Assembly: GCF_000376425.1 (NCBI RefSeq)
Contig: NZ_AQWL01000012.1
Span: 25,548-89,547, forward strand
Direction: 5' to 3'
Origin: Thiobacillus denitrificans DSM 12475
Lineage (GTDB): Bacteria; Pseudomonadota; Gammaproteobacteria; Burkholderiales; Thiobacillaceae
Length of the DNA: 64,000 nt
A program made the translations under genes and the position numbers. Positions 1-64,000 of the stretch are shown here, one piece after another. Within the stretch, counting starts at the first letter, position 1. Each line of letters opens with the position of its first letter. The notes beneath the pieces are model-generated. The model made no database searches and was not told the DNA's origin. It saw nothing but the letters and a program-made list of their open reading frames with translations.

Positions 1-801
1 CGATCTCGTCTGGCGAAACTGCTGCCGGGCTGGGAGGCGGATTTCAAACTGTTGCGGGCGCATGGGCTTGACCCCCGAAAGCCTCAGGACATTGAGGCCC
101 TGCCAGCGCTTCGCAGGCCTGCCGTGGCCGAAGGGAAGATCAACAGACGCAACTGGAAGAGTGCCGCAGGTCTTGGGCCCAAACGAAAAAGCATGCTGAA
201 GACCGAGGCCATGCTGACCAGCGACTGGGTGATGCGTTTGCGCCCGAACAAAGGCCTGCTCGCCAAATGGGAAGATGGTTCGACCGATTTGTGGGAGATG
301 GCCCAGAGCTGGACAGAGTGCCCGATCCCCCAGCGTCAGTGGCTGAATCTGCGGGAATTCGCAGGCACCCCGCCGGCCGCGGTGATCACCTGCGAGAACC
401 TTGGGGCCTACATCGATCTGCCGCTGCCCGAAAACGCGCTTGCGGTGTTTTCGCCTGGTAAGCATACGGAAATAGCAATTGAGTTATTGGCCAAACTCCC
501 TACATCGAAATGGGTGCATTTCGGTGACATAGATCCTGAAGGACTGGAGATCGTCGAACAGATCGCCATTGTATCTGGCCGGAAAATAGCCTTGTACATC
601 CCTTCCTTTGCCAGCGAATACGTGGAGTCGGGCATGGCACAGAAGAAAAAGGTTGTTTGGGAAATCGAATCAGAACATCCCGTGCTGAAGGCTCTAGCCA
701 CGCGAGGAGAAGGGCTCTATCAGGAGGTGTTTATGCTTGATACTCGACTGGAAAATGAGATAGCGGAACTGTCCGGTCATGTCCGACCTACTTACCCATA
801 A
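1..801 (+). CDS. JetD-like TOPRIM-domain protein, 3' part of gene
   Basis: The frame is open from the first base, so the true start lies left of the window. The C-terminal half carries an acidic residue in a CENLGAYIDLP stretch and, about 50 residues later, FGDIDPEGLEI. This acid plus DxD spacing is that of the TOPRIM-like domain of DUF2220, the family of the Wadjet subunit JetD, which is the nuclease of an anti-plasmid complex. The basic N-terminal part is not diagnostic. It converges on the leftward 849-3010 unit. If jetABC lie just outside, this plasmid carries a defence system against other plasmids; otherwise it is an orphan relative. The family call rests on motif recall alone. Confidence 0.5.
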   Translation, partial: RSRLAKLLPGWEADFKLLRAHGLDPRKPQDIEALPALRRPAVAEGKINRRNWKSAAGLGPKRKSMLKTEAMLTSDWVMRLRPNKGLLAKWEDGSTDLWEMAQSWTECPIPQRQWLNLREFAGTPPAAVITCENLGAYIDLPLPENALAVFSPGKHTEIAIELLAKLPTSKWVHFGDIDPEGLEIVEQIAIVSGRKIALYIPSFASEYVESGMAQKKKVVWEIESEHPVLKALATRGEGLYQEVFMLDTRLENEIAELSGHVRPTYP

Positions 802-804
802 AAA

Positions 805-834
805 AACCCGGCAGTCACAAGGACTATCCGGGTT
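805..834 (-). terminator. Leftward intrinsic terminator with CUUGU loop
   Basis: The arms AACCCGG (805-811) and CCGGGTT (828-834) pair, with an inner AGTC/GACT helix. The run of A on the plus strand at 801-806 is a U-tract on the minus strand. It ends the leftward 1052-3010 unit. Read on the minus strand the loop is CTTGT, one of a set of CNUGU loops found in this window. Confidence 0.75.
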
Positions 835-848
835 GGGTTGCATAACGC

Positions 849-1052
849 CTATCTCGAAGCGAAAGCTCTTCTCATGATCTCCGGCATGCGGTAAACATGT
901 CGATGACCCTGAGGAGCTGGCGCGATCTCGAAGGCTTTCGGATCCTTCCAGACCCTCTGCCACTGATTTTCAGGAGACTCATAGAACATCTCAGCCGAAA
1001 TCACAGTCCAGAGGTTGACGGGACCGAAGGTAATATCAGGCCAAATGACCAT
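849..1052 (-). CDS. Small hypothetical protein, 67 aa
   Basis: The start is chosen at the ATG preceded by a GGAG ribosome site at 1059-1062. A longer frame would run back into the gene before it. The protein is basic and aromatic (begins MVIWPDITFGPVN, ends RRAFASR) with no recognisable domain or membrane segment. It starts 11 bp after the stop of the VWA gene and is followed by the terminator at 805-834, so it is the second gene of that operon. I do not recognise the family. Confidence 0.55.
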   Translation of the reverse strand: MVIWPDITFGPVNLWTVISAEMFYESPENQWQRVWKDPKAFEIAPAPQGHRHVYRMPEIMRRAFASR

Positions 1053-1063
1053 GCTCTTCTCCT

Positions 1064-3010
1064 TCAAAGCAAGTTGCGTAACGCCCTGAACACGGCAGCC
1101 GGGATTTCTGCATCGTTGGCCGCCACGCCTGTGGGCATGATTTTTTCGAACTGGCGAAGGTGACAATCCGCGACCCCAATCAATACCGCAGTCGCTTCAA
1201 TGCCATAACGCCGGCTTTCCGACACCGCTGCTTCCAGTGCCTCAAAGCTGTTCGGCGCTCCATCCGTCACGTACATGAGGATCTTGCGTTCCTCAGTCCG
1301 CTTCGCGAGCTGTCCAACCGCAAACGTCGTCGCTGCACCCATCTGTGTTCCCCCTCTTGGTTGGAGAGACATCCGGGCCACGAATTTGCGCCAGGGCTCG
1401 TCGAAGGTTCCCAGTGGATCGATGACGTCATCGAACAACGCGGCAGCCACTTTCACATCAAAGCGGCTCATCACTTCCCCCATGGAGGCGGCAGCGAGGT
1501 AGACCGTATCGATCGTGCCTGACATGCTTCCAGAGCGATCCAGTACCATGTAAACAGCGGTATTGATCGCTTCGTTTTCGTCGCTTTTCTGGAAAATACG
1601 CACATCCCCGATCCGAGTCCGTGCCAGTCGGCTGGTGTCGATCCTGCCCGAATACGCAAGATGACGGTCCACATCCTTCCTGGCCTGGAGCAGTTGGTCG
1701 AGTTTGAGCGCGATCCTGGTGGTCGCCTTACGGGCGTCTGTGATGCGCTGACGGTACACGGCGTCGTTAGGGTGAAGTGGGTATGCGCTCACCTGTTCGA
1801 CTTCAGTTGCTTCCCTGTGGTCACCTTCGAGAAGACCGGATTCCCGGATCAACTCCTCCAGTCCTTTCGCCAAGCTCCCCAGATCGGAGTCCTCAGCATC
1901 CAGAACAGCCTGGGCAGTGGACGGATCGCACTGTCCAGCTCCAGAACCCCCGGCACCTTCCTGAGCATTCGCATGGGATTGGGTCTGGGACTTGGATTCA
2001 CCTGATTCCGAAGAACCTGAAGCACTGTCAGAACCTTGCGGTCCTTCCTCAGCCTCCGATTTCCCTCCGGCCGAGCCATCCTTGCTGTTATCAGCATCGT
2101 CACCTTTGGATCCGGAAGCGGCAGCATCGCTGTCGTTCCCCTTGCCATCGGTTTCTTCGCCCTTGCCAGCTTGACCCTGACTGTCGCTATCGGTTTCTTC
2201 ACCTTTGGCGGCTTGATCCTGAACGTCCTGCTCTTGGTCGGACTCATCCTGGTTTTCACCGGACTCACCCTTGCCTGAACCTGACTGCCCTTCAGCCTTC
2301 TGGGAATCGTCCTGTTCTCCCTGCTCGCCTTGCTGCTGCGAGCCTTGCCGGGGTTGAGGCTGTTCCTGTGAAGAGGCCTTGAGCACGGCCATGATCGTTT
2401 CTACTGCACGGTGGACATCCGCTGCCGTTTGACCCAGTTTTGTCGCTGCCCTGGCACATTCCAGCACCTGGTCAGCCACATCACCGAAGTCTTGGCGGGC
2501 GTAGTCCTTGGCGGGATCGACCCAATCCTGGCAAAAGCTATGACCCAACTCCTCGTAGCGCAAGGCATAGAGAAGCAAGGCCATCAGCTTGTTCGCCGGA
2601 TGCGCATCGGCTTCCGGCTCGGTGAAAAACCCAAGCTTTCGCATAAGCCCCGCCGTACGGTTCAGGTTCTTCTTGGAACCCGGAAAGACCTGGCCGATGG
2701 CCCGCTCGATCCGGATGTCCTCGATGAGGTTCCTAAATCCGTTGAACACCACGCCCATTTGATGCCCGAGCAGGGTGTATTCCGGATCCGAGAAGCGCAA
2801 ATGCGCAGCCTCGTGATCCAGGAGCCCCTCGATGACAGTGGCGTCCTCTTCAGAGCCAATAGCCTTGAGGGAAGGAAGATGAATCACGCGCGTCGTATGG
2901 TTCACATGAGCGCCCATCTTGTCATCGAACCGCACATCGATACCCATCTGCCCTGCGACAACCTTGGCGATGATGGGTAGGGACCTACCGATTGTTTGCT
3001 GCTGGTACAT
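1064..3010 (-). CDS. CobT-like protein: HExxH motif, acidic linker, C-terminal VWA domain
   Basis: 648 residues. An HEAAH motif sits at about 66-70, as in zinc metallopeptidase folds. The middle, about 330-480, is a low-complexity linker rich in Gln, Glu, Asp, Ser and Gly. The last 160 residues are a von Willebrand A domain with the MIDAS sequence DRSGS at about 491-495 and later TQMG and TDG elements. This order matches CobT-like partners of MoxR/CobS-type AAA ATPases, known from cobaltochelatase and from phages and plasmids. No CobS-like gene is in the window. The start at 3010 has AAGGAG at 3016-3021 and removes 194 spurious upstream codons. The leader at 3011-3070 belongs to the repeated leader family. 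Confidence 0.75.
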   Translation of the reverse strand: MYQQQTIGRSLPIIAKVVAGQMGIDVRFDDKMGAHVNHTTRVIHLPSLKAIGSEEDATVIEGLLDHEAAHLRFSDPEYTLLGHQMGVVFNGFRNLIEDIRIERAIGQVFPGSKKNLNRTAGLMRKLGFFTEPEADAHPANKLMALLLYALRYEELGHSFCQDWVDPAKDYARQDFGDVADQVLECARAATKLGQTAADVHRAVETIMAVLKASSQEQPQPRQGSQQQGEQGEQDDSQKAEGQSGSGKGESGENQDESDQEQDVQDQAAKGEETDSDSQGQAGKGEETDGKGNDSDAAASGSKGDDADNSKDGSAGGKSEAEEGPQGSDSASGSSESGESKSQTQSHANAQEGAGGSGAGQCDPSTAQAVLDAEDSDLGSLAKGLEELIRESGLLEGDHREATEVEQVSAYPLHPNDAVYRQRITDARKATTRIALKLDQLLQARKDVDRHLAYSGRIDTSRLARTRIGDVRIFQKSDENEAINTAVYMVLDRSGSMSGTIDTVYLAAASMGEVMSRFDVKVAAALFDDVIDPLGTFDEPWRKFVARMSLQPRGGTQMGAATTFAVGQLAKRTEERKILMYVTDGAPNSFEALEAAVSESRRYGIEATAVLIGVADCHLRQFEKIMPTGVAANDAEIPAAVFRALRNLL

Positions 3011-3070
3011 GGCAACTCCTTGAATATGACTCGAAACAGTCGAGCCTTCAGCCTTGCGAGTAAGAGTTGA
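3011..3070 (-). promoter_or_regulatory. Repeated leader element, copy upstream of VWA gene
   Basis: On the minus strand it contains CAACTCTTA, then GCAAGGCTGAAG, a hairpin GGCTCGA/TCGAGTC with loop CTGTT, and AAGGAG eight bases before the start codon. Order and spacing match the other copies listed here. The outer helix seen in most copies is not obvious; TGAA/TTCA may replace it. Confidence 0.55.
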
Positions 3071-3111
3071 TGAACAAGGCTTTATATGTTGCCGAATCGT
3101 TTTTTCGGGCG

Positions 3112-3139
3112 TTGGTTTGCGCCCTCCTTTCGATACAAT
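3112..3139 (+). promoter_or_regulatory. Candidate sigma70 promoter for the S49 peptidase gene
   Basis: TTGGTT (3112-3117) and TACAAT (3134-3139) are 16 bp apart and 43 bp upstream of the start codon at 3182. They lie just outside the divergent leader of the VWA gene. Confidence 0.45.
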
Positions 3140-3181
3140 GTCATGCGCGTGTATAACTTTCAGCAATCCAAAGGACATAAG

Positions 3182-4168
3182 ATGACCGAAAGCAATCGAG
3201 GAGAAGAGCGTCGGAACGTTTCCGTGCCTGAAACGCTGCTGGACCGGATGGTGACCATTCTTGAAAAGGAACACCGTTCTCGAGCCATTCGCTTCTACCT
3301 GCTGGTTGGTGCAATCATCCTGCCCTCCCTCATATACGCCGTGGCAACTTCTGCATTCCTGAACAAGAACCAGGAGCAAAACCCCAAGGAATATGCGGCG
3401 CTGGTCAAGATCGATGGTGAGATCGCGGACGGCAAAGAGGCCTCCGCCCTGGCAATCATGCCGGCGCTGGAATCGGCGTTCAAAGATGAAAAGGCCAAGG
3501 GCGTCGTGCTGCTGATCAATTCTCCCGGCGGCACACCCGTTCAGGCGGGCGTAATTCACGACCGCATCCTCGAGCTCAAACAGAAGTACCACAAGCCTGT
3601 CATCGCGATGGGCCGCGACATGATGACCAGCGGTGCCTACATGGTCGCGGTGGCCGCAGACAAGATTTACGCCAACGAGGCGTCCCTGGTGGGCTCCGTC
3701 GGGGTGGTCATTCGCGGCTTCGGCCTGTCCAACGTCTTACAGCGCTATGGGGTCGAGCGCCGCGTGTACGCGGCCGGCAAGAACAAGAACACCATGGACC
3801 CGTTCAGCCCGGAAAAAGCGGAGGACGTCGCAAAGACCAAGGAAATGCTGGACAAGATCCACCAGCAGTTCATCGCCAAGGTGAAGGCTGGCCGCGGAAA
3901 CCGCCTGAAGAAGGACGACGACTTCCTCTTCACTGGCGGGTACTGGACCGGGACTGAAGCCCAGGAATACGGCCTGATCGATGCTGTCGCCGACCTGCCA
4001 AAGGTGCTGCAAGACAACTTTGGCGTCGAGGCATTGAAAGACATGAACAAGAAGGACTTCTTCGCTGAATTGAGCAAAAAATTCTTCGGCGGGTTCAGCC
4101 TGTCGGCAAATGGCCTGGACTTCAAGTCCGGTGTCTATGCCGAAGTCGAGCCCGGACAGATTTATTAA
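3182..4168 (+). CDS. SohB/SppA-like S49 serine peptidase, membrane-anchored
   Basis: 328 residues starting at MTESNRGEER, chosen for the AAGGA ribosome site at 3171-3175. One N-terminal membrane segment (FYLLVGAIILPSLIYAVA). The ClpP-like S49 domain shows INSPGG, then MTSGAYMVAVAADKIYA containing the nucleophile serine. Then GSVGVV follows, and YAAGKNKNTMDPFSP with the expected general-base lysine. Such peptidases cleave signal peptides or membrane proteins on the periplasmic face. Short versions next to plasmid genes are common, but the substrate is unknown. The gene is followed by a 40-residue hydrophobic ORF and a terminator. Confidence 0.88.
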   Translation: MTESNRGEERRNVSVPETLLDRMVTILEKEHRSRAIRFYLLVGAIILPSLIYAVATSAFLNKNQEQNPKEYAALVKIDGEIADGKEASALAIMPALESAFKDEKAKGVVLLINSPGGTPVQAGVIHDRILELKQKYHKPVIAMGRDMMTSGAYMVAVAADKIYANEASLVGSVGVVIRGFGLSNVLQRYGVERRVYAAGKNKNTMDPFSPEKAEDVAKTKEMLDKIHQQFIAKVKAGRGNRLKKDDDFLFTGGYWTGTEAQEYGLIDAVADLPKVLQDNFGVEALKDMNKKDFFAELSKKFFGGFSLSANGLDFKSGVYAEVEPGQIY

Positions 4169-4192
4169 CCCAACCTAGAAAGGAGCCACGAA

Positions 4193-4315
4193 ATGGATGA
4201 CATCGTCAACGCGCTGACCAACCTCGGCGCCTGGGGGGCCGGACTCGTCGCGCTGGCACACCTAGCGGCCAACGCCGTGAGTCCGCTGGTGTATTCCTCG
4301 GTCTACTGCTTCTGA
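4193..4315 (+). CDS. Very small hydrophobic protein, 40 aa
   Basis: An ATG follows an AAAGGAG site at 4179-4185 and the frame runs MDDIVNALTNLGAWGAG to SSVYCF, then stops just before a strong terminator. The middle (GAGLVALAHLAANAVSPLV) could form one membrane helix. It sits 24 bp after the peptidase gene and is probably co-transcribed. Family unknown; it could be a regulator or substrate of the membrane peptidase, which is speculation. Confidence 0.5.
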   Translation: MDDIVNALTNLGAWGAGLVALAHLAANAVSPLVYSSVYCF

Positions 4316-4330
4316 CCGAGTCCAGCCCAG

Positions 4331-4361
4331 AGCCGGGTGCGCAACACCCGGCTTTTTTTTT
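4331..4361 (+). terminator. Rightward intrinsic terminator
   Basis: Nine-base perfect stem AGCCGGGTG/CACCCGGCT with loop CGCAA, followed by nine T. It ends the peptidase unit. Confidence 0.9.
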
Positions 4362-4387
4362 CTAACGCACGCCATTGAGGGAATTGG

Positions 4388-5356
4388 ATGCACCTGATCG
4401 AGGAGATCTTTGTAGCCATGAGCCATTTACTGAATCGCCTGATGAAATTCTCGGTGGACGTCACCCGCGCCCTGATGGGAGGACGCCAGGAAACCTTTCT
4501 CGTACGGGCCGCTTTTGGCTGCCTACTGGTCGGAATTTTTCTGGTCGTGGGCGGCATACAGAGCCATTGGGCGGTCTTGGTAGCGGCGGCAGTGCCCGGC
4601 GTACTGTTCATGGTGCTGCTCTCAGCCGCCTATGCGGGAGCCAAATCGTTCTTCACGGTGACCGGCATGGGCGTGGTCGCCCTGTTCGCTATCCTGTGGC
4701 TGTTCAACATGGATAACGCCCAATACCTTGTCCTGGCTACCGGCATGCTGTTCGTGACGGGAATGATCGCTTTTCTGGACGGGGCCATGGTTTCAAGCAT
4801 GATCCGTGGGGCGCTCGCCGATATGCGCGTCAAGAGCACGCTCAAGCGCATCGCGGGCAAGACCGGGCATGTGATCCACAATGTCCTGCTCCAAAGCGAG
4901 CTGTATTCCTGCGAAATCGACCATATCCTGATCAACCACGCGGGAGTATTTGTCGTTGAAACCAAGGGCATGTCCGGACGGATTTTCAATCAGGGCGAAA
5001 ACATGCCCTGGATTCAGGCGCCGTCCACCGACCACAGCATGGAGTTCGAATCTCCGATTGAACAGAACGCACGCCACGTCAGCGTTCTGAAGGAGCTGCT
5101 TGGCACCGAGTACCCGATCTACAGCCTGGTCGTTTTCACGAACGCGACATTTGCCAACGCGATGCCTTCGAACGTGATCCAGGTGGGTGACCTGAAGAAG
5201 TACATCCGGCAGTTCAAACACAAGGCCATCGTGTCTTCTGCACAGGCACATGCCTTGAACACGATCGAGTCCAAGCGGGACACCTCCAGGGCGGGCCAAC
5301 GCGAGCATCGGCGGCGGGTGGAGGAGCGCCGACTGCGGGAGCATATGGCTGGGTAG
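4388..5356 (+). CDS. Membrane protein with cytoplasmic NERD nuclease-related domain
   Basis: 322 residues. Several hydrophobic segments occupy about residues 40-140 (for example VRAAFGCLLVGIFLVVGGI and YLVLATGMLFVTGMIAFL). A NERD domain follows, recognised by ELYSCEIDHILINHAGVFVVETKG, where E, D, E and K are in the order of the restriction-endonuclease-like core. NERD proteins are linked to DNA processing, but their reaction is mostly unproven. The ATG at 4388 follows GAGGGA; an internal ATG at 4418 is possible. The gene stands alone between a terminator and the par region. Confidence 0.75.
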   Translation: MHLIEEIFVAMSHLLNRLMKFSVDVTRALMGGRQETFLVRAAFGCLLVGIFLVVGGIQSHWAVLVAAAVPGVLFMVLLSAAYAGAKSFFTVTGMGVVALFAILWLFNMDNAQYLVLATGMLFVTGMIAFLDGAMVSSMIRGALADMRVKSTLKRIAGKTGHVIHNVLLQSELYSCEIDHILINHAGVFVVETKGMSGRIFNQGENMPWIQAPSTDHSMEFESPIEQNARHVSVLKELLGTEYPIYSLVVFTNATFANAMPSNVIQVGDLKKYIRQFKHKAIVSSAQAHALNTIESKRDTSRAGQREHRRRVEERRLREHMAG

Positions 5357-5361
5357 CAAAG

Positions 5362-5396
5362 TTATCCACAGTTCCCGTGGGTAACGTTGTGGATAT
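5362..5396. other. Two DnaA-box-like sites, candidate origin element
   Basis: TTATCCACA lies at 5362-5370, and an inverted near-copy (TTGTGGATA, complement TATCCACAA) at 5388-5396. About 240 bp of AT-rich sequence follows before parA. Paired DnaA boxes beside an AT-rich stretch are typical of plasmid replication origins, but no iterons are obvious here. Confidence 0.5.
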
Positions 5397-5456
5397 GTGA
5401 CAGGTCGATGAAGATCCGTCCAGAGATGCTCGGTTTCGTTGGTACCCGCCCATTTG

Positions 5457-5645
5457 TTAGGCAAACACTATGAAAATTCGGTGTTTTTCGCTTCTCTGAC
5501 CGGCTCTTGGTAGGTTTTTGGTTTTAGTTGTTCTTTTTCAATAGCCAGTTTTCTTATACTGATTTTCCTACTTAAATTAGCCATTTTGCGTCGGTTGATT
5601 AGTTATGTTTAGTAGGCAAAAGTCGAGATTTACTCTTTTTGCCTA
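5457..5645. promoter_or_regulatory. Probable ParA/ParB operator: TTAGGCAAA repeats
   Basis: TTAGGCAAAC occurs at 5457-5466. The inverted pair TAGGCAAAAG (5613-5622) and CTTTTTGCCTA (5635-5645) sits about 70 bp before the parA start. The N-terminal region of this ParA is the right kind of DNA-binding domain to autoregulate from such sites. The rest of 5397-5712 is AT-rich with a possible -10, TATACT, at 5555-5560. Confidence 0.5.
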
Positions 5646-5712
5646 ACAACGCACTTGTCATTGTTCTGCTTATTGTATATGTTATTTATATTCTCCTCCG
5701 CTTGTACGCGTC

Positions 5713-6861
5713 ATGGCTCTTAGATCAACGTTCGCTATAACGTCTGGATTGCAATACAGGTTGCGTGCTGCCGGCGCGTTGCTTGGTGTGACTGACAATA
5801 CGCTTCGGACTTATTCGGACAACGCCGGGATCGAGGTCAAGCGCGCCTCCGATTTCAGCCCCGGTGCACCGCCCGTACGTGTCTTCTTGCCGGAAACGCT
5901 TTTCCAACTCGCTCAATGGCGGCGAGCGCAGGGATATATCAAGATCCCGCAGTTTGCGCGGAGCCCAATCGTCCTCGCGATTTACGTAATCAAGGGCGGA
6001 ACCGGGAAGACCACGACGGCCGTTGAGTTAGCCATTCACCTTCAGATGATGGGCCTGCGCGTGGCGCTCATCGATATCGACATCCAGGGCAACGCCACCC
6101 AATCCATGGGGTACGAACCTGATCTAACGATGGACGAGGCGACGGCGTATGAGGTTAACGCTGATGCTATCGTGCAGGACACCTTTGCCTCGATCATGCT
6201 GCCGTTTCTAGACCGTAGCCGCGGGAGCCTGGCTTTACGTGCCGAAGTTGGCGAAGGCGTCATCAAGAAACCGTTCGGCGAACACGGGCCTCATCTCATC
6301 CCAGCCGACACCTTCATTGGAGATCTCGAACAGGGGTTGGCACTCGCCAAGGGACAGCGGGAGCTCTACATTCGGCAGATGATCGAAGCCTCGAAGGATG
6401 GCAGCGTCCCTGGGTTCAATGCATCCAATTACGACGTGATCCTGTTTGATTGCCCGCCCAATGTTTCTTTCACGTCAACCGCAGCCATGGCGGCCGCAGA
6501 TATCGTTGTTTCCCCGATCCGGCTCGACGCCTTCAGCGTGAAGGGCCTGACCAAGGTCATGAATGAGATTACTGCGATGGATGAAGCCTATAAGCTGCGT
6601 CCGCAGCTGGTTATCCTGCCGACGCATTATTCGCCCCATTTGGCTCGTATTGGGCGGATGCAGTCACAGCTCAACAAATACCGAGACATGCTGGCACCCA
6701 ACGTGATCTCGACAAGCGAGGAATTCCCGAAATCGCTTGAGAACTACCTGCCGCTGTCCTTGCAAAAGCCCACATCGACGCCAGCCAGCGAATATCGCAT
6801 GTTCGCCGAGTTCATGTTCAAGAAGATCGTCGATCTGGGTTCGAAAGGGGGTGGCAAATGA
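5713..6861 (+). CDS. parA: Plasmid partition ATPase ParA, type Ia
   Basis: 382 residues. A DNA-binding N-terminal region of about 90 residues precedes a deviant Walker A, VIKGGTGKTTTAVE, at about 98-110. Walker A' (LIDIDIQGNATQ) and Walker B (VILFDCPPNVSF) follow. The length and N-terminal domain are those of P1/F-type ParA, which moves plasmid copies apart along the nucleoid and represses its own operon. No good ribosome site precedes the ATG. The stop overlaps the parB start by 4 bp. Confidence 0.93.
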   Translation: MALRSTFAITSGLQYRLRAAGALLGVTDNTLRTYSDNAGIEVKRASDFSPGAPPVRVFLPETLFQLAQWRRAQGYIKIPQFARSPIVLAIYVIKGGTGKTTTAVELAIHLQMMGLRVALIDIDIQGNATQSMGYEPDLTMDEATAYEVNADAIVQDTFASIMLPFLDRSRGSLALRAEVGEGVIKKPFGEHGPHLIPADTFIGDLEQGLALAKGQRELYIRQMIEASKDGSVPGFNASNYDVILFDCPPNVSFTSTAAMAAADIVVSPIRLDAFSVKGLTKVMNEITAMDEAYKLRPQLVILPTHYSPHLARIGRMQSQLNKYRDMLAPNVISTSEEFPKSLENYLPLSLQKPTSTPASEYRMFAEFMFKKIVDLGSKGGGK

Positions 6862-7925
6862 AAATACGAAAACTCACACCAGGCCCCGCGATGCCGCTGC
6901 CGGACTTTAAGCAGCCCGCAGAGTTGGGCGATGCTTCGGCGCAAGAAAGCCCGAGCGACAAGCCTGGCACCACAGACGCGCCAAGCGCTCCTGAAGCCCA
7001 CGTTGATACTGATGCCGCGCCTTCCCCGGCGGCAAATGATGAAGAGCCCAAGGTCACAGGCGCCACTGAATCTCCTGTTGAGGATTCGCAGCAGATCGAA
7101 ACCAGAGAGTACGTCGAGCCCACGAAGGACGAGCTGGGGGTTCTTGAGCAGATTGCGATAGAAAAAATCCTCACTTCGCCGTTCCAGCCGAGACTTTACT
7201 TTGATGAACAGTCCCTTGAGGACCTGGCGGAGAACATTCGCGAGGTTGGCGGCCTCGTTGAGCCCATTAAGGTAAGGCCGCTGGCCGATGGGCGATTCGA
7301 GCTCATTTCCGGTGAGCGCCGGGTGCGTGCTTACCGTATCAACGGCGCACCAGAGATTCCAGCCTGGATAAAGGCCATGGACGATGGCACTGCGTTCAAG
7401 GAAGCCTGCGCAGAGAACCTCAACCGTGAGGATCTGACGCTGTATGAGAAGGCGGCCGCTTACAAGCGTGCGCTCGATGAAGGCCACGCCAAAAGCCAGC
7501 GAGCGCTCGCCGTGCTGTCCGGCGTGAACCGTATGGATATTCAGCGGTGTCTGGGAATTTTCAAACTCCCGCCCGCTGCCATCAAGGTCATCGCGGCAAA
7601 CAAAGACATCCTGGCGCTGAGCCATATCGAACACCTCGTCGATTACGCGACAAACGGACACGGTGATCTGGTGGCCCAGGGATTGGAATTGGTCAGCAAG
7701 GATCGCCTGAAGCGGGACATGCTTATCAGCTGGATCGAGAAACAAGCCAAGCCAAAGAACGCCGTGCAGACCTTCCATCAGTATTCCCTGCATGGCAAGC
7801 CGCTGGGCCGGATGGTTATCAAGAGCAAGAAGGTTTCATTCAACCTGGACAGCGAAGAAAACTCAAAGCTTCTGGTTGAGGCCTTTGAGAAAGCGATAGC
7901 CAGCCTGGGAGGCACGAAAGGGTAA
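6858..7925 (+). CDS. parB: Centromere-binding CTPase ParB
   Basis: 355 residues. The first 90 are acidic, Pro/Ala-rich and probably contact ParA. The ParB core follows: LTSPFQPRLYF, then GGLVEPIKVRPL and SGERRVRAYRI (the CTP-binding GERRxR box), then AENLNREDLTLYEKA and a helix-turn-helix around SQRALAVLSGVNRMDIQR. It is translationally coupled to parA and lies directly before the three palindromes at 7972-8092, which are its likely parS sites. Confidence 0.93.
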   Translation: MKIRKLTPGPAMPLPDFKQPAELGDASAQESPSDKPGTTDAPSAPEAHVDTDAAPSPAANDEEPKVTGATESPVEDSQQIETREYVEPTKDELGVLEQIAIEKILTSPFQPRLYFDEQSLEDLAENIREVGGLVEPIKVRPLADGRFELISGERRVRAYRINGAPEIPAWIKAMDDGTAFKEACAENLNREDLTLYEKAAAYKRALDEGHAKSQRALAVLSGVNRMDIQRCLGIFKLPPAAIKVIAANKDILALSHIEHLVDYATNGHGDLVAQGLELVSKDRLKRDMLISWIEKQAKPKNAVQTFHQYSLHGKPLGRMVIKSKKVSFNLDSEENSKLLVEAFEKAIASLGGTKG

Positions 7926-7971
7926 TGTTGACTAATTTAGTCGGGAATACAGGGCACAAGCAGGCAGGCCG

Positions 7972-8092
7972 TGGCACAAGTTGTGCCATCCTGCCGCCAG
8001 CCATTGCGGGGGGCGATTGTTTGGTCAGGCATCGGGTGGCACAGGTTGTGCCACCCCGCCTCCCCCAACGACCAGTGGCACAAGTTGTGCCG
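7972..8092. repeat. parS centromere: three 17-bp palindromes
   Basis: TGGCACAAGTTGTGCCA at 7972-7988 is a perfect 8-1-8 palindrome. The second, 8037-8053, has one change (CACAG). The third starts at 8076 and ends in GTGCCG. A half-site GGCACAAG lies at 7953-7960. Centre spacings are 65 and 39 bp. Position directly after parB supports a ParB loading site. A 255-bp open frame across the cluster is an effect of the repeats. Confidence 0.85.
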
Positions 8093-8131
8093 CCCGACCG
8101 AGGAAGACCACACCAACCCGAACAACAGACC

Positions 8132-8157
8132 AGGGCCGCCACAAGCGGCCCTGTTTC
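8132..8157 (+). terminator. Terminator after parAB-parS
   Basis: Stem AGGGCCGC/GCGGCCCT with loop CACAA, then GTTTCTTTTT. It isolates the par operon from the next gene. Confidence 0.75.
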
Positions 8158-8234
8158 TTTTTGGAGAATAAAAATGTAGGCGTCCAGACTGATGCGCTTT
8201 GCCAGCTGCGGCAACAGTTAGCAAAGCAAAAAAA

Positions 8235-8264
8235 GAAAGCCCACGACGGCAATCGTGGGCTTTC
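8235..8264 (-). terminator. Strong hairpin, leftward terminator
   Basis: A 12-bp stem GAAAGCCCACGA/TCGTGGGCTTTC encloses CGGCAA. The A-run at 8226-8234 becomes a U-tract on the minus strand, so it would stop leftward transcription into the par region. No leftward gene is seen directly upstream of it. Confidence 0.55.
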
Positions 8265-8366
8265 AGTGGATCGTGGAGATTGGGGTCCTCACAAATCCGT
8301 AGTGCTGATCGGATAGTAGGACTGCTGTCTCCGCGTGTCAAGGAACCCGAGACTCAGGAGTCAGAA

Positions 8367-9431
8367 ATGTCCCGTGATTTGCGCTGGGCGCAACATCTAG
8401 CCAAGCCCAACTTCCCCAAATACGTTTTACACGTAATGCGTATCGTCGCGTCGTCTTCCAAATTCGACGGGATTTCCAATCGATCCCGCGAAGTCCTGTA
8501 TTACCTATCTTCTTTGGTTGATACAAAAACTCGGGAAGCCATGATTTTTGCAACAAAAGAAACAATCGCGAGAAATACTGGATGTAGCGAACCCACCGTA
8601 TATCGTGCACTTCGTGAAATTGAAGAAAATGGATTGATTTTTCGTAACGCACAAAAATTCAACCCGGATAGCGGATTTTTCAGAATTGGAGAAATTCAAT
8701 TTACTGAAAAGTTTTACGAGATCGTCGGACATCCCGTGAAGCCCGACAGCATTCCACAGCATACCGGCGAAAGTCAGAAAACCGCGGCGGGCGGCGCCAG
8801 TGCTGCAGCCACGAAACCCACTCAGGGCGCGGCTTTGCAGGAATCACCGTCTATCAACATGATCGACAATACCCAGATAAAAAACCCTTACCAAAAACAA
8901 AAAATAAGCAACGCTAGCCCACTGGAAAAGCCAGGACAAAACCGGCTTCCAGAGTCCCTGCGATGGCTTGTCGACCAAGGATTGATGAACGATCGGCAGG
9001 TCATCAACGTGATGTGGAAGGCGAAGCAGGCCAAGCAACGGCTTCAGGACCTTCTGGACGTCAAGCGCCATGTCATCGAGTCAGGCCAGATCAGGAACCT
9101 GCCTGGCTATCTGTGGAAGCTGCTCGATTCAGGTGACGACTATGGCTATGTGGCGAGAAAGGCCAGGGAGGACGCAACCCATCAGCAGCAGGCTGCAAGC
9201 CTTGGCAACGAGCTGCAGGATCTGCTTAGCGGCATGACCGGGAAGGTGTTGCGGCTGGCCACCGGTGGGGTATTCAGGCGGGATGCGGCGCCGGATGGGT
9301 TCCTGGAGTTCTACGATGCCGAGGGCTGCCGGCGCGGGGTCTGCCCAACCAACCTTAGCTGGTTTGAGCAGATCAAGGCTCGTGGCTACGAACTGGTGGA
9401 TGAAGCGATCGCGTTTGGGGGTGCAGCGTGA
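8367..9431 (+). CDS. Winged-helix replication-initiator-like protein
   Basis: 354 residues from MSRDLRWAQHL. Residues about 35-100 look like a winged helix (ATKETIARNTGCSEPTVYRALREIEENGLIFRN) of the type in plasmid and phage replication proteins (RepO-like). A Ser/Ala/Gln-rich linker and a helical C-terminal region follow (LPESLRWLVDQGLMNDRQV onward). Its place directly after parABS suggests a replication or copy-control role, but no iterons flank it. The N-terminal third is AT-rich compared with its neighbours, a sign of separate ancestry. A transcription factor role is the alternative. Confidence 0.5.
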   Translation: MSRDLRWAQHLAKPNFPKYVLHVMRIVASSSKFDGISNRSREVLYYLSSLVDTKTREAMIFATKETIARNTGCSEPTVYRALREIEENGLIFRNAQKFNPDSGFFRIGEIQFTEKFYEIVGHPVKPDSIPQHTGESQKTAAGGASAAATKPTQGAALQESPSINMIDNTQIKNPYQKQKISNASPLEKPGQNRLPESLRWLVDQGLMNDRQVINVMWKAKQAKQRLQDLLDVKRHVIESGQIRNLPGYLWKLLDSGDDYGYVARKAREDATHQQQAASLGNELQDLLSGMTGKVLRLATGGVFRRDAAPDGFLEFYDAEGCRRGVCPTNLSWFEQIKARGYELVDEAIAFGGAA

Positions 9432-9434
9432 TTT

Positions 9435-9505
9435 TCCTCACTCACTCATCCGCGCAATTGCTCATCTCCTCAATTGCTCATTCCCTCAATTACTCAATCC
9501 GTCTT
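9435..9505. repeat. Cluster of CTCA/ACTCA boxes
   Basis: A phased series of short boxes (CTCACTCACTCAT, CAATTGCTCAT, CAATTGCTCAT, CAATTACTCAA) about 15-19 bp apart. They resemble the CAATTGAGTAA and TTACTCA boxes around the second par operon at 24967-25067. They could be an extra centromere-like cluster for the ribbon-helix-helix protein at 25738. Confidence 0.45.
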
Positions 9506-9688
9506 GCTTTCGGGCGGCGTGATGACACCGGTCTGATCGAGCTTGTCGAGACGTTTCTTGGCCGCAGCAAGCCCGCGGCGAGCAGGCAGGTTGGCGGCGC
9601 CGGCCGCGCGTTCCTCGTCCGAGACCTCCTCTTGGAGTGCCTTGATGACGTCAATCAGGACTTCTTTGGGTGGATTGGCCATGGTCAT
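9494..9688 (-). CDS. Small helical hypothetical protein, 64 aa
   Basis: Reads MTMANPPKEVLIDVIKALQEEVSDEE and then a basic, Ala-rich helix ending PPESKTD. The charge pattern is that of a small coiled or DNA-associated protein. Two adjacent ATG codons (9688 and 9682) are possible and neither has a clear ribosome site. It is the only leftward frame between two rightward genes, so it could be spurious. Confidence 0.4.
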   Translation of the reverse strand: MTMANPPKEVLIDVIKALQEEVSDEERAAGAANLPARRGLAAAKKRLDKLDQTGVITPPESKTD

Positions 9689-9832
9689 TGTTCGCGTTGC
9701 GCGGAGAAATTCTATCCGACCAGACCGGCCTCTGGTTTTGACGCTTCGGATCGGGGGGGGCAATTTTTTATGATGTTGTTGATTTCTATAGCGAGTTTCC
9801 CCGCGACAAAGCTGGCCGTATTGGGCTGTGTG

Positions 9833-9895
9833 CCTCAATTCTCCAGGCAACGTTGAAGCTCGGGGTGTTCTCGAGCATTTACTTAGGAGGTTGCT
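9833..9895 (+). promoter_or_regulatory. Repeated leader element, copy upstream of nrdJ
   Basis: CTCAATTCT, then GCAACGTTGAAG (9847 onward), hairpin GCTCG/CGAGC, and AGGAGG five bases before the ATG. The stem sequence differs fully from that of other copies while pairing is kept. No cobalamin riboswitch is visible. Confidence 0.55.
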
Positions 9896-12382
9896 ATGTT
9901 GATGAATGAGCTGTCAGTCTCAAACGAGCCCCAGGAAATCTCTAGCGAGGTTCTTCTGGAAAAATACTGCAAGGGTGGCGAAACCACGCATGAAGAAATT
10001 TTCATGCGTGTTGCTGAGGCCCTCGCAGCGGTGGAACCGAAGGATCAGGAACACTGGAAGAACGAGTTCTACCAAGCCATGATGGATGGTTTCGTGCCTG
10101 CTGGGCGCATTGCGTCCGCAGCTGGTACCGCCATCAAGGCAACCCTGATCAACTGCTTCGTGCAGCCGGTCGGGGATGCAGTATCCAAAATCGTGGATGG
10201 GAAACCATCGATCTACGAGGCGCTGGCCCAGGCAGCCGAGACCATGCGTCGCGGTGGCGGGGTTGGGTATGACTTCTCCTCGATCCGTCCCAACGGCGCA
10301 CAGGTGAAAGGCACCCATTCACGGGCATCCGGACCGTTGAGCTTCATGAAGGTCTTCGATGCAAGCTGTTCCACCGTGGAGTCAGCCGGTTCCCGCCGTG
10401 GCGCTCAGATGGGTGTCATGCGGTGCGATCACCCTGATATCGAGGCGTTTATCCACGCCAAAGACGAAGGGGACTTCCGTAACTTCAACCTGTCCATCGG
10501 TGTGACGGACCCCTTCATGGAGGCCGTGAAAACGGACTCCGAGTGGGAGCTGGTCCATGTCTCCGAGCCGGACCCGAAGGAATACCCGGATGCCTATCAG
10601 CGCGAAAGCGACGGCAAATGGGTCTACCGCAAAGTGCAGGCCAAGGATCTGTGGAACCTGGTCATGCTGTCCACCTATGACCACGCAGAGCCCGGCATCC
10701 TGTTCCTGGACCGGATCAACAAGGACAACAACCTCGACTACTGTGAGGTGATCGAGGCTAGCAATCCTTGTGCCGAGCAAATGCTGCCCCCGTACGGGTG
10801 CTGCTGTCTCGGTTCGACGAACCTGAGCAAGTTCGTTCGTCAGCCGTTCACGGAAAAAGCCACGTTTGACATGGCAACTTTCCGTAAAACAGTAGGAACC
10901 GGCATCAGGATGCTCGACAACGTTCTGGACGCCACTTACTGGCCGCTGGAAGCGCAGCAAAAAGAGGCCCATGCAAAACGACGCATCGGGCTTGGCTTCC
11001 TTGGTCTGGGTGACGCCTTGATCATGTTGGGTTTGAAGTACAACACGGACGAAGGTCGTGAGTTCGCCGAGCAAATTGCGATGAACATGCGCGACGCTGC
11101 GTATGACGCATCCATCGCTCTGGCGAAGGAAAAAGGTGCTTTCCCGCTGTTTGACGCGGAGAAGTATCTGGGCAGCGGCTTTGCTTCGCGTCTTCCCGAA
11201 GACATGAAGTTGGCTATCGCGGAGCACGGCATTCGCAACTCCCACCTGCTGTCGATCGCGCCCACCGGGACCATCTCCCTTGCGTTTGCCGACAATGCCA
11301 GCAATGGTATTGAGCCTGCGTTTTCCTGGACTTACATCCGGAAGAAGCGCATGGCCGACGGTAGCAAGAGGGAGTACGAGGTCGCTGACCATGCCTGGCG
11401 TTTGTACCGGAGCATGGGTGGTGACATGGAGAACCTGCCTGAGAGCTTTGTGACGGCGCTGGAGATGTCTGCCAGTGACCACATGAAGATGCTCAAGGTT
11501 GTCCAGCCGTACGTCGATTCGGCAATTTCGAAAACGGTGAACATCCCGGCGGACTACCCTTACGAGGACTTCAAGGACCTCTACCTTGAGGCCTGGGAAG
11601 CAAATCTGAAGGGGTTGGCGACCTACCGTCCGAACGCGGTCCTTGGTGCTGTTCTGTCCACCACGCCGAGCACGCCGGAAGCGCCCAAGCCTGAGGCAAT
11701 GATGGAAGACAATCCGCTGCGCAAGCAGTTCGAGAGTCGTCCGCTTGGCGATCTGGAGTCATTGACCCGCAAGGTCGAGTACGCGACCCAGGAAGGCAAG
11801 AAAACGGCTTATGTCGCGATCTCCTTCACGAGCGTAAAAGGTGTTGTGAACGGCGAGGAAGTGGAAATCGAGCGCCCGTTCGAGTTCTTCCTTCCGGCTG
11901 GCCAGAATACTGCGGACCATCAGTGGGCCATGGCCTCGATGCGGCTGCTGTCGATGGCTGCGCGGACCGGTGCACCAATCGCCAAAGCGCTGCACGACAT
12001 GCGCAAGGTGGTTTGGACGTCCGGCCCCGTGCGGTGCGGTCATCTGGTCAAGGACGATGGTACGCGAGTGCCGATGTTCCACGACTCGGAAACCGCAGCT
12101 ATCGGCTACAGCCTGCAGCAGATGCTGATAAAGCGTGGCTTCCTGGATGCGGATGGCAATCAGGTTCCTGTCCATGCCTTGGCTGCGCGTTTCACGGGTC
12201 GCGATGCGATGGAGGGCGGTTTGTCGATCCAGGAGGACACTGCTGGCGGGGCGGATTATTCGTCGTCGCTAAGCTACCAGCCGACTGGTGCGAAATGCCC
12301 CGAATGCGGTGCGTTCGCGTTGCGTAAGGTGGATGGCTGCAAGCGCTGTGATGCGTGTGGCGCTGAAATGGGCTGCGGTTGA
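9896..12382 (+). CDS. nrdJ: Adenosylcobalamin-dependent (class II) ribonucleotide reductase
   Basis: 828 residues. Reduces ribonucleotides to deoxyribonucleotides using a B12-derived radical, so it works with or without oxygen. Seen: NCFVQP (Cys87, one of the redox pair), RRGGGVGYDFS, GSRRGAQMGVM, and the catalytic NPCAEQ loop at 290-295 with the thiyl Cys292 and Glu294. CCCLGSTNL follows, and SIAPTGTISL near 460. The C-terminus ends in a zinc-ribbon tail (CPECGAF, then CKRCDACG) typical of long NrdJ forms. Start ATG 9896 follows AGGAGG at 9885-9890. It has its own leader and terminator, so it is a single-gene unit. Confidence 0.95.
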   Translation: MLMNELSVSNEPQEISSEVLLEKYCKGGETTHEEIFMRVAEALAAVEPKDQEHWKNEFYQAMMDGFVPAGRIASAAGTAIKATLINCFVQPVGDAVSKIVDGKPSIYEALAQAAETMRRGGGVGYDFSSIRPNGAQVKGTHSRASGPLSFMKVFDASCSTVESAGSRRGAQMGVMRCDHPDIEAFIHAKDEGDFRNFNLSIGVTDPFMEAVKTDSEWELVHVSEPDPKEYPDAYQRESDGKWVYRKVQAKDLWNLVMLSTYDHAEPGILFLDRINKDNNLDYCEVIEASNPCAEQMLPPYGCCCLGSTNLSKFVRQPFTEKATFDMATFRKTVGTGIRMLDNVLDATYWPLEAQQKEAHAKRRIGLGFLGLGDALIMLGLKYNTDEGREFAEQIAMNMRDAAYDASIALAKEKGAFPLFDAEKYLGSGFASRLPEDMKLAIAEHGIRNSHLLSIAPTGTISLAFADNASNGIEPAFSWTYIRKKRMADGSKREYEVADHAWRLYRSMGGDMENLPESFVTALEMSASDHMKMLKVVQPYVDSAISKTVNIPADYPYEDFKDLYLEAWEANLKGLATYRPNAVLGAVLSTTPSTPEAPKPEAMMEDNPLRKQFESRPLGDLESLTRKVEYATQEGKKTAYVAISFTSVKGVVNGEEVEIERPFEFFLPAGQNTADHQWAMASMRLLSMAARTGAPIAKALHDMRKVVWTSGPVRCGHLVKDDGTRVPMFHDSETAAIGYSLQQMLIKRGFLDADGNQVPVHALAARFTGRDAMEGGLSIQEDTAGGADYSSSLSYQPTGAKCPECGAFALRKVDGCKRCDACGAEMGCG

Positions 12383-12411
12383 GCCCAAGATGAGTGAGCG
12401 ACAATGTCTCC

Positions 12412-12442
12412 AAGACAAGCAACATCGTCCGGATGTTGTCTG
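12412..12442. repeat. Hairpin after nrdJ
   Basis: An inverted repeat pairs CAACATC with GGATGTTG and extends outward through GACAA/TTGTC. It precedes the real terminator by 30 bp. Function unknown; possibly mRNA 3'-end protection. Confidence 0.35.
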
Positions 12443-12471
12443 CTTATTCACGTCCAATGGCTGATGCCACA

Positions 12472-12507
12472 AACCTCCATGCGCCCTGTGCCGTGGAGGT
12501 TTTTTTT
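12472..12507 (+). terminator. nrdJ terminator with CCUGU loop
   Basis: Stem AACCTCCA/TGGAGGTT, inner TGCGC/GCCG, loop CCTGT, then eight T. Member of the CNUGU-loop set. Confidence 0.88.
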
Positions 12508-12528
12508 GCTCTGGGAGTGCGATAGATC

Positions 12529-13854
12529 ATGAGACTGGTAAAGAAAAACCGCATCGGGCAGGCCTATGAGGCCGCCGGCAACGCTCTTTCTGCCGAGGAC
12601 GCTGAAACCATCAAGCGCTACTGGAAGGGTGACCGCTCGATCGCAGGCGATGTGAGCTACATTCTGCATAAAGTCCATGCGGCCGACCTCTGGATCGCGT
12701 GCGACTGCCGTGACGACGACACCCCCATCCTGTTTCCCCGGCAGGACGCCAACGGGCGCTATGTGCCGGTCAGGAACCCGGAGCGCGCCGCACACCACGA
12801 AGATTGCGTCTTCCATTGGGAAGAAGGTTCCCTTGGCCAGCACGGAACACATTTGGCAAAACCCCACGAGTGGCCCGACCTGATCCTGTTTCGGCCTGGC
12901 AGGGAGCATTCATCCGGGACGCGGGGTTCCCGTATATCCGATGTGGAACGAGTCAAACCCGTCGACCGGCTGCAGCAGATCTTCCAGAAGCTGATGGAGG
13001 AGGCACATCTGAACCGCATGACAGCCAAATATTTCGGACTTAAAGAGCAGCTTGAGGCGATGCGCTTGGTGGCCAGGGGCAAACCCATTGGCCTCAAGGA
13101 CTTTACGCTCGACCAGGTGCTTTGGACGCATCCCGACTGGGTCACGAAAGATTGGGCCGCGCGCGCGCTGCACAAGCTACGGGAGGGTGGATGGCCGCTT
13201 AACCTACCCCTTCAAGGATACGTGATCACACTCGCCGAAAACATCGTTGACCGGGCCATTTATCTTGAGGGCGGAACCGTCCTGCATATTGAGGGGAAAA
13301 TGAGCCGGATACGCCTGCCGGATGGGGCGCCAGTCGGTGGCCCGCACGTGGTCATCATCGGAGTCAAGATGGACGACAAGGACGAAAAGCTTCAGCTGGT
13401 ACGCGCTTTCGCCCAGCCCATCCTCGAAGCCCACAACATCTTCCCCGTCGCCACGGCGCAGCAGCGCCAAACTGCCCATGCACTGCGCTGGGTGCTCAAG
13501 AAGGTGGCCGAATCGAACCAGGACCTGGAACGCGTTGAAGTCGAGAAACCGCTGTATCCGATCGAGTTCGAGGAAGAGGAGGAGGAACCTGTTTTGCCGG
13601 ATTTCATCGTGCGGTCCTATGAACACTCCATGGTGGTCGCCGAGATGAGCGGCGTCCAGAACGAAGCACGCAGCGCGCAGGTGGAAAGGATGGCCAAGAT
13701 CGGCCCAGTATTCGAAGAGTTCCGTGCATCCCTTACGAAGCGCGAGGCAGACAGCCGGATCGCCAAAAAGGTCATGGGCTGGCTCAAGGCGAGCGGCGCT
13801 TTTGAAAGGGCGGAGGGGGTGGTGCCGACGAGCGCAGGTTCGGTGGCCACCTGA
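12529..13854 (+). CDS. Conserved-plasmid-type protein of unknown function, 441 aa
   Basis: I do not recognise the family with confidence. Residues about 55-95 hold ACDCRDDDTPILFPR and later HHEDCVFH, a C-x-C plus His/Cys cluster that could bind zinc. The central part is mixed alpha/beta; a Glu run (FEEEEEEP) lies near 345 and a charged helical tail follows. The general look recalls DUF1173-like proteins of integrative elements, a weak resemblance. It begins 20 bp after the nrdJ terminator without a strong ribosome site. Confidence 0.6.
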   Translation: MRLVKKNRIGQAYEAAGNALSAEDAETIKRYWKGDRSIAGDVSYILHKVHAADLWIACDCRDDDTPILFPRQDANGRYVPVRNPERAAHHEDCVFHWEEGSLGQHGTHLAKPHEWPDLILFRPGREHSSGTRGSRISDVERVKPVDRLQQIFQKLMEEAHLNRMTAKYFGLKEQLEAMRLVARGKPIGLKDFTLDQVLWTHPDWVTKDWAARALHKLREGGWPLNLPLQGYVITLAENIVDRAIYLEGGTVLHIEGKMSRIRLPDGAPVGGPHVVIIGVKMDDKDEKLQLVRAFAQPILEAHNIFPVATAQQRQTAHALRWVLKKVAESNQDLERVEVEKPLYPIEFEEEEEEPVLPDFIVRSYEHSMVVAEMSGVQNEARSAQVERMAKIGPVFEEFRASLTKREADSRIAKKVMGWLKASGAFERAEGVVPTSAGSVAT

Positions 13855-13867
13855 GAAAAGCATCCAA

Positions 13868-14179
13868 ATGAGCCAACATTTTTATTCCACCCAGGACGCC
13901 GGCGGCACGGGCATCACGATCATGATGGGCTACGACCGGCCGCTCGGGCACTATTTCCTCGTTGTAGAGAGGGATGGCACCGAAGACCCCATCTACACAA
14001 ATCTTCGCGATGATGGCCCGTTCCACAAGTCCTTGTGGTATTACCGCGCCAAGCTCGACGAGCTCGGGCTGGCCGTCCCGAGTGCGATGTACCGGGAGAT
14101 CGAGCGTGACCAAAAAAACAACATCGGAAATCGCCGTGTGCTTTGGGACAAGAACGGCATCGTCAATGTCAGTCCTTGA
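13868..14179 (+). CDS. Small hypothetical protein, 103 aa
   Basis: Begins MSQHFYSTQDAGGTGITIMMGYDRPLGHYF, 13 bp after the preceding gene, probably in the same transcript. Soluble, with beta-strand-like spacing; DDGPFHKSLWYYRAKL would form a helix. No catalytic motif is seen. The ribosome site is weak (GAGAAAAG). Confidence 0.55.
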   Translation: MSQHFYSTQDAGGTGITIMMGYDRPLGHYFLVVERDGTEDPIYTNLRDDGPFHKSLWYYRAKLDELGLAVPSAMYREIERDQKNNIGNRRVLWDKNGIVNVSP

Positions 14180-14649
14180 CGACGAATCTTTCGGTTTTTA
14201 GCGTTCCGTTTGAACCATCCAGTTGGTAATATCCTTTCATCCGCGGGCAACTGCCATCTCCCTTGTGGCAATCTCAACGGTTCCTCCCACCGGCCCGCGG
14301 ACCCCACCCTACCACGCAGCACACTCCACCCCTCAGAACATCAAAAGCCTGGACGTTGTACGCCGTCATCTGTGGACGCCAGAAGCTTAACGCTAGCTAC
14401 AATTTCGCATGCCATCCCAAAATATCACCGCCCCTGGCACACCCCTTCAACATCCATTGTCAACCCGCAATATCTACTCGTCACGAAAGGACAAGAAACT
14501 GCGTGGAAGCCAATAACGGCGAGGGTTTATGGCAGGCGATAATTTTGCCATTTCATGGTTTTATCATTGTGTGCGCATGTATGATTTTGTATCATATCCA
14601 TGTGAGCAAAACCCAACATTTTGGTCACAGCAGTCTCCTCTGTACATTT
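14180..14649 (+). other. Gene-free stretch ahead of two small membrane genes
   Basis: Open frames here have unlikely composition and no ribosome sites. Between 14570 and 14600 is a short palindrome (ATGATTTTGTATCAT), and the stretch runs into the terminator at 14650. It could hold a promoter and a regulatory leader for the next genes; nothing more specific is visible. Confidence 0.35.
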
Positions 14650-14682
14650 GGGCCGTCGCTACTGACGGCCCCCCTTTTTTTT
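14650..14682 (+). terminator. Terminator or attenuator directly before a start codon
   Basis: Stem GGGCCGTC/GACGGCCC, loop GCTACT, then CCC and eight T. It ends only 4 bp before the GGAG ribosome site of the gene at 14698, so it is placed like a transcription attenuator. Confidence 0.7.
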
Positions 14683-14697
14683 AGCGGAGTTAGCCAG

Positions 14698-14913
14698 GTG
14701 CGGATAGTCGAGTGGTTTGGCTCTTTGACTGGCCTACTCGGAGCGGGATTGCTGGCGCTTAATGCTGACTTCTCTGGATGGGGTTTTGCTGCTTTTCTGG
14801 TGTCGAATTTCGCTTGGATCGCCTTTGGAGTTATGTCCAAGTCATGGGGATTGGTGACAATGCAAGTTGGCTTCACCGCGACAAGCATTCTGGGGATGTA
14901 CCGGTGGCTTTAA
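14698..14913 (+). CDS. Small membrane protein, PnuC/SWEET-like fold, 71 aa
   Basis: GTG start with GGAG at 14686-14689. Reads VRIVEWFGSLTGLLGAGLL, then SGWGFAAFLVSNFAWIAFG and GLVTMQVGFTATSILGMYRW: three membrane helices. Short three-helix proteins with this WFG-TGLLGA, SNxAWIAFG, MQxGFTxTSxxGxYRW pattern are usually annotated as nicotinamide mononucleotide or amino-acid transporter-like. A PnuC-like uptake role is possible only as an oligomer. The stop overlaps the next start by one base. Confidence 0.65.
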   Translation: MRIVEWFGSLTGLLGAGLLALNADFSGWGFAAFLVSNFAWIAFGVMSKSWGLVTMQVGFTATSILGMYRWL

Positions 14914-15224
14914 TGACCGTCCTTAAGCGTTGGTTGCGCGTCCGGCGCAGTTTCATTGTCCAACTGATTGCCCTTGGCACGTTCGCCGTTGCCTTGCTGG
15001 TTCTCACCACGGGTTTTGCGCCAGGCCGCTTCTGCCAGTCGTGCAGTGCTGAAGAAACCGTGATTTTTAGCGGACTGTCCGTGATTGTTGCCCTGGTATT
15101 TGCGTTTTTTGGGTACTGGCTGATAGTGATTGAGCACTATCACTCTTTACATGGTCGTACCCCCCTCGCTCAAGCAGGGGTCCAGCATGTGGGATTTAGG
15201 AGTCTTCTAATTCCGCGTCGCTAA
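14913..15224 (+). CDS. Small membrane protein, 103 aa
   Basis: ATG overlaps the stop of the previous gene (TAATG), so translation is coupled. A basic N-terminus (MTVLKRWLRVRRSF) leads into one membrane helix. A short loop with CQSCSAEE follows, then a second helix (IFSGLSVIVALVFAFFGYWLIV). The CxxC in the loop could be redox-active or bind metal. Family unknown. Confidence 0.5.
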   Translation: MTVLKRWLRVRRSFIVQLIALGTFAVALLVLTTGFAPGRFCQSCSAEETVIFSGLSVIVALVFAFFGYWLIVIEHYHSLHGRTPLAQAGVQHVGFRSLLIPRR

Positions 15225-15282
15225 ACGTTATTCGCAACGCTGAAGGCCCAAATGTCTTGGGTCACTGTAAAAGGAGAGTGCG
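15218..15282 (+). promoter_or_regulatory. Repeated leader element, copy upstream of the zinc-binding core protein
   Basis: GCTAAACGTTATTC, then GCAACGCTGAAG (15234 onward), a six-pair hairpin GCCCAA/TTGGGT with loop ATGTC, and AAAAGGAG ten bases before the ATG. The GCTGAAGG segment is shared with the copy at 3011-3070. Confidence 0.6.
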
Positions 15283-16536
15283 ATGCTTAAAGGTTTTGCA
15301 ATTACCCCCGTAGTTCTTGGCCGTATTTCCATCGGCACCATCGTCGAAAACAAGGGCAAGAAATTGCCCATGAAACTCGACTACATTCAGATCACCAGCA
15401 ACATCCAGAAGGACGGAGCCTGGATGATGCATCCGGTGGCAGAAAAGCTGGCAAAAGAGCAAAAGGACAAGATCCGTTCGATCCCGGTCCGCATCATGTT
15501 TGACCGGCCTGATCTGAACTTTCGGGCTGAATACTCGGCGTTCAACGAAAAAGGGCGGCTGCTTTGTTCTGGCAACGGTGAAAAGGCACGTCGCCGTGAT
15601 CCGCAGTCCGAAACTGGCATCACCGAGTGCGCGTGCCCTGGTTCCGACCTGTGCGAGTTCGGTGCTCAAAACCGCTGTAAGCCATTCGGGCGCCTGCTCG
15701 TTTGTCTGGAAGACAGTTGGGATAATGATCCGCTGTCCGGGTTCATGTTTCGCACCACGTCTTTCAATTCCATCCGCGCCCTGACTGCACGTCTGGAGTA
15801 TCTGGCGGCCGCTTCTGGCAAGCAAATGGCCGGGATGCCCTGCAACCTGGTCATGCGCGCGAAATCCACGTCGGCATCCATGCGTCGTCCGATCTATTAT
15901 CTTGACCTCGAGCCAAGGGGTGGATTGCTCAAAGCCATGGCCGATGCCAAGGCAAAGCGCACGGAGATGCAAGAAGGCGGTTTCCAACGTGAGGCACTTG
16001 AGGAAGCGGTACGGCTTGGCTACGAGCAGTCAGCTTTCGTTGACGTTGACACTGACGATGATGGGCAGGACGTCGTAGCAGAGTTCTTCAACCAGGAGTT
16101 CATCGATCCGGAAACCGGCGAAGTTATCCGTTCCGGCGAGGCAGGCTCCTCGGGTGCATTTGCTGGCGACCAGCCCCGTGCAGGTGCGCAGGCTTCGAGC
16201 GGACAGGCAGCCAATGCCCGGACGACCGAAAATCAGACGCACGACGCATCTGGCAGACCTTTCGAGGAAATGACGGATGATGAACTGATCGGGCAAGTCG
16301 ACGAGAAACTGGTCGAATCCCTGAAAAAGTCCATCGCGCGCATCCCGAACCTGCAAGATGAGAGTTCCATTTCGGGAGCGCGGATCTGGAATACCACCCG
16401 TTTCGCTCCAAGCGCGGCAGCCATGTACCTGATCGAAAGACACCTGAACAAACAGTTGTCCCAGATCAAAGGGCTGCCCTTGGAAGGATCTTCTGCGGAA
16501 GAAGCTCAACAGGCACAAACTCGAAAGAGCGCCTGA
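15283..16536 (+). CDS. ICE/plasmid core protein ('hydrolase or metal-binding', RDF-like)
   Basis: 417 residues. The N-terminal half matches a family common in integrative elements and large plasmids: MLKGFAITPVVLGRISIG, then SIPVRIMFDRPDLNFRAEY, FRTTSFNSIRAL and RRPIYYLDL. Four cysteines in ECACPGSDLCEFGAQNRCKPFG (about 112-133) probably bind zinc. The C-terminal 170 residues are acidic, Gln/Ala-rich and variable. Relatives sit near ssb and recombination genes and are sometimes called recombination directionality factors; the biochemical role is unproven. It has its own leader and CNUGU terminator. Confidence 0.8.
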   Translation: MLKGFAITPVVLGRISIGTIVENKGKKLPMKLDYIQITSNIQKDGAWMMHPVAEKLAKEQKDKIRSIPVRIMFDRPDLNFRAEYSAFNEKGRLLCSGNGEKARRRDPQSETGITECACPGSDLCEFGAQNRCKPFGRLLVCLEDSWDNDPLSGFMFRTTSFNSIRALTARLEYLAAASGKQMAGMPCNLVMRAKSTSASMRRPIYYLDLEPRGGLLKAMADAKAKRTEMQEGGFQREALEEAVRLGYEQSAFVDVDTDDDGQDVVAEFFNQEFIDPETGEVIRSGEAGSSGAFAGDQPRAGAQASSGQAANARTTENQTHDASGRPFEEMTDDELIGQVDEKLVESLKKSIARIPNLQDESSISGARIWNTTRFAPSAAAMYLIERHLNKQLSQIKGLPLEGSSAEEAQQAQTRKSA

Positions 16537-16546
16537 AGTAAGACCG

Positions 16547-16581
16547 AGACCCGACATCCCTGTGATGCGGGTCTTTTTTTT
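16547..16581 (+). terminator. Terminator with CCUGU loop
   Basis: AGACCCG/CGGGTCT plus inner CATC/GATG and loop CCTGT, then eight T. Same loop type as after nrdJ. Confidence 0.9.
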
Positions 16582-16637
16582 GCATAAATAATTTCTTCTG
16601 GCTGTCGGACAGGTGCAGCGTCCTACAGGCCTGTGTG

Positions 16638-16700
16638 CATCAACCCTTATGGCAACGTCGGAGTCATCCTTCGGATGGCGCGTATGCAAAGGAGTTTTTT
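16638..16700 (+). promoter_or_regulatory. Repeated leader element, canonical copy
   Basis: CATCAACCCTTA, GCAACG (16652-16657), hairpin CATCC/GGATG with loop TTC, then CGTATGC (16681-16687), which pairs with GCAACG leaving one bulged A. AAGGAG follows. Nearly identical to the copies at 26043 and 62585. Confidence 0.8.
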
Positions 16701-16964
16701 ATGAACACCATGACCAAAAGCCTGGTAGACGAAGGCCTTGTGCTGAAATGCCCTGGCTGCGGAGAGTGCTCAAGCGTATCCCGAGAGTACATTGACGCGA
16801 AAGATAGTCCTATGTCCTCGCAATACGAGAAGGGGGAGATTGCACCGATCCGTCACGCCAGCGAAGAAGGCTGGGAGTGCGGCCATTGCCACGCCCTCAA
16901 CTTGCAGGATCTCTGGTACGAACCGGTGATCGCGAAGGGACACATGCTTACCTTGCGCCACTAA
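16701..16964 (+). CDS. Zinc-ribbon-like small protein, 87 aa
   Basis: Start ATG follows AAAGGAG. CPGCGEC at about 18-24 and CGHC at about 61-64 make a plausible CxxC...CxxC zinc ribbon, with an acidic spacer between. The tail (LNLQDLWYEPVIAKGH) is short. It may bind nucleic acid or act as a redox adaptor; neither is shown. It is followed by 123 bp with no gene, where GGGGCG and CGCCTCC could form a weak hairpin. Confidence 0.65.
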   Translation: MNTMTKSLVDEGLVLKCPGCGECSSVSREYIDAKDSPMSSQYEKGEIAPIRHASEEGWECGHCHALNLQDLWYEPVIAKGHMLTLRH

Positions 16965-17035
16965 CGCTAAGAAAAGGGGCGTGGCTTTCGCGCCTCCCTC
17001 TTGTACTAGCAGCTCTTACGTTGCCTTTGGCACGT

Positions 17036-17087
17036 AGGGGCTTTCACATGAAGCCCGGGATGTACCCAGGCAGATAGGAGATGAAAA
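17036..17087 (+). promoter_or_regulatory. Possible divergent copy of the repeated leader
   Basis: CACGTAG precedes a hairpin GGGCTT/AAGCCC (17038-17056), then about 20 bases and TAGGAG. It lacks a clear GCAASG element, so it is the weakest member. Confidence 0.3.
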
Positions 17088-17417
17088 ATGAACCCAATGA
17101 AAGTGCGATTTGCTGGCGCTGACTGTGTTGCCAGCTTTGACCGTTACACCAGCACGATGAACGTGGCGATCCAGCTGTTCGACGCCGTGGACGGAGTGCC
17201 GGTCTGTACCGCGACGGTAAACGTCGATCCCTTGGAAGATGGGATGTGCGCGGTGAAGAACTGGAGCGAGAACGACGGGATGGAAGAAGCGTTGATCTCG
17301 GCAGGCATCATCGAGTCCGAGGTCTGCGACTACCAGCGTAGCGGCTATATCTCGGCCCCAGTCTACCGACTGACCGAAGCCGCGCGCGAGGCCGTCCAAG
17401 CTACTGTGCCGAGGTGA
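17088..17417 (+). CDS. Hypothetical protein, 109 aa
   Basis: Begins MNPMKVRFAGADCVASFDRYTSTMNVAIQLF; beta-rich and acidic. The C-terminal GYISAPVYRLTEAAREAV suggests a helix end. First of two genes 3 bp apart that end at the terminator at 18247. No motif is recognised. Confidence 0.6.
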   Translation: MNPMKVRFAGADCVASFDRYTSTMNVAIQLFDAVDGVPVCTATVNVDPLEDGMCAVKNWSENDGMEEALISAGIIESEVCDYQRSGYISAPVYRLTEAAREAVQATVPR

Positions 17418-17420
17418 GTC

Positions 17421-18233
17421 ATGGCTAAAAACCTCAATGAGCAGCAGCGCAAGATCCTGGTCGATGCTCTGGTCAACGATTACCTCGACAGCATGGACAA
17501 CGACTCGGGTTACGCTGAGTACGTAGTCAGGCAGGGTTTTTCCGGGATCGAGCACCGTTCCGACGATGATCTCATCGCTGACTGTCGCTCGGCCGGCCTG
17601 GAGCACGCCATTGATGAAGCCGGTTTGCTATTGAGCCGCTTTGTCGTGTCGTATATCGACGGAAAGGACAGAAATGACGTGCTTTTTGTCGATTTCCAGG
17701 CAGAGGACTTGGATCATGCAGTTGAACAGTTCGGCTCCTGGGCCAGTTCTTTCGAGGGCGGCATGGAAATGTTGTACGGCATGCCCGGATGGGTGTACGA
17801 CCTTCAGCCTGGCTCGCAGGTTGTGTGGCGAGACCCGGACGCCGGCAAGACCTCCGGGATCTACTCGGTAGTCGGGATCAACACCGACAGCGGCCGCGTC
17901 GAGAACAGGGATACCGTGATTCGGCTCAAGAACGACGCCGGTTCCGAAGCCGAAGCTCTGCCTCGCGAGCTATACAAACCACTGGACGAAACGCAGGAAA
18001 GCGTCGGGGTGGCCGCGACCAAGTTCGTTGTCCGAGTCGCCGACCTGAGGAAGTGGGGGCAGTTGGACCCGAATTCTGAGATAGGCGAACCGGGCGACGG
18101 TGCGTGGGATTCCCACACGACCCTGATGGACCTGATTGACGAAGCACGAGAGCTCATTGGCGTAACAAAAGCCGATCCGCCGCCTCCCGCCCAAACTGCC
18201 CCGATGCCCACGCTGGCAAAGGACGCAGGCTGA
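17421..18233 (+). CDS. Hypothetical protein with SH3-like middle, 270 aa
   Basis: The N-terminal 110 residues are helical and acidic (NDYLDSMDNDSGYAEYVVRQG). Residues about 125-175 (PGSQVVWRDPDAGKTSGIYSV, then DTVIRLKNDAGSEAEAL) look like a small beta-barrel of the kind found in short plasmid 'translation or nucleic acid' modules. The C-terminus is Pro-rich. It is coupled to the gene before it. Function unknown. Confidence 0.6.
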   Translation: MAKNLNEQQRKILVDALVNDYLDSMDNDSGYAEYVVRQGFSGIEHRSDDDLIADCRSAGLEHAIDEAGLLLSRFVVSYIDGKDRNDVLFVDFQAEDLDHAVEQFGSWASSFEGGMEMLYGMPGWVYDLQPGSQVVWRDPDAGKTSGIYSVVGINTDSGRVENRDTVIRLKNDAGSEAEALPRELYKPLDETQESVGVAATKFVVRVADLRKWGQLDPNSEIGEPGDGAWDSHTTLMDLIDEARELIGVTKADPPPPAQTAPMPTLAKDAG

Positions 18234-18246
18234 GTTGATCCTCTCT

Positions 18247-18284
18247 AGCCCTCGGTTGCCATGTGCACTGAGGGCTTCTCTTAT
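18247..18284 (+). terminator. Terminator with CAUGU loop
   Basis: AGCCCTC/GAGGGCT with inner GTTGC/GCAC and loop CATGT, followed by TCTCTTATT. CNUGU set. Confidence 0.75.
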
Positions 18285-18296
18285 TGTGGGTTGTTG

Positions 18297-18361
18297 GTCA
18301 AATCAAAGGGCAAGGCTTGTAGCTGACCCATTCGGGCGGCGGCTATTGCTAGGAGATCTCT
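18297..18361 (+). promoter_or_regulatory. Repeated leader element, copy upstream of GHKL ATPase
   Basis: GTCAAATCAAAG, GCAAGG (18310-18315), hairpin CCC-ATTC-GGG, CTATTGC (18343-18349) able to pair with GCAAGG with one bulged A and one G-U, then AGGAG. Confidence 0.65.
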
Positions 18362-20017
18362 ATGCAAGCAGTGAAAGAAATTACCCTTGAAGTAAACGAA
18401 AAAAACCTCATGAAGAGTCTGCGCTTCGCGTTCACCACGAACACCACGCTTTTCAAAGAGCTGATGCAGAACGGCGACAGGGCCGGCGCCTCGGAAATCC
18501 GTATTGCCCTCGAATCTGATGGCGATAACACCATGGTTGCGGTCATCGAGGACAATGGTTGCGGGATCGACGACTTGAGCCTTCTGCTGTCGGTCGCCGT
18601 AAGCGGATGGTCCGATGAGGTCATGCAGCACCGTTCCCCGTATGGCCTTGGCTTCCTGGCGGCGCTTTATGCGACTGAGACCATCGAGGTCGAGTCGCGC
18701 GGCTTCAAGGCGGCGTTCGATTCGCAGGCTGCGCTGGCATTCCAGCCGGTCCTCGTTGAACCGCACGCTGAAAGCGCAAATAAACCTGGCACACGACTCG
18801 TTCTTCATGGGCTGAAGCTTGGACTCGGCGAAGCGCGTGGCGCGATCCAGCGCTTTGCAAAGGGATTCCCGGCTCAAGTGATTCTGGATGGCGCTGAAGT
18901 CGAGCGTTGTTACGCCTTGGACGCGGCAGACCGGATTTTCGTGCAAACACCGATTGGCCTCGTTTCGATGCCTTGTCTTGAAACTGGCTATACGCACGAA
19001 AGCACGGTTTGCTACTTGCAGGGGTTCTTCATTTACTCAAGCTCCAGCCATTTCGACGGCAGATCTCCCACAGTGATCCACCTCGACCCGGAGAAATTCG
19101 CTGCACGGATGCCGGACAGGGACGTGCTAGTCGACCAGCACGACCGCGTGAAGGAGATCGAGAAAGTGTTGTCCTCGCTCTGGCGCGAAACGCTCATCCA
19201 AAAGAAGGTTGAAATGCCGGCGACGGAGTTCCTCGACCATTACCATGCGGCCATCCAGATGTACGGGGAGGAACTTGCCAACGACATCCCGTTGTTGTCA
19301 CGGCATAACGTGGAAGTTTTCACGGAAATGCCGTTCATGACGCACGACTGGGACGATTTCACCGGACATCCCAAGGAACACATCACGAAGGAAGCTGTAG
19401 AGCGTGGCAGGGTGCTCTTGGTTGGGATCGAAGACGGTATCGAGGATGACGTCTCCGCCTGGAACTACGCTTGGCGTCGCAAAGCAGTTGTTGTGCCATC
19501 GTATCTGCATGACGGCCATTGGGCCAATCCGTATGTTCTCCGGATTGCTTCAATGAAAACCGATGCCGTGATTCGTGGGGAATACGCCCGTGGCCGGATG
19601 AGCGGGGCCTATGTCTACAGCGAGGTCGTGCTCTGCGAGGATTTCGTTCTCAAAGCGGAGGACGAAGACGGCAACAGCCTGGACGTGCAGATCATCGATG
19701 ACGAAATCATGTTCGCCGGCAATGTTTTTTTAGTCCCCAGGAATGCCAAGTCGTCTGGCTGGGCGGTTCGTCAGGCTTCCAACTTCGAGAATGAGCATGA
19801 TGAATTCCTCGAAGATAAGCAGGATGCCGACGATACTGAACTTCTCCGGAAGATTCAGGAGTTGCGCGGTCTGCCGCCTGCTGAAGTGCTCCAAGGCCTC
19901 ATCGCGGAGCACTACTGGAAACTGGAGAACTACCCGTCCTTGATCGGAAAGACCTTTACGATTGCCGTTGATATTGATGGCAAGTTCGAGGTCGCCGAGT
20001 TTTCCCTTAAGCAGTAA
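18362..20017 (+). CDS. GHKL (Hsp90/MutL-type) ATPase, 551 aa
   Basis: An N-terminal GHKL fold shows LFKELMQNGDRAGAS (N-box, Mg-ATP contact), VIEDNGCGIDDLSL (G1) and RSPYGLGFLAALYA (G2), all within about 120 residues. Residues about 120-230 fit the second domain of such ATPases. The remaining 300 residues match no domain I know. Related stand-alone GHKL proteins serve repair, chaperone and phage-defence roles. On this plasmid it is a single-gene unit with the shared leader and terminator. Confidence 0.8.
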   Translation: MQAVKEITLEVNEKNLMKSLRFAFTTNTTLFKELMQNGDRAGASEIRIALESDGDNTMVAVIEDNGCGIDDLSLLLSVAVSGWSDEVMQHRSPYGLGFLAALYATETIEVESRGFKAAFDSQAALAFQPVLVEPHAESANKPGTRLVLHGLKLGLGEARGAIQRFAKGFPAQVILDGAEVERCYALDAADRIFVQTPIGLVSMPCLETGYTHESTVCYLQGFFIYSSSSHFDGRSPTVIHLDPEKFAARMPDRDVLVDQHDRVKEIEKVLSSLWRETLIQKKVEMPATEFLDHYHAAIQMYGEELANDIPLLSRHNVEVFTEMPFMTHDWDDFTGHPKEHITKEAVERGRVLLVGIEDGIEDDVSAWNYAWRRKAVVVPSYLHDGHWANPYVLRIASMKTDAVIRGEYARGRMSGAYVYSEVVLCEDFVLKAEDEDGNSLDVQIIDDEIMFAGNVFLVPRNAKSSGWAVRQASNFENEHDEFLEDKQDADDTELLRKIQELRGLPPAEVLQGLIAEHYWKLENYPSLIGKTFTIAVDIDGKFEVAEFSLKQ

Positions 20018-20021
20018 CCCC

Positions 20022-20058
20022 AACCCCTGTGTCGCCATGTGCGCCAGGGGTTATTTTT
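20022..20058 (+). terminator. Terminator with CAUGU loop
   Basis: AACCCCTG/CAGGGGTT, inner TCGC/GCGC, loop CATGT, then TTATTTTTT. Loop context shared with 18247. Confidence 0.85.
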
Positions 20059-20143
20059 TGCCCAAAAAGCGGCCGATTTTCACTCTTCGGATCAAGGGGT
20101 CGAATTGGTATCTTGTCAGGGTCCCATTACCTGCGAACCCAAC

Positions 20144-20641
20144 ATGAAAAAGCTCTCGAAGCTGAAACAGGCCAAGCGCTTGCTGGCTGACATCACCGCC
20201 CCGGCGGATCCAGACGTGTTCATCGAAATGCTCGATGTGTTCCGGGAGGCCACCGGGACAAACGGCGCTGTCGAGGGCCAAATTAACCTTGACCAGGTGG
20301 GGAGCATCGGGGAGGGCGGGAAGGTGCCCGATACGCCGCTGAATCGCGGAATGGCGGGTGTGTATGCGGCCTTGGTTGAACGCGACGTAAAGGCTCCGAC
20401 TGGCTATCTGGTACGTCTGGGGGCCTTGTCTCAACTCTTTGTCAGCCCGGAGATTGTCGAGCGGTACGTGGTCGACGGTGGCGAGAATGGGGAGCCGAAC
20501 GTCAACCCCGTGCTGCTCAAAGCCGCCGCGGTCGCTCGGTTCTCGGTTGCACCCAAGAAGTTCGGTTTCGTTATCGAGGATGTGCTCGAAAAAGCGGCCA
20601 ATCTGGAGTCCTTGGAAGAAGACAGCCAGGAGGCGGCGTGA
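20144..20641 (+). CDS. Hypothetical protein, 165 aa
   Basis: MKKLSKLKQAKRLLADI is a basic helix, followed by an acidic, mixed domain (EMLDVFREATGTNGAVEGQINLDQVG). The upstream 85 bp lack a leader of the repeated family. Next comes a 25-codon frame and then a DksA-like gene. Family unknown. Confidence 0.55.
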   Translation: MKKLSKLKQAKRLLADITAPADPDVFIEMLDVFREATGTNGAVEGQINLDQVGSIGEGGKVPDTPLNRGMAGVYAALVERDVKAPTGYLVRLGALSQLFVSPEIVERYVVDGGENGEPNVNPVLLKAAAVARFSVAPKKFGFVIEDVLEKAANLESLEEDSQEAA

Positions 20642-20647
20642 AAAACC

Positions 20648-20725
20648 ATGCCTTTTTCGAGTGATCCGCCAAACCCTGCGGCTGAACCGTTATCAGCGGC
20701 CGTTACGCAACCTGTCAGTCAGTAA
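20648..20725 (+). CDS. Possible 25-residue peptide
   Basis: MPFSSDPPNPAAEPLS to a stop at 20723-20725, Pro/Ser/Ala-rich. The only ribosome site, GGAGG at 20631, is 12 bp away. It may only be spacer between two genes. Confidence 0.25.
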   Translation: MPFSSDPPNPAAEPLSAAVTQPVSQ

Positions 20726-20749
20726 ATGTTAGACCACGAGGGTAAACGA

Positions 20750-21178
20750 ATGGCAACCCGAGCCAACCGCGCCAAAAAGCCCACCGCCTTGAAAACTGCG
20801 GTCCAGGAATACATGAACGAGTCTCATCTGGAGGAATTCAAGGCAAGCCTCTTGCAGATGCGCCAGAAGTGCTTGATGGACATAGAGAACGCAAATGAGG
20901 GTGGCAACGAAGAACTGTCGCCGGCTCCGGACAATGCAGACCGCTCCGACCAGCGTATGGAGATCGAGAACCGTGCGCGCAACATAGAACGTCTGGTTAA
21001 CTTGAAGCGAGAAATCGAAGCCGCACTTCGCCGCATTGAAGGAGGCGAATTCGGCTATTGCGAGGAGTCGGGAGATGAAATCGGCTTGGACCGACTGCGT
21101 GCCAATCCGCTGGCTCGCTACTCCTTCGAGGCGCAAAGCCGCCTGGAACACCTTGGGAAGCTTCGGGCTGCAGCATGA
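20750..21178 (+). CDS. DksA/TraR-family regulator with degenerate zinc finger
   Basis: 142 residues. Coiled-coil helices (SHLEEFKASLLQMRQKCLMDI, then DQRMEIENRARNIERL) lead to the DksA tail GEFGYCEESGDEIGLDRLRANP and ARYSFEAQSRLE. DksA binds the secondary channel of RNA polymerase and adjusts promoter response to ppGpp. Only one of the four usual zinc cysteines remains, as in cysteine-poor, zinc-independent paralogues. The tip residues normally written DxxDxA read APDNADR here. GAGGG precedes the ATG. Overlaps the next start by 4 bp. Confidence 0.88.
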   Translation: MATRANRAKKPTALKTAVQEYMNESHLEEFKASLLQMRQKCLMDIENANEGGNEELSPAPDNADRSDQRMEIENRARNIERLVNLKREIEAALRRIEGGEFGYCEESGDEIGLDRLRANPLARYSFEAQSRLEHLGKLRAAA

Positions 21179-22026
21179 GCAGTGTCAAGCAGAGCGTCCT
21201 CATCACCGGCTGCTCCTCCGGAATCGGTCTGGAAACGGCCAAGGCGCTTGCCGCCCGCGGTTGGCGTGTGTTTGCCACCGCGCGCTCGGCAAAAGACGTC
21301 GACGAGCTGGCGCACGCGGCATTCGAGACCCTGCAGCTCGACATGGCTGACAGCGAGAGCATCCGCAATGCGGTAGCCGACGTGTTGGATCGTACTGGTG
21401 GCACGCTCGATGCCCTATTCAACAACGCCGGTTACGGCCAAATCGGGGCCGTTGAGGATCTCACGCGCGACGCGCTGCGCGAGCAGTTCGAGACCAACCT
21501 GTTCGGCGCAATCGAACTCACCAATCTCGTGATTCCCATCATGCGGCGCCAGGGCCACGGCCGCATCGTCTTCAACAGTTCCGTGCTGGGCTATGCCGCC
21601 TTTCCCTATAGAGGGGCCTATGTGGCCTCGAAGTTTGCGATGGAGGGTATTTGCGACACCTTGCGGCAGGAAATGGCCTGCACAGGTATCGTCGTGAGCC
21701 TCGTTGAGCCCGGACCAATCGTCTCCCGTTTTCGGGAGAATTGCCTGCCCCCATTCAAGCGGCATATCGGCTGGCAAACCAGCGTCCACAGCAAACAGTA
21801 CGAAGCCCAGCTCGCACGGTTGAACAAGCCCGGCCCGGCTGCACCGTTCACGCTACCGGCCTCTGCGGTGGTGAGGGTCGTCATCCATGCCCTGGAATCG
21901 GGTCGTCCGCGACCCCGCTACCAGGTCACTTTCCCGGCCATCCTCTTCTGGTGGATCAAGCGCTTCCTGCCCGTCCGTGCCATGGATTGTCTGCTAAGCA
22001 AGGCGTCAGGTACCGGAACCAAGTGA
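21175..22026 (+). CDS. Short-chain dehydrogenase/reductase
   Basis: 283 residues, classical SDR: cofactor motif TGCSSGIGLETA, then NNAGYG, the catalytic Ser in FNSSVLGYAAF and YVASK with the catalytic Tyr and Lys. LEPGP-like VEPGPIVSRF follows. A chromosomal-type metabolic enzyme; the C-terminal extension (WWIKRFLPVRAMD) resembles SDRs acting on hydrophobic substrates. Coupled to the DksA-like gene (ATGA overlap), an odd pairing that suggests recent joining. Substrate unknown. Confidence 0.9.
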   Translation: MSSVKQSVLITGCSSGIGLETAKALAARGWRVFATARSAKDVDELAHAAFETLQLDMADSESIRNAVADVLDRTGGTLDALFNNAGYGQIGAVEDLTRDALREQFETNLFGAIELTNLVIPIMRRQGHGRIVFNSSVLGYAAFPYRGAYVASKFAMEGICDTLRQEMACTGIVVSLVEPGPIVSRFRENCLPPFKRHIGWQTSVHSKQYEAQLARLNKPGPAAPFTLPASAVVRVVIHALESGRPRPRYQVTFPAILFWWIKRFLPVRAMDCLLSKASGTGTK

Positions 22027-22073
22027 AAATGACGCGCTACTGGGCTGAGCATTTCTGACGTGAGGAGACTGCC

Positions 22074-22250
22074 ATGGCACGAAATGTCACGGCGGCTGTT
22101 CTCGGCCTTCCCGCCATCACCCGCCGGCACACAGCAGGGGCCGACGCCATCCTCGCTGAAACCGCACGCGGAAGCTCGATCCTTGAATCCGTCCGTTGGC
22201 ACATCCGCGACCTTCCGCAAACGCTCCAGGTGACTTCGCCCCACGGCTAA
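22074..22250 (+). CDS. Small hypothetical protein, 58 aa
   Basis: A strong GAGGAG site at 22062-22067 precedes MARNVTAAVLGLPAITRR, and the frame ends QVTSPHG. It follows the SDR gene by 47 bp and converges on rep. No family is recognised. Confidence 0.5.
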   Translation: MARNVTAAVLGLPAITRRHTAGADAILAETARGSSILESVRWHIRDLPQTLQVTSPHG

Positions 22251-22265
22251 AGCTCGAGAGGCGTA

Positions 22266-23888
22266 TCAAGTGACTTGGTGAAGCTGCCATGCCATCCAGG
22301 ACTGGAAATCCCTGTCCTTGGCTTCCGGAAGGAAACTGGCATGCAACTCTGGTCGCGCTTCCGCAAGCCACTGGCAGAACAGAATGAAATACATCCCGTC
22401 CAGCTTTCCCGGCTTGAACATTATGCGGTCCTGCGGTCGTGCGGCAAGATGGTCCTCCATGAGCTTGTCACGCTCCTCCGGGGGCATTGCTTGAATCGCC
22501 GGGGTGAGAATGCCGCGCTGGTGCGCTGCAAACCTCTCCTGCAGGGTTCGCATTCGCTGTTCTTCGATCTCCTGCTGCTTCTTCTTTGCCGCCTCCTCGA
22601 GAAGTCTGGCGTCTTCCGCTTCGCTTTGCTCCTCGCCTTTGGCAATGTTGGCCAATATGCCACGGAAGAACGCTACCCTCGAATAGACCCTCGAGCCCTT
22701 GTTGCGTAGACGGCTCTCCGCTATCGGCAGTCGTTTTAGCGCTTCGGCGACCTGGTCGTAAGGATACAGCTGGCTCAAATTTGAAATCTCCTGCTCGGGG
22801 AAGCCGATGTCTTCGAGCAGTTTGAGCGACTCAGGCGGCCAGCCAAGCGGGAAATCAAACCCTTTCTGCAATTTAGGCACGAACTTGAATCGAAGGCGAA
22901 CTACCCGGCGGCCGGACTTTTCTTCCTTGAACTCCACGGTGTGGTTGAGCGCTGGGTGCGCGTTCAGAATTTCCAGCCCTGGTACCAGATACCGACGCTT
23001 GAAATCCTTGTAGTCGCTCACTTTCTTGGCGCCTTTTTGGTCGACTTGCACAAATCGGCTCGGTCCGATGATGAGGTCGATCCAGGTCGCCAGGTCCAGC
23101 GCGGGCGTTACTTTCGCCGACGTGCCTATGTAACGCCAGATGTTCTGGTACAGGCCGAAGGCGGCTTCTTGGCCAGGACCACTGTCGCGCCCAATTCCGC
23201 TCAGCACCGTCCACGAGAGGTTTGCCCACATGTTCGGCTCAAGAAACCAGAGCAGAATTTCAGGTTCGAACGCGAAGCGCGTGTAGCCAAGCTTCTCACC
23301 CACACCCTTGTCTCGCCTGATCAGGAAGGGGGCGACCGACTCATATTGGACCGTCCCATCTTCGCCGAGCACGTTCCACGCAAAACGGAAGCCGACCAGC
23401 TCGGCCAAGGTTTCGTGAATGCGTTCCATGTTCGAAGCGCTCAATCCAGCAAGCCTTGCCAATTCCTTGGTACGAATCTCGAACAGGGGGGTTGCACGGT
23501 CTTCTCGGACCTTTCGCACTAGCGCCTGCGCCTGCTCTTTCCTCCTCGATCGGAGGTCCAATTGAACGGCCAGCGGCAGGGCCTCAAGGAGCTTGCGCGC
23601 GGAGAGCTTCAGGGAGACGTCCCGTCGTTCGGGTATGGAATGGATGGCGGCGACTGGCTTGCGGTAGAGATTGATTGCCTCCGGCAACAGGAGTTCGTCG
23701 GAGTGAAACAGGTTTTCTTGCTTGCCGCGGGTTTTTGGCTCGTCGGCCAAGATCTCGAAATGATCGCGCAACTCGTCTTCTTCGGTCACAACCTTCAGCA
23801 ATTCAGGCATTGGCTGATCCGTCGTGGCCTCGTTTTCGGTAGACTGTACCGGCGATGTCCTAGGCTGTTTTGTCTTGTCGCGATTCAT
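22266..23888 (-). CDS. Plasmid replication initiator, Rep_3/RepB-like winged-helix protein
   Basis: 540 residues. The middle (about 130-390) carries two winged-helix-like repeats typical of iteron-binding initiators: EIRTKELARLAGLSASNMERIHETLAELVGF, then LWFLEPNMWANLSW and DLIIGPSRFVQVDQKG. It would bind the iterons at 24005-24114, directly upstream of its start, to open the origin and to repress its own gene. A charged coiled coil (about 430-480) and a C-terminal domain follow, making it longer than the usual 250-350 residue initiator. The ribosome site is weak (ATAAGG). Confidence 0.75.
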   Translation of the reverse strand: MNRDKTKQPRTSPVQSTENEATTDQPMPELLKVVTEEDELRDHFEILADEPKTRGKQENLFHSDELLLPEAINLYRKPVAAIHSIPERRDVSLKLSARKLLEALPLAVQLDLRSRRKEQAQALVRKVREDRATPLFEIRTKELARLAGLSASNMERIHETLAELVGFRFAWNVLGEDGTVQYESVAPFLIRRDKGVGEKLGYTRFAFEPEILLWFLEPNMWANLSWTVLSGIGRDSGPGQEAAFGLYQNIWRYIGTSAKVTPALDLATWIDLIIGPSRFVQVDQKGAKKVSDYKDFKRRYLVPGLEILNAHPALNHTVEFKEEKSGRRVVRLRFKFVPKLQKGFDFPLGWPPESLKLLEDIGFPEQEISNLSQLYPYDQVAEALKRLPIAESRLRNKGSRVYSRVAFFRGILANIAKGEEQSEAEDARLLEEAAKKKQQEIEEQRMRTLQERFAAHQRGILTPAIQAMPPEERDKLMEDHLAARPQDRIMFKPGKLDGMYFILFCQWLAEARPELHASFLPEAKDRDFQSWMAWQLHQVT

Positions 23889-23974
23889 TGCCTTATCTGT
23901 CGGTGTGGTGGCATCACAACTAAACTTGACGCCATCATAGCACTTGCCATGGTGGCAGCAGGTGTCTTTCGTGT

Positions 23975-24120
23975 GCCATCAAAGCACTGAGGTTATGCCA
24001 AAACGCCACCTTGCGCAGATTTGCCACCTCACTCTGCAGAACCGCCACCTTGCCCATGCAAAACAGCCACTTTGGCGCGCAAATACGCCACCGTGGCCAT
24101 GCCGAAACGCCACCACATGG
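23975..24120. repeat. Iteron array (oriV): GCCACC repeats every 18-22 bp
   Basis: GCCACC starts at 24005, 24023, 24044, 24087 and 24109, with GCCACT at 24066 and a weaker GCCATC at 23975. Spacings are 18, 21, 22, 21 and 22 bp, two helical turns. Spacers share CTTGC and AAA(A)C elements. The position directly upstream of rep is that of an iteron-controlled origin. An AT-rich stretch (24121-24190) follows on the far side. Confidence 0.82.
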
Positions 24121-24262
24121 CTTATAAATCATTGTTTATATTGAATAATGATGGGTTGAAACTCTTGGGAGTGTTTCGTAACTCTACAAACAGTCGTTGT
24201 TGTTTAGTTCAAAATGAGCCAGTTCAAACCCCCAGCGCTCTGGTTGAATGGTGGCTTTTTTG

Positions 24263-24369
24263 CATACGTTAGGCGTATGTGGGTGGTAAAAGTGGCGTAT
24301 TGGCATACGTAATAGGTATGTACGGTAATCAACGAGGGCGTGCATACGAAATCTGTGCACATGGGTATG
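24263..24369. promoter_or_regulatory. CATACG/CGTATG inverted-repeat operators
   Basis: CATACG-5-CGTATG (24263-24279), CATACG-6-GTATG (24304-24320), and CATACG (24343) with GTATG (24365), plus CGTAT at 24296. All lie just upstream of the gene at 24391. They look like operator sites for a dimeric repressor. Confidence 0.5.
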
Positions 24370-24390
24370 TGAGTCGGTAAACTACTGGGC

Positions 24391-24870
24391 ATGGCCGAGA
24401 TAAAGGACCCACGCGGAAAGCTTCTCCTGGGAGAGGCGGTCAGGCTGCTCGTGCAGTCCGGAGTCTCTGGCGTGGCGATCACCGACTTCATTAATGAATA
24501 TTCCGAAGTTGTCCAAAGCAGCCTAGTCGAACAACAGGCGCCCATCAGCGACCTCAAGGCTCAAATGAAAGAGGCGGTTAGAGAGGTGCTGCATGAACTC
24601 GCGCCACCTTCCAGAAGGGCAGGCGCTGAAAAGCGAAAACGTGTCCCGGTAGTTGTCGACGGCCTGAGAACCTCTCTCTCACTGCACGCCAGCCTGCTTT
24701 CAAAGACTGAGGACACGCTTGGCACCAGCAAACAGGCGCGTCTTCTGCTCAACGAGCTCGCAAATTCCAAGCCGGCTGACCATCCCAATCGTTCCGCCTG
24801 GGTCGAGGAGCAGCTGAGGCACCATTTGACGCTGATCAAGGCCGAGGCCGCCATTAAGACGGCGCACTAG
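24391..24870 (+). CDS. Hypothetical plasmid-maintenance protein, 159 aa
   Basis: Mostly helical and charged: KDPRGKLLLGEAVRLLVQSGVSGV could be a DNA-binding N-terminus. DLKAQMKEAVREVLHEL is coiled coil, and the C-terminus is Leu/Ala-rich. It lies between the iteron origin and the second partition operon, behind a set of CATACG inverted repeats it may bind. No good ribosome site. Copy-control or partition accessory protein is a guess. Confidence 0.5.
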   Translation: MAEIKDPRGKLLLGEAVRLLVQSGVSGVAITDFINEYSEVVQSSLVEQQAPISDLKAQMKEAVREVLHELAPPSRRAGAEKRKRVPVVVDGLRTSLSLHASLLSKTEDTLGTSKQARLLLNELANSKPADHPNRSAWVEEQLRHHLTLIKAEAAIKTAH

Positions 24871-24879
24871 AGGGGCCGG

Positions 24880-24932
24880 GCCATAGATTGCCCGTTTAGC
24901 AGGGCTACCGGGCCCCAATCTGGCCTTTTTTG
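24880..24932 (+). terminator. Terminator after the 159-aa gene
   Basis: GGCCATAGATTG pairs with CAATCTGGCC, and an inner CGGGCCCC element gives alternative pairing; six T follow. Loop unlike the CNUGU set. Confidence 0.6.
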
Positions 24933-24966
24933 TTGTCCGAGACCCAGAAGGTTTTACTCCATTCCT

Positions 24967-25067
24967 CATTTACTCATATCAATTGATCATTTGATGTTGA
25001 GTAATGCATCATTTGCGCTTATCATTTACTCACATCAATTGAGTAATTTCTCAAAAGGGGTGAGTAA
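24967..25067. repeat. TTACTCA/TGAGTAA box cluster, candidate centromere-operator
   Basis: A 20-bp direct repeat (CATTTACTCAYATCAATTGA) occurs at 24967-24986 and 25023-25042. TGAGTAA boxes at 24998, 25040 and 25061 face the TTACTCA boxes. The cluster ends at the parA2 start codon. For type Ib systems the small partner binds such repeats both to segregate and to repress. Confidence 0.7.
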
Positions 25068-25706
25068 ATGATTCTCGTGGTCGCAGCGGAAAAAGGCGGG
25101 GTGGGCAAATCGACCATCGCCTTGAACCTGGCGGTGCATCTCGCCGTGAACGATGTGGATCTGGTGCTTGTGGATACCGATACCCAACGCACTTGTGCGC
25201 AATTTGTTGACCGGCGAGACGAAGCCGGCATCAAGCCACGCATCCATTGCATCCAGCGCACCGGGAATGTTGCCAACACCTTGCGAGACCTGGACACCAA
25301 GCATCAAGTCGTCATCGTTGATGCGGGCGGACGGGATTCCATCGAGATGCGGTCTGCCGCGACAGTAGCGCAGCTGATGCTGGTCCCGACAGGGGCTTCA
25401 CAGCCGGACCTTGAGACCATGCCAAGGGTGAACGAGATCATCAAGACGGCAAAGGTCTACAACCCCAATCTGCAGGCCTTTGCGGTGCTTTCCATGGCTT
25501 CCCCCAACCCGCTGGTGTCTGAAACGACGGAAGCCCAGGATCTGTTGCAGGAGTTTTCCGAGATGCACTTGGCAGATACGGTCATCAGATCCCGTCAAAT
25601 CTACAAGCGAGCTATGGCAGACGGAATTGGTGTCGTTGAGACAGACCACGGCCAGGCAAAGGCAGAGATCCAGCTGCTGGCGCAGGAATTCATCGATCTT
25701 GAGTGA
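25068..25706 (+). CDS. Second ParA-type partition ATPase, type Ib
   Basis: 212 residues, short form without N-terminal DNA-binding domain. Walker A AAEKGGVGKSTIALNLA at about 5-21, A' LVDTDTQRTCAQF, and VVIVDAGGRDS in place of Walker B. Short ParA proteins work with a ribbon-helix-helix partner, here the gene at 25738. Box repeats overlap its promoter. The plasmid therefore has a second complete segregation operon besides parABS at 5.7-8.1 kb. Confidence 0.88.
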   Translation: MILVVAAEKGGVGKSTIALNLAVHLAVNDVDLVLVDTDTQRTCAQFVDRRDEAGIKPRIHCIQRTGNVANTLRDLDTKHQVVIVDAGGRDSIEMRSAATVAQLMLVPTGASQPDLETMPRVNEIIKTAKVYNPNLQAFAVLSMASPNPLVSETTEAQDLLQEFSEMHLADTVIRSRQIYKRAMADGIGVVETDHGQAKAEIQLLAQEFIDLE

Positions 25707-25708
25707 TG

Positions 25709-25725
25709 CATTTGAGTAATTGAGT
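25709..25725. repeat. TGAGTAATTGAGTAG boxes between parA2 and its partner
   Basis: TTTGAGTAATTGAGTAG lies at about 25709-25725, matching the boxes at 24967-25067 and at 43326-43345. Confidence 0.5.
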
Positions 25726-25737
25726 AGGAGGGTTGCC

Positions 25738-25998
25738 ATGTCCAAATTCAAGGTATCAACCAAAGGGCGGGAAAAAGCTCCGGTGCCACCAGGGGCTGGC
25801 GTGAAAAGTGTCGACAAGTTCATTCAAGGGGCGGCACTGGCCGATGCGGTCACGCAGGGGAGGGGGGTCAAGCCGATGCGCCTCAATCTAGAGATTGACG
25901 TCGAAATTCACCGCAAGCTCAAGATTCGGGCGGCAGAGCGCGGCGTCTCGATCTCAAAGCTGGTTCGGGACCTGATCGACAAAGAATTGGAAAGCTGA
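25738..25998 (+). CDS. Ribbon-helix-helix partner of ParA2, 86 aa
   Basis: Start ATG with AGGAGG at 25726-25731. The basic, flexible N-terminus (MSKFKVSTKGREKAPVPPG) is where ParG-type proteins stimulate ParA. The C-terminus PMRLNLEIDVEIHRKLKIRA, then ERGVSISKLVRDLIDKEL, is a ribbon-helix-helix DNA-binding fold. Probable centromere-binding protein and operon repressor. Confidence 0.8.
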   Translation: MSKFKVSTKGREKAPVPPGAGVKSVDKFIQGAALADAVTQGRGVKPMRLNLEIDVEIHRKLKIRAAERGVSISKLVRDLIDKELES

Positions 25999-26006
25999 TG
26001 CACTGA

Positions 26007-26036
26007 CCCTGCTGCAGGAGGAGGAGGCTCGCAGGG
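26007..26036 (+). terminator. Possible weak terminator after the second par operon
   Basis: CCCTGC/GCAGGG arms around a GA-rich loop. No T-run follows, so termination is uncertain. Confidence 0.3.
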
Positions 26037-26042
26037 CCTGTC

Positions 26043-26105
26043 GCTCAATCCTAAAAGCAACGTCGTAGTCATCCCTTCGGATGGCGCGTATGCGAGGAGA
26101 ATAAA
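26043..26105 (+). promoter_or_regulatory. Repeated leader element, canonical copy upstream of the methyltransferase
   Basis: CTCAATCCTAAAA, GCAACG (26057-26062), hairpin CATCC/GGATG with loop CTTC, CGTATGC (26087-26093) re-pairing with GCAACG, then GAGGAG and the ATG 9 bp on. Confidence 0.8.
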
Positions 26106-27656
26106 ATGTTTGATCTATTGGAACCCGATGCCATGTCGGTGGCGGTCTACACGCCGCTGGACGGGCTTATCGCGGAGTATCGCCAGAAGCGGGCTGCAAT
26201 CGTGGAAATTGCCGGTTACGTGGCGGGCCAAACCGATGTCATGACCTATTTTCTGAACGGTGCCCAGGTGGAGCACGGCTATGGTTCGCTTTCCGCGAAC
26301 AACCTGTTCCAGGCTGACCACGCGATCCGTTCCCTGGACGCCTACTACTGGTCGATGGCCATGAACCTCACGGATGTCCTCGAGGTCATGGACGCCAAGC
26401 GGCGCAACGAATGGTCTGAGCAGATCCGCGGGCACAAGACTCCACCGTTCGAACCAGAAAACGTCAAGGCGACCCTGCAGGATCTGATGGCCCAGCGCCA
26501 GAAGTTCTTTGCCGAGCGTATCGATGGCCTGTTCAACAACCTGAGCGATGAGCATGTGACCAACAGCCCAATGGGGTTTGGTAAACGCATGATCATTGGA
26601 TGGGTGCTCGACAGCTACGGCTTCGTGAACCACAGTCGCGTCGAATATCTGCATGATTTGCGGACAGTCGTAGCCAAGTTCATGGGACGTGGAGAAGTGC
26701 CGCGAGGACTCACTTACAAGGATGTGGACGCCATTCATAGGGCACAAGCCTATGGGGAGTGGCATTCCTTCGATGGCGGGAGCTGGCGCATTCGGCTGTA
26801 CAAGAAGGGCACGGCGCATCTCGAAATTCACCCCGAGATGGCCTGGCGGCTTAACCAGGTGCTCGCCTGGCTGCATCCTGCAGCCATCCCCAGCGAGTTC
26901 CGCAAAAAGCCTTCGAAGCCCCGCAAGGAGTTCGACCTCAGGGTGGACCTCCTTCCATTCGAGGTCATCACCGAGCTGGAGAACGGCTATCTGAGTTCAG
27001 ATGGACAGCGCCTGACGTTCCATTCCCCCGTGAAAGAGGCGACACGCCGTGCCCTGGAATACGTCGGAGGTACGCCGGAAGGCCTGTTCGGATGGGCTTT
27101 TGACTACGACATCACGGAAGTCCGTGTCGAGATCCTGCGTCTGGGCTATCTGCCGGAGCGAGTCAGCCATCAATACTTCCCGACCCCGCCTGGACTGGCG
27201 TGCAGGGTGATTGAGATGGCTGAGATTGGGCCTGATGACACGGTGCTGGAGCCAAGCGCCGGGCTGGGTGGCATTGCGGACCTACTGCCGGTGGATCAAA
27301 CCACCTGCGTCGAGATCAGCAAGCTGCACTGCAAGGTGCTGGTGGCCAAGGGTTTCAATACGGTCTGCACCGACTTCCTCGCCTGGAATCCTGGAGTGAA
27401 GTTCGGCAAGATCGTGATGAACCCGCCGTTCGCAAACGGCCGAGCCATCGTGCACCTGCAACACGCGGCGTCTTTGTTACAGGATGACGGCGTGCTGGTG
27501 GCGGTGATGCCTGGTTCCCTGGTTAGAAAGCAGCTGATTGAAGGTTACGACCACGAATGGAGTGCGCCTGTTCAAGGCGAATTCGAGGACACGGGCGTTT
27601 CCGTCGCAGTTGTTCGACTGACCAAGGAGGCTTCTAGCCAATCCCTTTTCGGGTAA
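26106..27656 (+). CDS. DUF4942-type protein with N6-adenine DNA methyltransferase domain
   Basis: 516 residues. The N-terminal 290 fit DUF4942 (LDGLIAEYRQKRAAIVEIAGY, then NNLFQADHAIRSLDAYYW). The C-terminus is a class I methyltransferase: YFPTPPGLACRVIEMA, motif I VLEPSAGLGGIADLL, VEISKLHCKVL, and catalytic motif IV KIVMNPPFANGRA (NPPF). Proteins of this build are common on conjugative elements, where methylation protects incoming DNA from restriction. No cognate nuclease is nearby. Confidence 0.85.
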   Translation: MFDLLEPDAMSVAVYTPLDGLIAEYRQKRAAIVEIAGYVAGQTDVMTYFLNGAQVEHGYGSLSANNLFQADHAIRSLDAYYWSMAMNLTDVLEVMDAKRRNEWSEQIRGHKTPPFEPENVKATLQDLMAQRQKFFAERIDGLFNNLSDEHVTNSPMGFGKRMIIGWVLDSYGFVNHSRVEYLHDLRTVVAKFMGRGEVPRGLTYKDVDAIHRAQAYGEWHSFDGGSWRIRLYKKGTAHLEIHPEMAWRLNQVLAWLHPAAIPSEFRKKPSKPRKEFDLRVDLLPFEVITELENGYLSSDGQRLTFHSPVKEATRRALEYVGGTPEGLFGWAFDYDITEVRVEILRLGYLPERVSHQYFPTPPGLACRVIEMAEIGPDDTVLEPSAGLGGIADLLPVDQTTCVEISKLHCKVLVAKGFNTVCTDFLAWNPGVKFGKIVMNPPFANGRAIVHLQHAASLLQDDGVLVAVMPGSLVRKQLIEGYDHEWSAPVQGEFEDTGVSVAVVRLTKEASSQSLFG

Positions 27657-27664
27657 CCCTCTCC

Positions 27665-27699
27665 AACCACCAATTCGCTTGCCGATTGGTGGTTTTTCT
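27665..27699 (+). terminator. Terminator after the methyltransferase gene
   Basis: Ten-base stem AACCACCAAT/ATTGGTGGTT, inner TCG/CGA, loop CTTGC (one base off the CNUGU type), then TTTTTCTTTT. Confidence 0.85.
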
Positions 27700-27712
27700 T
27701 TTGGCCGGAATC

Positions 27713-27738
27713 GGTGTCCCAATGTCGATTGGGACACC
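27713..27738. repeat. Perfect 11-4-11 inverted repeat
   Basis: GGTGTCCCAAT and ATTGGGACACC flank GTCG. No T-run on either side, so it does not look like a terminator. It lies 14 bp after the methyltransferase terminator and near the tyrosine recombinase operon. A protein-binding or crossover site is possible. Confidence 0.6.
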
Positions 27739-27802
27739 TAAAGAATTCTTGTGAATGGCTGGAACAGCGCGGTGAAGACTAGCTGGCGATGTGACGTAGC
27801 AA

Positions 27803-28105
27803 TCAGGCGTCGATGACCTTTTCATCGTTGTCATGCGTGCTCATCTGCGCGATACGGTCGTTGTCCTTCTCACGGATTACGGCAGCCACCTCCGCAGGCA
27901 GAAGCTCGAGCAAGGCTTCCCTGGTCATGGTGTAGCCCTTCATGTCCATAATCTTGAATTTCAGCATGGGCGGGCAGGCGCCGCCGTTTTTGGCGAGCGA
28001 CAGCTGCTGCTTCTTGACGCCCAGCCGATCTGCCAGAGCAGTTAGCGTCAAATGGTTCGTCTGCAGCAGGTATTCGATTTCTTCAGGCCAGTTTCTTTGG
28101 GTCAT
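27803..28105 (-). CDS. Small helix-turn-helix repressor, 100 aa
   Basis: IEYLLQTNHLTLTALADRLGVKKQQLS is a Cro/XRE-like helix-turn-helix. A C-terminal segment (MTREALLELLPAEVAAVIREKD) may dimerise. The gene is divergent from a sigma70 promoter at 28128-28156 whose core is covered by a perfect 9-2-9 palindrome, the obvious operator. No ribosome site precedes the ATG, so the mRNA may be near-leaderless. Confidence 0.7.
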   Translation of the reverse strand: MTQRNWPEEIEYLLQTNHLTLTALADRLGVKKQQLSLAKNGGACPPMLKFKIMDMKGYTMTREALLELLPAEVAAVIREKDNDRIAQMSTHDNDEKVIDA

Positions 28106-28124
28106 GGATCAATTTGTCAATTAG

Positions 28125-28156
28125 TCGTTGACACTTGTCAACGACTCGTTTACACT
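28125..28156 (+). promoter_or_regulatory. Strong rightward sigma70 promoter within a perfect operator palindrome
   Basis: TTGACA (28128-28133), 17-bp spacer, TACACT (28151-28156). The palindrome TCGTTGACA-CT-TGTCAACGA covers 28125-28144, including the -35. The repressor at 27803-28105 starts 20 bp away on the other strand. Confidence 0.8.
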
Positions 28157-28162
28157 AAATTC

Positions 28163-28298
28163 ATCTTAGCACTTTCTGGCGACTCAACACGACAGCAAAA
28201 CTGCCGTAAATAGGTTGTAAGGAAGTGGAGTCGGAACCGACTCAAAGTATCACTGACACAGAGATCTTGGCCCGGGTTTAATCCCTGGGCTTTTTTTT
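28163..28298 (+). ncRNA. Candidate small RNA gene, about 135 nt
   Basis: Between the promoter at 28128-28156 and a hairpin plus eight T at 28291-28298 (GCCCGGG/CCTGGGC) there is no reading frame with a start and ribosome site. A central hairpin GAGTCGGAACCGACTC lies at about 28228-28243. The last 20 bases are antisense to the 3' end of the tyrosine recombinase gene. Controlled by the adjacent repressor's operator. The size and boundaries are inferred. Confidence 0.55.
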
Positions 28299-29507
28299 GG
28301 GGAGGGCCAGTGTCTCGGTGACTTCCTTGTGCATCTTCGCGAATTCGGTGTGCAAGTATTGACTGGTTGTGGAAACGTCCTCGTGGCCCATGTAATCCCG
28401 CGTCTTTACCATATCTACGCCGCTGCCCACCAGATGGGTTGCTGCCGAATGCCTAAACCAGTGCGCTGAAGCCTGGGCGAGCTGCGCAACGGCATAGGTG
28501 TCCCCCTTTGCCATCATTTCGTTCTTCGTGCCGTCCAGAATCTCCTTCAAGAGCTTGTGGATGTGCTGGCGGGACAGAGACCTGCGAATCCTGCTGCCCT
28601 GCGCGTAGCGACTCGAACACAACAATGGCGTTTCATCGCCTGGGAGCGGCCTGCCTGACAGACCAATGGACTCACGATATAGCGCGCACTCATCCAGAAA
28701 TTCCTCCGAGATTGGGACAGAACGCCATTTGTCACCCTTCCCAAGAACATCCAACCCCCAAATGTCGTTGCCTTGCTCGTCCTTGGATCGCCTGACCTGG
28801 CCCATCTTGTTGATTGCCACCTCGGAAATTCGCATAGCCGTCTGGTAGAGCACGACAATAATCCAGCGCCGGCGGGCCTTCTCGGCTTTCTGTTCGTCCG
28901 TGCCCTCAGGCATCTGCTCAATATGCTCAAGCAAATACACGATGGTTGGCTTGTCGAGGTATCGTGTGACGCCGCGTTTATCCTTGATTTGGCGGGGCTT
29001 CATCAGGGAAAGCGGGTTCCCCTTCAAGTAGCCGGCTTGCACTAGCCAGGAAAACATGACGTTGATGATGATCATGGCCTGTCGTGCTGAAGCAATGGAG
29101 AGCGGGCCATTGAATGGCCTCCACTCAGGGTGCCCAAACGGTCGCTTGGTGGGATTTATCCACGTTGTTGCTGGAAACGGATTCAACAGGAATTCGCGGT
29201 ATTCAACCAAATCCTCATGGGTCAGCTCCGAAATTGGCATTCCCTTGTTGGTTACTGCCCAGAGCACGAGCCGGCGCACTTCCTTGAGGTAGTTGGCATG
29301 GGTCGTTGGCTTGATCTTGAACGCGGCGAGCCATGCATTGATCGCAGACAGGTCATCCCGAGCCCGGATAATAGTGTGAGCTGTCGCCGGCGCACGATTC
29401 TGGCCAACCCAGAACTTTGGCGCCATCGGAAGGCTGAAAATCTCTGGCAAGCCATCGCCTGTCAGAGTCAGTTTGGACGCCTTCATCAGGGTTGTCTTGC
29501 TGCTCAT
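28278..29507 (-). CDS. Tyrosine recombinase (phage-integrase family)
   Basis: 409 residues. The N-terminal SAM-like domain reads DDLSAINAWLAAFKIKPTTHANYLKEVRRL. Catalytic residues: Arg in QTAMRISEVAI, His-x-x-Arg in SAHWFRHSAATHLV, and the Tyr in TTSQYLHTEFA near the end. It cuts and rejoins DNA at specific sites. As the last gene of a nine-gene leftward operon it may resolve plasmid multimers or move this block. Start overlaps the helicase stop by 4 bp. Confidence 0.92.
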   Translation of the reverse strand: MSSKTTLMKASKLTLTGDGLPEIFSLPMAPKFWVGQNRAPATAHTIIRARDDLSAINAWLAAFKIKPTTHANYLKEVRRLVLWAVTNKGMPISELTHEDLVEYREFLLNPFPATTWINPTKRPFGHPEWRPFNGPLSIASARQAMIIINVMFSWLVQAGYLKGNPLSLMKPRQIKDKRGVTRYLDKPTIVYLLEHIEQMPEGTDEQKAEKARRRWIIVVLYQTAMRISEVAINKMGQVRRSKDEQGNDIWGLDVLGKGDKWRSVPISEEFLDECALYRESIGLSGRPLPGDETPLLCSSRYAQGSRIRRSLSRQHIHKLLKEILDGTKNEMMAKGDTYAVAQLAQASAHWFRHSAATHLVGSGVDMVKTRDYMGHEDVSTTSQYLHTEFAKMHKEVTETLALPKKKPRD

Positions 29508-31132
29508 ACGCGTTCATCTTCCAAGACGCACCACGATTCGATGATCGAGGCGACGATGTTGGCGTCCTTCTTGCTGAGCTGCTCCCCCGATCGCAGGCGC
29601 TTAACGATATCGGGCACGTTCACCCTGGCGATTTCATCTTCTGTTACCGGTTCCTGCTGCGGTAGGGCAGGGCGCGCGTAGTCGCGCTTGAAGCCTGACA
29701 GGATCGGGAAAAGGAGCTGGCGGTGGTCGAATTCGCGGAGCCAGTCGATGACTTTATCGCCTACCTGCAGCCCCTTGAGAGCGCGCGTCATGGCGACGTA
29801 GTGGAGGTTGATCTCCTCCTGGTCCGGGTACTCCGGCTTGCCGGTTTTCTTGTCCTTCCCCACGGCAAGCTCGGCGTAATCGTCCAGCAGGCGCACGTGT
29901 TCCCACTCGAGGCCCTTCGCCTTGTGCGCGGTGGTGAGGATGATCTCTTTGCCGGTAATCACCGACATGGTTTCCTTCCGGATGCGCTCGACCAGCCCGG
30001 GAATTGCGCTGCCGTAAGTGTCGACGATCTTGATGAGCGAGATGGACTCGCGGTCTTCGAGGCTCTCGGCGTAGCGTCGGAATTCCTCCCAATCCTTGAA
30101 GGCCTGAAAAAAGCGGTCCTTGATGAGCCCCAAGGTTCTGTTGCTCAGGTAGAAGGCGTCCAGTATGGACGACATGCGGTAGTTCTCCACACCACCCAAG
30201 TAAGCAAACGGCCGTCCGGCCAATACATGGCTCACCGCCTCGCTGAACAAGGCGCTGTTGGACCGGCTAATGACCGTGTGCGGCGCGTCGGCGTTGATGC
30301 CCCATTGGGTTATCGCCGCACCCATACCCCTGAGCGGGCGTTTCTCGCCGCGCCAGTCTTTCAGGAGCATGGTGGCCAGGCTGGCAAGGCCTGCGCCAAA
30401 TCGGAACGAAGCAGTCAGGAACATCTGTTCGTCGGCAATGTGTTTGAAATCCTCCATCGCATTCACGGCGCCACGGAAACCGTAGATTCCCTGGTATGGG
30501 TCGCCCACCAGAATCTTGCGGCAATCCTGCTGCTTCACAATCGCGTAGATAAGCTGGTTCGAGTCCTGGGCCTCATCGAGAAGGATGCACCCCTTTCGGA
30601 TGGTGGGCCGGGAAAGCTGGAAAAGCTTGAGATAACCATCGTGAGGCATGGATACCCCGGTGTTGCCGCGGTCCTGCATCATGTCCCAAGCCTTCTTGGC
30701 GTAGTCCACGACCCGGCCAACGTGCTGCTCTTCGATGCGCACGCGGCGTGCGTGGTACGGGACGATGTCGTTATCTGTGGACGTGAAATATGCGTTCACG
30801 ACATCCAGAACAACCCCAGCGGACACCAGATCGATCTCCAAGGCTTTGGCCAGCTGGTAAGGCTTTGGATTGCCCAGTTTGTGGGTGTAGTGGCGACCGA
30901 AGCCAGAATAGGCCAGGCCGTGCGTTGTCAGGCACTTCACATTGCCCGGAAATTTGGTTTCCGCTTCCTGCTTGATTGCCTTGTTGAAAGCCAGATAGAG
31001 GAATTGCTCGCGCGGCCTTCGCTTGGCGTATTCGGCCAGGACGCTGGTCTTTCCGCAGCCCGCAAAGGCGGTTACGAGAAGCGTATTGGCCTCGGTGCTG
31101 CAGATCGCTTCTTGTTCGTCAGTCAGTTGCAT
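29504..31132 (-). CDS. UvrD/Rep-family DNA helicase, short form
   Basis: 542 residues. Walker A VTAFAGCGKTSVLAEYA at about 20-36, LAFNKAIKQEA, CLTTHGLAY (motif Ib), Walker B ILLDEAQDSNQL and GDPYQGIYGFRGA. In the C-terminal part: LTTAHKAKGLEWEHVRLLDD and NLHYVAMTRALKGL. The 2B insertion is small, as in F-box-helicase-like or phage versions. It unwinds DNA 3' to 5', here beside an ERCC4 nuclease and a recombinase. Overlaps both neighbours. Confidence 0.9.
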   Translation of the reverse strand: MQLTDEQEAICSTEANTLLVTAFAGCGKTSVLAEYAKRRPREQFLYLAFNKAIKQEAETKFPGNVKCLTTHGLAYSGFGRHYTHKLGNPKPYQLAKALEIDLVSAGVVLDVVNAYFTSTDNDIVPYHARRVRIEEQHVGRVVDYAKKAWDMMQDRGNTGVSMPHDGYLKLFQLSRPTIRKGCILLDEAQDSNQLIYAIVKQQDCRKILVGDPYQGIYGFRGAVNAMEDFKHIADEQMFLTASFRFGAGLASLATMLLKDWRGEKRPLRGMGAAITQWGINADAPHTVISRSNSALFSEAVSHVLAGRPFAYLGGVENYRMSSILDAFYLSNRTLGLIKDRFFQAFKDWEEFRRYAESLEDRESISLIKIVDTYGSAIPGLVERIRKETMSVITGKEIILTTAHKAKGLEWEHVRLLDDYAELAVGKDKKTGKPEYPDQEEINLHYVAMTRALKGLQVGDKVIDWLREFDHRQLLFPILSGFKRDYARPALPQQEPVTEDEIARVNVPDIVKRLRSGEQLSKKDANIVASIIESWCVLEDERV

Positions 31133-32234
31133 GTCGTGCCTCTAGGCGTGCGATGCGGCCGTCGATCCATGGAATGCTGCGGTCGCCGTGAATGTGTTGC
31201 TTGGCCCATTTGATGGCCTTGATCGTTAGGTCCGGTCCTGCTACCTCAACCGCGTAGTCGTCTGCCGATCGCTCGAACCAGTGCTGGATTCTGAACGTTG
31301 CCATGGCTGCCACGACAATCAATCCGATAAAGGCCCAAAGCTGTCCGTATGGCGCGAAGTGGTTGCCTGCGAACGCTATGAGCAGTTTCCCGAGCTTGAA
31401 AAAAAGCAGGATGAATGCAAACCAAAATACCGAGTGGAGTTTATGCAGATGTCCAATCTCATGGGCGAGGATCGGGCGAACCAGCGGCCTCGGGCAAGCT
31501 TCCACAACATCACGTGTTACCGCGATGAAAGGCGGGAACGCAAACACCCCGGAACGTGTAAACCAGAACATGGGCAGGTACCAAGGAGTGAACAGACCGT
31601 GCTTCTCGACAACTCGAATGGGGAACCGCGAAAGAAGTGTGCCTTCGGACAACCGCCTTGCCTCTTTCTTCCAGTGCTTCACAGCGTTGTGGTCGAAAGT
31701 AAGCGGCCCTGATGTCACTGTTGTCGCGAAGTGGCCAAGCGCCAGTTTCAGCTTGGCAATCGCCGGGCGGTATCGATTGTCCGCCATGTCGACAAGCTGC
31801 CGCCTGACGTCACTAGAGGCGCCGATAGCACGCTCCTCATCTGTGTTGTCGTAAAGGTCGCTCAGCTTTATCCGCATTGCGCCAACATTCCCGGAATCAA
31901 TGATGCGGTCGATAAATGCTGGATAGGTCTCACCATCCAGTCGCCGGAGGAGCTGGCACATCTCGATTTCCTCTTCCGTATATCCTTGTTCACGTAGGAA
32001 ATCTGCTGTTGCATGTACAACGTCCTCGAGGACATCATGAAGCAGGGCGGCATGCTTCTCAGCTTCGGTTGATGCCGATCCCAGTCGCGCCATCACTCGC
32101 ATGGGGTGGAAGTAGTAGGGCACACCGAGTTTGTCCACCTGGTCTGCGTGGAGGCTGGAGGCAAGCGTGATGGTGTCGAGAATGGAAGGGTGCTTGATGA
32201 TTTTGGCTTTCCTTGCCCACGGCGAGATGCGCAT
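31119..32234 (-). CDS. Fusion: SpoT-like HD hydrolase domain plus membrane M48 peptidase
   Basis: 371 residues. The N-terminal 180 carry the metal-dependent HD pattern of (p)ppGpp hydrolases: HPMRV (His43), ALLHDVLEDV (HD at 66-67, ED at 70-71) and IKLSDLYDNT (Asp126). The C-terminus has ILAHEIGHLHKLH (HEIGH at 258-262), two membrane helices and HWFERSADDYAVE with the third metal ligand, as in M48 (HtpX/Ste24) peptidases. I know of no standard family with this order. The frame shows no disturbance at the junction. Both active sites look intact. Confidence 0.8.
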   Translation of the reverse strand: MRISPWARKAKIIKHPSILDTITLASSLHADQVDKLGVPYYFHPMRVMARLGSASTEAEKHAALLHDVLEDVVHATADFLREQGYTEEEIEMCQLLRRLDGETYPAFIDRIIDSGNVGAMRIKLSDLYDNTDEERAIGASSDVRRQLVDMADNRYRPAIAKLKLALGHFATTVTSGPLTFDHNAVKHWKKEARRLSEGTLLSRFPIRVVEKHGLFTPWYLPMFWFTRSGVFAFPPFIAVTRDVVEACPRPLVRPILAHEIGHLHKLHSVFWFAFILLFFKLGKLLIAFAGNHFAPYGQLWAFIGLIVVAAMATFRIQHWFERSADDYAVEVAGPDLTIKAIKWAKQHIHGDRSIPWIDGRIARLEARHATD

Positions 32235-32893
32235 TACATCCCTCTCATGGCTAGATAAATCTTCTGCGCCGTCTTGTCGCCTACGCCCTTGATGCCTTTG
32301 ATGTCATCCAGCGAGGCGTTGGCGACAGCCTGGACGGTTTTGAAGTGCCTGGCCAGGACGATGGCAGTGGTTGCTCCGACCCCGGGCAGGCCTTCGAGGA
32401 CATAGCGTGTCATGAGCTCGCTGGCGCTGGTGGTTGGTTTGTTGGCGCGCAGTGAAGGAACGTAGCCCAGGCCTTGCTGGCAATGCCGAGCCATGATTGC
32501 AATCATCGCTGCAGACTGCCTCGCATTGGCCGAATGCATGAGCTGGGCTCCAGTCAGGACAGCGATCCATGAGAGGGCTCCTTCGAGGGCAACCGGCTCA
32601 ATGCAGGAGCGCGTGGAAAAAATGTCCCCTTCCACAAGAATCACGGCCAGGTCGCAAGTGGCCGCCATCATCTCAACCTGGGCGAACAGCCTACGGTCAA
32701 GGATGGAGGCGATAAAATCCGGTGCGCTCTTGCGCTCGACGACAGCACGCTCGCCGATCAGGTAGTCGCCGGCATCGAGGTCTCGCATGTTGGTGCGGAT
32801 ATTCTGGGTAGTACCGAGAATGCCTGGAATGCCCGAAGCCGCCTCCGCGGTATCGCAAACGATTTCAATGAAAACAGGCTCTTTTGCCGGCAT
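32234..32893 (-). CDS. ERCC4/XPF-type nuclease with helix-hairpin-helix domain
   Basis: 219 residues from MPAKEPVFIEIVCDT; a longer start at 32935 is possible but lacks a ribosome site, while GGGGA precedes this one. The nuclease core has DLDAGDYLIGERAVVERKSAPDF, that is the GDY and ERKS (V-ERK-x3-D type) catalytic elements. A tandem HhH region follows: LEGLPGVGATTAIVLARHF and IKGIKGVGDKTAQKIY. XPF-like enzymes cut branched DNA. Stop overlaps the next start by one base. Confidence 0.9.
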   Translation of the reverse strand: MPAKEPVFIEIVCDTAEAASGIPGILGTTQNIRTNMRDLDAGDYLIGERAVVERKSAPDFIASILDRRLFAQVEMMAATCDLAVILVEGDIFSTRSCIEPVALEGALSWIAVLTGAQLMHSANARQSAAMIAIMARHCQQGLGYVPSLRANKPTTSASELMTRYVLEGLPGVGATTAIVLARHFKTVQAVANASLDDIKGIKGVGDKTAQKIYLAMRGM

Positions 32894-32894
32894 G

Positions 32895-33209
32895 TCAGTG
32901 TCCCCGTTCTGTTGTAACGGAGAGAACCGTGACATATCCGCTGTTTATCGCATTTGTGGCCTGAAATGGCCCGGTGAATCTGGTAAAGCCGCTTGTTTTT
33001 CGCAAAAAAACCGCGCAAATTGGTGTTTTTGTAGGACAAAATCGTATTGCAAAGGCAGTTTTTACTGGTTTCTGGCTAAATACGGCTGCTTGGTCGCTGT
33101 TTTCGCCAATTTTCTTTGAATATATGGTGCGTATGCCTCGTTTTCGCCATCCGGCGTGAACGTAGTCGAAATAGGCAATCGCCTGCAATCCCCCAAAATC
33201 AAGCTTCAT
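32895..33209 (-). CDS. Possible small basic protein, 104 aa
   Basis: The ATG has AGGAG seven bases upstream and overlaps the preceding stop (ATGA). The stop lies one base before the ERCC4 start. Such exact packing supports a gene. Composition argues against: after MKLDFGGLQAIAYFDYVHAGWRK it is low-complexity and AT-rich. It may be a decayed or very fast-evolving gene. Confidence 0.45.
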   Translation of the reverse strand: MKLDFGGLQAIAYFDYVHAGWRKRGIRTIYSKKIGENSDQAAVFSQKPVKTAFAIRFCPTKTPICAVFLRKTSGFTRFTGPFQATNAINSGYVTVLSVTTERGH

Positions 33210-33751
33210 TGTTTTTCTCCTAGCCCCAACTCGGTAATGACGCTTCCGAACATTTCATCGACTTCAGCGGGGTCGAGCTGAAAGGCCACGAACAGTGCGG
33301 CTCCGCGGTTAATGAGATCGAGGAGGGTGCGTTCCATCTCGGCAATGCTGGCAAATTCGGTCGCGTAACTGCCATCAGGGTTGCGGGTGATCATGACTTC
33401 GCAGAGCAGGGCCATCAGCAAGCCAATGGCGCCGACGCCGCGATGGAGGAACCAGAGAAAATGCGGCCACTGCCGTACCAGTGTGAGAAAGAACGCCCTG
33501 ACTTCAGGAATTTCGCAAAGCTCGCGCGAATCGCTATCGTAGCCCCTGACCTGGAACATGAGCGATGCTTTGAACCGGCGCATGTTCTCCTCGGAGTCTG
33601 TCAGCACATGGAGACGCTCAAGCACGCTGCTAATGCGAGAGGCCTCGACTTCCTGGCGCGTGATGTCGAGAAGGATGAGTCCTGGTTCCGTCGTCTTGGC
33701 CAGCCCGTCCGCGTCGAGAATCTGAACCTTGATCCCATTGATCGCGTTCAT
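33206..33751 (-). CDS. Hypothetical protein, 181 aa
   Basis: Start ATG with GGAG eight bases upstream, overlapping the previous stop by 4 bp. N-terminus NAINGIKVQILDADGLAKTTEPGLILLDI is beta-rich. The middle WPHFLWFLHRGVGAIGLLMALLCEV is hydrophobic but probably a buried helix. The C-terminus is acidic. Unknown family, part of the overlapped operon. Confidence 0.65.
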   Translation of the reverse strand: MNAINGIKVQILDADGLAKTTEPGLILLDITRQEVEASRISSVLERLHVLTDSEENMRRFKASLMFQVRGYDSDSRELCEIPEVRAFFLTLVRQWPHFLWFLHRGVGAIGLLMALLCEVMITRNPDGSYATEFASIAEMERTLLDLINRGAALFVAFQLDPAEVDEMFGSVITELGLGEKQ

Positions 33752-34143
33752 GGGTGGATCTCCCAGGCCGTGTAGATGCAACGGTCAGGCCGGTTCTCGA
33801 AGGTGTCGTACACCACACCATCGATTACCGCGAAAACGTGCTTGGCGACCCGACAGATGTAGCGGCCAGACCGGTACGTCTCGCAGAACGCCTGAGGATT
33901 CATTCGCCGTTGTCCCTTTGCGGCAGGGAAAGCAATCTTGCTGACGCAGGGCTGCGCATTGAGCCACTTCGCCAGGTCGAACCGTTGGCTGCATTTGCGG
34001 CCGGCGGTGGCCAGCCGATCGTAGGCCTCGTCGTATGGGATGGCGAGTGCCAGGGCGACGGCGCGAACCGTGCAGTCAACCTTTTGGCGGGGGCGCTTCG
34101 ATTGTGCGCGGCCCGCATCGTGGATAATCCATGGGTAACTCAT
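33748..34143 (-). CDS. Papain-like (C39-type) cysteine protease-fold protein, 131 aa
   Basis: The start at 34143 gives an exact ATGA overlap with the gene before it; an ATG 9 bp upstream is less likely. KVDCTVRAVALALAIPYDEAYDRL has the Cys at the start of a helix, as in papain folds. HVFAVIDGVVYDT supplies the His and Asp. Small proteins like this occur in phages and plasmids and may cleave peptides or isopeptides. Both catalytic residues are present, but the substrate is unknown. Confidence 0.65.
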   Translation of the reverse strand: MSYPWIIHDAGRAQSKRPRQKVDCTVRAVALALAIPYDEAYDRLATAGRKCSQRFDLAKWLNAQPCVSKIAFPAAKGQRRMNPQAFCETYRSGRYICRVAKHVFAVIDGVVYDTFENRPDRCIYTAWEIHP

Positions 34144-34454
34144 AGCGCGCACCCCGACATTTCTTCGGCGTGGTTTTGGCTCCGGCTTGCCCAGTAGCCG
34201 CTCGCAACCCTTCGAACGTTGGCCAGCGCTTCCCCGGGATTCTCAAGCTGCAAGCCGTAAATCGGGTCGCCAAATCGCCTCGCTTCGCGCTGTTCGTTGA
34301 GCTCGTCCGCCTGGGCTTTTGCTTCCAGCCAAGGAAGGCCCGTTCCAATGACTTTGCGTGAACTTCCAAACCCTGTGCTGAGGTATACCGTGTATCGCGC
34401 AACCGCTTGATGGCTTTCGCGGTACATTTTGAGGGCCTGGTCGGTTTCGCTCAT
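34140..34454 (-). CDS. Hypothetical protein, 104 aa
   Basis: Begins MSETDQALKMYRESHQAVARYTVYLSTGF. Helical first part, then a small beta/alpha region (GTGLPWLEAKAQADELNEQ) that resembles short plasmid 'conserved hypothetical' proteins. Overlaps the following start. No motif. Confidence 0.55.
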   Translation of the reverse strand: MSETDQALKMYRESHQAVARYTVYLSTGFGSSRKVIGTGLPWLEAKAQADELNEQREARRFGDPIYGLQLENPGEALANVRRVASGYWASRSQNHAEEMSGCAL

Positions 34455-34497
34455 GGTGCGTGACCCTCCTGTTCCGTTGCCTTGGTCAATCATTTTT

Positions 34498-35088
34498 CTA
34501 GCCTATTCCAGCACTTGGTACGGGACGGGACTTCCCGGTCTCGGCACAATGCTGCCTTATCTCGTCAAATTCCAGCCAGATCACGACACCTTCGAAGTCG
34601 ATCTTGTAACTTAGGTTCTCGTCATCCTCGTCTATCTTCAGGACAATGCCTTCGTCCCCGGTGTAAAGCCCGTGCTTTGCCATGTCGTCAACGACCGCGA
34701 TGACGTCGCCAATACTCAAGTACCCCTTATGCGCGTTTCCGCCGCCTTCCTCGGGCGTGTCGTCGTCAGGGAAAAAGTCGCGCAAGGACCTCTTCTTTTT
34801 GGCCCTTGTAGGCTTCTTGGGCAGCGGGTTGGCGAGACGGTGCATCCTGAAGTGCCTCAGCTCGGCGGCAGACACCTTGGGCAGGCCGCGCACCGCATCG
34901 TCCCAATGGGCCGCTCGATCCGGGTCTGCAATAAGTCGGGACAGGTAGTTCTCCGTGATTCCCCAACGGTAGGCGACATCAACGAGCCTCCAGCCGAAAC
35001 GCTCTATGTGCCGACGAAAGGCCCCTGGGGTGAGCCTCGATAATTCCTTGGCGTTACTTCCGTTGCTGTTCCTGATGTCTTGTGACAT
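34498..35088 (-). CDS. Helix-turn-helix protein with C-terminal SH3-like domain, 196 aa
   Basis: The first gene of the leftward operon. N-terminal LTPGAFRRHIERFGWRLVDVAYRWGITENYLSRLIAD is a clear Cro-like helix-turn-helix. The basic linker KKPTRAKKKRSLRDFF leads to GYLSIGDVIAVVDDM, GDEGIVLKID and DFEGVVIWLEFDEI, a small barrel like that of short mRNA or DNA adaptor proteins. Position suggests an operon regulator. Confidence 0.65.
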   Translation of the reverse strand: MSQDIRNSNGSNAKELSRLTPGAFRRHIERFGWRLVDVAYRWGITENYLSRLIADPDRAAHWDDAVRGLPKVSAAELRHFRMHRLANPLPKKPTRAKKKRSLRDFFPDDDTPEEGGGNAHKGYLSIGDVIAVVDDMAKHGLYTGDEGIVLKIDEDDENLSYKIDFEGVVIWLEFDEIRQHCAETGKSRPVPSAGIG

Positions 35089-35473
35089 TAAATTTGATAG
35101 GCCCCGGTTGCTATTCGTGGTGACTCATACCCGTCGCATTCCAAAAAACGGCCGACCCGCCCATTATCTATTTCATAGAAGACAGGTACGTCACTGGTAA
35201 GTCCTTGTCTTTATTACGGACTTGCCGATTATAGGCCAACGGCGGCCGCACAACACTACCTTTTTTCTGGACTCATTGTAGCTTCTAAATGACATTATTA
35301 CAATATTGTCGTTTACGGCTTGCAAATGATAATAAAATATGGATAATACATAACAGATATTACAAGCGTGGATCGTAGGCATTTCGCCGAAACGCACGAT
35401 TTGGGTATCAAGCGCGGAGCAGTCGATCTGTATGCTGTGTCTCCGTATAGACCGTGCAGAGCCAAGGTTGGCG
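35089..35473. other. Divergent intergenic region between the repair operon and ssb
   Basis: Low-GC stretch without a credible gene. A rightward promoter is plausible around 35310-35345 (TTGCAA, 18 bp, TAATAC in the segment TTGCAAATGATAATAAAATA onward). The region must also drive the leftward operon starting at 35088. No leader of the repeated family precedes that operon. Confidence 0.4.
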
Positions 35474-35525
35474 AAGCACAACGTAGCCGGCCGGGACGGT
35501 CGGTTTTATTGAAGGAGCATGTGAA
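35474..35525 (+). promoter_or_regulatory. Repeated leader element, divergent copy upstream of ssb
   Basis: GCACAACGTAG, hairpin CCGGCC/GGTCGG with one G-U pair, then a U-rich spacer and GAAGGAG eight bases before the ATG. The first element is stretched by two bases relative to GCAACG and the outer helix is not clear. Confidence 0.45.
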
Positions 35526-36086
35526 ATGGCAAGCGTGAACAAGGTGATCGTTGTTGGTAACCTGGGCCAAGACCCCGAGATGCGTTACCTCCCCTCGGGC
35601 GATGCGGTGGCGAATTTCTCCGTCGCTACCACGGATACGTGGAAAGACAAGGAAGGCAACAAGCAGGAAGCTACCGAGTGGCATCGTTGTTCGGTGTTTG
35701 GCCGCACCGCCGAGGTCTGTGGCCAATATCTCAAGAAAGGCAGCCAGGTTTACATCGAGGGCGGCCTGCGCACCCGGAAATACACCGACAAGGAAGGTAT
35801 CGAGCGCTACTCGACCGAGATTCGCGTCGATCAGATGAAGATGCTCGGAAGCCGTCAGGGCGGTGGTCAGGCTGATGGAGGCAACGCCCCGCGTCAGGCC
35901 CAGCCCAGTCGTAATCAGGGCCAAAACAATGGCGGCGGTCAGCGCCCTCAGGCGCAAGGCAGTGGTGGCAATGGGCGTCCTGCCAGCAGCGGGTTCGATG
36001 ACATGGACGACGACATCCCGTTTGGGTCAAACAGCATCGGCCATGACGTGATCTGGCGCAAGCTGAGCCGCACCCGCGTGGTTTAA
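35526..36086 (+). CDS. ssb: Single-stranded DNA-binding protein with extension beyond the acidic tip
   Basis: 186 residues. OB fold: [21 protein letters not shown], then [29 protein letters not shown] and [17 protein letters not shown] Gln/Gly-rich linker ends in [10 protein letters not shown], the conserved tip that recruits partner proteins. Here 20 more residues follow ([20 protein letters not shown]). In normal SSBs DDDIPF is the last thing translated, so this tail is unusual and may mask the tip or be removed. Confidence 0.95.
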
Positions 36087-36101
36087 GCGGTCGTTCAATG
36101 A

Positions 36102-36128
36102 CTCCGGTTGGCCGTGTGGCCGCCGGAG
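36102..36128 (+). repeat. Hairpin after ssb with CGUGU loop
   Basis: CTCCGG/CCGGAG with inner TTGGC/GGCCG and loop CGTGT. It belongs to the CNUGU-loop set but lacks a T-run, so it is not a classical terminator. Confidence 0.55.
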
Positions 36129-36163
36129 GTAGAGCCACACCTTATAAATGCACTGATCTAAAA

Positions 36164-36370
36164 ATGGTGAAATCTCATCAAGTTCTGTCCGGTGCCATGG
36201 TGCGCCGCCTCATGCGCAAAAACCGTGTCTCCATTGCCGGTCTCGCGGCGAAAAACCAGCTCACGCGAAAGCGCGTGCGCGAGGTGCGGAAGAACGGTAT
36301 TGAAGGATTTCTGGCTGAAGAATGGTGTTGTCTGATCACCGGGAAGAAGCCTGGCTGTCCGGCTGCGTAA
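36164..36370 (+). CDS. Small basic helix-turn-helix-like protein, 68 aa
   Basis: MVKSHQVLSGAMVRRLMRKNRVSIAGLAAKNQLTRKRVREVR could be a short helix-turn-helix; the C-terminus has WCCLITGKKPGC. TATAAAT lies 20 bp upstream of the ATG and there is no ribosome site, so the mRNA may be leaderless. DNA-binding role inferred. Confidence 0.5.
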   Translation: MVKSHQVLSGAMVRRLMRKNRVSIAGLAAKNQLTRKRVREVRKNGIEGFLAEEWCCLITGKKPGCPAA

Positions 36371-36397
36371 CGGAAGGACGACGAGAAGGAGATGGTT

Positions 36398-36712
36398 TTG
36401 CCCTACACAGTAACCCCTGAAGACATGTCGTCGATCACCGACGTGGAATTGGCATTCAGCACTGATCGTCTGCTCCCGGTCTGGGAAGACATCCCACCTG
36501 AATTCCGCACCGGCAACCTCTACACGAAACTGGCAGAGGCGATCTTCTTCGGGTGGGACTTGCCTACGTGCCAGATCGACATGAAAGCCGGTTTCGAACC
36601 TGAGGCACTCAACCGGACCGTACGGGCGCACCTGCAATCATTTGGCCCGAAACACCAACACAAGATCGCCGGAGTGGGATACATGATCGCGCAAGCGGCG
36701 GTACTGTGCTAG
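36398..36712 (+). CDS. Hypothetical protein, 104 aa
   Basis: The ribosome site AGAAGGAG ends at 36391. An ATG at 36392 would abut it directly, whereas the TTG at 36398 (followed by CCC TAC ACA) has the usual 6-bp spacing, so TTG is preferred. Sequence PYTVTPEDMSSITDVELAF, then GNLYTKLAEAIFFGWDLP, with no known motif. Lies just upstream of parE. Confidence 0.55.
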   Translation: MPYTVTPEDMSSITDVELAFSTDRLLPVWEDIPPEFRTGNLYTKLAEAIFFGWDLPTCQIDMKAGFEPEALNRTVRAHLQSFGPKHQHKIAGVGYMIAQAAVLC

Positions 36713-36792
36713 CGAGTGGAATGACAGGCGACTTGGCGGATTGAAATTGGCACCAAACAAAGAACACGATTGAGCGGAAGGACAGCGAGCAA

Positions 36793-38757
36793 ATGGCAAA
36801 GGACTACAGCGCAGCCTCGATCAAGGTGCTCAAAGGCCTTGAACCGGTCCGGGCCCGGCCCGGCATGTACACCCGGACCGACAACCCCCTCCACGTCATC
36901 CAGGAGGTCATCGACAACTCGGCGGACGAAGCCCTCGCTGGGCACGCTTCGCAAATTGGCGTCCGGTTGTGGCTGGATGGCTCCGTCACCGTCAGCGATG
37001 ATGGCCGCGGCATTCCCGTCGAACCTCACCCCCAGGAAAAAGAACCCACTGTTGTCGTGGTGCTGACCCGTCTGCACGCCGGCGGCAAGTTCGACAAAAC
37101 CACCGGCGAAGGGGCCTACGCATTCTCTGGCGGCCTGCATGGCGTTGGCGTGTCAGTGACCAATGCCCTCGCCTCTCGTCTTGCCGTGACGGTCAAGCGT
37201 GACGGCCACATCAACGAGGTCGAGTTCGTTGACGGCGGCAAGATTGGCAAAAAGCTCTCGGTGATCGGCAAATGCGCCAAGAAGGAAACCGGCACGACGA
37301 TCCGCGTCTGGCCCGACCCCGCTTTCTTCGAGTCAGCCAAGATCCCAGAGCGGGAGCTTGCGCGCCTGCTCCGCGCCAAGGCCGTTCTTCTGCCCGGGGT
37401 GACTTTCAGGCTGGAAATCGAGCGCCATGACAGCGTCGACGAGCGGGTTTTCTGCTACCAGGGTGGGCTGTCCGACTACCTGGCGGAGCAGGTGCCTCCG
37501 GATGATGCCGTCGTGCCCGTGTACGCGGGCGAGGCCTACGCCGACGGCAACAACGGATTTGCAAAAGGCGAAGGCGCGGCGTGGGCGGTGACCTGGTCGG
37601 ATTCCGCCACTTTTTCTGAGTCCTATGTGAACCTGATCCCTACCCTGCAAGGCGGAACTCACGAGGCGGGCCTGCGCGCCGGCGTGTTCGAGGCGGTCAA
37701 ATCCTTCGCCGAGCATCACGCCCTGTTGCCCCGCGGCGTTCAGCTGCGCCAGGAGGATGTGACGGGACGCATGTCCTTCGTGCTCTCCGCACGCCTACTC
37801 GACCCCCAGTTTCAGGGCCAGGTGAAGGAGAAGCTGAATTCGCGCGAGGCCGTGAAGCTGGTGTCGACCATGTGCCGAGACCCCTTCGAGGTTTGGCTCA
37901 ATGCCCACGTCGAGCATGGTAGGACCATAGCAGAGATGGCGGCCAAGGCGGCTGCAGCACGACTCAAATCTGCCCAGAAAACCGAGAAGAAAAAGACTTC
38001 CGGCGTGGCCGTGCTCCCGGGCAAGCTGTCCGACGCCGCCACGGACGACCCAACGATCCGCGAGCTGTTCCTCGTGGAAGGCGACTCCGCCGGCGGCAGC
38101 GCCAAGCAGGCGCGCGACAGGGAGACCCAGGCCATCCTGCCCTTGCGCGGCAAGGTAATGAATTCCTGGGAAACCGACCCCAATGCGCTCTACGCCAACA
38201 AGGAAATCCACGACATCGCGGTGGCCCTCGGTGTGGAACGGCATGGGCTGGACAGCAACCCAGACCTCTCAGGCCTGCGCTACCACAAGGTCGTGATCAT
38301 GACCGATGCAGACGTGGACGGTGCGCACATCTCCACCCTGCTGCTCACGCTCTTCTTCCGGCACTTCCCGAAACTCGTGGAGCTTGGCCATATCCATGTC
38401 GCGCAACCGCCGCTGTATCGGGTGGACGTGCCGGCGAAGGGCAAAAAACCGGCTCGACGGCTCTACGCACTCGATGATGGAGAGCTGGTTGCGATCAAGG
38501 ATCGTCTCTCGCTGGACGGATTCAAGCCAGAAGCCCTCGAGGTCGGTCGCTTCAAGGGTTTGGGTGAGATGAACCCGCCTCAATTGCGGGAAACCGCCAT
38601 GGACCCCGCGACCCGCCGCGTGCTGCCCGTGCTGGCCACGCCGGACGAAATGCGCGAGGCGCTGAAGCTCTTCGACATGCTGATGGGCAAGGGTGCAGCC
38701 AGTGAGCGCCGCGAGTGGATGGAAGCCAAGGGCAACCTCGTCGAGGCTGACATATGA
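36793..38757 (+). CDS. parE: Topoisomerase IV subunit B (ATPase)
   Basis: 654 residues, the ParE size class without the long GyrB insert. GHKL ATPase: VIQEVIDNSADEALAG (Glu38), SDDGRGIPVE (69-75), GGLHGVGVSVTNAL. The transducer domain follows, then the TOPRIM motif LVEGDSAGGSAKQARDR, PLRGK and DADVDGAHISTLL. C-terminal LGEMNPPQLRETAMDP. It would decatenate or relax plasmid DNA with the ParC encoded 1.1 kb downstream. Confidence 0.95.
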   Translation: MAKDYSAASIKVLKGLEPVRARPGMYTRTDNPLHVIQEVIDNSADEALAGHASQIGVRLWLDGSVTVSDDGRGIPVEPHPQEKEPTVVVVLTRLHAGGKFDKTTGEGAYAFSGGLHGVGVSVTNALASRLAVTVKRDGHINEVEFVDGGKIGKKLSVIGKCAKKETGTTIRVWPDPAFFESAKIPERELARLLRAKAVLLPGVTFRLEIERHDSVDERVFCYQGGLSDYLAEQVPPDDAVVPVYAGEAYADGNNGFAKGEGAAWAVTWSDSATFSESYVNLIPTLQGGTHEAGLRAGVFEAVKSFAEHHALLPRGVQLRQEDVTGRMSFVLSARLLDPQFQGQVKEKLNSREAVKLVSTMCRDPFEVWLNAHVEHGRTIAEMAAKAAAARLKSAQKTEKKKTSGVAVLPGKLSDAATDDPTIRELFLVEGDSAGGSAKQARDRETQAILPLRGKVMNSWETDPNALYANKEIHDIAVALGVERHGLDSNPDLSGLRYHKVVIMTDADVDGAHISTLLLTLFFRHFPKLVELGHIHVAQPPLYRVDVPAKGKKPARRLYALDDGELVAIKDRLSLDGFKPEALEVGRFKGLGEMNPPQLRETAMDPATRRVLPVLATPDEMREALKLFDMLMGKGAASERREWMEAKGNLVEADI

Positions 38758-38809
38758 CCGGGGATTTAGGCAGGCAAATTGGCGCCACCCGCACAACACA
38801 CTAACTGAA

Positions 38810-39130
38810 ATGGACAACAGCAATATGCCATCGATCGATTTTTCCCAGAGCGAACTCGTCGAGATCAGCGACGCCATTACTGAAATGATTCGGAAGACGC
38901 TGGCCGACGGCGATGCCGAAATGCACGAAAAGAAGTACGGCACGCTGACGCTGCTGCAGGAAGCGCAAGGAAAGATCATGCCGGTCGCCTTCGGATTTCA
39001 TCCCGATGAAACGATGTGGGGGCCGGAACAGACGAAACGCATCGTCAAGGTCCGCCAGAGACAGGGACTTCCTGACAAGGCAACCGAAACCGAACGGAAA
39101 ATGTGGGCAGCAACCGTAAGCCGCCGGTAG
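38810..39130 (+). CDS. Hypothetical protein, 106 aa
   Basis: Begins MDNSNMPSIDFSQSELVEISDAITEMIRKTLADGD. A helical N-terminus and a basic C-terminus (RIVKVRQRQGLPDKATETERKMW). In the operon between parE and the dUTPase. No motif recognised; possibly a topoisomerase accessory, which is only a guess from position. Confidence 0.55.
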   Translation: MDNSNMPSIDFSQSELVEISDAITEMIRKTLADGDAEMHEKKYGTLTLLQEAQGKIMPVAFGFHPDETMWGPEQTKRIVKVRQRQGLPDKATETERKMWAATVSRR

Positions 39131-39174
39131 GCACTGGCCGGCTCCACTATCAGTCGAAGAAAAGGCTCAACACA

Positions 39175-39861
39175 ATGAGAATCAGTCGAGAACAAATTAC
39201 TTCCATGCTGGAATTGCAGTCCGGGATGAACGCCAAGGTCAACAGCGCCTGGCTGGAAGCAGGCTATCCCTACTTGCGCGCCGTGGTGGTAGAAGGCGGC
39301 GAGGCCATGGAACACCAGGGTTGGAAATGGTGGAAACATCAGGAAACCGATTTGCCCCAGGTCCAGATGGAATTGGTGGATACGTGGCATTTTCTGCTAT
39401 CGGCCATCCTCATCGAGTCGCGTGGGGATATCGAAGCTGCAACGGAATGGGTGGACAAGCGCATCGCCGCCCTGGACGGTCCAGACGGCCGCAAGGCTTG
39501 GATCTTTGACAAGGAATACCGCCTCGACAGCCTGGGCCTTATCGACAAGCTGGAACTCATGATCGGCTTCTCGGTGTTCCGCAAGATCAGCATCCCGCTT
39601 TTCAACGCCATCCTCGAAGACTGCTCGATGGACTGGAACGAGCTCTACCGCCAGTACATCGGCAAGAACGTGCTCAATTTCTTCCGGCAGGACCACGGCT
39701 ACAAGACCGGAAGCTACCGCAAGCACTGGCATGACGGGCGCGAAGACAACGAGCACCTGGTCGAGGTGATCGACGAGATTGTCGATGTCAGCGATGGCTA
39801 CCGGGACAGGCTCTATTCCGCACTGAAAGTGCGTTACGAGATTGGAGGTCAGGGGCAATGA
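39175..39861 (+). CDS. All-alpha dUTP diphosphatase (dimeric type)
   Basis: 228 residues. [21 protein letters not shown] followed by [12 protein letters not shown] gives the ExxE...ExxD magnesium site of the all-alpha NTP pyrophosphohydrolases. [16 protein letters not shown] and [10 protein letters not shown] fit the dUTPase branch. It removes dUTP and yields dUMP for thymidylate synthesis, which fits with the ribonucleotide reductase elsewhere on the plasmid. Overlaps parC by 4 bp. Confidence 0.8.
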
Positions 39862-42239
39862 TCCAGGCTGAGGACATGATCACGCTGGACCTTTTCGGGG
39901 ATTCTGACGACAGCGCAGGGCAGCCCCCTGCCCCGCCGTCAGCGAATGACGGCGGTTTCGGTGGAGGGGACAGCCTCCCCCTGGGGGCCTATGCGGAACG
40001 CTGCTACCTCGCCTACGCCATGAGCGTGGTGAAGGGCCGTGCGCTGCCCAATGTCGAGGACGGCATGAAGCCTGTGCAGCGCCGGATTCTGTACGCCATG
40101 CGCGAGATGGGCCTGGGCTCGAACACCAAGCACGTGAAGTCTGCCCGGGTAGTGGGCGATGTGATCGGCAAGCTGCATCCCCACGGCGACCAGTCGGTCT
40201 ACGACGCCATGGTCCGGATGGCACAAGGATTCACTCTGCGCTATCCCTTGATCGATGGCCAGGGCAATTTCGGGTCGCGCGACGGAGACGGTGCGGCGGC
40301 CATGCGCTACACGGAAAGCCGCCTCACCCCGATCGCCGAACTGCTTTTGTCCGAAATCGATATGGGCACGGTCGATTTCGTGCCCAATTACGACGGTGCC
40401 TTTAAGGAGCCTGCCCTGCTCCCGGCGCGGCTGCCGATGCTGCTGGCGAACGGCGCATCAGGCATTGCCGTGGGGATGGCCACCGAGGTCCCGCCCCACA
40501 ACCTCCGGGAACTGGGGTCGGCCGCGATCGCCATCCTCAAGAAGCCGAGCATTTCACTGGATGGGGTGCTGGCCCATGTGCCCGGCCCCGATTTCCCGGG
40601 CGGCGGACAGATCATCACGTCGGCAGCCGACCTGCGCGCCATCTATGAGTCCGGACGCGGGAGCGTGCGTGTTCGTGCGCGCTGGACGGTGGAACAGCTC
40701 GCCCGTGGCCAGTGGCGAATCGTCGTCACCGAACTGCCGCCGGCGGTATCCACGGCCCAGGTGCTGACCCAGATCGAGGCGCTGGCCAACCCGCAGCCCA
40801 AGGCGGGCAAGAAGGATCTGTCGCCGGAACAGAAGAACCTCAAGCAGGCGACCCTTGCGCTGCTGGAAAACACGCGCGACGAATCGGATGAGCAAAACCC
40901 GGTGCGCCTGGTCATGGAGCCGAACTCCCGCAACCAGGACCCTGAAGCATTCATGCGCTTCTTCCTCGCTCAGACCGGGCTGGAAACGAATGTGCCGGTC
41001 AACCTCACGGTGATCGGACGCGACGGCCGTCCAGGCCAGAAAGGGCTGGTAGCGCTTGTTGCCGAATGGGCGGGCTTCCGGGTCTACACGGTGCGCCGGC
41101 GCAGCCAGTACCGGCTCGAACTCGTGAACCGGCGTATCCACATTCTGGAAGGCCGCATGATCGTCTTCCTGAACATTGACGAGGTGATCCGGGTGATCCG
41201 GGAATCGGACGACCCCAAGGCCGACCTGATGGCCGCCTTCAGTCTCACGGAGGTGCAGGCCGAGGATATTCTGGAGATCCGTCTGCGCCAGCTGGCCCGG
41301 CTCGAAGGCATCAAGATCGAAAAGGAGCTCAAGGAGCTCAAAGCGGAGGGGAAAGACCTCAACCAGATCCTGGGCGACCCGGATGCGCTGACGTCCCTCG
41401 TGATCGAGGAAATCCGGGCCGACATGAAGAAGTACGGCGACGATCGACGCACCCTGATCGAGGAATCCCAGTCCATCACCGCCTCTGCTGCAAGCGAGGA
41501 ATCCATCGTCGACGAGCCGGTGACGGTGATCGTGTCCCGCAACGGCTGGCTGCGCACCAGGCAAGGCCACGGAATCGACAGGACTTCCATCCAGTACAAG
41601 ACCGGCGACAGCGAAATGGCCGTGATCGAAACACGGACGGTAAACCCGCTTGTCCTGCTCGACAGCGCTGGGCGCACCTACACGCTTCGAATCACCGACC
41701 TGCCCTCGGGGCGCGGCGATGGCGTGCCTTTCACGAGTCTTGTCGAACTGGCCAAGGGGGCAAAGCTGGTCTTCGCCCTATCCGCGTCCGCTGAATCACG
41801 ATGGCTGGTGTCCACGACGGTCGGCTATGGGTTCATCGCCAAGTGTGCTGACATGGTTTCGCGGCAGCGCGCCGGCAAGGCTTTCCTTACGGTCGATGAT
41901 GGCCATACCCCCCTCCCCCCGGCGCCAACCACGGGCGGTTGGGTTGCGGTTGCTGCCTCCAGCGGCAAGGCGCTTGTCTTTGCCATCGAGGAGGTGAAGG
42001 AAGGCAGTGGCGGCAAGGGCGTGCAGCTGATCAAGCTCGACGATGACGAGAGGATGACCGCACTCGCCGTGTTTGACGGACAGACACTTATTGCGGAAGG
42101 AGCCGCCAAGGGCAAGCGCGGCGGCAGCCTCAAGCTCTCAGGAGAAAGCCTGGAGCGCTACCGGATCCACCGGGCCAAGAAGGGGTGCCTCCTCGAAAAA
42201 GGCATGGTGGCGAGCAATCTTTCCGGAAAGGAAACCTGA
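39858..42239 (+). CDS. parC: Topoisomerase IV subunit A with Gln at the quinolone Ser83 position
   Basis: 793 residues. [20 protein letters not shown], then [16 protein letters not shown] and the winged-helix region [19 protein letters not shown]. The catalytic tyrosine is Tyr151 in [10 protein letters not shown]. The C-terminal part has several beta-pinwheel blades ([18 protein letters not shown] onward). In GyrA numbering the Ser83 place is Gln112 here, while the acid at 87 (Asp116) is kept. The start codon overlaps the dUTPase stop. Confidence 0.95.
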
Positions 42240-42242
42240 TCC

Positions 42243-43256
42243 ATGGCCGCGAAAAAGCTACCGGCGAGTTTTCATGCCGAGGCAGGACGGCTGCAATCGG
42301 TCCATACGGACACACGCTTGCTGGCCAATGCGATCGCTACCCTCCTCTGGCAGTACGGCGAGAAGCCGAGCCCGCAAAAGGTGCTGCAGTACGCAGGTCA
42401 GGGTTCCATGGCCACCATCCACGACGAATTGAACAAGTGGTGGGACGCCTTGCGAGAGCGGGATATGGTGAGGATCAACAATCCCACCGTGCCGCAGGAC
42501 CTCAACGACATGGCAGGCAGGCTCCTGGGTGCCATGTGGGAGGAGTGCATGGCGCGTGCCAACGCTTCCCTGGAGGACCAGCGCCAGCAAGCAACAACCC
42601 TGGTGTCGGTCGCCGAGGACCGCGCTCAGGCGGCCGAGGACGAAGCACTTCGTCAAAAGCAGGCCGCGGAAGAAGCCACCAAACTGCGCGAGGGCGCGGA
42701 ACAGGCGCTTGCGGTCGAGCGTGCTGCCAAGGATTCCGCTTTGGCCGGTCAGGAGGAATGGCGCCAGAAAGCCGAAGCGACCAACGTAGAGATGGAACGG
42801 CTGCGCGGCCTGCATGCCAAGGAATTGTCGGAAGCACGCGCTGATTTCACAAAACAGCTTGATGCAATGCGGCAATCGCTGAAGGATGCTGAATTCCAAT
42901 ACAACGAGATGCGCAAGCAGAACATGGTTGAGATGGATGCCATGCGGACCCGTGCCATTGAACTTCGAGAGGCTACTCAGAAGGCCGAAAAGGCACTTGC
43001 CGCGGCGCAAGACAACGAGCGCTCACTCTACAGGCAGCAGAACGAGCTAAACGACAAGATCACCGTGTTGTCACGGAAAAACGGTGAGCTTGCAGCACGT
43101 CTGGAAACCGCCCAGGCAGACACCACCCGTCTTAAAAAAGACTCCGAGACTCGCCATCAGGAGCAACAAGGCTTGATCGAGATGTTGCGAAATCAGCTTG
43201 AGCAGTTGATGCCGGCGGCTGAGTTGCGTGAGCTTCTCAAGGGAATCAAGCAATAG
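42243..43256 (+). CDS. kfrA: KfrA-like coiled-coil DNA-binding protein
   Basis: 337 residues. The N-terminal 100 form the KfrA DNA-binding domain (RLLANAIATLLWQYGEKPSPQKVLQYAG, then SMATIHDELNKWWDAL). About 210 residues of unbroken coiled coil follow (from RANASLEDQRQQATTLV). KfrA proteins form filaments on plasmid DNA and help stable inheritance and partition. Starts 3 bp after parC. Confidence 0.88.
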   Translation: MAAKKLPASFHAEAGRLQSVHTDTRLLANAIATLLWQYGEKPSPQKVLQYAGQGSMATIHDELNKWWDALRERDMVRINNPTVPQDLNDMAGRLLGAMWEECMARANASLEDQRQQATTLVSVAEDRAQAAEDEALRQKQAAEEATKLREGAEQALAVERAAKDSALAGQEEWRQKAEATNVEMERLRGLHAKELSEARADFTKQLDAMRQSLKDAEFQYNEMRKQNMVEMDAMRTRAIELREATQKAEKALAAAQDNERSLYRQQNELNDKITVLSRKNGELAARLETAQADTTRLKKDSETRHQEQQGLIEMLRNQLEQLMPAAELRELLKGIKQ

Positions 43257-43325
43257 TCGCCTGAGCATCCATTTTTCAGGCATCGGAATAAGTGGCCGAA
43301 TTGTTAAGCTAGTGAAAGGGAGTGA

Positions 43326-43345
43326 TTTGAGTAATTGAGTAACTC
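43326..43345. repeat. TGAGTAATTGAGTAACTCA boxes upstream of rhs
   Basis: TTTGAGTAATTGAGTAACTC lies 30 bp upstream of the Rhs start. It matches the boxes in the second par operon at 24967-25067 and 25709-25725. Confidence 0.5.
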
Positions 43346-43374
43346 AAGTTTCCTAGCCACCGACAAAGCCAAAA

Positions 43375-46300
43375 ATGATCCGAAACCTCGTCAATTTCCT
43401 GTCTGCGCTGATGTCCTTGCTATCGGCGTCAGCATTTGCCACCACCTACAACACCGTCTACTACGATTTTCCGGATCAGGCGACAGCCTACACTGCCTGC
43501 GTCTCGATGAACTACTCGCCTCCGGCGAGTGATTGCACAACCCTGGGCCAGATGACCTACCGGCAGTGCAACAGCACGTGCACCGGGACGGCTGGGCCCG
43601 GGGTGTTGACCTGCAAGTCGAATGAGAACGTCTACACGAACCAGGGCGGGACGCTGACTTCCTGCAACTACTGGGACAGCAACACGAGTTATTTCTTCCG
43701 GTATCCGGCTACCTCATGCCCGAGCGGTATGACTTTTGTCGGGCCGATGGGAATTTCCTGCGTGGCTTTCGATTTCAGCTCGACCAACGGACCTTCGACA
43801 GACATCAACGTCAGGGACGCAGATTTCCTCGGGCATAGCGCAGGCCTGCCGGGGTGCGGCGCCGAGGATGCGCCTGGACAGGCCCCCTTGATGTGCGTAG
43901 AGCATGGATACAGGGGCAACCCGGTCGTCGCGTCCAATGGCAACAAATTCCAGGTGGAACCCGATTTCTCTGGTGGCGATGGGGTTCCTTCGTTCATCCG
44001 GTACTACAACAGCATCATCGGCAACGATGTCGGGATCGGCATCGGCTGGTCGCACAGTTATTCGAACCGCCTCGAGTTCCCCGCGGAAGGAGTGGTCTAT
44101 GCCCAGCGCCCGGATGGCAAATACTGGATCCTCCGTAAGACGAATGGTGTCTATGTTGGCGACGCAGATGTTCCGTTCAGCCTGGTGGAAGAAGTCGGTA
44201 TCGGATTCACACTGACCTGGCCGGATGGGCGTGTCGAGAATTACAGTGCCGCCGGCTGGCCGCTTTCACAGACGGACACGCTGGGGCGCACCACCGGCTT
44301 CAGCTACAACGCCAGCGGACGCCTGGCTTCCGTGACCGGGCCTTATGGCCATGTGCTTTCGTTTACCTACCTCACCGCCGATCCCTATCGCGTGAACTAT
44401 GTGACCGAGCCCAACGGGAGTCGCATTTACCTCACCTACGACAGCAGCAAGCACCTGACCCAGGCCAGTTATCCGGTAGCCAGCGGCTCCGCGGCACGCG
44501 TCTACAGCTATTCCAACGGGCTCCTGACGGGCATCACAAACGAACTCGGCATCGCCTACGCTACCTTTGGTTACGACGGCGCAGGGCTGGCCAACTTGAC
44601 CACGCATCTCAATAACTCGGGCCGCTTCGATGTGACTTATGGAAGCGGTACCGCCGCTGTCACGGATGGCGCCGGAAATACCGACGCCTTTACGATGGTA
44701 AGGCGCAATGGCGCCAATCTGGTCACCCAGATCACCCATGCCAGCGACAACACCACCTTCCAGCAGGCCTTCGATGACAATAACAACCTGATTGCCCGCA
44801 CCGACGAGCTCGGCAACGTCACTTCGTTCTCATGGGATTCGATGAATCGGCTGACCCAGAAGGTCGAGGCCTACGGGACGGCGATCGAGCACGCCACCGC
44901 CTACGCTTACCGCGATTCGGACAGCCGCCAGCTGGCCTCCCAGACCGTCGCAAGCGTCCATGCCGGTGCCAACAAAACGACTCTGTACAGTTATGACCCC
45001 CAGAATCGCGTTACTCAGGTGAAGGTCACCGGATATGCGGTCTCAGGCGATCCCGTCTCCCGACAAGTCGATCTCACCTACGGGACCAGCGGACAGGTTG
45101 CATCGGTCACCGACTCCAACGGGCACAGCGTTCAGCTTGCCTACAACAACTGCACAAGCGGAGCTGGTTGTGGCCAGCTCGCCAGCCTGACGAATGCCGC
45201 GGGGCACGTCACCACATTCAACCAGTACGACACCAACGGCCGCCTGCTCCAGAAAACCGCGCCGAATGGGCTGATCACCACCTACACCTACAACCCGCGC
45301 GGCAACGTCCTGACCCTCACCGAAACACCGGCGACAGGGACGGCACGGACAACGACCTACGTCTACGACAAGGCGGAGCGGATGACGTCAGCCACCCTGC
45401 CCGGCCATGGCACGCTGACCTTTGGGTACGACAATGGAGATCGGCTGACCAGCGTCACCGACAGCCTCGGAAACCAGGTCACCTACGCTTACGATACCCG
45501 GGATAACCGGACGCAGGATGTCAGCAAAGACCCGAATGGGACGGTGGTGCGGCAGGTGGATCGGGTGTTCAATGCACGGGATGAACTCTCACAGATCTCG
45601 GCGGCTACTTCGATCACCCAGCTGGCCTACGACGCCGTGGGGAATCTGACCCAGGACACTGATCCGAACGGCAACGTCACCCAGCACCAGGTGGATGCGC
45701 TTGATCGTCTGACCAGTACGATCGACGCCATTGGCGGAGCAACCGAACGGAATTACGACGCCGGCGGAAACCTGGACAGCGTCACGACGCCGAACAGTGC
45801 CACCACGACCTACGAGGTGGACGATCTGGGCAATCAGGTCAAGGAATCCAGTCCGGATCGCGGGGTTGTCGTCAAAACCTTCGATGCGGTTGGCAATGTC
45901 CTCACCCGCACCGACGCCCGCGGCATCACCGCCGGCTTCACCTATGATGCCCTGAACCGGGTGATTTCGGTGTCCTACCCGGACTCCAGTGAGAACATCA
46001 TCTTCGGCTACGACACCTGCGCGGGCGGCGTCGGCCGGATGTGCTCGGTGACGGATGCCAACGGCACGCGCAGCTGGAGCTATGACGGGTTAGGGCGGGT
46101 GGCGTCAGAAGCTTGGAGCCATAACGGCCAGAACCAGACCATGTCCTATACCTGGACCCCGGGCGATGACCTTGCCAGCGTGGCCTATCCTTCCGGGCGC
46201 ACCGTGGCCTACACACGGGATGCCACCGGTCGCGTGACGGCGGTTTCGACCAATGGCTCGAACCTGCTCACCGGCCGGACTTACCGCGCCGATGGCCTGG

Positions 46301-47661
46301 TCAAGGCACAGACATGGGCCAACGGCGTCAGCGAAACCCGCGCGTATGACCTGCAGGGCCGGCTCAACACCTGGCAAGTTGCCAGCGTCCTCAATCGCAC
46401 GTTCGCATACGATGCCAACGGGAATCAGATCCAGAAGGACGCGAGCCAGTTTCAGTACGACCCGCTGGATCGGCTGATCGGGGAACCGTCGCAGATCCTT
46501 GCCTACGACGGCAACGGCAACCGGCTGACGGATGGCGCCGGGCCCTACAGCTACACCCAGGCATCGAACCGGATGGCGACTGGTCCGCCGGGGAGCGTTG
46601 TGCTCGATGCGGCCGGAAATACCCTCGCCTACGCCGGCAAGAGCTTCACGTACAACCAGGCCGGGCGGCTAGTCACCGCCAACGGCAATGCCAGCTACAC
46701 CTACCGCCACGACGGCTTGCGGGCCAGTAAGACCGTCAACGGCGTCACCACTTTCTTTCACTACGACCTCGACGGTCGGCTGATCGCTGAAACCGATGCT
46801 GCCGGTGCGACGCTGCGTGAGTACGTCTGGGATGACGCTGTGCCGGTGGCACAGATTCAGGCTGGTGTCATCACCTACTTTCACACCGACCAGCTTGGCA
46901 CGCCGCGGCTCGGGACGAACAGCGCCGGCGCTCAGGTTTGGGCTTGGGATTCGGATGCCTTCGGCACCACCCAGCCTACGGGCAGTGTCACGGTCAACCT
47001 TCGCTTCCCCGGCCAATACTTCGATGCCGAGACGGGGCTGCATCAGAACTGGAATCGGACATTCGATCCGGCCAGAGGGCGGTATCTGGAGTCGGATCCG
47101 ATCGGATTGGCTGGCGGCATCAACACCTTCGGGTATGTAGAGGGGAATCCGCTCAGGTTCGTTGATCCTTACGGACTGTGGGCCTGGGGCGATCCTCTGC
47201 CGCAAGGCATTGTGGACTTCTCGGCTGGATTTGGGGATACGCTATCTTTTGGCGCAACCAACTGGGTACGCAATCAAATGGGCACCAACGGTGCGGTAGA
47301 TAAGTGCTCCAGGAGTTATAGCGCAGGCGAATGGGCAGGAATTGGCCAAAGCATCGTCCTTGGTGGAGCAGTCGGCTGGAGGCTGGTGGGGGTTAAAAGC
47401 TCTGGCAAGGAGTTTTCACACTGGATTCCAAATCGCATGGGTGGCCCGCGTTCAAACTGGAATGGCAACTTCGTAACGTCCGCCAGACACTACTACCACG
47501 ATCCGTTCCGTTATCCACGAGGGTGGCGTGACCTTGGGCCGAAGTGGCCAGCTTGGTTGCAACAGCTTGACCGGATTCCGAATGTTTACAAAGGGGGCGC
47601 TTTGGGCGGCCTTGCTGGGGCCGCAAGTCTGGAGATAAACAGTAGAAAGGAACAACAATGA
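43375..47661 (+). CDS. Rhs/YD-repeat secreted toxin
   Basis: 1428 residues. A signal peptide (LVNFLSALMSLLSASAFA) leads into a Cys-rich secreted N-terminus. A DUF6531-like entry region follows (NPVVASNGNKFQVEPDFSGG), then dozens of YD repeats that form a toxin-holding shell (about 280-1240). The core ends at YLESDPIGLAGGINTFGYVEGN and FVDPYGL (residue 1268). The variable tip of 160 residues has GKEFSHWIPNRMGG and FVTSARHYYHDPFRYPRGW; its activity is unknown to me, though the His-rich core suggests a nuclease. The immunity gene follows with an ATGA overlap. Confidence 0.9.
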   Translation: MIRNLVNFLSALMSLLSASAFATTYNTVYYDFPDQATAYTACVSMNYSPPASDCTTLGQMTYRQCNSTCTGTAGPGVLTCKSNENVYTNQGGTLTSCNYWDSNTSYFFRYPATSCPSGMTFVGPMGISCVAFDFSSTNGPSTDINVRDADFLGHSAGLPGCGAEDAPGQAPLMCVEHGYRGNPVVASNGNKFQVEPDFSGGDGVPSFIRYYNSIIGNDVGIGIGWSHSYSNRLEFPAEGVVYAQRPDGKYWILRKTNGVYVGDADVPFSLVEEVGIGFTLTWPDGRVENYSAAGWPLSQTDTLGRTTGFSYNASGRLASVTGPYGHVLSFTYLTADPYRVNYVTEPNGSRIYLTYDSSKHLTQASYPVASGSAARVYSYSNGLLTGITNELGIAYATFGYDGAGLANLTTHLNNSGRFDVTYGSGTAAVTDGAGNTDAFTMVRRNGANLVTQITHASDNTTFQQAFDDNNNLIARTDELGNVTSFSWDSMNRLTQKVEAYGTAIEHATAYAYRDSDSRQLASQTVASVHAGANKTTLYSYDPQNRVTQVKVTGYAVSGDPVSRQVDLTYGTSGQVASVTDSNGHSVQLAYNNCTSGAGCGQLASLTNAAGHVTTFNQYDTNGRLLQKTAPNGLITTYTYNPRGNVLTLTETPATGTARTTTYVYDKAERMTSATLPGHGTLTFGYDNGDRLTSVTDSLGNQVTYAYDTRDNRTQDVSKDPNGTVVRQVDRVFNARDELSQISAATSITQLAYDAVGNLTQDTDPNGNVTQHQVDALDRLTSTIDAIGGATERNYDAGGNLDSVTTPNSATTTYEVDDLGNQVKESSPDRGVVVKTFDAVGNVLTRTDARGITAGFTYDALNRVISVSYPDSSENIIFGYDTCAGGVGRMCSVTDANGTRSWSYDGLGRVASEAWSHNGQNQTMSYTWTPGDDLASVAYPSGRTVAYTRDATGRVTAVSTNGSNLLTGRTYRADGLVKAQTWANGVSETRAYDLQGRLNTWQVASVLNRTFAYDANGNQIQKDASQFQYDPLDRLIGEPSQILAYDGNGNRLTDGAGPYSYTQASNRMATGPPGSVVLDAAGNTLAYAGKSFTYNQAGRLVTANGNASYTYRHDGLRASKTVNGVTTFFHYDLDGRLIAETDAAGATLREYVWDDAVPVAQIQAGVITYFHTDQLGTPRLGTNSAGAQVWAWDSDAFGTTQPTGSVTVNLRFPGQYFDAETGLHQNWNRTFDPARGRYLESDPIGLAGGINTFGYVEGNPLRFVDPYGLWAWGDPLPQGIVDFSAGFGDTLSFGATNWVRNQMGTNGAVDKCSRSYSAGEWAGIGQSIVLGGAVGWRLVGVKSSGKEFSHWIPNRMGGPRSNWNGNFVTSARHYYHDPFRYPRGWRDLGPKWPAWLQQLDRIPNVYKGGALGGLAGAASLEINSRKEQQ

Positions 47662-48098
47662 TTGAGTTCGTCCTCAATAGAATAGCGCAAGTCTGGAATT
47701 CTTTGTTTGCGAATAAGAAATTGCTGCCCTATGAGCGTCTCGTACTAGATGGATGGAGAGCGTCGATTCCAGAAAAAAGCAGACTCATACTCGACACTCA
47801 ACTTGATGCTGCCCGGTTTGTACAGCGTCAGGCTGCCGGTGCAAAGGTCTGTTTCTATTTTCGCAAAAGCCTTGACGTACCGTTGTTCCAGGCCACTGAT
47901 CCGGATTTACATGTGGCAACAGTCTTGTTGCAATCGCCTGATGGATTTAAGACTCTTCAAGCAAAAGTATTTCTTCACAAGGGGCGCCTTTTCTCGATCG
48001 AATTTCCGAAGAGGCCGGAGCGCTACATGCAGCAGCACCATATGCAGGCACACACATTACGAGTTGCAGGTGTTGAGAAGAACTCGACAATAATTTGA
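47658..48098 (+). CDS. Probable immunity protein for the first Rhs tip
   Basis: 146 residues. Starts inside the toxin stop (ATGA), the usual place for the cognate immunity gene. Reads MIEFVLNRIAQVWNSLF, then a soluble beta-rich domain (AKVCFYFRKSLDVPLFQATD). No family recognised. GC content is lower than the Rhs core, as expected for a tip cassette. Confidence 0.65.
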   Translation: MIEFVLNRIAQVWNSLFANKKLLPYERLVLDGWRASIPEKSRLILDTQLDAARFVQRQAAGAKVCFYFRKSLDVPLFQATDPDLHVATVLLQSPDGFKTLQAKVFLHKGRLFSIEFPKRPERYMQQHHMQAHTLRVAGVEKNSTII

Positions 48099-48099
48099 A

Positions 48100-50439
48100 A
48101 TGCCTTTTCTCGGCATACTTTTGCTTGTCCTGTCTTTCTCTGTATGGGGCAATACAGAGCGATCGTTTTCCGGGACCCTGACCTACACGTACGATGCGGC
48201 GGACCGGCTGACCAGCGTCACCGACAGCCTTGGGAATCAAGTCACCTATGCTTACGACACTCGAGATAACCGGATTCAGGATGTCAGCAAAGACCCGAAT
48301 GGGACGGTGGTGCGGCAGGTGGACCGGGTGTTCAATGCACGGGATGAACTTAGCCAGATTAACGCAGCCGGATCCATCACCCAGCTGGTGTACGACGCCG
48401 CAGAAAATCTCACCCAGGAAACCAATCCGAACGGGAACGCAACTGGCCACCAGTACGACGCGCTGAAGCGGCTGACCCAAACCATTGATGCACTGAGCGG
48501 TATCACCACGATCGGCTATGACGTCACCAGCCAGCCAAACAACGTGGCCACGCCCAATGGCGCCAACACGACCTACGAGGTCGACGATCTGGGCAACGTG
48601 CTCAAAGAAACCAGCCCGGATCGAGGCATCACCACCTACACCCATGACAATGTTGGCAACGTCCTGACCCGGACGGATGCGCGCGGCGTCACCGCCACGT
48701 TCACTTATGATGCGCTGAATCGGGTGGCGTCGGTTTCCTACCCGAACGCGGCCGAGAACGTGGTCTTGGTTTACGACACCTGCCAGGCAGGCCTGCTTTG
48801 CAGCGTGACGGATCAGTCTGGTACGCGGAGCTGGGCGTATGACGGGTTCGGGCGGGTGATTTCTGAGACCTGGGTTCGGGGGGGCGTGAGCAAGACCACG
48901 TCCTACACCTGGACCCCGGGCGATGATCTCGCCAGCATCACCTACCCCTCCGGACGCACCGTGGCGTACACACGTGATGCCATCGGTCGCGTGACGGCGG
49001 TTTCCTCCAACGGATCCAGCCTTCTCTCCGGCCGGACGTACCGTGCTGACGGCCTGGTCAAGGCCCAGACATGGGGCAACGGGCTGGCGGAAACCAAGGG
49101 CTACGACCTGCAGGGCAGGTTGACGGGGTGGACGGTTGGCACGCTGCTGAACCGCACCTTTGCCTACGATGCAAACGGGAACCAGATCCAGAAGGACAGC
49201 AACAGCTTCCAGTACGACCCTCTGGACCGGCTGATTGGAGAACCGTCGCAGATCCTTGCCTATGACGCCAACAGCAACCGGCTCCTGGACGGCACAGGCC
49301 CCTACAGTTACACCCCGGCGTCGAACCGGATGGCGACCGGGCCGCCGGGGTCTGTAACGCTTGATGCGGCGGGGAACACTCTCGCCTACGCCGGACAGTC
49401 CTACACGTACAACCAGGTCGGCAAACTGGTCTCCGCCATTGCCAGCGGGCAAATAGCGTCCTACACCTACCGCCACGACGGGCTGCGATCGAGCAAAACC
49501 GTCAACGGCATCACCACCTTCTTCCACTATGACCTCGACGGCTGGCTGATTGCTGAAACGGACACTGCCGGCGTTACCCTGCGCGAGTATGTCTGGGATG
49601 GCGTGGCGCCGGTGGCGCAGATTGAAGCAGGCGTCATCACGTACCTGCATGTGGACCAGTTGGGGACGCCGCGTCTCGGGACGAACAGTGCAGGCGCACA
49701 GGTTTGGGCCTGGGACAGTGACGCCTTTGGCACGAGCCAACCGACAGGTTCAGTCACAGTCAACCTGCGCCTCCCTGGTCAGTATTACGACGCCGAGACA
49801 GGGCTGCATCAGAACTGGAACCGGACGTATCACACTGGGCTTGGAAGATATCTGGAGAGCGATCCGATCGGGCTGGCGGGTGGGGTCAATACTTATGCGT
49901 ATACGCTTAGTAACCCATTGCGATGGGTAGATCCTTTGGGATTGGACGTCGGCGCTCCAGGGTTCGGAGAAAGCCTTATACCAATTTGGGGTTCTGGAAG
50001 AGAAGCAATCAGCGATTTTCAAAGTGGGCGCTACGTTTGGGGGACTATAAATGGCGCCCTAGCGGTTTCTGACGTGTTTCTCATTGGTTCAACTGGAAAA
50101 GCGATCTGCAAGGGTGCTTGGAAAGGGGGAAGTACCGCTTGGGGAAGTGTCAGAGCATGGTATGGAAAAACGCGCAATTTACCCAAAAGAACGCCAGTTC
50201 ACCATTGGTTGATTGAACAGAATAGTTGGCTCGGCAAGAAAACTCCCACTTGGATTAAGAATCAGCCATGGAATCTGATGCCGATGGAAAGCCGAGCGTT
50301 TCATGACTCCGTCCATGGTTGGGGACCAGATGCTTTCAACGCTGCGGAGCGTATCTGGTATGGAACGCCGGACTGGACGAAGTTACTTGTCACGGACAGT
50401 TTAGGAAAAGGTGTCAATTCAATGAGGAATGACCAATGA
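48100..50439 (+). CDS. Displaced Rhs C-terminal module with its own signal peptide
   Basis: 779 residues. It starts one base after the first immunity gene. MPFLGILLLVLSFSVWGNTE is a signal peptide joined directly to YD repeats that are near-identical to those of the first gene from about 45420. It lacks the N-terminal entry region. The core ends at WVDPLGL (residue 615), followed by a 164-residue tip with TPVHHWLIEQNSW, IKNQPWNLMP and FHDSVHGWG, an HH...N...H pattern like His-Me finger nucleases. Typical of an older tip pushed downstream when a new one arrived. Confidence 0.82.
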   Translation: MPFLGILLLVLSFSVWGNTERSFSGTLTYTYDAADRLTSVTDSLGNQVTYAYDTRDNRIQDVSKDPNGTVVRQVDRVFNARDELSQINAAGSITQLVYDAAENLTQETNPNGNATGHQYDALKRLTQTIDALSGITTIGYDVTSQPNNVATPNGANTTYEVDDLGNVLKETSPDRGITTYTHDNVGNVLTRTDARGVTATFTYDALNRVASVSYPNAAENVVLVYDTCQAGLLCSVTDQSGTRSWAYDGFGRVISETWVRGGVSKTTSYTWTPGDDLASITYPSGRTVAYTRDAIGRVTAVSSNGSSLLSGRTYRADGLVKAQTWGNGLAETKGYDLQGRLTGWTVGTLLNRTFAYDANGNQIQKDSNSFQYDPLDRLIGEPSQILAYDANSNRLLDGTGPYSYTPASNRMATGPPGSVTLDAAGNTLAYAGQSYTYNQVGKLVSAIASGQIASYTYRHDGLRSSKTVNGITTFFHYDLDGWLIAETDTAGVTLREYVWDGVAPVAQIEAGVITYLHVDQLGTPRLGTNSAGAQVWAWDSDAFGTSQPTGSVTVNLRLPGQYYDAETGLHQNWNRTYHTGLGRYLESDPIGLAGGVNTYAYTLSNPLRWVDPLGLDVGAPGFGESLIPIWGSGREAISDFQSGRYVWGTINGALAVSDVFLIGSTGKAICKGAWKGGSTAWGSVRAWYGKTRNLPKRTPVHHWLIEQNSWLGKKTPTWIKNQPWNLMPMESRAFHDSVHGWGPDAFNAAERIWYGTPDWTKLLVTDSLGKGVNSMRNDQ

Positions 50440-50888
50440 GCGCTGAGAAAGGGGTGATAAATGAAATCACTCTCACAAAATTAAAGTACCCCGTTCTTCG
50501 ATTTTCCCGTGGCATGATGTTCGCCGCGAAAAACGCAGATGACATTACTAACTGTTCGAAGGTTGCGTTGAAAAAGGGCTTTTTTTCTGGGCAGATCCTC
50601 GTTGATTCGACGGGCAAAGTTATGCTCGTCAAACAAGCTAAAAAGCTCCACGGCGTTGGACCATTTTGGGGGTACAGCTTTTTTCTTAATCAGCGCATCA
50701 AAGTTAATTTGGAGCTAGAAGAGCAAACGCGAATGTCTATTGAGGAGGTACGAGGGCGAGTTCTCGGCGTCCTGAGACAGGGCCAAGAATGGAAGGCTAG
50801 CAACGATTACGAGGATCTTGTTGCCCTTGTCGAATGTGCTGGTTCTATTTCCGAGATAGCGAAAGTGATTACCGATGCCTATTTCTGA
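50436..50888 (+). CDS. Probable immunity protein for the second Rhs tip
   Basis: 150 residues, ATGA overlap with the toxin stop. Begins MSAEKGVINEITLTKLKYPVLRFSRGM. Alpha/beta, AT-rich, no recognised family. Position is the evidence for the role. Confidence 0.65.
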   Translation: MSAEKGVINEITLTKLKYPVLRFSRGMMFAAKNADDITNCSKVALKKGFFSGQILVDSTGKVMLVKQAKKLHGVGPFWGYSFFLNQRIKVNLELEEQTRMSIEEVRGRVLGVLRQGQEWKASNDYEDLVALVECAGSISEIAKVITDAYF

Positions 50889-50957
50889 GGTGGCGGTGGT
50901 GTGCCCTTGGCGCGCCGCGCTTCGGCAACTGGACACCTTTATAAGTTGAAGCGTTTG

Positions 50958-51383
50958 ATGCATCGCTACGTCTTCTTCATCACGATTCTGATCAGCGCGT
51001 TCTTGCCGCCATCTTTGGCTATCGGCTCAACCGCCCCCGCCTACACCTGGACTCCGGGTGACGACCTCGCCAGCATCACCTATCCGTCCGGCCGCACCGT
51101 GGCCTACACACGGGACGCAGTCGGGCGGATCACTGCCGTCACCAGCAATGGAAGCACGGTCTTCACCGGCCGGACTTACCGCGCCGATGGCCTGGTCAAA
51201 TCCCAGGCCTGGGGCAACGGGCTGGCTGAGACGAAGGCCTATGACTTGCAGGGACGCCTAAGGAGCAGACCCCTTTTTATTGCCGCCCAAGAAAAAAGCC
51301 CAGACGCACAAAGGCGAGCTGGGCTTATGGGTTGGATTGATCCATCACGCGAGGGCAAAGGTTCGTTCACTGGCTTCGTATGA
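50958..51383 (+). pseudogene. Decayed third Rhs fragment behind a signal peptide
   Basis: MHRYVFFITILISAFLPPSLAIG is a signal peptide joined to about 75 residues of YD-repeat sequence (YTWTPGDDLASITYPSGRTV to YDLQGRL). After about 51262 the homology stops and the frame runs through unrelated sequence and the leftward terminator at 51297. The tip and immunity gene are missing, so this is a remnant of an older displaced module. Confidence 0.75.
51297..51325 (-). terminator. Leftward terminator with CUUUGU loop
   Basis: AGCCCAG/CTGGGCT with inner CGC/GCG and loop CTTTGT on the minus strand; the A-run at 51291-51297 gives the U-tract. With its flank it is a near-exact copy (36 of 37 bases) of the terminator at 61561. 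Confidence 0.85.
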
Positions 51384-51578
51384 CCGAACCCAGTCGTGAA
51401 TCCCCTCATCCTCGTGGGAATGGTCTTCTGCTGCAATCCAGAGATCTTCTTGAGGTTCCTCGACTACTGCACAGAGGCTCGCAGATTCCCTGACTGCCTG
51501 GTCAGCTGCAAACACGATCTGCAGGGTGGATGGGATATCCCCCATGACAAAATCGTCTTCTTCGTCATCGTAAGACAT
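51345..51578 (-). CDS. Small acidic protein, 77 aa
   Basis: MSYDDEEDDFVMGDIPSTL starts after AAGGAGG at 51583-51589. Strongly acidic throughout (EEPQEDLWIAAEDHSHEDEG). Acidic DNA-mimic or antirestriction-like role is possible from charge alone. Second gene after 51628-52005; ends at the CNUGU terminator. Confidence 0.55.
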   Translation of the reverse strand: MSYDDEEDDFVMGDIPSTLQIVFAADQAVRESASLCAVVEEPQEDLWIAAEDHSHEDEGIHDWVRSYEASERTFALA

Positions 51579-51640
51579 AGTGCCTCCTTCGAAATGGCCG
51601 TCACTCGGAATGAGCGCGTTCACCAAACTAGAGCTTGAAG
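51579..51640 (-). promoter_or_regulatory. Possible repeated leader element, copy upstream of the 77-aa gene
   Basis: Hairpin GCGCTC-ATTC-CGAGTG followed by GACGGCC, a U-rich spacer and AAGGAGG. Loop and following bases resemble the copy at 56731. No clear GCAASG element, and it overlaps the 3' end of the preceding gene. Confidence 0.4.
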
Positions 51641-52005
51641 TCGTCGAGCTTGACGATCTCGCCCTGAGCCGGACCTTGCTCGGCAATCTTTCTGGCAACA
51701 CGGCCAGGTGTGAACATGCCCGACCAGGTGTGGCCCATGTCGCGCGCTTTGGTGCGTGCGACACGTTTGAGGCTGCTTCCGCCATCTTTCTGGTGGATTT
51801 CGCCATGGATCTGCTCGACCGCCAGCAGGAATGCAATGTCCTGATGAGCGACTGAGAGTTCGTGCTGCAGCTTCTTCTGGTTGGAGAAGCGGCGGCCGAT
51901 CATGGTCGCAACAATTGCAGCGATGATGGTGCCCATGACGGACCCCAACATGCTGATAAAGGCGGCCTGAACTTGCGGATCAGACCAAATAATTGCCGTT
52001 AACAT
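51628..52005 (-). CDS. Small membrane-anchored coiled-coil protein, 125 aa
   Basis: The start MLTAIIWSDPQVQAAFISML has AGGAG seven bases upstream; a longer frame upstream is the leader. One membrane helix (MGTIIAAIVATMIG), then a basic coiled coil (RRFSNQKKLQHELSVAHQDIAFLLAVEQIHGEI). A conserved-looking HTWSGMFTPGRVARKIAEQG follows. Probably sits in the inner membrane with its tail in the cytoplasm. Family unknown. Confidence 0.65.
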   Translation of the reverse strand: MLTAIIWSDPQVQAAFISMLGSVMGTIIAAIVATMIGRRFSNQKKLQHELSVAHQDIAFLLAVEQIHGEIHQKDGGSSLKRVARTKARDMGHTWSGMFTPGRVARKIAEQGPAQGEIVKLDDFKL

Positions 52006-52070
52006 ACTGTTTCTCCTGCACATAGGCGACTTCCAAAGCGGAAATCTAAAACCTTGCAGGAAGGATTTAC
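52006..52070 (-). promoter_or_regulatory. Repeated leader element upstream of the 125-aa gene
   Basis: On the minus strand: AAATCCTTCCT, GCAAGG (52052-52057), hairpin TTTCC/GGAA with loop GCTT, CCTATGTGC (52018-52026) pairing with GCAAGG with a 3-nt bulge, then AGGAG. Confidence 0.72.
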
Positions 52071-52088
52071 GGACGCGGGGCAAGAAAA

Positions 52089-52116
52089 AACCCCATTGCA
52101 CACGGCAACTGGGGTT
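52089..52116 (-). terminator. Leftward terminator with CGUGU loop
   Basis: AACCCCA/TGGGGTT, inner GTTGC/GCAA, loop CGTGT, A-run on the plus strand before it. It follows the broken gene at 52134-52452. Confidence 0.85.
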
Positions 52117-52133
52117 GGGTGGGTCAGTTCGCG

Positions 52134-52452
52134 CTAACCGAAATGGGCTTCAGCCAGGCTTGCCAAGAGCCAGCGGGCATCTTGACCGGTCGAGACCGGC
52201 AAGTTCACAGACCCCGACTCCTCGGGCACCGTCCGATACAGACGACTCGTTCGGGGAAAAGACAACAAACTTGTCGCACACCTCGTCGGCGAGCTCCTTG
52301 GCCCTCTCCAGATTGGCCGAGAAAAATAGAATGCCGTGGCGCCAGTTGAAGCAGCTCGACTCATCAAGAGGTTTTCCGTTGGCAACCTGGGCAAGTCCCT
52401 CGATGTCGATCGCACGGTTTCCCCATGAAGAATGGCGGCTCGATCCAGCGCA
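52134..52452 (-). pseudogene. Frameshifted and 5'-truncated gene remnant
   Basis: One leftward frame reads AIDIEGLAQVANGKPLDESS, CFNWRHGILFFSANLERAKE and LADEVCDKFVVFSPNES like a real protein, ending at 52150. Just before, the sense continues better in another frame (EESGSVNLPVSTGQDARWLL to AEAHFG, stop 52134). No start or ribosome site is found, because the 5' side is replaced by the porin gene ending at 52477. The cargo block probably inserted here. Confidence 0.5.
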
Positions 52453-52476
52453 GTATCTGCACAGCGCCGGTAAGCT

Positions 52477-53706
52477 TTAGAAATGATAGGTGATTTGCAG
52501 TGCCAGGAGGTGCCAGTCGCGAACCGTGTCGGCGTCGGATGGGTTGTCGGCAATAGGCAGCCACGCGGTTCCCTTGATCGTGTGGAACTCACCCGACAAA
52601 TCAAGGTTCTTCGTGAACCGATAACGCGCGCCAAAGGTGAAGTCCTTGGCGTAGAACGCATAGGGCGGTCGTCCGCTCGATGCCGAGAGCTTGACGCCAT
52701 CGCGGTCATGTTTGTCCGTATAGGCCACGTCATAGCGCACAAACGCTTCCCACTTGGGGCTGGGGGTGTAGGTTGCTTGAACGTAGTAGCCAAGCGGGTA
52801 AACCGTTTTGTCTTTGATGATCGGTCCGAAACCACGATAGTCGGCCTTCGGCATGAACACTTCGCTCGTAAACGTGAACTCTCCAAGCTCCTGTTGGGCA
52901 GAAAGCCAGAGGGTGGTCAGATAGATCGAGCCCGCTGGCAGGATGTCGGTAGAGGTTGGCTCGTAGTCAACACGTTGATTGGAAAGAACGCCAACGAACT
53001 GCGTTTTGCCGCCATTGATCGAGTGATAAATCCTTCCCGCATACGAGATGTCGTTGTTGAGGTGCCCCTTGAAAATGGGTGACCCCAACAGGAAGAGACG
53101 GGTTTCAGGGTTGTCGATAAAGGTTGTGCGGCCTATGTCGAGCGAATACTTCGTTACGCTGTCTCCTCCATAGTGCTCGTCATACAGCCTTAGCCCGTCC
53201 GCTGTCGCAAGAAACTTCCTGGCATTGTCATAGTAGAACGCCTGGGGAAGCAGAATGCTAGGACGCGCTGCCGGCACGTCGCGTGTGTCGTTGTAGAATC
53301 CGAACTGAAGTTTGAAGCGTCCGCCTACTATGCCCAAGTTGTTGTTCTCTGACCGCAGAAGCGAATAGTCAAAAATCAGGTGGTCTATTCGCGGGTCGCC
53401 ATTGTCGGTCTCCCCCGCTTTGCGTGAAAGCAGAAGCCCGGAAAGGCGCAGGTTATCCGTGACGTTGCCTGCAGCGCCAACCCCTATTTCGCGGAAATCA
53501 AATGTCCCATGATTTGAGCTGCTTTTGCCGAAGTAGTTGTTGTGGTCGCTTAGCAAGTATCCCTGCGAGAGGAAGCCGTAGATACCGAACTTGTCCAGGA
53601 CGGAGGTGTTTACGGTCGCGTCGTTGGCCGCGAAAACGACCGCTGGCGTCGCCAGGACCGCGAGACAGCAGGCTGCCCTGCATAGCCGATTAATTATTGC
53701 TTTCAA
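52477..53706 (-). CDS. Outer-membrane beta-barrel protein (porin-like)
   Basis: 409 residues. Signal peptide MKAIINRLCRAACCLAVLATPAVVFA. The mature part is made of alternating amphipathic strands, ends in Phe (LALQITYHF) and has repeated aromatic girdles, as in 16-strand-type porins. GIYGFLSQGYLLSDHNNYFG at the N-terminus is typical of uncharacterised proteobacterial porins. The start overlaps the stop of the substrate-binding-like gene, and this pair is often seen together. Confidence 0.8.
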   Translation of the reverse strand: MKAIINRLCRAACCLAVLATPAVVFAANDATVNTSVLDKFGIYGFLSQGYLLSDHNNYFGKSSSNHGTFDFREIGVGAAGNVTDNLRLSGLLLSRKAGETDNGDPRIDHLIFDYSLLRSENNNLGIVGGRFKLQFGFYNDTRDVPAARPSILLPQAFYYDNARKFLATADGLRLYDEHYGGDSVTKYSLDIGRTTFIDNPETRLFLLGSPIFKGHLNNDISYAGRIYHSINGGKTQFVGVLSNQRVDYEPTSTDILPAGSIYLTTLWLSAQQELGEFTFTSEVFMPKADYRGFGPIIKDKTVYPLGYYVQATYTPSPKWEAFVRYDVAYTDKHDRDGVKLSASSGRPPYAFYAKDFTFGARYRFTKNLDLSGEFHTIKGTAWLPIADNPSDADTVRDWHLLALQITYHF

Positions 53707-54212
53707 GGCGCCGCCTCCACGACCGTAACATTGTTGGGGAGGGGTGTGCCGGCCCTTGCATAGCCGATCGCCCCAGGAGTCTTTGCGATGAAATCGATAG
53801 CCTCCTTTTCACTAGATTTGGTAATACCGTTTGACGCTTCGCCGGATGAAATCTGACGCAACCACATCCGGTCCAGCATGTAGGGAAATACTTCGAGGTC
53901 CTCTCGACAAAACAATGCATGGATGTTGTCGGTGCTCGAAGTAACAATGACAGCTTGGATACGGACCCCGTTGCTCCAGTATTTTCGTCTGAGGGAGAAA
54001 ATCGTACGTAACTCAGCGGCATCAAGGTGTGATACCGCGGCCGCCCGATTCGCAATGACTACGACACTATCGTTCTCCGCTCGGACAGTATTGGGCAAGG
54101 CAAGCAGGGCAAATACGGCCACCCCGGATAGTAGAAAAAGCTGTAGCGCGCACCAAATCGACGACATCCAGCTGTCGCTTAGATATGTATCAAAGATACG
54201 CTTTGGTTGCAT
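53703..54212 (-). CDS. Phosphate-binding-like periplasmic protein, short form
   Basis: 169 residues. A hydrophobic segment SIWCALQLFLLSGVAVFALLALPNTVRA acts as signal. The mature domain (VVVIANRAAAVSHLDAAELRTIFSLRRKYWSNG, then SSEKEAIDFIAKTPGAIGYA) resembles one lobe of PstS-type proteins, including the TPGAIGY loop. Such short forms are thought to sense or pass ligands with a porin partner. Coupled to the porin (ATGA overlap). Confidence 0.75.
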   Translation of the reverse strand: MQPKRIFDTYLSDSWMSSIWCALQLFLLSGVAVFALLALPNTVRAENDSVVVIANRAAAVSHLDAAELRTIFSLRRKYWSNGVRIQAVIVTSSTDNIHALFCREDLEVFPYMLDRMWLRQISSGEASNGITKSSEKEAIDFIAKTPGAIGYARAGTPLPNNVTVVEAAP

Positions 54213-54231
54213 GGCAGTCGCGTTGTCCCTT

Positions 54232-55470
54232 TTATCCTGCCACGAGCAAATCGCAGACCGACGCAAGCGAATGATCAAAATCGACGCGGCCGGAATAGAG
54301 CCGACAGCGTTCGCCAAGGGTCGCATCAGCTAACAGTGCAGACAACGCACGCGCCGCGTGCTGAGCCTGATATTGCGGCGCCGGAATTGTGGCCGACAAC
54401 CCAAGCTTTTCGAGTCTGGCTGCGTTGTCTGGCTGATCGTGCGACGTTGGCCTGATCAATTGCGGTTTCCCCGCAGCAATGGCTTCCGCGATCGTCCCTA
54501 TGCCACCGTGATGCACCACAGCGGCCGCTCGCGGGAACAGTTCTCCGAATGCAGCGTGCTCACAATGGTGCATGAACTTGGGTAGATCATTCGGGAGCTG
54601 TTCACCGAATGGGGTGACAAGAACCCCGCGCAGGCCTGCCAGTTCGCATGCCTTGATGGACTCGACGAAAAACTCCTTGGCGTGGAGCATCCCGGTGCCT
54701 GCCGTGAACACGACAGGCGCTTCCCCGTCGGACAGAAAGCTTTCAAGGTCCGCCGGCAGCGTGTTGGATTGGTGGGAGACAGGCCCCCGGATAAATCCCG
54801 TCAAGCTGGTTTGGGCGGGCCAATCACTCTGCGGCTCGGCAAACCAGTCCGGGAAGATCCCGATGACGCGCTCTGGGGACCGCAACCAGCGACTATATAA
54901 ACTACGCACGGGTTGAAGACCCAGTTGTGCGCGGAACGCATTCGTCCTGGGGCCAAGCACCTTGTCCAGCACGGCACGATCCACGAGTTTCAGAATCGGC
55001 CGCTTGGCGACAGCTGGAAACCATCTTGGGAAAGGCAACGCGGCCATTACGGGTGGAGCCTCGTAGCTCCAAAGCATGGCAGGCTGGAGATGGACAGTGG
55101 TAAGGGGAATGCCAAGCCGTTCCTGGGCAATTCGTGCGCCGAACATGAGACCCGAAGCAATCACTCGCGTATCCCGATGGTCTGCCTCTGAAATGATCCG
55201 GTAGGTGTCCTCCATGGACGCGAACACGGCATCCGCGAGAACCTGGACACCCTTCTTGGGATCCCAAAGTTCTGGCTTTTGCAAAGTGTCCAGATAGCGT
55301 TGCCGATTGGCGAGGGAGATGAAATGGAGTCCAGCCTGTTGTGCTGCTGGCTCAAAATATTCATTGGCGACAAGCGTGGCGCGGTGGCCGCGGCGCTGGA
55401 GCTCCTGGCCGATCGCAATGAACGGGTATACGTCACCGCTGGTCCCGATTGTGGCAAGAAGAAAGTTCAT
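54232..55470 (-). CDS. GT1 glycosyltransferase, RhlB-like
   Basis: 412 residues from MNFLLATIGTSGDVYPFIAIGQEL. The order LWDPKKG, ARIAQERLGIP, IGIFPDWFAEPQSDWP, VVFTAGTG and VVHHGGIGTIAEAIAAGKPQ follows rhamnosyltransferase RhlB closely, with the acceptor-side His and the HGG sugar-nucleotide site present. It probably adds a sugar to a lipid or secondary metabolite. A cargo gene in chromosomal style. Its start overlaps a 35-codon remnant (ATGA). Confidence 0.85.
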   Translation of the reverse strand: MNFLLATIGTSGDVYPFIAIGQELQRRGHRATLVANEYFEPAAQQAGLHFISLANRQRYLDTLQKPELWDPKKGVQVLADAVFASMEDTYRIISEADHRDTRVIASGLMFGARIAQERLGIPLTTVHLQPAMLWSYEAPPVMAALPFPRWFPAVAKRPILKLVDRAVLDKVLGPRTNAFRAQLGLQPVRSLYSRWLRSPERVIGIFPDWFAEPQSDWPAQTSLTGFIRGPVSHQSNTLPADLESFLSDGEAPVVFTAGTGMLHAKEFFVESIKACELAGLRGVLVTPFGEQLPNDLPKFMHHCEHAAFGELFPRAAAVVHHGGIGTIAEAIAAGKPQLIRPTSHDQPDNAARLEKLGLSATIPAPQYQAQHAARALSALLADATLGERCRLYSGRVDFDHSLASVCDLLVAG

Positions 55471-55574
55471 TGGGCTGCACGACCGTTGCCAGGCTCGAGG
55501 CAAAGACTAGGCAATTCGTGCCCGTGCTCGATCATGTCAAACAATGTCGTGCGTTGAGAGTCAGTCAAACGCAT
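55467..55574 (-). CDS. 35-residue frame, probably a truncated antitoxin partner
   Basis: GGAGGG seven bases upstream, then MRLTDSQRTTLFDMIEHGH to a stop that overlaps the glycosyltransferase start (ATGA). It lies where the toxin gene should follow the AbrB-type antitoxin. Too short for a toxin; it may be the surviving N-terminus of one, now serving to couple translation to the next gene. Confidence 0.45.
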   Translation of the reverse strand: MRLTDSQRTTLFDMIEHGHELPSLCLEPGNGRAAQ

Positions 55575-55592
55575 GGCATTACCCTCCCGTCG

Positions 55593-55847
55593 TTATTTGT
55601 TCTCCAACAACCTCTTTACCTTAGCCAGCGCCGAAGCTCCCGCCTTCGACTCCAGGTTTCCGGCGGCCAAGGCCTTGGCTTCGCTAACCGTCAGATCCAC
55701 GACCAGCTTGCCGCTGTCGTGCTTGATGCGGATCTCGCCTGGGGTCGCCTGCAGACTCAGTTCGTCGACTTCGCTGAAGCCGGCCGTATTGAGCACCTCC
55801 TTACTGAAGGTGGTCCCCAAAGAATTTCCTATGCGCCTTAGTTTCAT
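55593..55847 (-). CDS. AbrB/MazE-family antitoxin, 84 aa
   Basis: MKLRRIGNSLGTTFSKEVLNTAGFSEVDEL is a swapped-hairpin DNA-binding domain. The C-terminal VDLTVSEAKALAAGNLESKAG would bind a toxin. Two 10-11-bp operator-like repeats with its promoter lie upstream. No intact toxin gene is adjacent. Confidence 0.8.
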   Translation of the reverse strand: MKLRRIGNSLGTTFSKEVLNTAGFSEVDELSLQATPGEIRIKHDSGKLVVDLTVSEAKALAAGNLESKAGASALAKVKRLLENK

Positions 55848-55861
55848 CGTTGTAAGCGTGA

Positions 55862-55915
55862 TTACACTGTAATTACCATTTACGAATATTGCAAGCAAAT
55901 AGTGGTTACAGTGTA
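55862..55915 (-). promoter_or_regulatory. Antitoxin promoter with paired operators
   Basis: Leftward -35 TTGCAA (55889-55894) and -10 TACAGT (complement of 55866-55871) are 17 bp apart. TTACACTGTAA (55862-55872) covers the -10; TTACAGTGTA (55906-55915) lies just upstream of the -35. Fits antitoxin autorepression. Confidence 0.65.
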
Positions 55916-55925
55916 TCCACGACGC

Positions 55926-56148
55926 ACAATTCTCACAACCATCGTATTCATAGTACGGGGAGTGCGGGAATCCCCCGGAAATACCAGATGAATGGTATGA
56001 GTACATGGACGGTCGGCGGCGGTCGGATGGCCGGGTAAGCGGCTGACGTCTGCCCGCGGTCTACTTACGTCTCGATGATAGTTTCCGCAACGCGGCGCGC
56101 GTGGATTTCCAGATGACATCCTGAAGTTCGGTGTGCAGATGATAAAAA
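55926..56148. other. Gene-free stretch with nothing recognised
   Basis: GC-rich, no frame with a start and ribosome site, no repeats that recur elsewhere. It may be the right border of the cargo block (porin to antitoxin). Confidence 0.4.
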
Positions 56149-56149
56149 T

Positions 56150-56177
56150 GCCCCAGTTGCACACGGCAACATGGGGC
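56150..56177 (-). terminator. Leftward terminator with CGUGU loop
   Basis: GCCCCA/TGGGGC, inner GTTGC/GCAAC, loop CGTGT; ATAAAAAT on the plus strand supplies the U-rich end. It ends the 56730-56189 operon. The core matches 52089-52116. Confidence 0.82.
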
Positions 56178-56188
56178 GGGGGGAAACT

Positions 56189-56359
56189 CTAGGATTCCAT
56201 GGTCACAGGGCGAACGATATCGACCAGTTGCTCATCTGTATCACAGATATCGCAGGCCTCGATCTTCCGTTCCGATGGTGTTCCGGCCTCGACGACAACT
56301 TTGGGTACATAGTCTTCATGCCATTCCTGACCACACCTTGAACAATTCGTGCAGCACAT
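56189..56359 (-). CDS. Two-knuckle zinc-binding mini-protein, 56 aa
   Basis: ATG with AAGGAGG at 56364-56370. MCCTNCSRCGQEWHEDYVPK, then EACDICDTDEQ: CxxC and CxxC knuckles 27 residues apart, a zinc ribbon. The last of three small leftward genes, ended by the terminator at 56150. Confidence 0.65.
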   Translation of the reverse strand: MCCTNCSRCGQEWHEDYVPKVVVEAGTPSERKIEACDICDTDEQLVDIVRPVTMES

Positions 56360-56369
56360 AGGTTCCTCC

Positions 56370-56543
56370 TTATGAAATCTTGTAGTAGCCGGCTATCGAG
56401 CGACGAAAGCACAGGTTCCAGCTAAACAGGGCGGCTTTGGCATCCAGTCTCACCAGTATGCTCGGCAGTACGCCTCGCGTCGCCAGTTTGCCCTTGATGC
56501 TGATCTTCTCGTCCAAGCTCAAGACTTTTTTGTTGAGTTCCAT
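56370..56543 (-). CDS. Small basic protein, 57 aa, overlapping the DUF1289 frame
   Basis: GGAG nine bases upstream, then MELNKKVLSLDEKISIKGKL and ATRGVLPSILVRLDAKAALF, ending AGYYKIS. The amino-acid pattern looks genuinely coding. It shares about 120 bp with the C-terminal frame of the DUF1289 gene in another phase, so one of the two ends may be artificial. Confidence 0.5.
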   Translation of the reverse strand: MELNKKVLSLDEKISIKGKLATRGVLPSILVRLDAKAALFSWNLCFRRSIAGYYKIS

Positions 56544-56730
56544 GGTTTAACACTCCGTCAAAAATTCGATCCAGGCAGGCCTGACGTTCCACATCACTCC
56601 AATCCCGCCACGAAGCGATTTCGGCGAGCGTGCGGAAACAGCCGCTGCATACCCCGGACTCGCTGACCTTGCATACGTTGACGCAAGGCGACTGAACTTG
56701 ATCTGGAGAAGGGTTTGCTGTGTCAGACAT
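56422..56730 (-). CDS. DUF1289 small metal-binding protein
   Basis: 102 residues as an open frame. SPCVNVCKVSESGVCSGCFRTLAEIASWRDWSDVERQACLDRI is the DUF1289 signature with four cysteines, likely zinc or iron-sulfur binding. The normal family is about 60 residues, so the tail after GVLNHGTQQ may be non-native read-through overlapping the next gene. Starts behind a copy of the repeated leader. Confidence 0.75.
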   Translation of the reverse strand: MSDTANPSPDQVQSPCVNVCKVSESGVCSGCFRTLAEIASWRDWSDVERQACLDRIFDGVLNHGTQQKSLELGREDQHQGQTGDARRTAEHTGETGCQSRPV

Positions 56731-56800
56731 GTTTGAGTCTCCTTGCAGAGGCCGCACCCCGGAATGGGCTGCTTAAAACCTTGCCTATAGAGTTGAAAGA
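56731..56800 (-). promoter_or_regulatory. Repeated leader element, copy upstream of the DUF1289 operon
   Basis: On the minus strand: TTTCAACTCTATAG, GCAAGG (56779-56784), hairpin CCC-ATTCC-GGG, CCTCTGC (56745-56751) pairing perfectly with GCAAGG around one bulged C, then AAGGAG. The C-to-G change in GCAASG is matched by the opposite change in the pairing strand. Confidence 0.78.
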
Positions 56801-56836
56801 CACCGTCACAGAATTACAAGTACGGTCAATTTGGTG

Positions 56837-56877
56837 TTGCAAGTGACTTGTCACAGTTATAGAATGTGACTTGTCAC
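56837..56877 (+). promoter_or_regulatory. Promoter with two GTGACTTGTCAC operators
   Basis: TTGCAA (56837-56842), 17 bp, TAGAAT (56860-56865). The palindrome GTGAC-TT-GTCAC occurs at 56843-56854, in the spacer, and 56866-56877, just after the -10, 23 bp apart. Likely repressed by a small DNA-binding protein, possibly the product of the next gene. Confidence 0.65.
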
Positions 56878-56912
56878 GCTGGAGAATTTGACGCACTTTC
56901 AGGGCATTTCCA

Positions 56913-57152
56913 ATGAATGCACGTTCCAAGCCCGAAGCCAAAGCGAAGCCACGAACGCCCGACAAGGAACGGCAGCGGACCAGCCGCGAACGGCGCGCGC
57001 GCGAAGGCGGGGTGGCCATTGGCGGCATGCTTTCCCCTGAAGGCGCGGAGAATCTGGGCTGGATCATGGTGTCGCAGAGTATCCCGACCAAGATGGGCGC
57101 GATTGATTACGCACTGAAAGTCGCCGCGAAGAAAAGAAGGTCCCGCAAATGA
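56913..57152 (+). CDS. Small basic protein, 79 aa
   Basis: MNARSKPEAKAKPRTPDKERQRTSRERR is highly basic. Then REGGVAIGGMLSPEGAENLGW and SQSIPTKMGAIDYALKVAAKK resemble the helical part of ribbon-helix-helix-like plasmid proteins. It sits behind the paired palindromes at 56843-56877 and overlaps the helicase start (ATGA). Confidence 0.6.
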   Translation: MNARSKPEAKAKPRTPDKERQRTSRERRAREGGVAIGGMLSPEGAENLGWIMVSQSIPTKMGAIDYALKVAAKKRRSRK

Positions 57153-59098
57153 CTCAGGCAGCCTCCAACAAGAGGAAGGATGAATCGACCATGAGCCGGC
57201 TGGCCAAGGCTGGAGTCCACGCACCTCATGAAATGCTGCTGTGGATGCCGCGGCGCCACCTCGACTACACCCGTGTCGTGCCCAGCGAACGCTGGGGCCT
57301 GCACATCGGCGAGAAGGTATGCGTGGATCTCGCCATCCTCAAGGCTCCCCGAAAGGATGGATCACACACCCGCTTCATCGTGGATGCCAAGGAGGGCAAT
57401 TCCATTCATCGGATGATGGTGTTCGGCGCATTGCGCTGGTCGCCATGGAAGAACGTGAATGTCGGCGACACGGTACGGGTCTACGCAAAGATCACCGAAT
57501 TCAACGGCGTGCCGCAACTCAGCTCGCCGGAATTGGTCGAGTACCGGCATTGGGGCAAGGTCGTGCCTGTTTATCGCGGCATCAGTGGGCGGGTGTCTGC
57601 CGATTCTGTCGCCGGCGCCGTGCACGAAGCGATAGCCGCTCCCTACAGTTTCAATGATGCAATCCTGTCGATCCGTCAGGGGTTTGATGGCATGCCGGAA
57701 GAGGAAATCATGCGTCGAGTCGGCACGGACGGCACTCTGGAGGCCGTGCTACGAGCAATTCACACGCCAGTCACGAGTGCTGAAGCCACCTGGGGCATAA
57801 AGACCGCCCGCCGCATTGCCGTGGCGCATGTCCAGTACCAGGCAGAGAAATCCGCCGCCCGCCCGTTCCGTGCAAGTTCCGTGATCCGCGTCGATGACGC
57901 GCTCGTCAACGGATTGGTGCGCGCCCTGCCCTTCCAACTCACCACGGGCAAGAATTCCCAAGAGAGCGCCATCAGGGCCATCTTCCATTCATTGGCGGAG
58001 CCCTACCCCATTGATGTTTTGCTTTCCGCCGATGTCGGTGTTGGGAAAACGGTCCTGTATATGGTCCCGGCCGTCGCAGCCCAAGCTCTCGGCAAGAAGG
58101 TGGGCATCCTGATTCCAAACTCCCTGCTCGTCGAGCAGGTGAGCAATGAATTTGCCCAGATCTACCCTTACGTTCCGGTCGTTGCGGTGACTGAAGGAAC
58201 GAAGGCCAAGGACATCGATTGGGACATGAATCCCATCCTGGTCGGCACGACAGGCGTTTTCGCGATCGCCAAGGCGGCAGGCTGGATTCCGGATTTCCTC
58301 GTTACGGATGAACAGCAGAAGACCTCACTCAAACAGCGTGACCAGTTGCGCGGCCCGAACACGAACTTCCTTGAATGCACCGCAACTGCCCTCCCCCGGA
58401 CGGTTGCACTCATCACCCATGGCGGCAAGGAACTGCTTCAGGTTGGCGTGCGACACGCCAAGCAGACCATCCACACGCAGGTCGTGGATGCGTCACACAA
58501 GCAGGGCATGATGGGCAAGGTGAAGGAAGTTGTGGCCGCCGGTGGCCAGGTTGCGCTCATCTATCCGCGCGTTTTCGGAAAGGAGGAAGGCGACAAGCAC
58601 AGTGTCGAGGAAGCTGGCGCAAACTGGGAACGGATTTATCCCGGCCAGGTGGCCATCCTGCACGGGAAGATGTCCTCTGACGAGAAAAAACGGGTCATGG
58701 CCTCGGTGAAGTCAGGTGAAAAGCGCATCCTGATCGCCAGCTCGATCATAGAGATCGGGGTCACGATCAGCGACCTCAAGCTGTTGATCGTCATCCACGC
58801 GGAGCGCTACGGCGTGTCTACCCTACATCAGATGCGTGGTCGCCTCGTTCGGCATGGCGGCGAAGGCTGGTGCTTCCTCTACGCGCCGGACGAGGTGGAC
58901 GAGGAGACAATGGAACGGTTGCAACTGCTTGAAAAGACCAACGATGGCTTTCGCTTGGCCGAGATGGACATGGAGTTGCGTGGCTTCGGAGACCTTTCCT
59001 CGGAATCAGAAGACCAGAGCGGCGCCAGCTTTACGCTCTTCCGCGACTTGCGATTGATGCCGGGAGACTTCAGAGAAACGCCAGGAAGCGTTGCCTAA
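57149..59098 (+). CDS. RecG-like DNA helicase
   Basis: 649 residues. The N-terminal wedge/OB region starts VHAPHEMLLWMPRRHLDYTRV. Helicase motifs: I LSADVGVGKTVLYM, Ia GILIPNSLLVEQ, II LVTDEQQKTSLKQRDQLRG, III LECTATALPRTV. Then VAILHGKMSSDEKKRVM, IIEIGVTIS and MRGRLVRHG. The region LEKTNDGFRLAEMDMELRGFGDL is the RecG TRG. Motif II reads DEQQ where RecG has DEQH. It would remodel replication forks or plasmid recombination intermediates. Confidence 0.9.
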   Translation: MTQAASNKRKDESTMSRLAKAGVHAPHEMLLWMPRRHLDYTRVVPSERWGLHIGEKVCVDLAILKAPRKDGSHTRFIVDAKEGNSIHRMMVFGALRWSPWKNVNVGDTVRVYAKITEFNGVPQLSSPELVEYRHWGKVVPVYRGISGRVSADSVAGAVHEAIAAPYSFNDAILSIRQGFDGMPEEEIMRRVGTDGTLEAVLRAIHTPVTSAEATWGIKTARRIAVAHVQYQAEKSAARPFRASSVIRVDDALVNGLVRALPFQLTTGKNSQESAIRAIFHSLAEPYPIDVLLSADVGVGKTVLYMVPAVAAQALGKKVGILIPNSLLVEQVSNEFAQIYPYVPVVAVTEGTKAKDIDWDMNPILVGTTGVFAIAKAAGWIPDFLVTDEQQKTSLKQRDQLRGPNTNFLECTATALPRTVALITHGGKELLQVGVRHAKQTIHTQVVDASHKQGMMGKVKEVVAAGGQVALIYPRVFGKEEGDKHSVEEAGANWERIYPGQVAILHGKMSSDEKKRVMASVKSGEKRILIASSIIEIGVTISDLKLLIVIHAERYGVSTLHQMRGRLVRHGGEGWCFLYAPDEVDEETMERLQLLEKTNDGFRLAEMDMELRGFGDLSSESEDQSGASFTLFRDLRLMPGDFRETPGSVA

Positions 59099-59233
59099 AA
59101 AGTCCGTTCTAAGAGACAAAGCGGACTGGTACTGGACCGCGCTCCCAAACTACGACGGTGCCAGCTAGTTGTCGTGCCAGACCCGTTTCTTGCGGTCAAA
59201 TGCGACCCACAAAAGACCGAGGCTTACGGGATA

Positions 59234-60715
59234 TTAGGCGTGGTGCAGCCTCGCGCTTTCCCTGACGATTTCTCGGTGAATCAGCCAATTTCCGTCTTGC
59301 TTGGAAAGGACGAATTCCTTGCCGATACGAGATTTAAAGTAAGGCGAAAGGTAGGACTGCCAAATCAATACCGTGGCGCGGTCACCCTTCACGTCGACGT
59401 TCCTGATGACGTAGGTCAGCTCGATGTTGCCATCACGAGCCAGCGCTTTGCGGCGCCAAACTTCCCATTCCAACCGGGACATGCCATCTGGCACGAAGCT
59501 CTTGGCATAGTGCGCGAAAGAGGCGTTGACGTCCTTAGCAATCCAGTCCTTGGCCCATTGTTTGAGAAATACCTCGATCTGGTCCTTATCGGTCAGCTCA
59601 AACTGATCAGCCACATGCTCCTGTTCTGCCGTCGGCGCAGCGCTTTTAACGACAGGCTCAGTTGTTTGGTCACGCACGTTCGGTGCTGCAGGTGCCCCTG
59701 CTTCATCTGCTTTGCCTGCTGCTGGCGGTGAGTCGATGATCGCCTTTGCCGCTGCGGCGGCCGCGGCCTCGACAGCTTCGTCCATCCCACCATTCGCGAC
59801 AGCTGTGGCGATGGCTTTGGCAGATTCATGGTGTTTGCCAGGTTCAACCACTGTTTGGGCGCTTGCGGGTTTGTCGGACGGTTTTTCCTGAGAGACCTGC
59901 TCTTTTGCCAATTCTGGAAGAGGAACGGCATTAAGAGTGGGGACAGGCTTCAGGGGGCTTGCAATTACCTTTGGCTGGATAACCGGAACGGCGTTTGCAA
60001 AATAGTTCGGTCCATCGATATATGGTGTCTTTTTGGTGATGGGTACTTCGGCAACGACGGGCCTTTCGACCACCGGCACGTTTTGTTGCGGTGCAGGGAC
60101 TTCCGCGGCCGCGATCTGCCCGAGGTGAATGACGGGCACTGGTGCCGGGGTCGGCGTTGCAACCACTCGCGGCTTTATCGTTTCCAATGTACTGCCAGTT
60201 TCACCGCCAAGGCGAACCCAAGTGGTTGGGCGTTGGGTTTGGTGAGACTGTTCCATGTAGTGGGGAACTGGCGGCTGGAGTTGCTCAATCAGCGTCAGCT
60301 TGCGGAACTTCGGCGGCTCCTGGTGGAAGTCTTGGTTCGTTTGGGTCGGGAGGAAGCTGCAGGCCGCCGTCATCGCAGCCACAGCCATGAATGGCATGGC
60401 CTTTACGGCCGAGCGGCTTCGAAACGGGGTGGCGTTTATCGTCGAGTGTTCGTCTTCGCGTTTTGGCGGGGGGGGCAGGGAATCTGTCGCGAAATAGCGC
60501 CTCGATTGCGCTCCTTTCTCGATTTCGATGTACCCGCGAAGCGCCAAGATTTCACAGGCGATCTCGAGTGTCTGGCTTCGAGACGACGAGTCATCCGAAC
60601 TCATTGGAAAGTCGCGCAATGACCGCTTGAGAAGTTGTTCATGGTCGCTGTCGCGTTTTCTGGATATGTACCAGGCCGCATAGGATATGGCAGTATTTGG
60701 GGATGTCTCGTTCAT
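59234..60715 (-). CDS. Single-pass protein with long Pro/Ala region and C-terminal Cds6/SnoaL-like domain
   Basis: 493 residues. A cytoplasmic part of about 110 residues, one membrane helix (AVKAMPFMAVAAMTAACSFL), about 250 residues rich in Pro, Val, Ala and Glu spanning the periplasm. Finally comes QIEVFLKQWAKDWIAKDVNASFAHYAKSF, WRRKALAR and GKEFVLSKQDGNWLIHREI. This last part fits the SnoaL-like Cds6 domain found at the end of peptidoglycan-linked L,D-transpeptidases. The start is one base from the cyclase stop, so the two genes are coupled. Confidence 0.7.
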   Translation of the reverse strand: MNETSPNTAISYAAWYISRKRDSDHEQLLKRSLRDFPMSSDDSSSRSQTLEIACEILALRGYIEIEKGAQSRRYFATDSLPPPPKREDEHSTINATPFRSRSAVKAMPFMAVAAMTAACSFLPTQTNQDFHQEPPKFRKLTLIEQLQPPVPHYMEQSHQTQRPTTWVRLGGETGSTLETIKPRVVATPTPAPVPVIHLGQIAAAEVPAPQQNVPVVERPVVAEVPITKKTPYIDGPNYFANAVPVIQPKVIASPLKPVPTLNAVPLPELAKEQVSQEKPSDKPASAQTVVEPGKHHESAKAIATAVANGGMDEAVEAAAAAAAKAIIDSPPAAGKADEAGAPAAPNVRDQTTEPVVKSAAPTAEQEHVADQFELTDKDQIEVFLKQWAKDWIAKDVNASFAHYAKSFVPDGMSRLEWEVWRRKALARDGNIELTYVIRNVDVKGDRATVLIWQSYLSPYFKSRIGKEFVLSKQDGNWLIHREIVRESARLHHA

Positions 60716-60716
60716 C

Positions 60717-61496
60717 TCAGGCAAGGCTTTCAGGGGCGAGGCAAACACGGTTGCGGCCTTCGTGCTTCGCTCGATAAAGGGCTGTATCTGCCCGGTGGAT
60801 AAATTTGTCCCGGGTTTCTCCGGGCATCATGTGCGCGACGCCAATTGATGCTGTGACGGTGAAGGCCTTGGAGTCGAACTCGATCTGGGTTTGCTCAACC
60901 GCTGTGCGAATGCGCTCTGCAACGAGGAAGGCCTGGTCGGCATCGGTCTCCGGGAGGCATACGGCAAACTCCTCGCCGCCGATGCGTCCTGGTGTGTCCT
61001 GTTCGCGCAGCATGTCCTTCACGGTATCTGCGACGACCGTGAGCACTTCGTCGCCACCGACATGGCCATAGCGATCGTTGACGCTCTTGAAGAAATCGAG
61101 GTCAATCAGAGCGAGGCATGTGTCACGTTTGTTGCGGCTACTGCGATGCATTTCCTTGTCCAGCGCGTCCATGAAGGTACGGCGGTTAGGCAAACCCGTG
61201 AGATGGTCGGTCTTGGCGATGCTTTCCAGCTCCGAATAGAGCTTCTGCCTCTGCTCGATCTCGGTGGCCAGGAGGTGATTCAGGCGAACCACGCGGAATG
61301 ACACCAGGGCGGCAGCACCGAGGGCAAGAATCGCACCCAGGCCAACGATGCCCATTGATGTTGAGCAAGGCAGCGTCGACCGGGCATTGTCCGCAGGTTC
61401 CGGGTATTGCATGCTAGGGACGGCGTGCGCGGGCAAGCAAACACAGGTGACAAGGACGGCAAAGAGGATTTTGAGGCGAGGAACCATTCGATCCAT
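60717..61496 (-). CDS. Membrane diguanylate cyclase (GGDEF)
   Basis: 259 residues. Signal-like segment LKILFAVLVTCVCLPAHAVP, a short periplasmic stretch, a membrane helix (GIVGLGAILALGAAALVSF), a coiled coil, then GGDEF: TDHLTGLPNRRTFMD, IDLDFFKSVND, RIGGEEFAVCLPE, and GVAHMMPGE. The signature is GGEEF, an active form. It makes the second messenger c-di-GMP. No inhibitory RxxD is seen before it. The longer GTG start at 61520 is possible. Confidence 0.9.
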   Translation of the reverse strand: MDRMVPRLKILFAVLVTCVCLPAHAVPSMQYPEPADNARSTLPCSTSMGIVGLGAILALGAAALVSFRVVRLNHLLATEIEQRQKLYSELESIAKTDHLTGLPNRRTFMDALDKEMHRSSRNKRDTCLALIDLDFFKSVNDRYGHVGGDEVLTVVADTVKDMLREQDTPGRIGGEEFAVCLPETDADQAFLVAERIRTAVEQTQIEFDSKAFTVTASIGVAHMMPGETRDKFIHRADTALYRAKHEGRNRVCLAPESLA

Positions 61497-61560
61497 TATC
61501 CAGATCGACCCCTTGCGCACGAATACTGAAAATCAAGGTGCGGGCTGACGGCAAGAAAAA

Positions 61561-61589
61561 AGCCCAGACGCACAAAGGCGAACTGGGCT
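61561..61589 (-). terminator. Leftward terminator with CUUUGU loop
   Basis: AGCCCAG/CTGGGCT with inner CGC/GCG, A-run before it. Near-exact copy of the one at 51297-51325, 10 kb away. Confidence 0.85.
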
Positions 61590-61627
61590 GTGGGCTGACT
61601 TTGTCAGCAGGTAATCAGAAGCTTGGC

Positions 61628-62584
61628 TTAATCGCCGGTTTTCTTCCTGGTGGAGGCTTTGACCGTGAAGATCTCGCCGGAGCGCATGCCGTACTTGCTC
61701 GACAACTCGTCGAGGTCAACTCCGAGGGCTTCGGCAACCTTCTGTTCGTCGTAGGCACCTGGAACCATGGGGCGGTACTTGTCCAAGGCTTCCACATTCT
61801 CTAACTCGAGAGCGGTGGCGATGGCGGTCCAGTCATAGCCCGTGAACTTGTCCCAGACAGAAGCGGTGACGCCTGCTGCCTTGAACTTGTTCAACCCCTG
61901 AGGCATGAGTGCGCGGATACGTTCGGAAGCCAATTCCTTGGCTTTCTTGGCATCGGCGAGATCAACCTCCGACAATAACCACATCGCGGCGGCCTCTCCC
62001 CACTCCGGGCTGTACATCGGGCGACGTTCCATGACGTGCTGCCAGAAATCATGCTCGGCTTCCCAGATTTCCTCGATCAAGTCCTCATTCCGATAGACCT
62101 TGAAGTAGGCCCCCTGTTTGAGTTCTGGCGAGTAGGCTCCGTACCACAAATAGTCCATTTCACCGACCAACATCTGGTGATTTATCTGGATTTCGTAGTA
62201 GTCGGGCAGTTTGCCTGACAGGGCCATCTGATACACCTTGAGTCCAGGCACCTTGATTTCGAGACCGGAAGTGAAATCCATCTGAACGCCGTCAAAACTG
62301 GCGCGGATGAACCCGGCTTCATCGTGCTCGGCACACATAGGGGTAAATGCCTCCCCGATGCGCTCCTCGAAATAGACCCGTGCCTCGTCCTCGAAGTCAA
62401 CACCACGTTGCATGGCGGCGTTCATTTTGGGGCCTGCACGCAGACCCATTTTCCGCTCCCAAAGCTCCTGTGACGTTTCCCAAGGTGACTTCCCAACGGT
62501 GGCGGCCGCCTCAGACGCACCAATGCCGCCTTGACGCCAGTCCAGCCATTGCTGGCTGCGTTGCTCGTGCTGAATGATTTGCAT
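61628..62584 (-). CDS. YqaJ-family (lambda-exonuclease-like) recombinase nuclease
   Basis: 318 residues from MQIIQHEQRSQQWLDWRQGG. Motifs: GIGASEAAATVGKSPW, RGVDFEDEARVYFE, ASFDGVQMDF and LEIKVPGLKVY, which give the metal-binding acids and Lys of the PD-(D/E)XK core. It resects DNA ends for single-strand annealing; a Bet/RecT partner is not in the window. The start codon is set here because the upstream in-frame ATG codons (MARMQGAVT) lie inside the leader element. Confidence 0.9.
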   Translation of the reverse strand: MQIIQHEQRSQQWLDWRQGGIGASEAAATVGKSPWETSQELWERKMGLRAGPKMNAAMQRGVDFEDEARVYFEERIGEAFTPMCAEHDEAGFIRASFDGVQMDFTSGLEIKVPGLKVYQMALSGKLPDYYEIQINHQMLVGEMDYLWYGAYSPELKQGAYFKVYRNEDLIEEIWEAEHDFWQHVMERRPMYSPEWGEAAAMWLLSEVDLADAKKAKELASERIRALMPQGLNKFKAAGVTASVWDKFTGYDWTAIATALELENVEALDKYRPMVPGAYDEQKVAEALGVDLDELSSKYGMRSGEIFTVKASTRKKTGD

Positions 62585-62650
62585 GGTTACTGCTCCTTGC
62601 ATACGCGCCATCCGACGGGATGGCTTTGACGTTGCACCTAAGGATTGAGG
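62585..62650 (-). promoter_or_regulatory. Repeated leader element, canonical copy upstream of the YqaJ exonuclease
   Basis: CTCAATCCTTAGGT, GCAACG (62630-62635), hairpin CCATCC/GGATGG with loop CGTC, CGTATGC (62599-62605), then AAGGAG. Its GGCGCGTATGCAAGGAG segment can be mistaken for coding sequence. Confidence 0.8.
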
Positions 62651-62727
62651 GACACCGACCTAGAAAATTACTGAATTTCTGTTTTGGCCCTTCTGACCAA
62701 CCTATGCCCTTGTATAACATAAACCAC

Positions 62728-63240
62728 ATGGTAAACCGGTCTCCAAACCTGCCGTACAAGGGCGACACCAAAGCAAGGCGCGAAATTTTTTTTTGGTATT
62801 CGTTATGGGTATGTGCATCTGTATTATGTTTTTCAACGGCGTCGAATGCCTCGGATTTGGGGGGGTGTTTCAAGGCGGCCTCAGACCGTTACGGAGTCCC
62901 GGAGTGGCTTCTCTGGTCGGTGGCCAAGGTGGAAAGTGACTACAACCCACGGGCATACAACGTCAACACGAATGGATCGGCAGACATCGGGTTGATGCAG
63001 ATCAATACCGGTTGGCTTCCGACACTAAGAAAGTACGGCATCGAGCGCGAGCATCTTTGGGATGCCTGTACCTCGATCCAAATAGGAGCGTGGGTTCTAG
63101 CTCAGAACGTGCGGGCTCACGGATGGAATTGGAAGGCGATTGGCGCTTACAACGCCAAGTCTGAAGGGAAGCGAAACAAGTATGCGTGGAAAATTTACCG
63201 GGCTGCTAACCATGTGCCTCGCACTGCAAGCGCACGCTGA
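62728..63240 (+). CDS. Lytic transglycosylase (SLT, VirB1/TrbN-like)
   Basis: 170 residues. A basic N-terminus and membrane or signal segment (EIFFWYSLWVCASVLCFSTASNA). The transglycosylase domain follows: YGVPEWLLWSVAKVESDYNP with catalytic Glu, then SADIGLMQINTGWLPTL and IGAYNAKSEGKRNKYAW. It opens peptidoglycan for a transfer or secretion apparatus. The start is uncertain (62704 also possible) as no ribosome site is clear. Overlaps the next gene by 59 bp. Confidence 0.88.
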   Translation: MVNRSPNLPYKGDTKARREIFFWYSLWVCASVLCFSTASNASDLGGCFKAASDRYGVPEWLLWSVAKVESDYNPRAYNVNTNGSADIGLMQINTGWLPTLRKYGIEREHLWDACTSIQIGAWVLAQNVRAHGWNWKAIGAYNAKSEGKRNKYAWKIYRAANHVPRTASAR

Positions 63241-63877
63241 ACTTGTTCCGGTACAGACCATGGGCAAGCCGGAAGGCGTAACCCAGGAAAGCACCGTTCC
63301 GGCTCGCTCGCTGACCAAGCGTCCGCGTTTCATCATCTGCGGCGGCGCCATCCCGTGCGCTGAAGCCACCATCAAGACCTTGGACAACCGCCATGAGGAG
63401 CCTGTGCTGGTGGTTCAGGCCCAGCCGGCCGCAACGGCGCCAGCCGTCACCGAAAAGCACGAAGAAAACGCCGACAAGGCGGCGAAGGACGCGCTGGCTG
63501 AAGAAACGAAAGCCGCGCCTGCGAAGGACATCGACGTCAGCGTGCGCTTTGATTTTGGGAGCGCGGTGCTCGACCACTACGCAAAATCCACCCTGGCAGA
63601 TCTCGTCATGGGCCAGCACAAGGAAGGACAGGACATCCGCATTTCCGGTTACACGGACGCAGTGGGTGGCAAAAAGATCAACGACCGTCTCGCGCGCAAA
63701 CGCGCCGAGGCAGTCAAAACGTATCTGTTGAGAGCCGGGGTTGAACCGTCTCTTATTCAGATTGGCTCTGTAAGCGGCAAATGCTGTTACGCAGAGTCAA
63801 ACAAGACCAAGGCAGGGCGGGCCGCAAACCGCAGGGCCGAGGTGAAATCCTCAATCTCTGTGTCAATAAAGGAGTAA
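63182..63877 (+). CDS. OmpA-domain envelope protein
   Basis: 231 residues. Signal peptide MRGKFTGLLTMCLALQAHA. A linker with RPRFIICGGAIPCAEATIK and an Ala/Lys/Glu-rich stretch precede an OmpA-like peptidoglycan-binding domain: VRFDFGSAVLDHYAKS, ISGYTDAVGGKKINDRLARKRAEAV, SVSGKCCYAESNK. This order resembles TraB/VirB-like or 'TrbI-neighbour' outer-membrane anchors of transfer systems. It starts inside the transglycosylase gene. Confidence 0.8.
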   Translation: MRGKFTGLLTMCLALQAHAELVPVQTMGKPEGVTQESTVPARSLTKRPRFIICGGAIPCAEATIKTLDNRHEEPVLVVQAQPAATAPAVTEKHEENADKAAKDALAEETKAAPAKDIDVSVRFDFGSAVLDHYAKSTLADLVMGQHKEGQDIRISGYTDAVGGKKINDRLARKRAEAVKTYLLRAGVEPSLIQIGSVSGKCCYAESNKTKAGRAANRRAEVKSSISVSIKE

Positions 63878-63892
63878 TCCAAATGAAAAAGC

Positions 63893-64000
63893 TTGCAAAA
63901 GTCGTTGTTGTTGCTGTTCCCGCCCTGCTGGTTGCCGGTTCTGCCTTCGCCGGCGCTGACACCACCTTCACCCCGATCGTCACCGTGATGACCGACTGGC
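63893..64000 (+). CDS. Pilin-like or coat-like small secreted protein, 5' part
   Basis: AAAGGAG, then MKKLAKVVVVAVPALLVAGSAFA, a signal peptide cut after AFA, and GADTTFTPIVTVMTDW, where the window ends. Strongly hydrophobic short proteins in this position after a transglycosylase are often conjugative pilin subunits. Incomplete, so the call is tentative. Confidence 0.55.

Follow-up and report, generated by a model that had tools for sequence, protein, structure and literature searches.

Leader copies and the genes that they precede

Why does the same small folded RNA stand directly before the ribosome-binding site in dozens of genes on one large plasmid? The question is raised by the window, the whole stretch of 64,000 nucleotides analysed here, which is a part of contig C12 of a host genome of 3.6 Mb. 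By our count, 33 copies of the leader are spread across 232 kb (contigs C12, C14, C15 and C17). It is regarded as probable, with moderate confidence, that they form a new plasmid-wide, multi-copy family of translational leaders, restricted to one large plasmid within the limits of the search and read by a trans-acting factor. This reading is built on the observed position, structure, covariation and, in the collections searched, restriction to this replicon.

In the leader, P1 is formed by the strands GCAASG and CSU-N-UGC, which pair with a bulge between them, and it encloses the hairpin P2, the sequence of which varies freely. The Shine-Dalgarno sequence (SD) follows directly after the structure (class A, with the subgroup A1 of seven nearly identical copies) or is part of the partner strand or adjoins it (class B). 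Nine copies had been called clear or good in the first-pass annotation, and all nine were found where it had placed them, each running into the SD and ATG of an open frame. Its count of at least ten was too high for the window, which holds nine, and holds for the whole replicon. All nine carry the upstream element described below. The class B copies are located at 3011..3087 on the minus strand (before a CobT/VWA-like gene, 1064-3010, minus strand) and at 9818..9895 on the plus strand (before the gene for the ribonucleotide reductase large chain, 9896-12382), and a class B-like copy, the weakest, at 15205..15282 on the plus strand (before the gene for a Gp3-like recombination directionality factor, 15283-16536). 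The A1 copies are located at 16623..16700 (plus strand; gene 16701-16964, 87 aa), 26028..26105 (plus strand; DUF4942/MTS gene, 26106-27656; the upstream element has a poor TTMT block) and 62585..62665 (minus strand; gene for a YqaJ-like recombinase, 61628-62584, minus strand). Other class A copies are located at 18281..18361 (plus strand; gene for a HATPase-domain protein, 18362-20017), 52006..52086 (minus strand; gene 51628-52005, minus strand, 125 aa) and 56731..56813 (minus strand; DUF1289 gene, 56422-56730, minus strand).

Covariance model R1 (nine seed rows, four of them taken from the window) found eight of the nine window copies at E 0.39 or better. Model R2, whose rows include these eight, scored them at E 0.00017 or better and the 15.2 kb copy weakly (E 4.3). 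When the whole genome was searched with R1 at E<=1, all 19 matches fell on C12, C14 and C17; the weaker C15 copies were missed by the whole-genome searches. Three further sites proposed earlier, at 35474 (the ssb gene), 17036 and 51579 (minus strand), were dropped: they gave no R1 match at E<=10, no R2 match at E<=5 and no upstream element above 7 bits. By eye, 51579..51640 (minus strand) contains a hairpin like that of the leader and lacks both GCAASG and the upstream element; it was left out of the count and is possibly a decayed copy.

A repeat that had come to stand before genes by mobility or conversion, with no regulatory role, would agree with the near identity of the seven A1 copies before unrelated genes. 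Yet the other copies differ in most bases while pairing and spacing are kept, and nearly all copies end in an SD and a start codon, so that such a repeat is considered scarcely credible.

Structure and covariation

The partner strand of GCAASG and the compensation of its C/G swap were recovered as first described. In the 31 aligned rows, the swapped pair was G-C in 13, C-G in 10, A-U in 2, G-U in 2 and another combination in 4. The covariation score was 0.413 against 0.136 for shuffled rows (0/500), slid controls reached at most 0.055 and 91.7% of the cells were paired, in an alignment made with a model built from most of those same rows. Since no homologue was found outside the plasmid, this covariation is one among paralogous leaders of a single plasmid. 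In arm-swap permutations, the native P2 had a folding energy of -7.09 kcal/mol against -2.45 kcal/mol after swapping (0/5000; 29 copies), and P1 gave 5/5000 overall, 0/5000 for class A and 146/5000 with the A1 copies collapsed to one. Covariation and permutations together support the earlier claim of a conserved structured RNA. From position alone we infer its cis-regulatory role.

A further pairing, designated P0, can form between the SD and the conserved CAAYYCU strand, which lies upstream of P1. The permutation of P0 gave 104/5000 overall, 218/5000 for class A, 998/5000 for class B and 531/5000 with the near-identical A1 copies collapsed to one. By our reading, the SD pairs with the upstream YYCU strand in the most stable fold of 18 of the 31 copies. 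Masking of the SD by P0 is weakly supported in this leader.

A passive 5' hairpin, which stabilises the mRNA or gives a standby site by the SD with no dedicated regulator, is possible, if doubtful. The structure lies near the presumed 5' end and directly before a strong SD, the P2 stem is free in sequence, and the folding energies are modest and unremarkable (mean z -1.27, with 15 of 31 copies below -1). However, such a hairpin needs neither GCAASG and UCAA, which are near-invariant at near-constant spacing across the copies, nor two arrangements of the SD.

Under the preferred reading of a translational leader family, each copy would start with a compact promoter-like element and continue as a 5' leader, with transcription probably starting near GTGTC. 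The leader would tune translation initiation of a plasmid regulon of recombination, partition and nucleotide genes, together with many genes with no assigned function. The SD could pair with CAAYYCU (P0), and a trans-acting factor that recognises GCAASG and the hairpin would open the SD or prevent it from closing.

Upstream element and terminators

The copies share an upstream element with fixed spacing, TTMT-N6-GTGT-N3-TCAAYYCT, which often begins inside the T-run of the terminator of the preceding gene. With a weight matrix, 31 sites above 15 bits were detected on 180 kb (C12, C14 and C17), 29 of them followed by a leader, and the best score in the reversed-sequence control was 14.0; the element is therefore not due to chance. 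Column information for 26 copies from -60 to -18 revealed only the TTMT and GTGT blocks and no conserved -10/-35 pair. In these copies the element does not follow the sigma-70 pattern (TTGACA and TATAAT about 17 bp apart) and has no -35. The -35 and -10 motifs of ECF sigma promoters are about 16-17 bp apart; in the 26 copies the blocks are 6 nt apart, with nothing conserved further upstream. A single-subunit RNA polymerase was considered as the enzyme for this unusual promoter; PF00940 had no match in the own genome, a result of little weight, since the controls were equally without a match.

About 24 terminators on these contigs carry a common apical loop, GCC-N1-3-GUGC. On the plus strand of the window they are located at 12471..12508 (loop CGCCCTGTGC), 18247..18284 (loop TGCCATGTGC; 21 nt separate the end of its stem from TCAA in the 18.3 kb leader) and 20022..20060 (after the HATPase gene). 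On the minus strand they are located at 51288..51326 and 61553..61589 (both loops with GCCTTTGTGC), 56143..56177 (loop with GCCGTGTGC) and 52081..52116, the stem of which stops 21 nt short of the TCAA position (TAAA in this copy) in the 52.0 kb leader and the T-run of which overlaps the upstream element of that leader. With a loose finder, 9 of the 31 copies were found to have a terminator-like stem ending 16-23 nt upstream of TCAA; the T-runs of two of the nine (C14:6951 and C12:43845) are poor. At such a distance, any promoter would have to be compact.

The element might instead act at the level of DNA, as an operator, a promoter or a single-strand promoter of the Frpo/ssi kind with the hairpin formed in DNA. 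The strongest upstream blocks (TTMT, GTGT and TCAA) resemble sites of DNA recognition, the genes served include some for recombination and partition, and all 14 copies on C14 lie on one strand, whereas on C12, C15 and C17 both strands carry copies. Like Frpo/ssi of plasmid leading regions, the leader is a structured element ahead of early plasmid genes. In the portion of PMC11541004 available to us, Frpo is a promoter within DNA secondary structure, on which -10 and -35 are marked; in the 26 copies no conserved -10/-35 pair was found. The hairpin here is instead downstream of the promoter-like element and adjoins the SD, and the position of the leader is bound to the SD and the start codon. 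Action at the DNA level is therefore judged unlikely.

Searches for known families and for relatives

The absence of a named family, as claimed at first, was borne out in the stretches scanned with Rfam (C12, C14 and C17 up to its last kilobase), where no match fell on a leader. In the window, Rfam 15 gave no match at the gathering score; with the threshold lowered to E<=10, a single sub-threshold match was obtained, to Glutamine-II and outside every leader. On the remainder of C12, on C14 and on C17 to 39900, tRNA and GOLLD were the sole matches at the gathering score. STAXI RNA, which is presumably included in Rfam, had no match in any Rfam scan of the stretches covered.

Matches upstream of homologous genes elsewhere had been proposed as a further test, and nothing above chance was obtained outside this replicon in the collections searched. 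With the own genome counted each time, the leader was found in 1/61 relatives, 1/118 genomes of the family and 2/369 genomes of the class, under stricter filters that lose weak matches (14 own matches against 19 in the whole-genome run). The sole non-self match (E 0.009) is at about the chance level for that many genomes. R1 at E<=1 matched none of seven related plasmids, and R2 gave four matches on three of five related plasmids (best E 0.32), which were read as chance. A pattern run on the genome collection gave five single matches in unrelated organisms, where about nine are expected by chance on our estimate; the own plasmid itself has only nine places that fit this pattern, so that distant relatives may have escaped it. 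No leader was matched in viral contigs by two patterns. Among plasmid records, window positions 1-20000 had no near match, and one leader used as the query gave two matches of 22-24 nt at E 9, read as chance. In the literature searched (titles and abstract openings), nothing pointed to this leader.

Relation to DUF3085 RNA

The nearest known kind is DUF3085 RNA (RF02959, typed as cis-regulatory in Rfam), to which the leader is related in kind, not in sequence. On plasmid NZ_CP151407.1 of Azonexus hydrophilus (W05), RF02959 had 19 matches at E<=1, six of them over the gathering score. Both RNAs occur in many copies as 5' leaders before plasmid genes (33 here), and by eye both have the order UCAAYCC, hairpin and SD. 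In the Azonexus plasmid, this is a UCAACCC block, a hairpin and then a pairing that masks the SD. Moreover, a DUF3150 gene has this leader here and DUF3085 RNA at its counterpart in the Azonexus plasmid. That the leader is a divergent member of RF02959, a family found on related plasmids, is nevertheless very unlikely: RF02959 had no match at E<=1 anywhere in the own genome, R2 had none at E<=1 on W05, and the pseudoknot-like GGUAGCUGG hairpin domain of DUF3085 RNA, with its CCAGCC partner, was absent by the model and, in 26 copies, by eye. DUF3085 RNA is preceded by -10-like sequences (by eye), whereas this leader is preceded by the TTMT..GTGT element. The gene-specific pairing over the SD is strong in the Azonexus DUF3085 leaders (0/5000), in contrast to the weak masking in this leader. 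The DUF3085 protein is the subject of PMC12826799, going by the portion available to us.

A second repeated leader is present on contig C16 of the same genome, and all five of its copies close with a U-run, AGGAG and ATG. It resembles the present leader in its UCAACCC block and hairpin, whereas its conserved block is longer (by eye, about 150 nt) and of another sequence. The C16 stretch with the five copies had no DUF3085 match in Rfam at E<=5.

Candidate trans-acting factors

The plasmid encodes an S1-like protein (on C14), an ECF-like sigma factor, a tRNA array and GOLLD RNA. A plasmid-encoded RNA-binding protein would be the natural candidate for the factor that reads the leader, and the S1-like protein is the only one identified; against the preferred reading, no link between this protein and the leader was found. 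At 1e-8 the S1-like protein was not detected in either of two related plasmids (W01 and W05), and viral contigs gave no match to it. The presence of an S1-like protein together with tRNA genes on a mobile element recalls huge phages, in which S1, S21 and tRNAs were proposed to redirect translation (PMC7162821, in the portion available). In the same portion, identifiable SDs are rare in huge phages with a possible S1, whereas the present leaders end in strong SDs, and no such leader is mentioned there.

Downstream of an upstream-type element at C17:308 there is a terminator in place of a leader, and the transcript of this element is similar to the SD region. Its action as an antisense activator of the leaders was not supported: 51/400 shuffles and 807/1500 random plasmid stretches did equally well, in a test with the 69-nt stretch from the second GUGUC and not from the presumed 5' end.

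A wider proposal, which we hold to be doubtful, is that the plasmid runs its own expression code. The compact promoter class, the RNA leader and the terminator loop would mark transcripts at both ends and be read by plasmid-encoded factors (the ECF-like sigma factor, the S1-like protein and possibly the tRNA array and GOLLD RNA), so that plasmid genes would be expressed apart from host genes.

Significance

To our knowledge, few cases have been described in which a single structured leader precedes tens of unrelated genes of the same replicon. The coordination of plasmid genes and their separation from host control become a testable question, the compact promoter and the terminator signature are open to direct testing, and SD masking becomes a hypothesis for the function of DUF3085 RNA. 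The occurrence of one RNA family here and of DUF3085 RNA before a counterpart gene on a related plasmid suggests that large plasmids may generally use regulon-wide RNA leaders and swap their sequence.

Leader copies on the replicon

Copies of the leader, a repeated structured 5' RNA before plasmid genes, were searched for by a pattern scan, followed by a covariance model (R1, nine seeds) and a weight matrix. The nine main copies claimed in the first-pass annotation were all present as described, and the three weaker ones that it had claimed were unsupported. By the weight matrix, 31 upstream elements (the promoter-like DNA motif preceding the leader) above 15 bits were detected on contigs C12, C14 and C17, the best reversed-sequence control reaching 14.0, and a leader followed in 29 of these 31 sites. 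The exceptions were C14:15586-, where the element preceded GCAAGG without such a hairpin or a start codon close by, and C17:308+ (L009:296-377), where a terminator directly followed the element in place of a leader; the latter is possibly a small RNA. The C17:308 transcript as an antisense to the leaders was tested and not supported. An extra leader without a clear upstream element was located at C12:506, and three more on C15 (42+, 4465- and 29549-), the start codon at C15:42+ opening merely a short frame. Our own count for the replicon was 33 leaders. R1 gave 19 matches at E<=1 on the whole genome, all within C12, C14 and C17, and missed the C15 copies.

Anatomy and pairing of the leader

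The upstream element was composed of TT(A/C)T, 6 nt, GTGT, 3 nt and TCAAYYCT in a near-constant register over 26 copies, among which no conserved -35 was found. A terminator-like stem, as detected by a loose finder, ended just 16-23 nt 5' of TCAA in 9 of 31 copies (two of the nine with poor T-runs), and therefore transcription there must restart in the T-run or directly after it. We infer that the upstream element is a compact promoter. GCAASG, as a rule 12-13 nt past the T of TCAA, opened the pairing P1. The leaders were classified by the position of the Shine-Dalgarno (SD) sequence, the P1 partner being CSU-bulge-UGC in class A. In class B, which numbered six copies including a poor one, the partner was GUUGC and overlapped the SD. 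The enclosed hairpin P2 was free in sequence and mostly of 5-8 bp, and was followed by the SD and the start codon.

In the 31 model-aligned rows (30 of the 33 leaders together with C14:15586-, which is outside the leader count), an alignment biased toward the model, 91.7% of the cells were paired and covariation was 0.413 versus 0.136 for the shuffled data (0/500), with slid controls at or below 0.055. The previous 27-row alignment, two rows of which were dubious, gave 0.252 versus 0.088. Arms were swapped between 29 copies (C12:506 and those on C15 were excluded; the SD of C14:38648 was misplaced by the script), and this alignment-free comparison gave -7.09 for native P2 versus -2.45 (0/5000), with 24 distinct arm pairs among the 29. 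The corresponding values for P1 were 5/5000 overall, 0/5000 in class A and 146/5000 in class A with its near-identical A1 copies collapsed; those for P0, the pairing of the SD with the upstream CAAYYCU strand, were 104/5000 overall, 218 in class A, 998 in class B and 531 when collapsed. Folding z-scores averaged -1.27 and were below -1 in 15 of 31. P2 is therefore as good as certain to be real, P1 is well supported and P0 is plausible.

Shared terminator signature

Hairpins with GCC-N1-3-GTGC in the loop, plus a T-run, numbered 25 on 232 kb versus one in the reversed control, one of the 25, CAGGCTgccggtgcaaaGGTCTG, being chance-like. Those in the window were at 12471, 18247, 20022, 51326-, 52116-, 56177- and 61589-. 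The same search yielded no such hairpin on C16 or in the 60 kb tested from C13 and C18, and one each on W05 (Azonexus hydrophilus plasmid NZ_CP151407.1) and W01 (Paraburkholderia plasmid pBN2), the signature being nearly missing from the other stretches tested. A looser pattern run on the whole genome agreed, with 18 sites on the four replicon contigs, about 28 on the rest and 13 control matches. Twenty-three signature terminators were aligned; about 24 intrinsic terminators on C12, C14, C15 and C17 had GCC-N1-3-GUGC as a common apical loop, preceded by a block rich in C. Thus many transcripts carry a 3'-end mark too, which is an addition to what the first-pass annotation had found.

Replicon and gene content

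The genome comprised 3.6 Mb in 38 contigs, and the window corresponded to C12:25548-89547 (C12 total, 89.5 kb). G+C was 0.56-0.57 in C12, C14, C15 and C17, compared with 0.69 for C1 (measured on 3 kb) and 0.62-0.63 for C13 (measured on 40 kb). C16 was likewise low (0.53-0.56), so G+C by itself was insufficient to delimit the replicon. The repeated leader carried by C16 was another one, about 150 nt long and present in five copies (L043 4405, 6575, 9721, 11829 and 14254), each with AGGAG and then ATG, with no Rfam match at E<=5 and no near plasmid match. The common features suggest that C12, C14, C15 and C17 belong to a single replicon, 232 kb or more in size, which looks like a large plasmid. 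Its genes encode a Rep3-type initiator, ParA/ParB, an integrase, gyrase A and B, ribonucleotide reductase, MukB, MukF, a TraG/TraD-like protein and a PRTRC ParB; the plasmid-borne gyrase B- and A-like genes (window 36793-38757 and 39858-42239) were on the same contig as MukB and MukF. Two RHS-repeat proteins were encoded close together at window 43375-47661 and 48100-50439. The 1174-aa protein at L003:1732-5256+ (C12) had no match in Pfam, NCBIfam or PHROG at the thresholds applied. For window 1-20000, no near match was found among 72,556 plasmid records, and the Rep protein was matched at E<=1e-20 in one of 399 genomes of the order, namely its own.

Candidate readers and translation genes

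An S1-like protein of 417 aa on C14 (L006:6988-8241+) and an ECF-like sigma factor of 395 aa (L003:13223-14410+; C12:18823-20010) are candidate readers of the leader. The best NCBIfam match of the former was 30S S1 (3.8e-57, under the family cut-off), and a chromosomal S1-type gene was also present on C1. The S1-like gene was divergent from an adjacent PAPS-reductase-like gene, which has a leader. Against plasmid records every match of the S1-like protein was below 60% identity, the annotated ones among the 40 matches listed being labelled as S1. The long C-terminal extension of the sigma factor had no Pfam match. Neither protein was matched at 1e-8 in W01 or W05 by sequence search. A tRNA array lay on one strand of C17 (L010 8067-15595, about C17:27964-35495), in which ARAGORN identified 31 genes, covering 18 amino acids, and Rfam 26, together with a GOLLD RNA (L010:12689-13142-, 191.7 bits). 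For phages, PMC7162821 proposes that ribosomal proteins redirect translation.

Comparison with related plasmids

Of the 253 replicon open frames, 25 matched W05 at 1e-8, ribonucleotide reductase for example at 58%. DUF3085 RNA had 19 matches in W05 at E<=1 (six over the gathering cut-off), ten weak ones in W01 and one in each of two other plasmids, and none at E<=1 in three further plasmids or in the own genome; the weak matches are uncertain, as 5 of 14 control genomes also matched below the cut-off. In the DUF3085 leaders of W05 and W01, the strand just 3' of the Rfam model paired with the SD and start codon in a gene-specific, compensated manner, and this pairing was strong (native -14.67 versus -9.86, 0/5000) over the 20 matches tested, which the analyst had selected from the 29 in W05 and W01. 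The DUF3150 gene had our leader on C17, and its W05 counterpart (28% identity) had DUF3085 RNA. By eye, the W05 counterparts of the ribonucleotide reductase and AAA (CobS-like) genes had a UAAACCC-hairpin block, and the remaining counterparts examined had other hairpins or none. So the kind of device is shared with W05, but the RNA is different.

The leader is real, ordered and plasmid-wide; within the collections searched it is new as a family, and its kind of use is already known.
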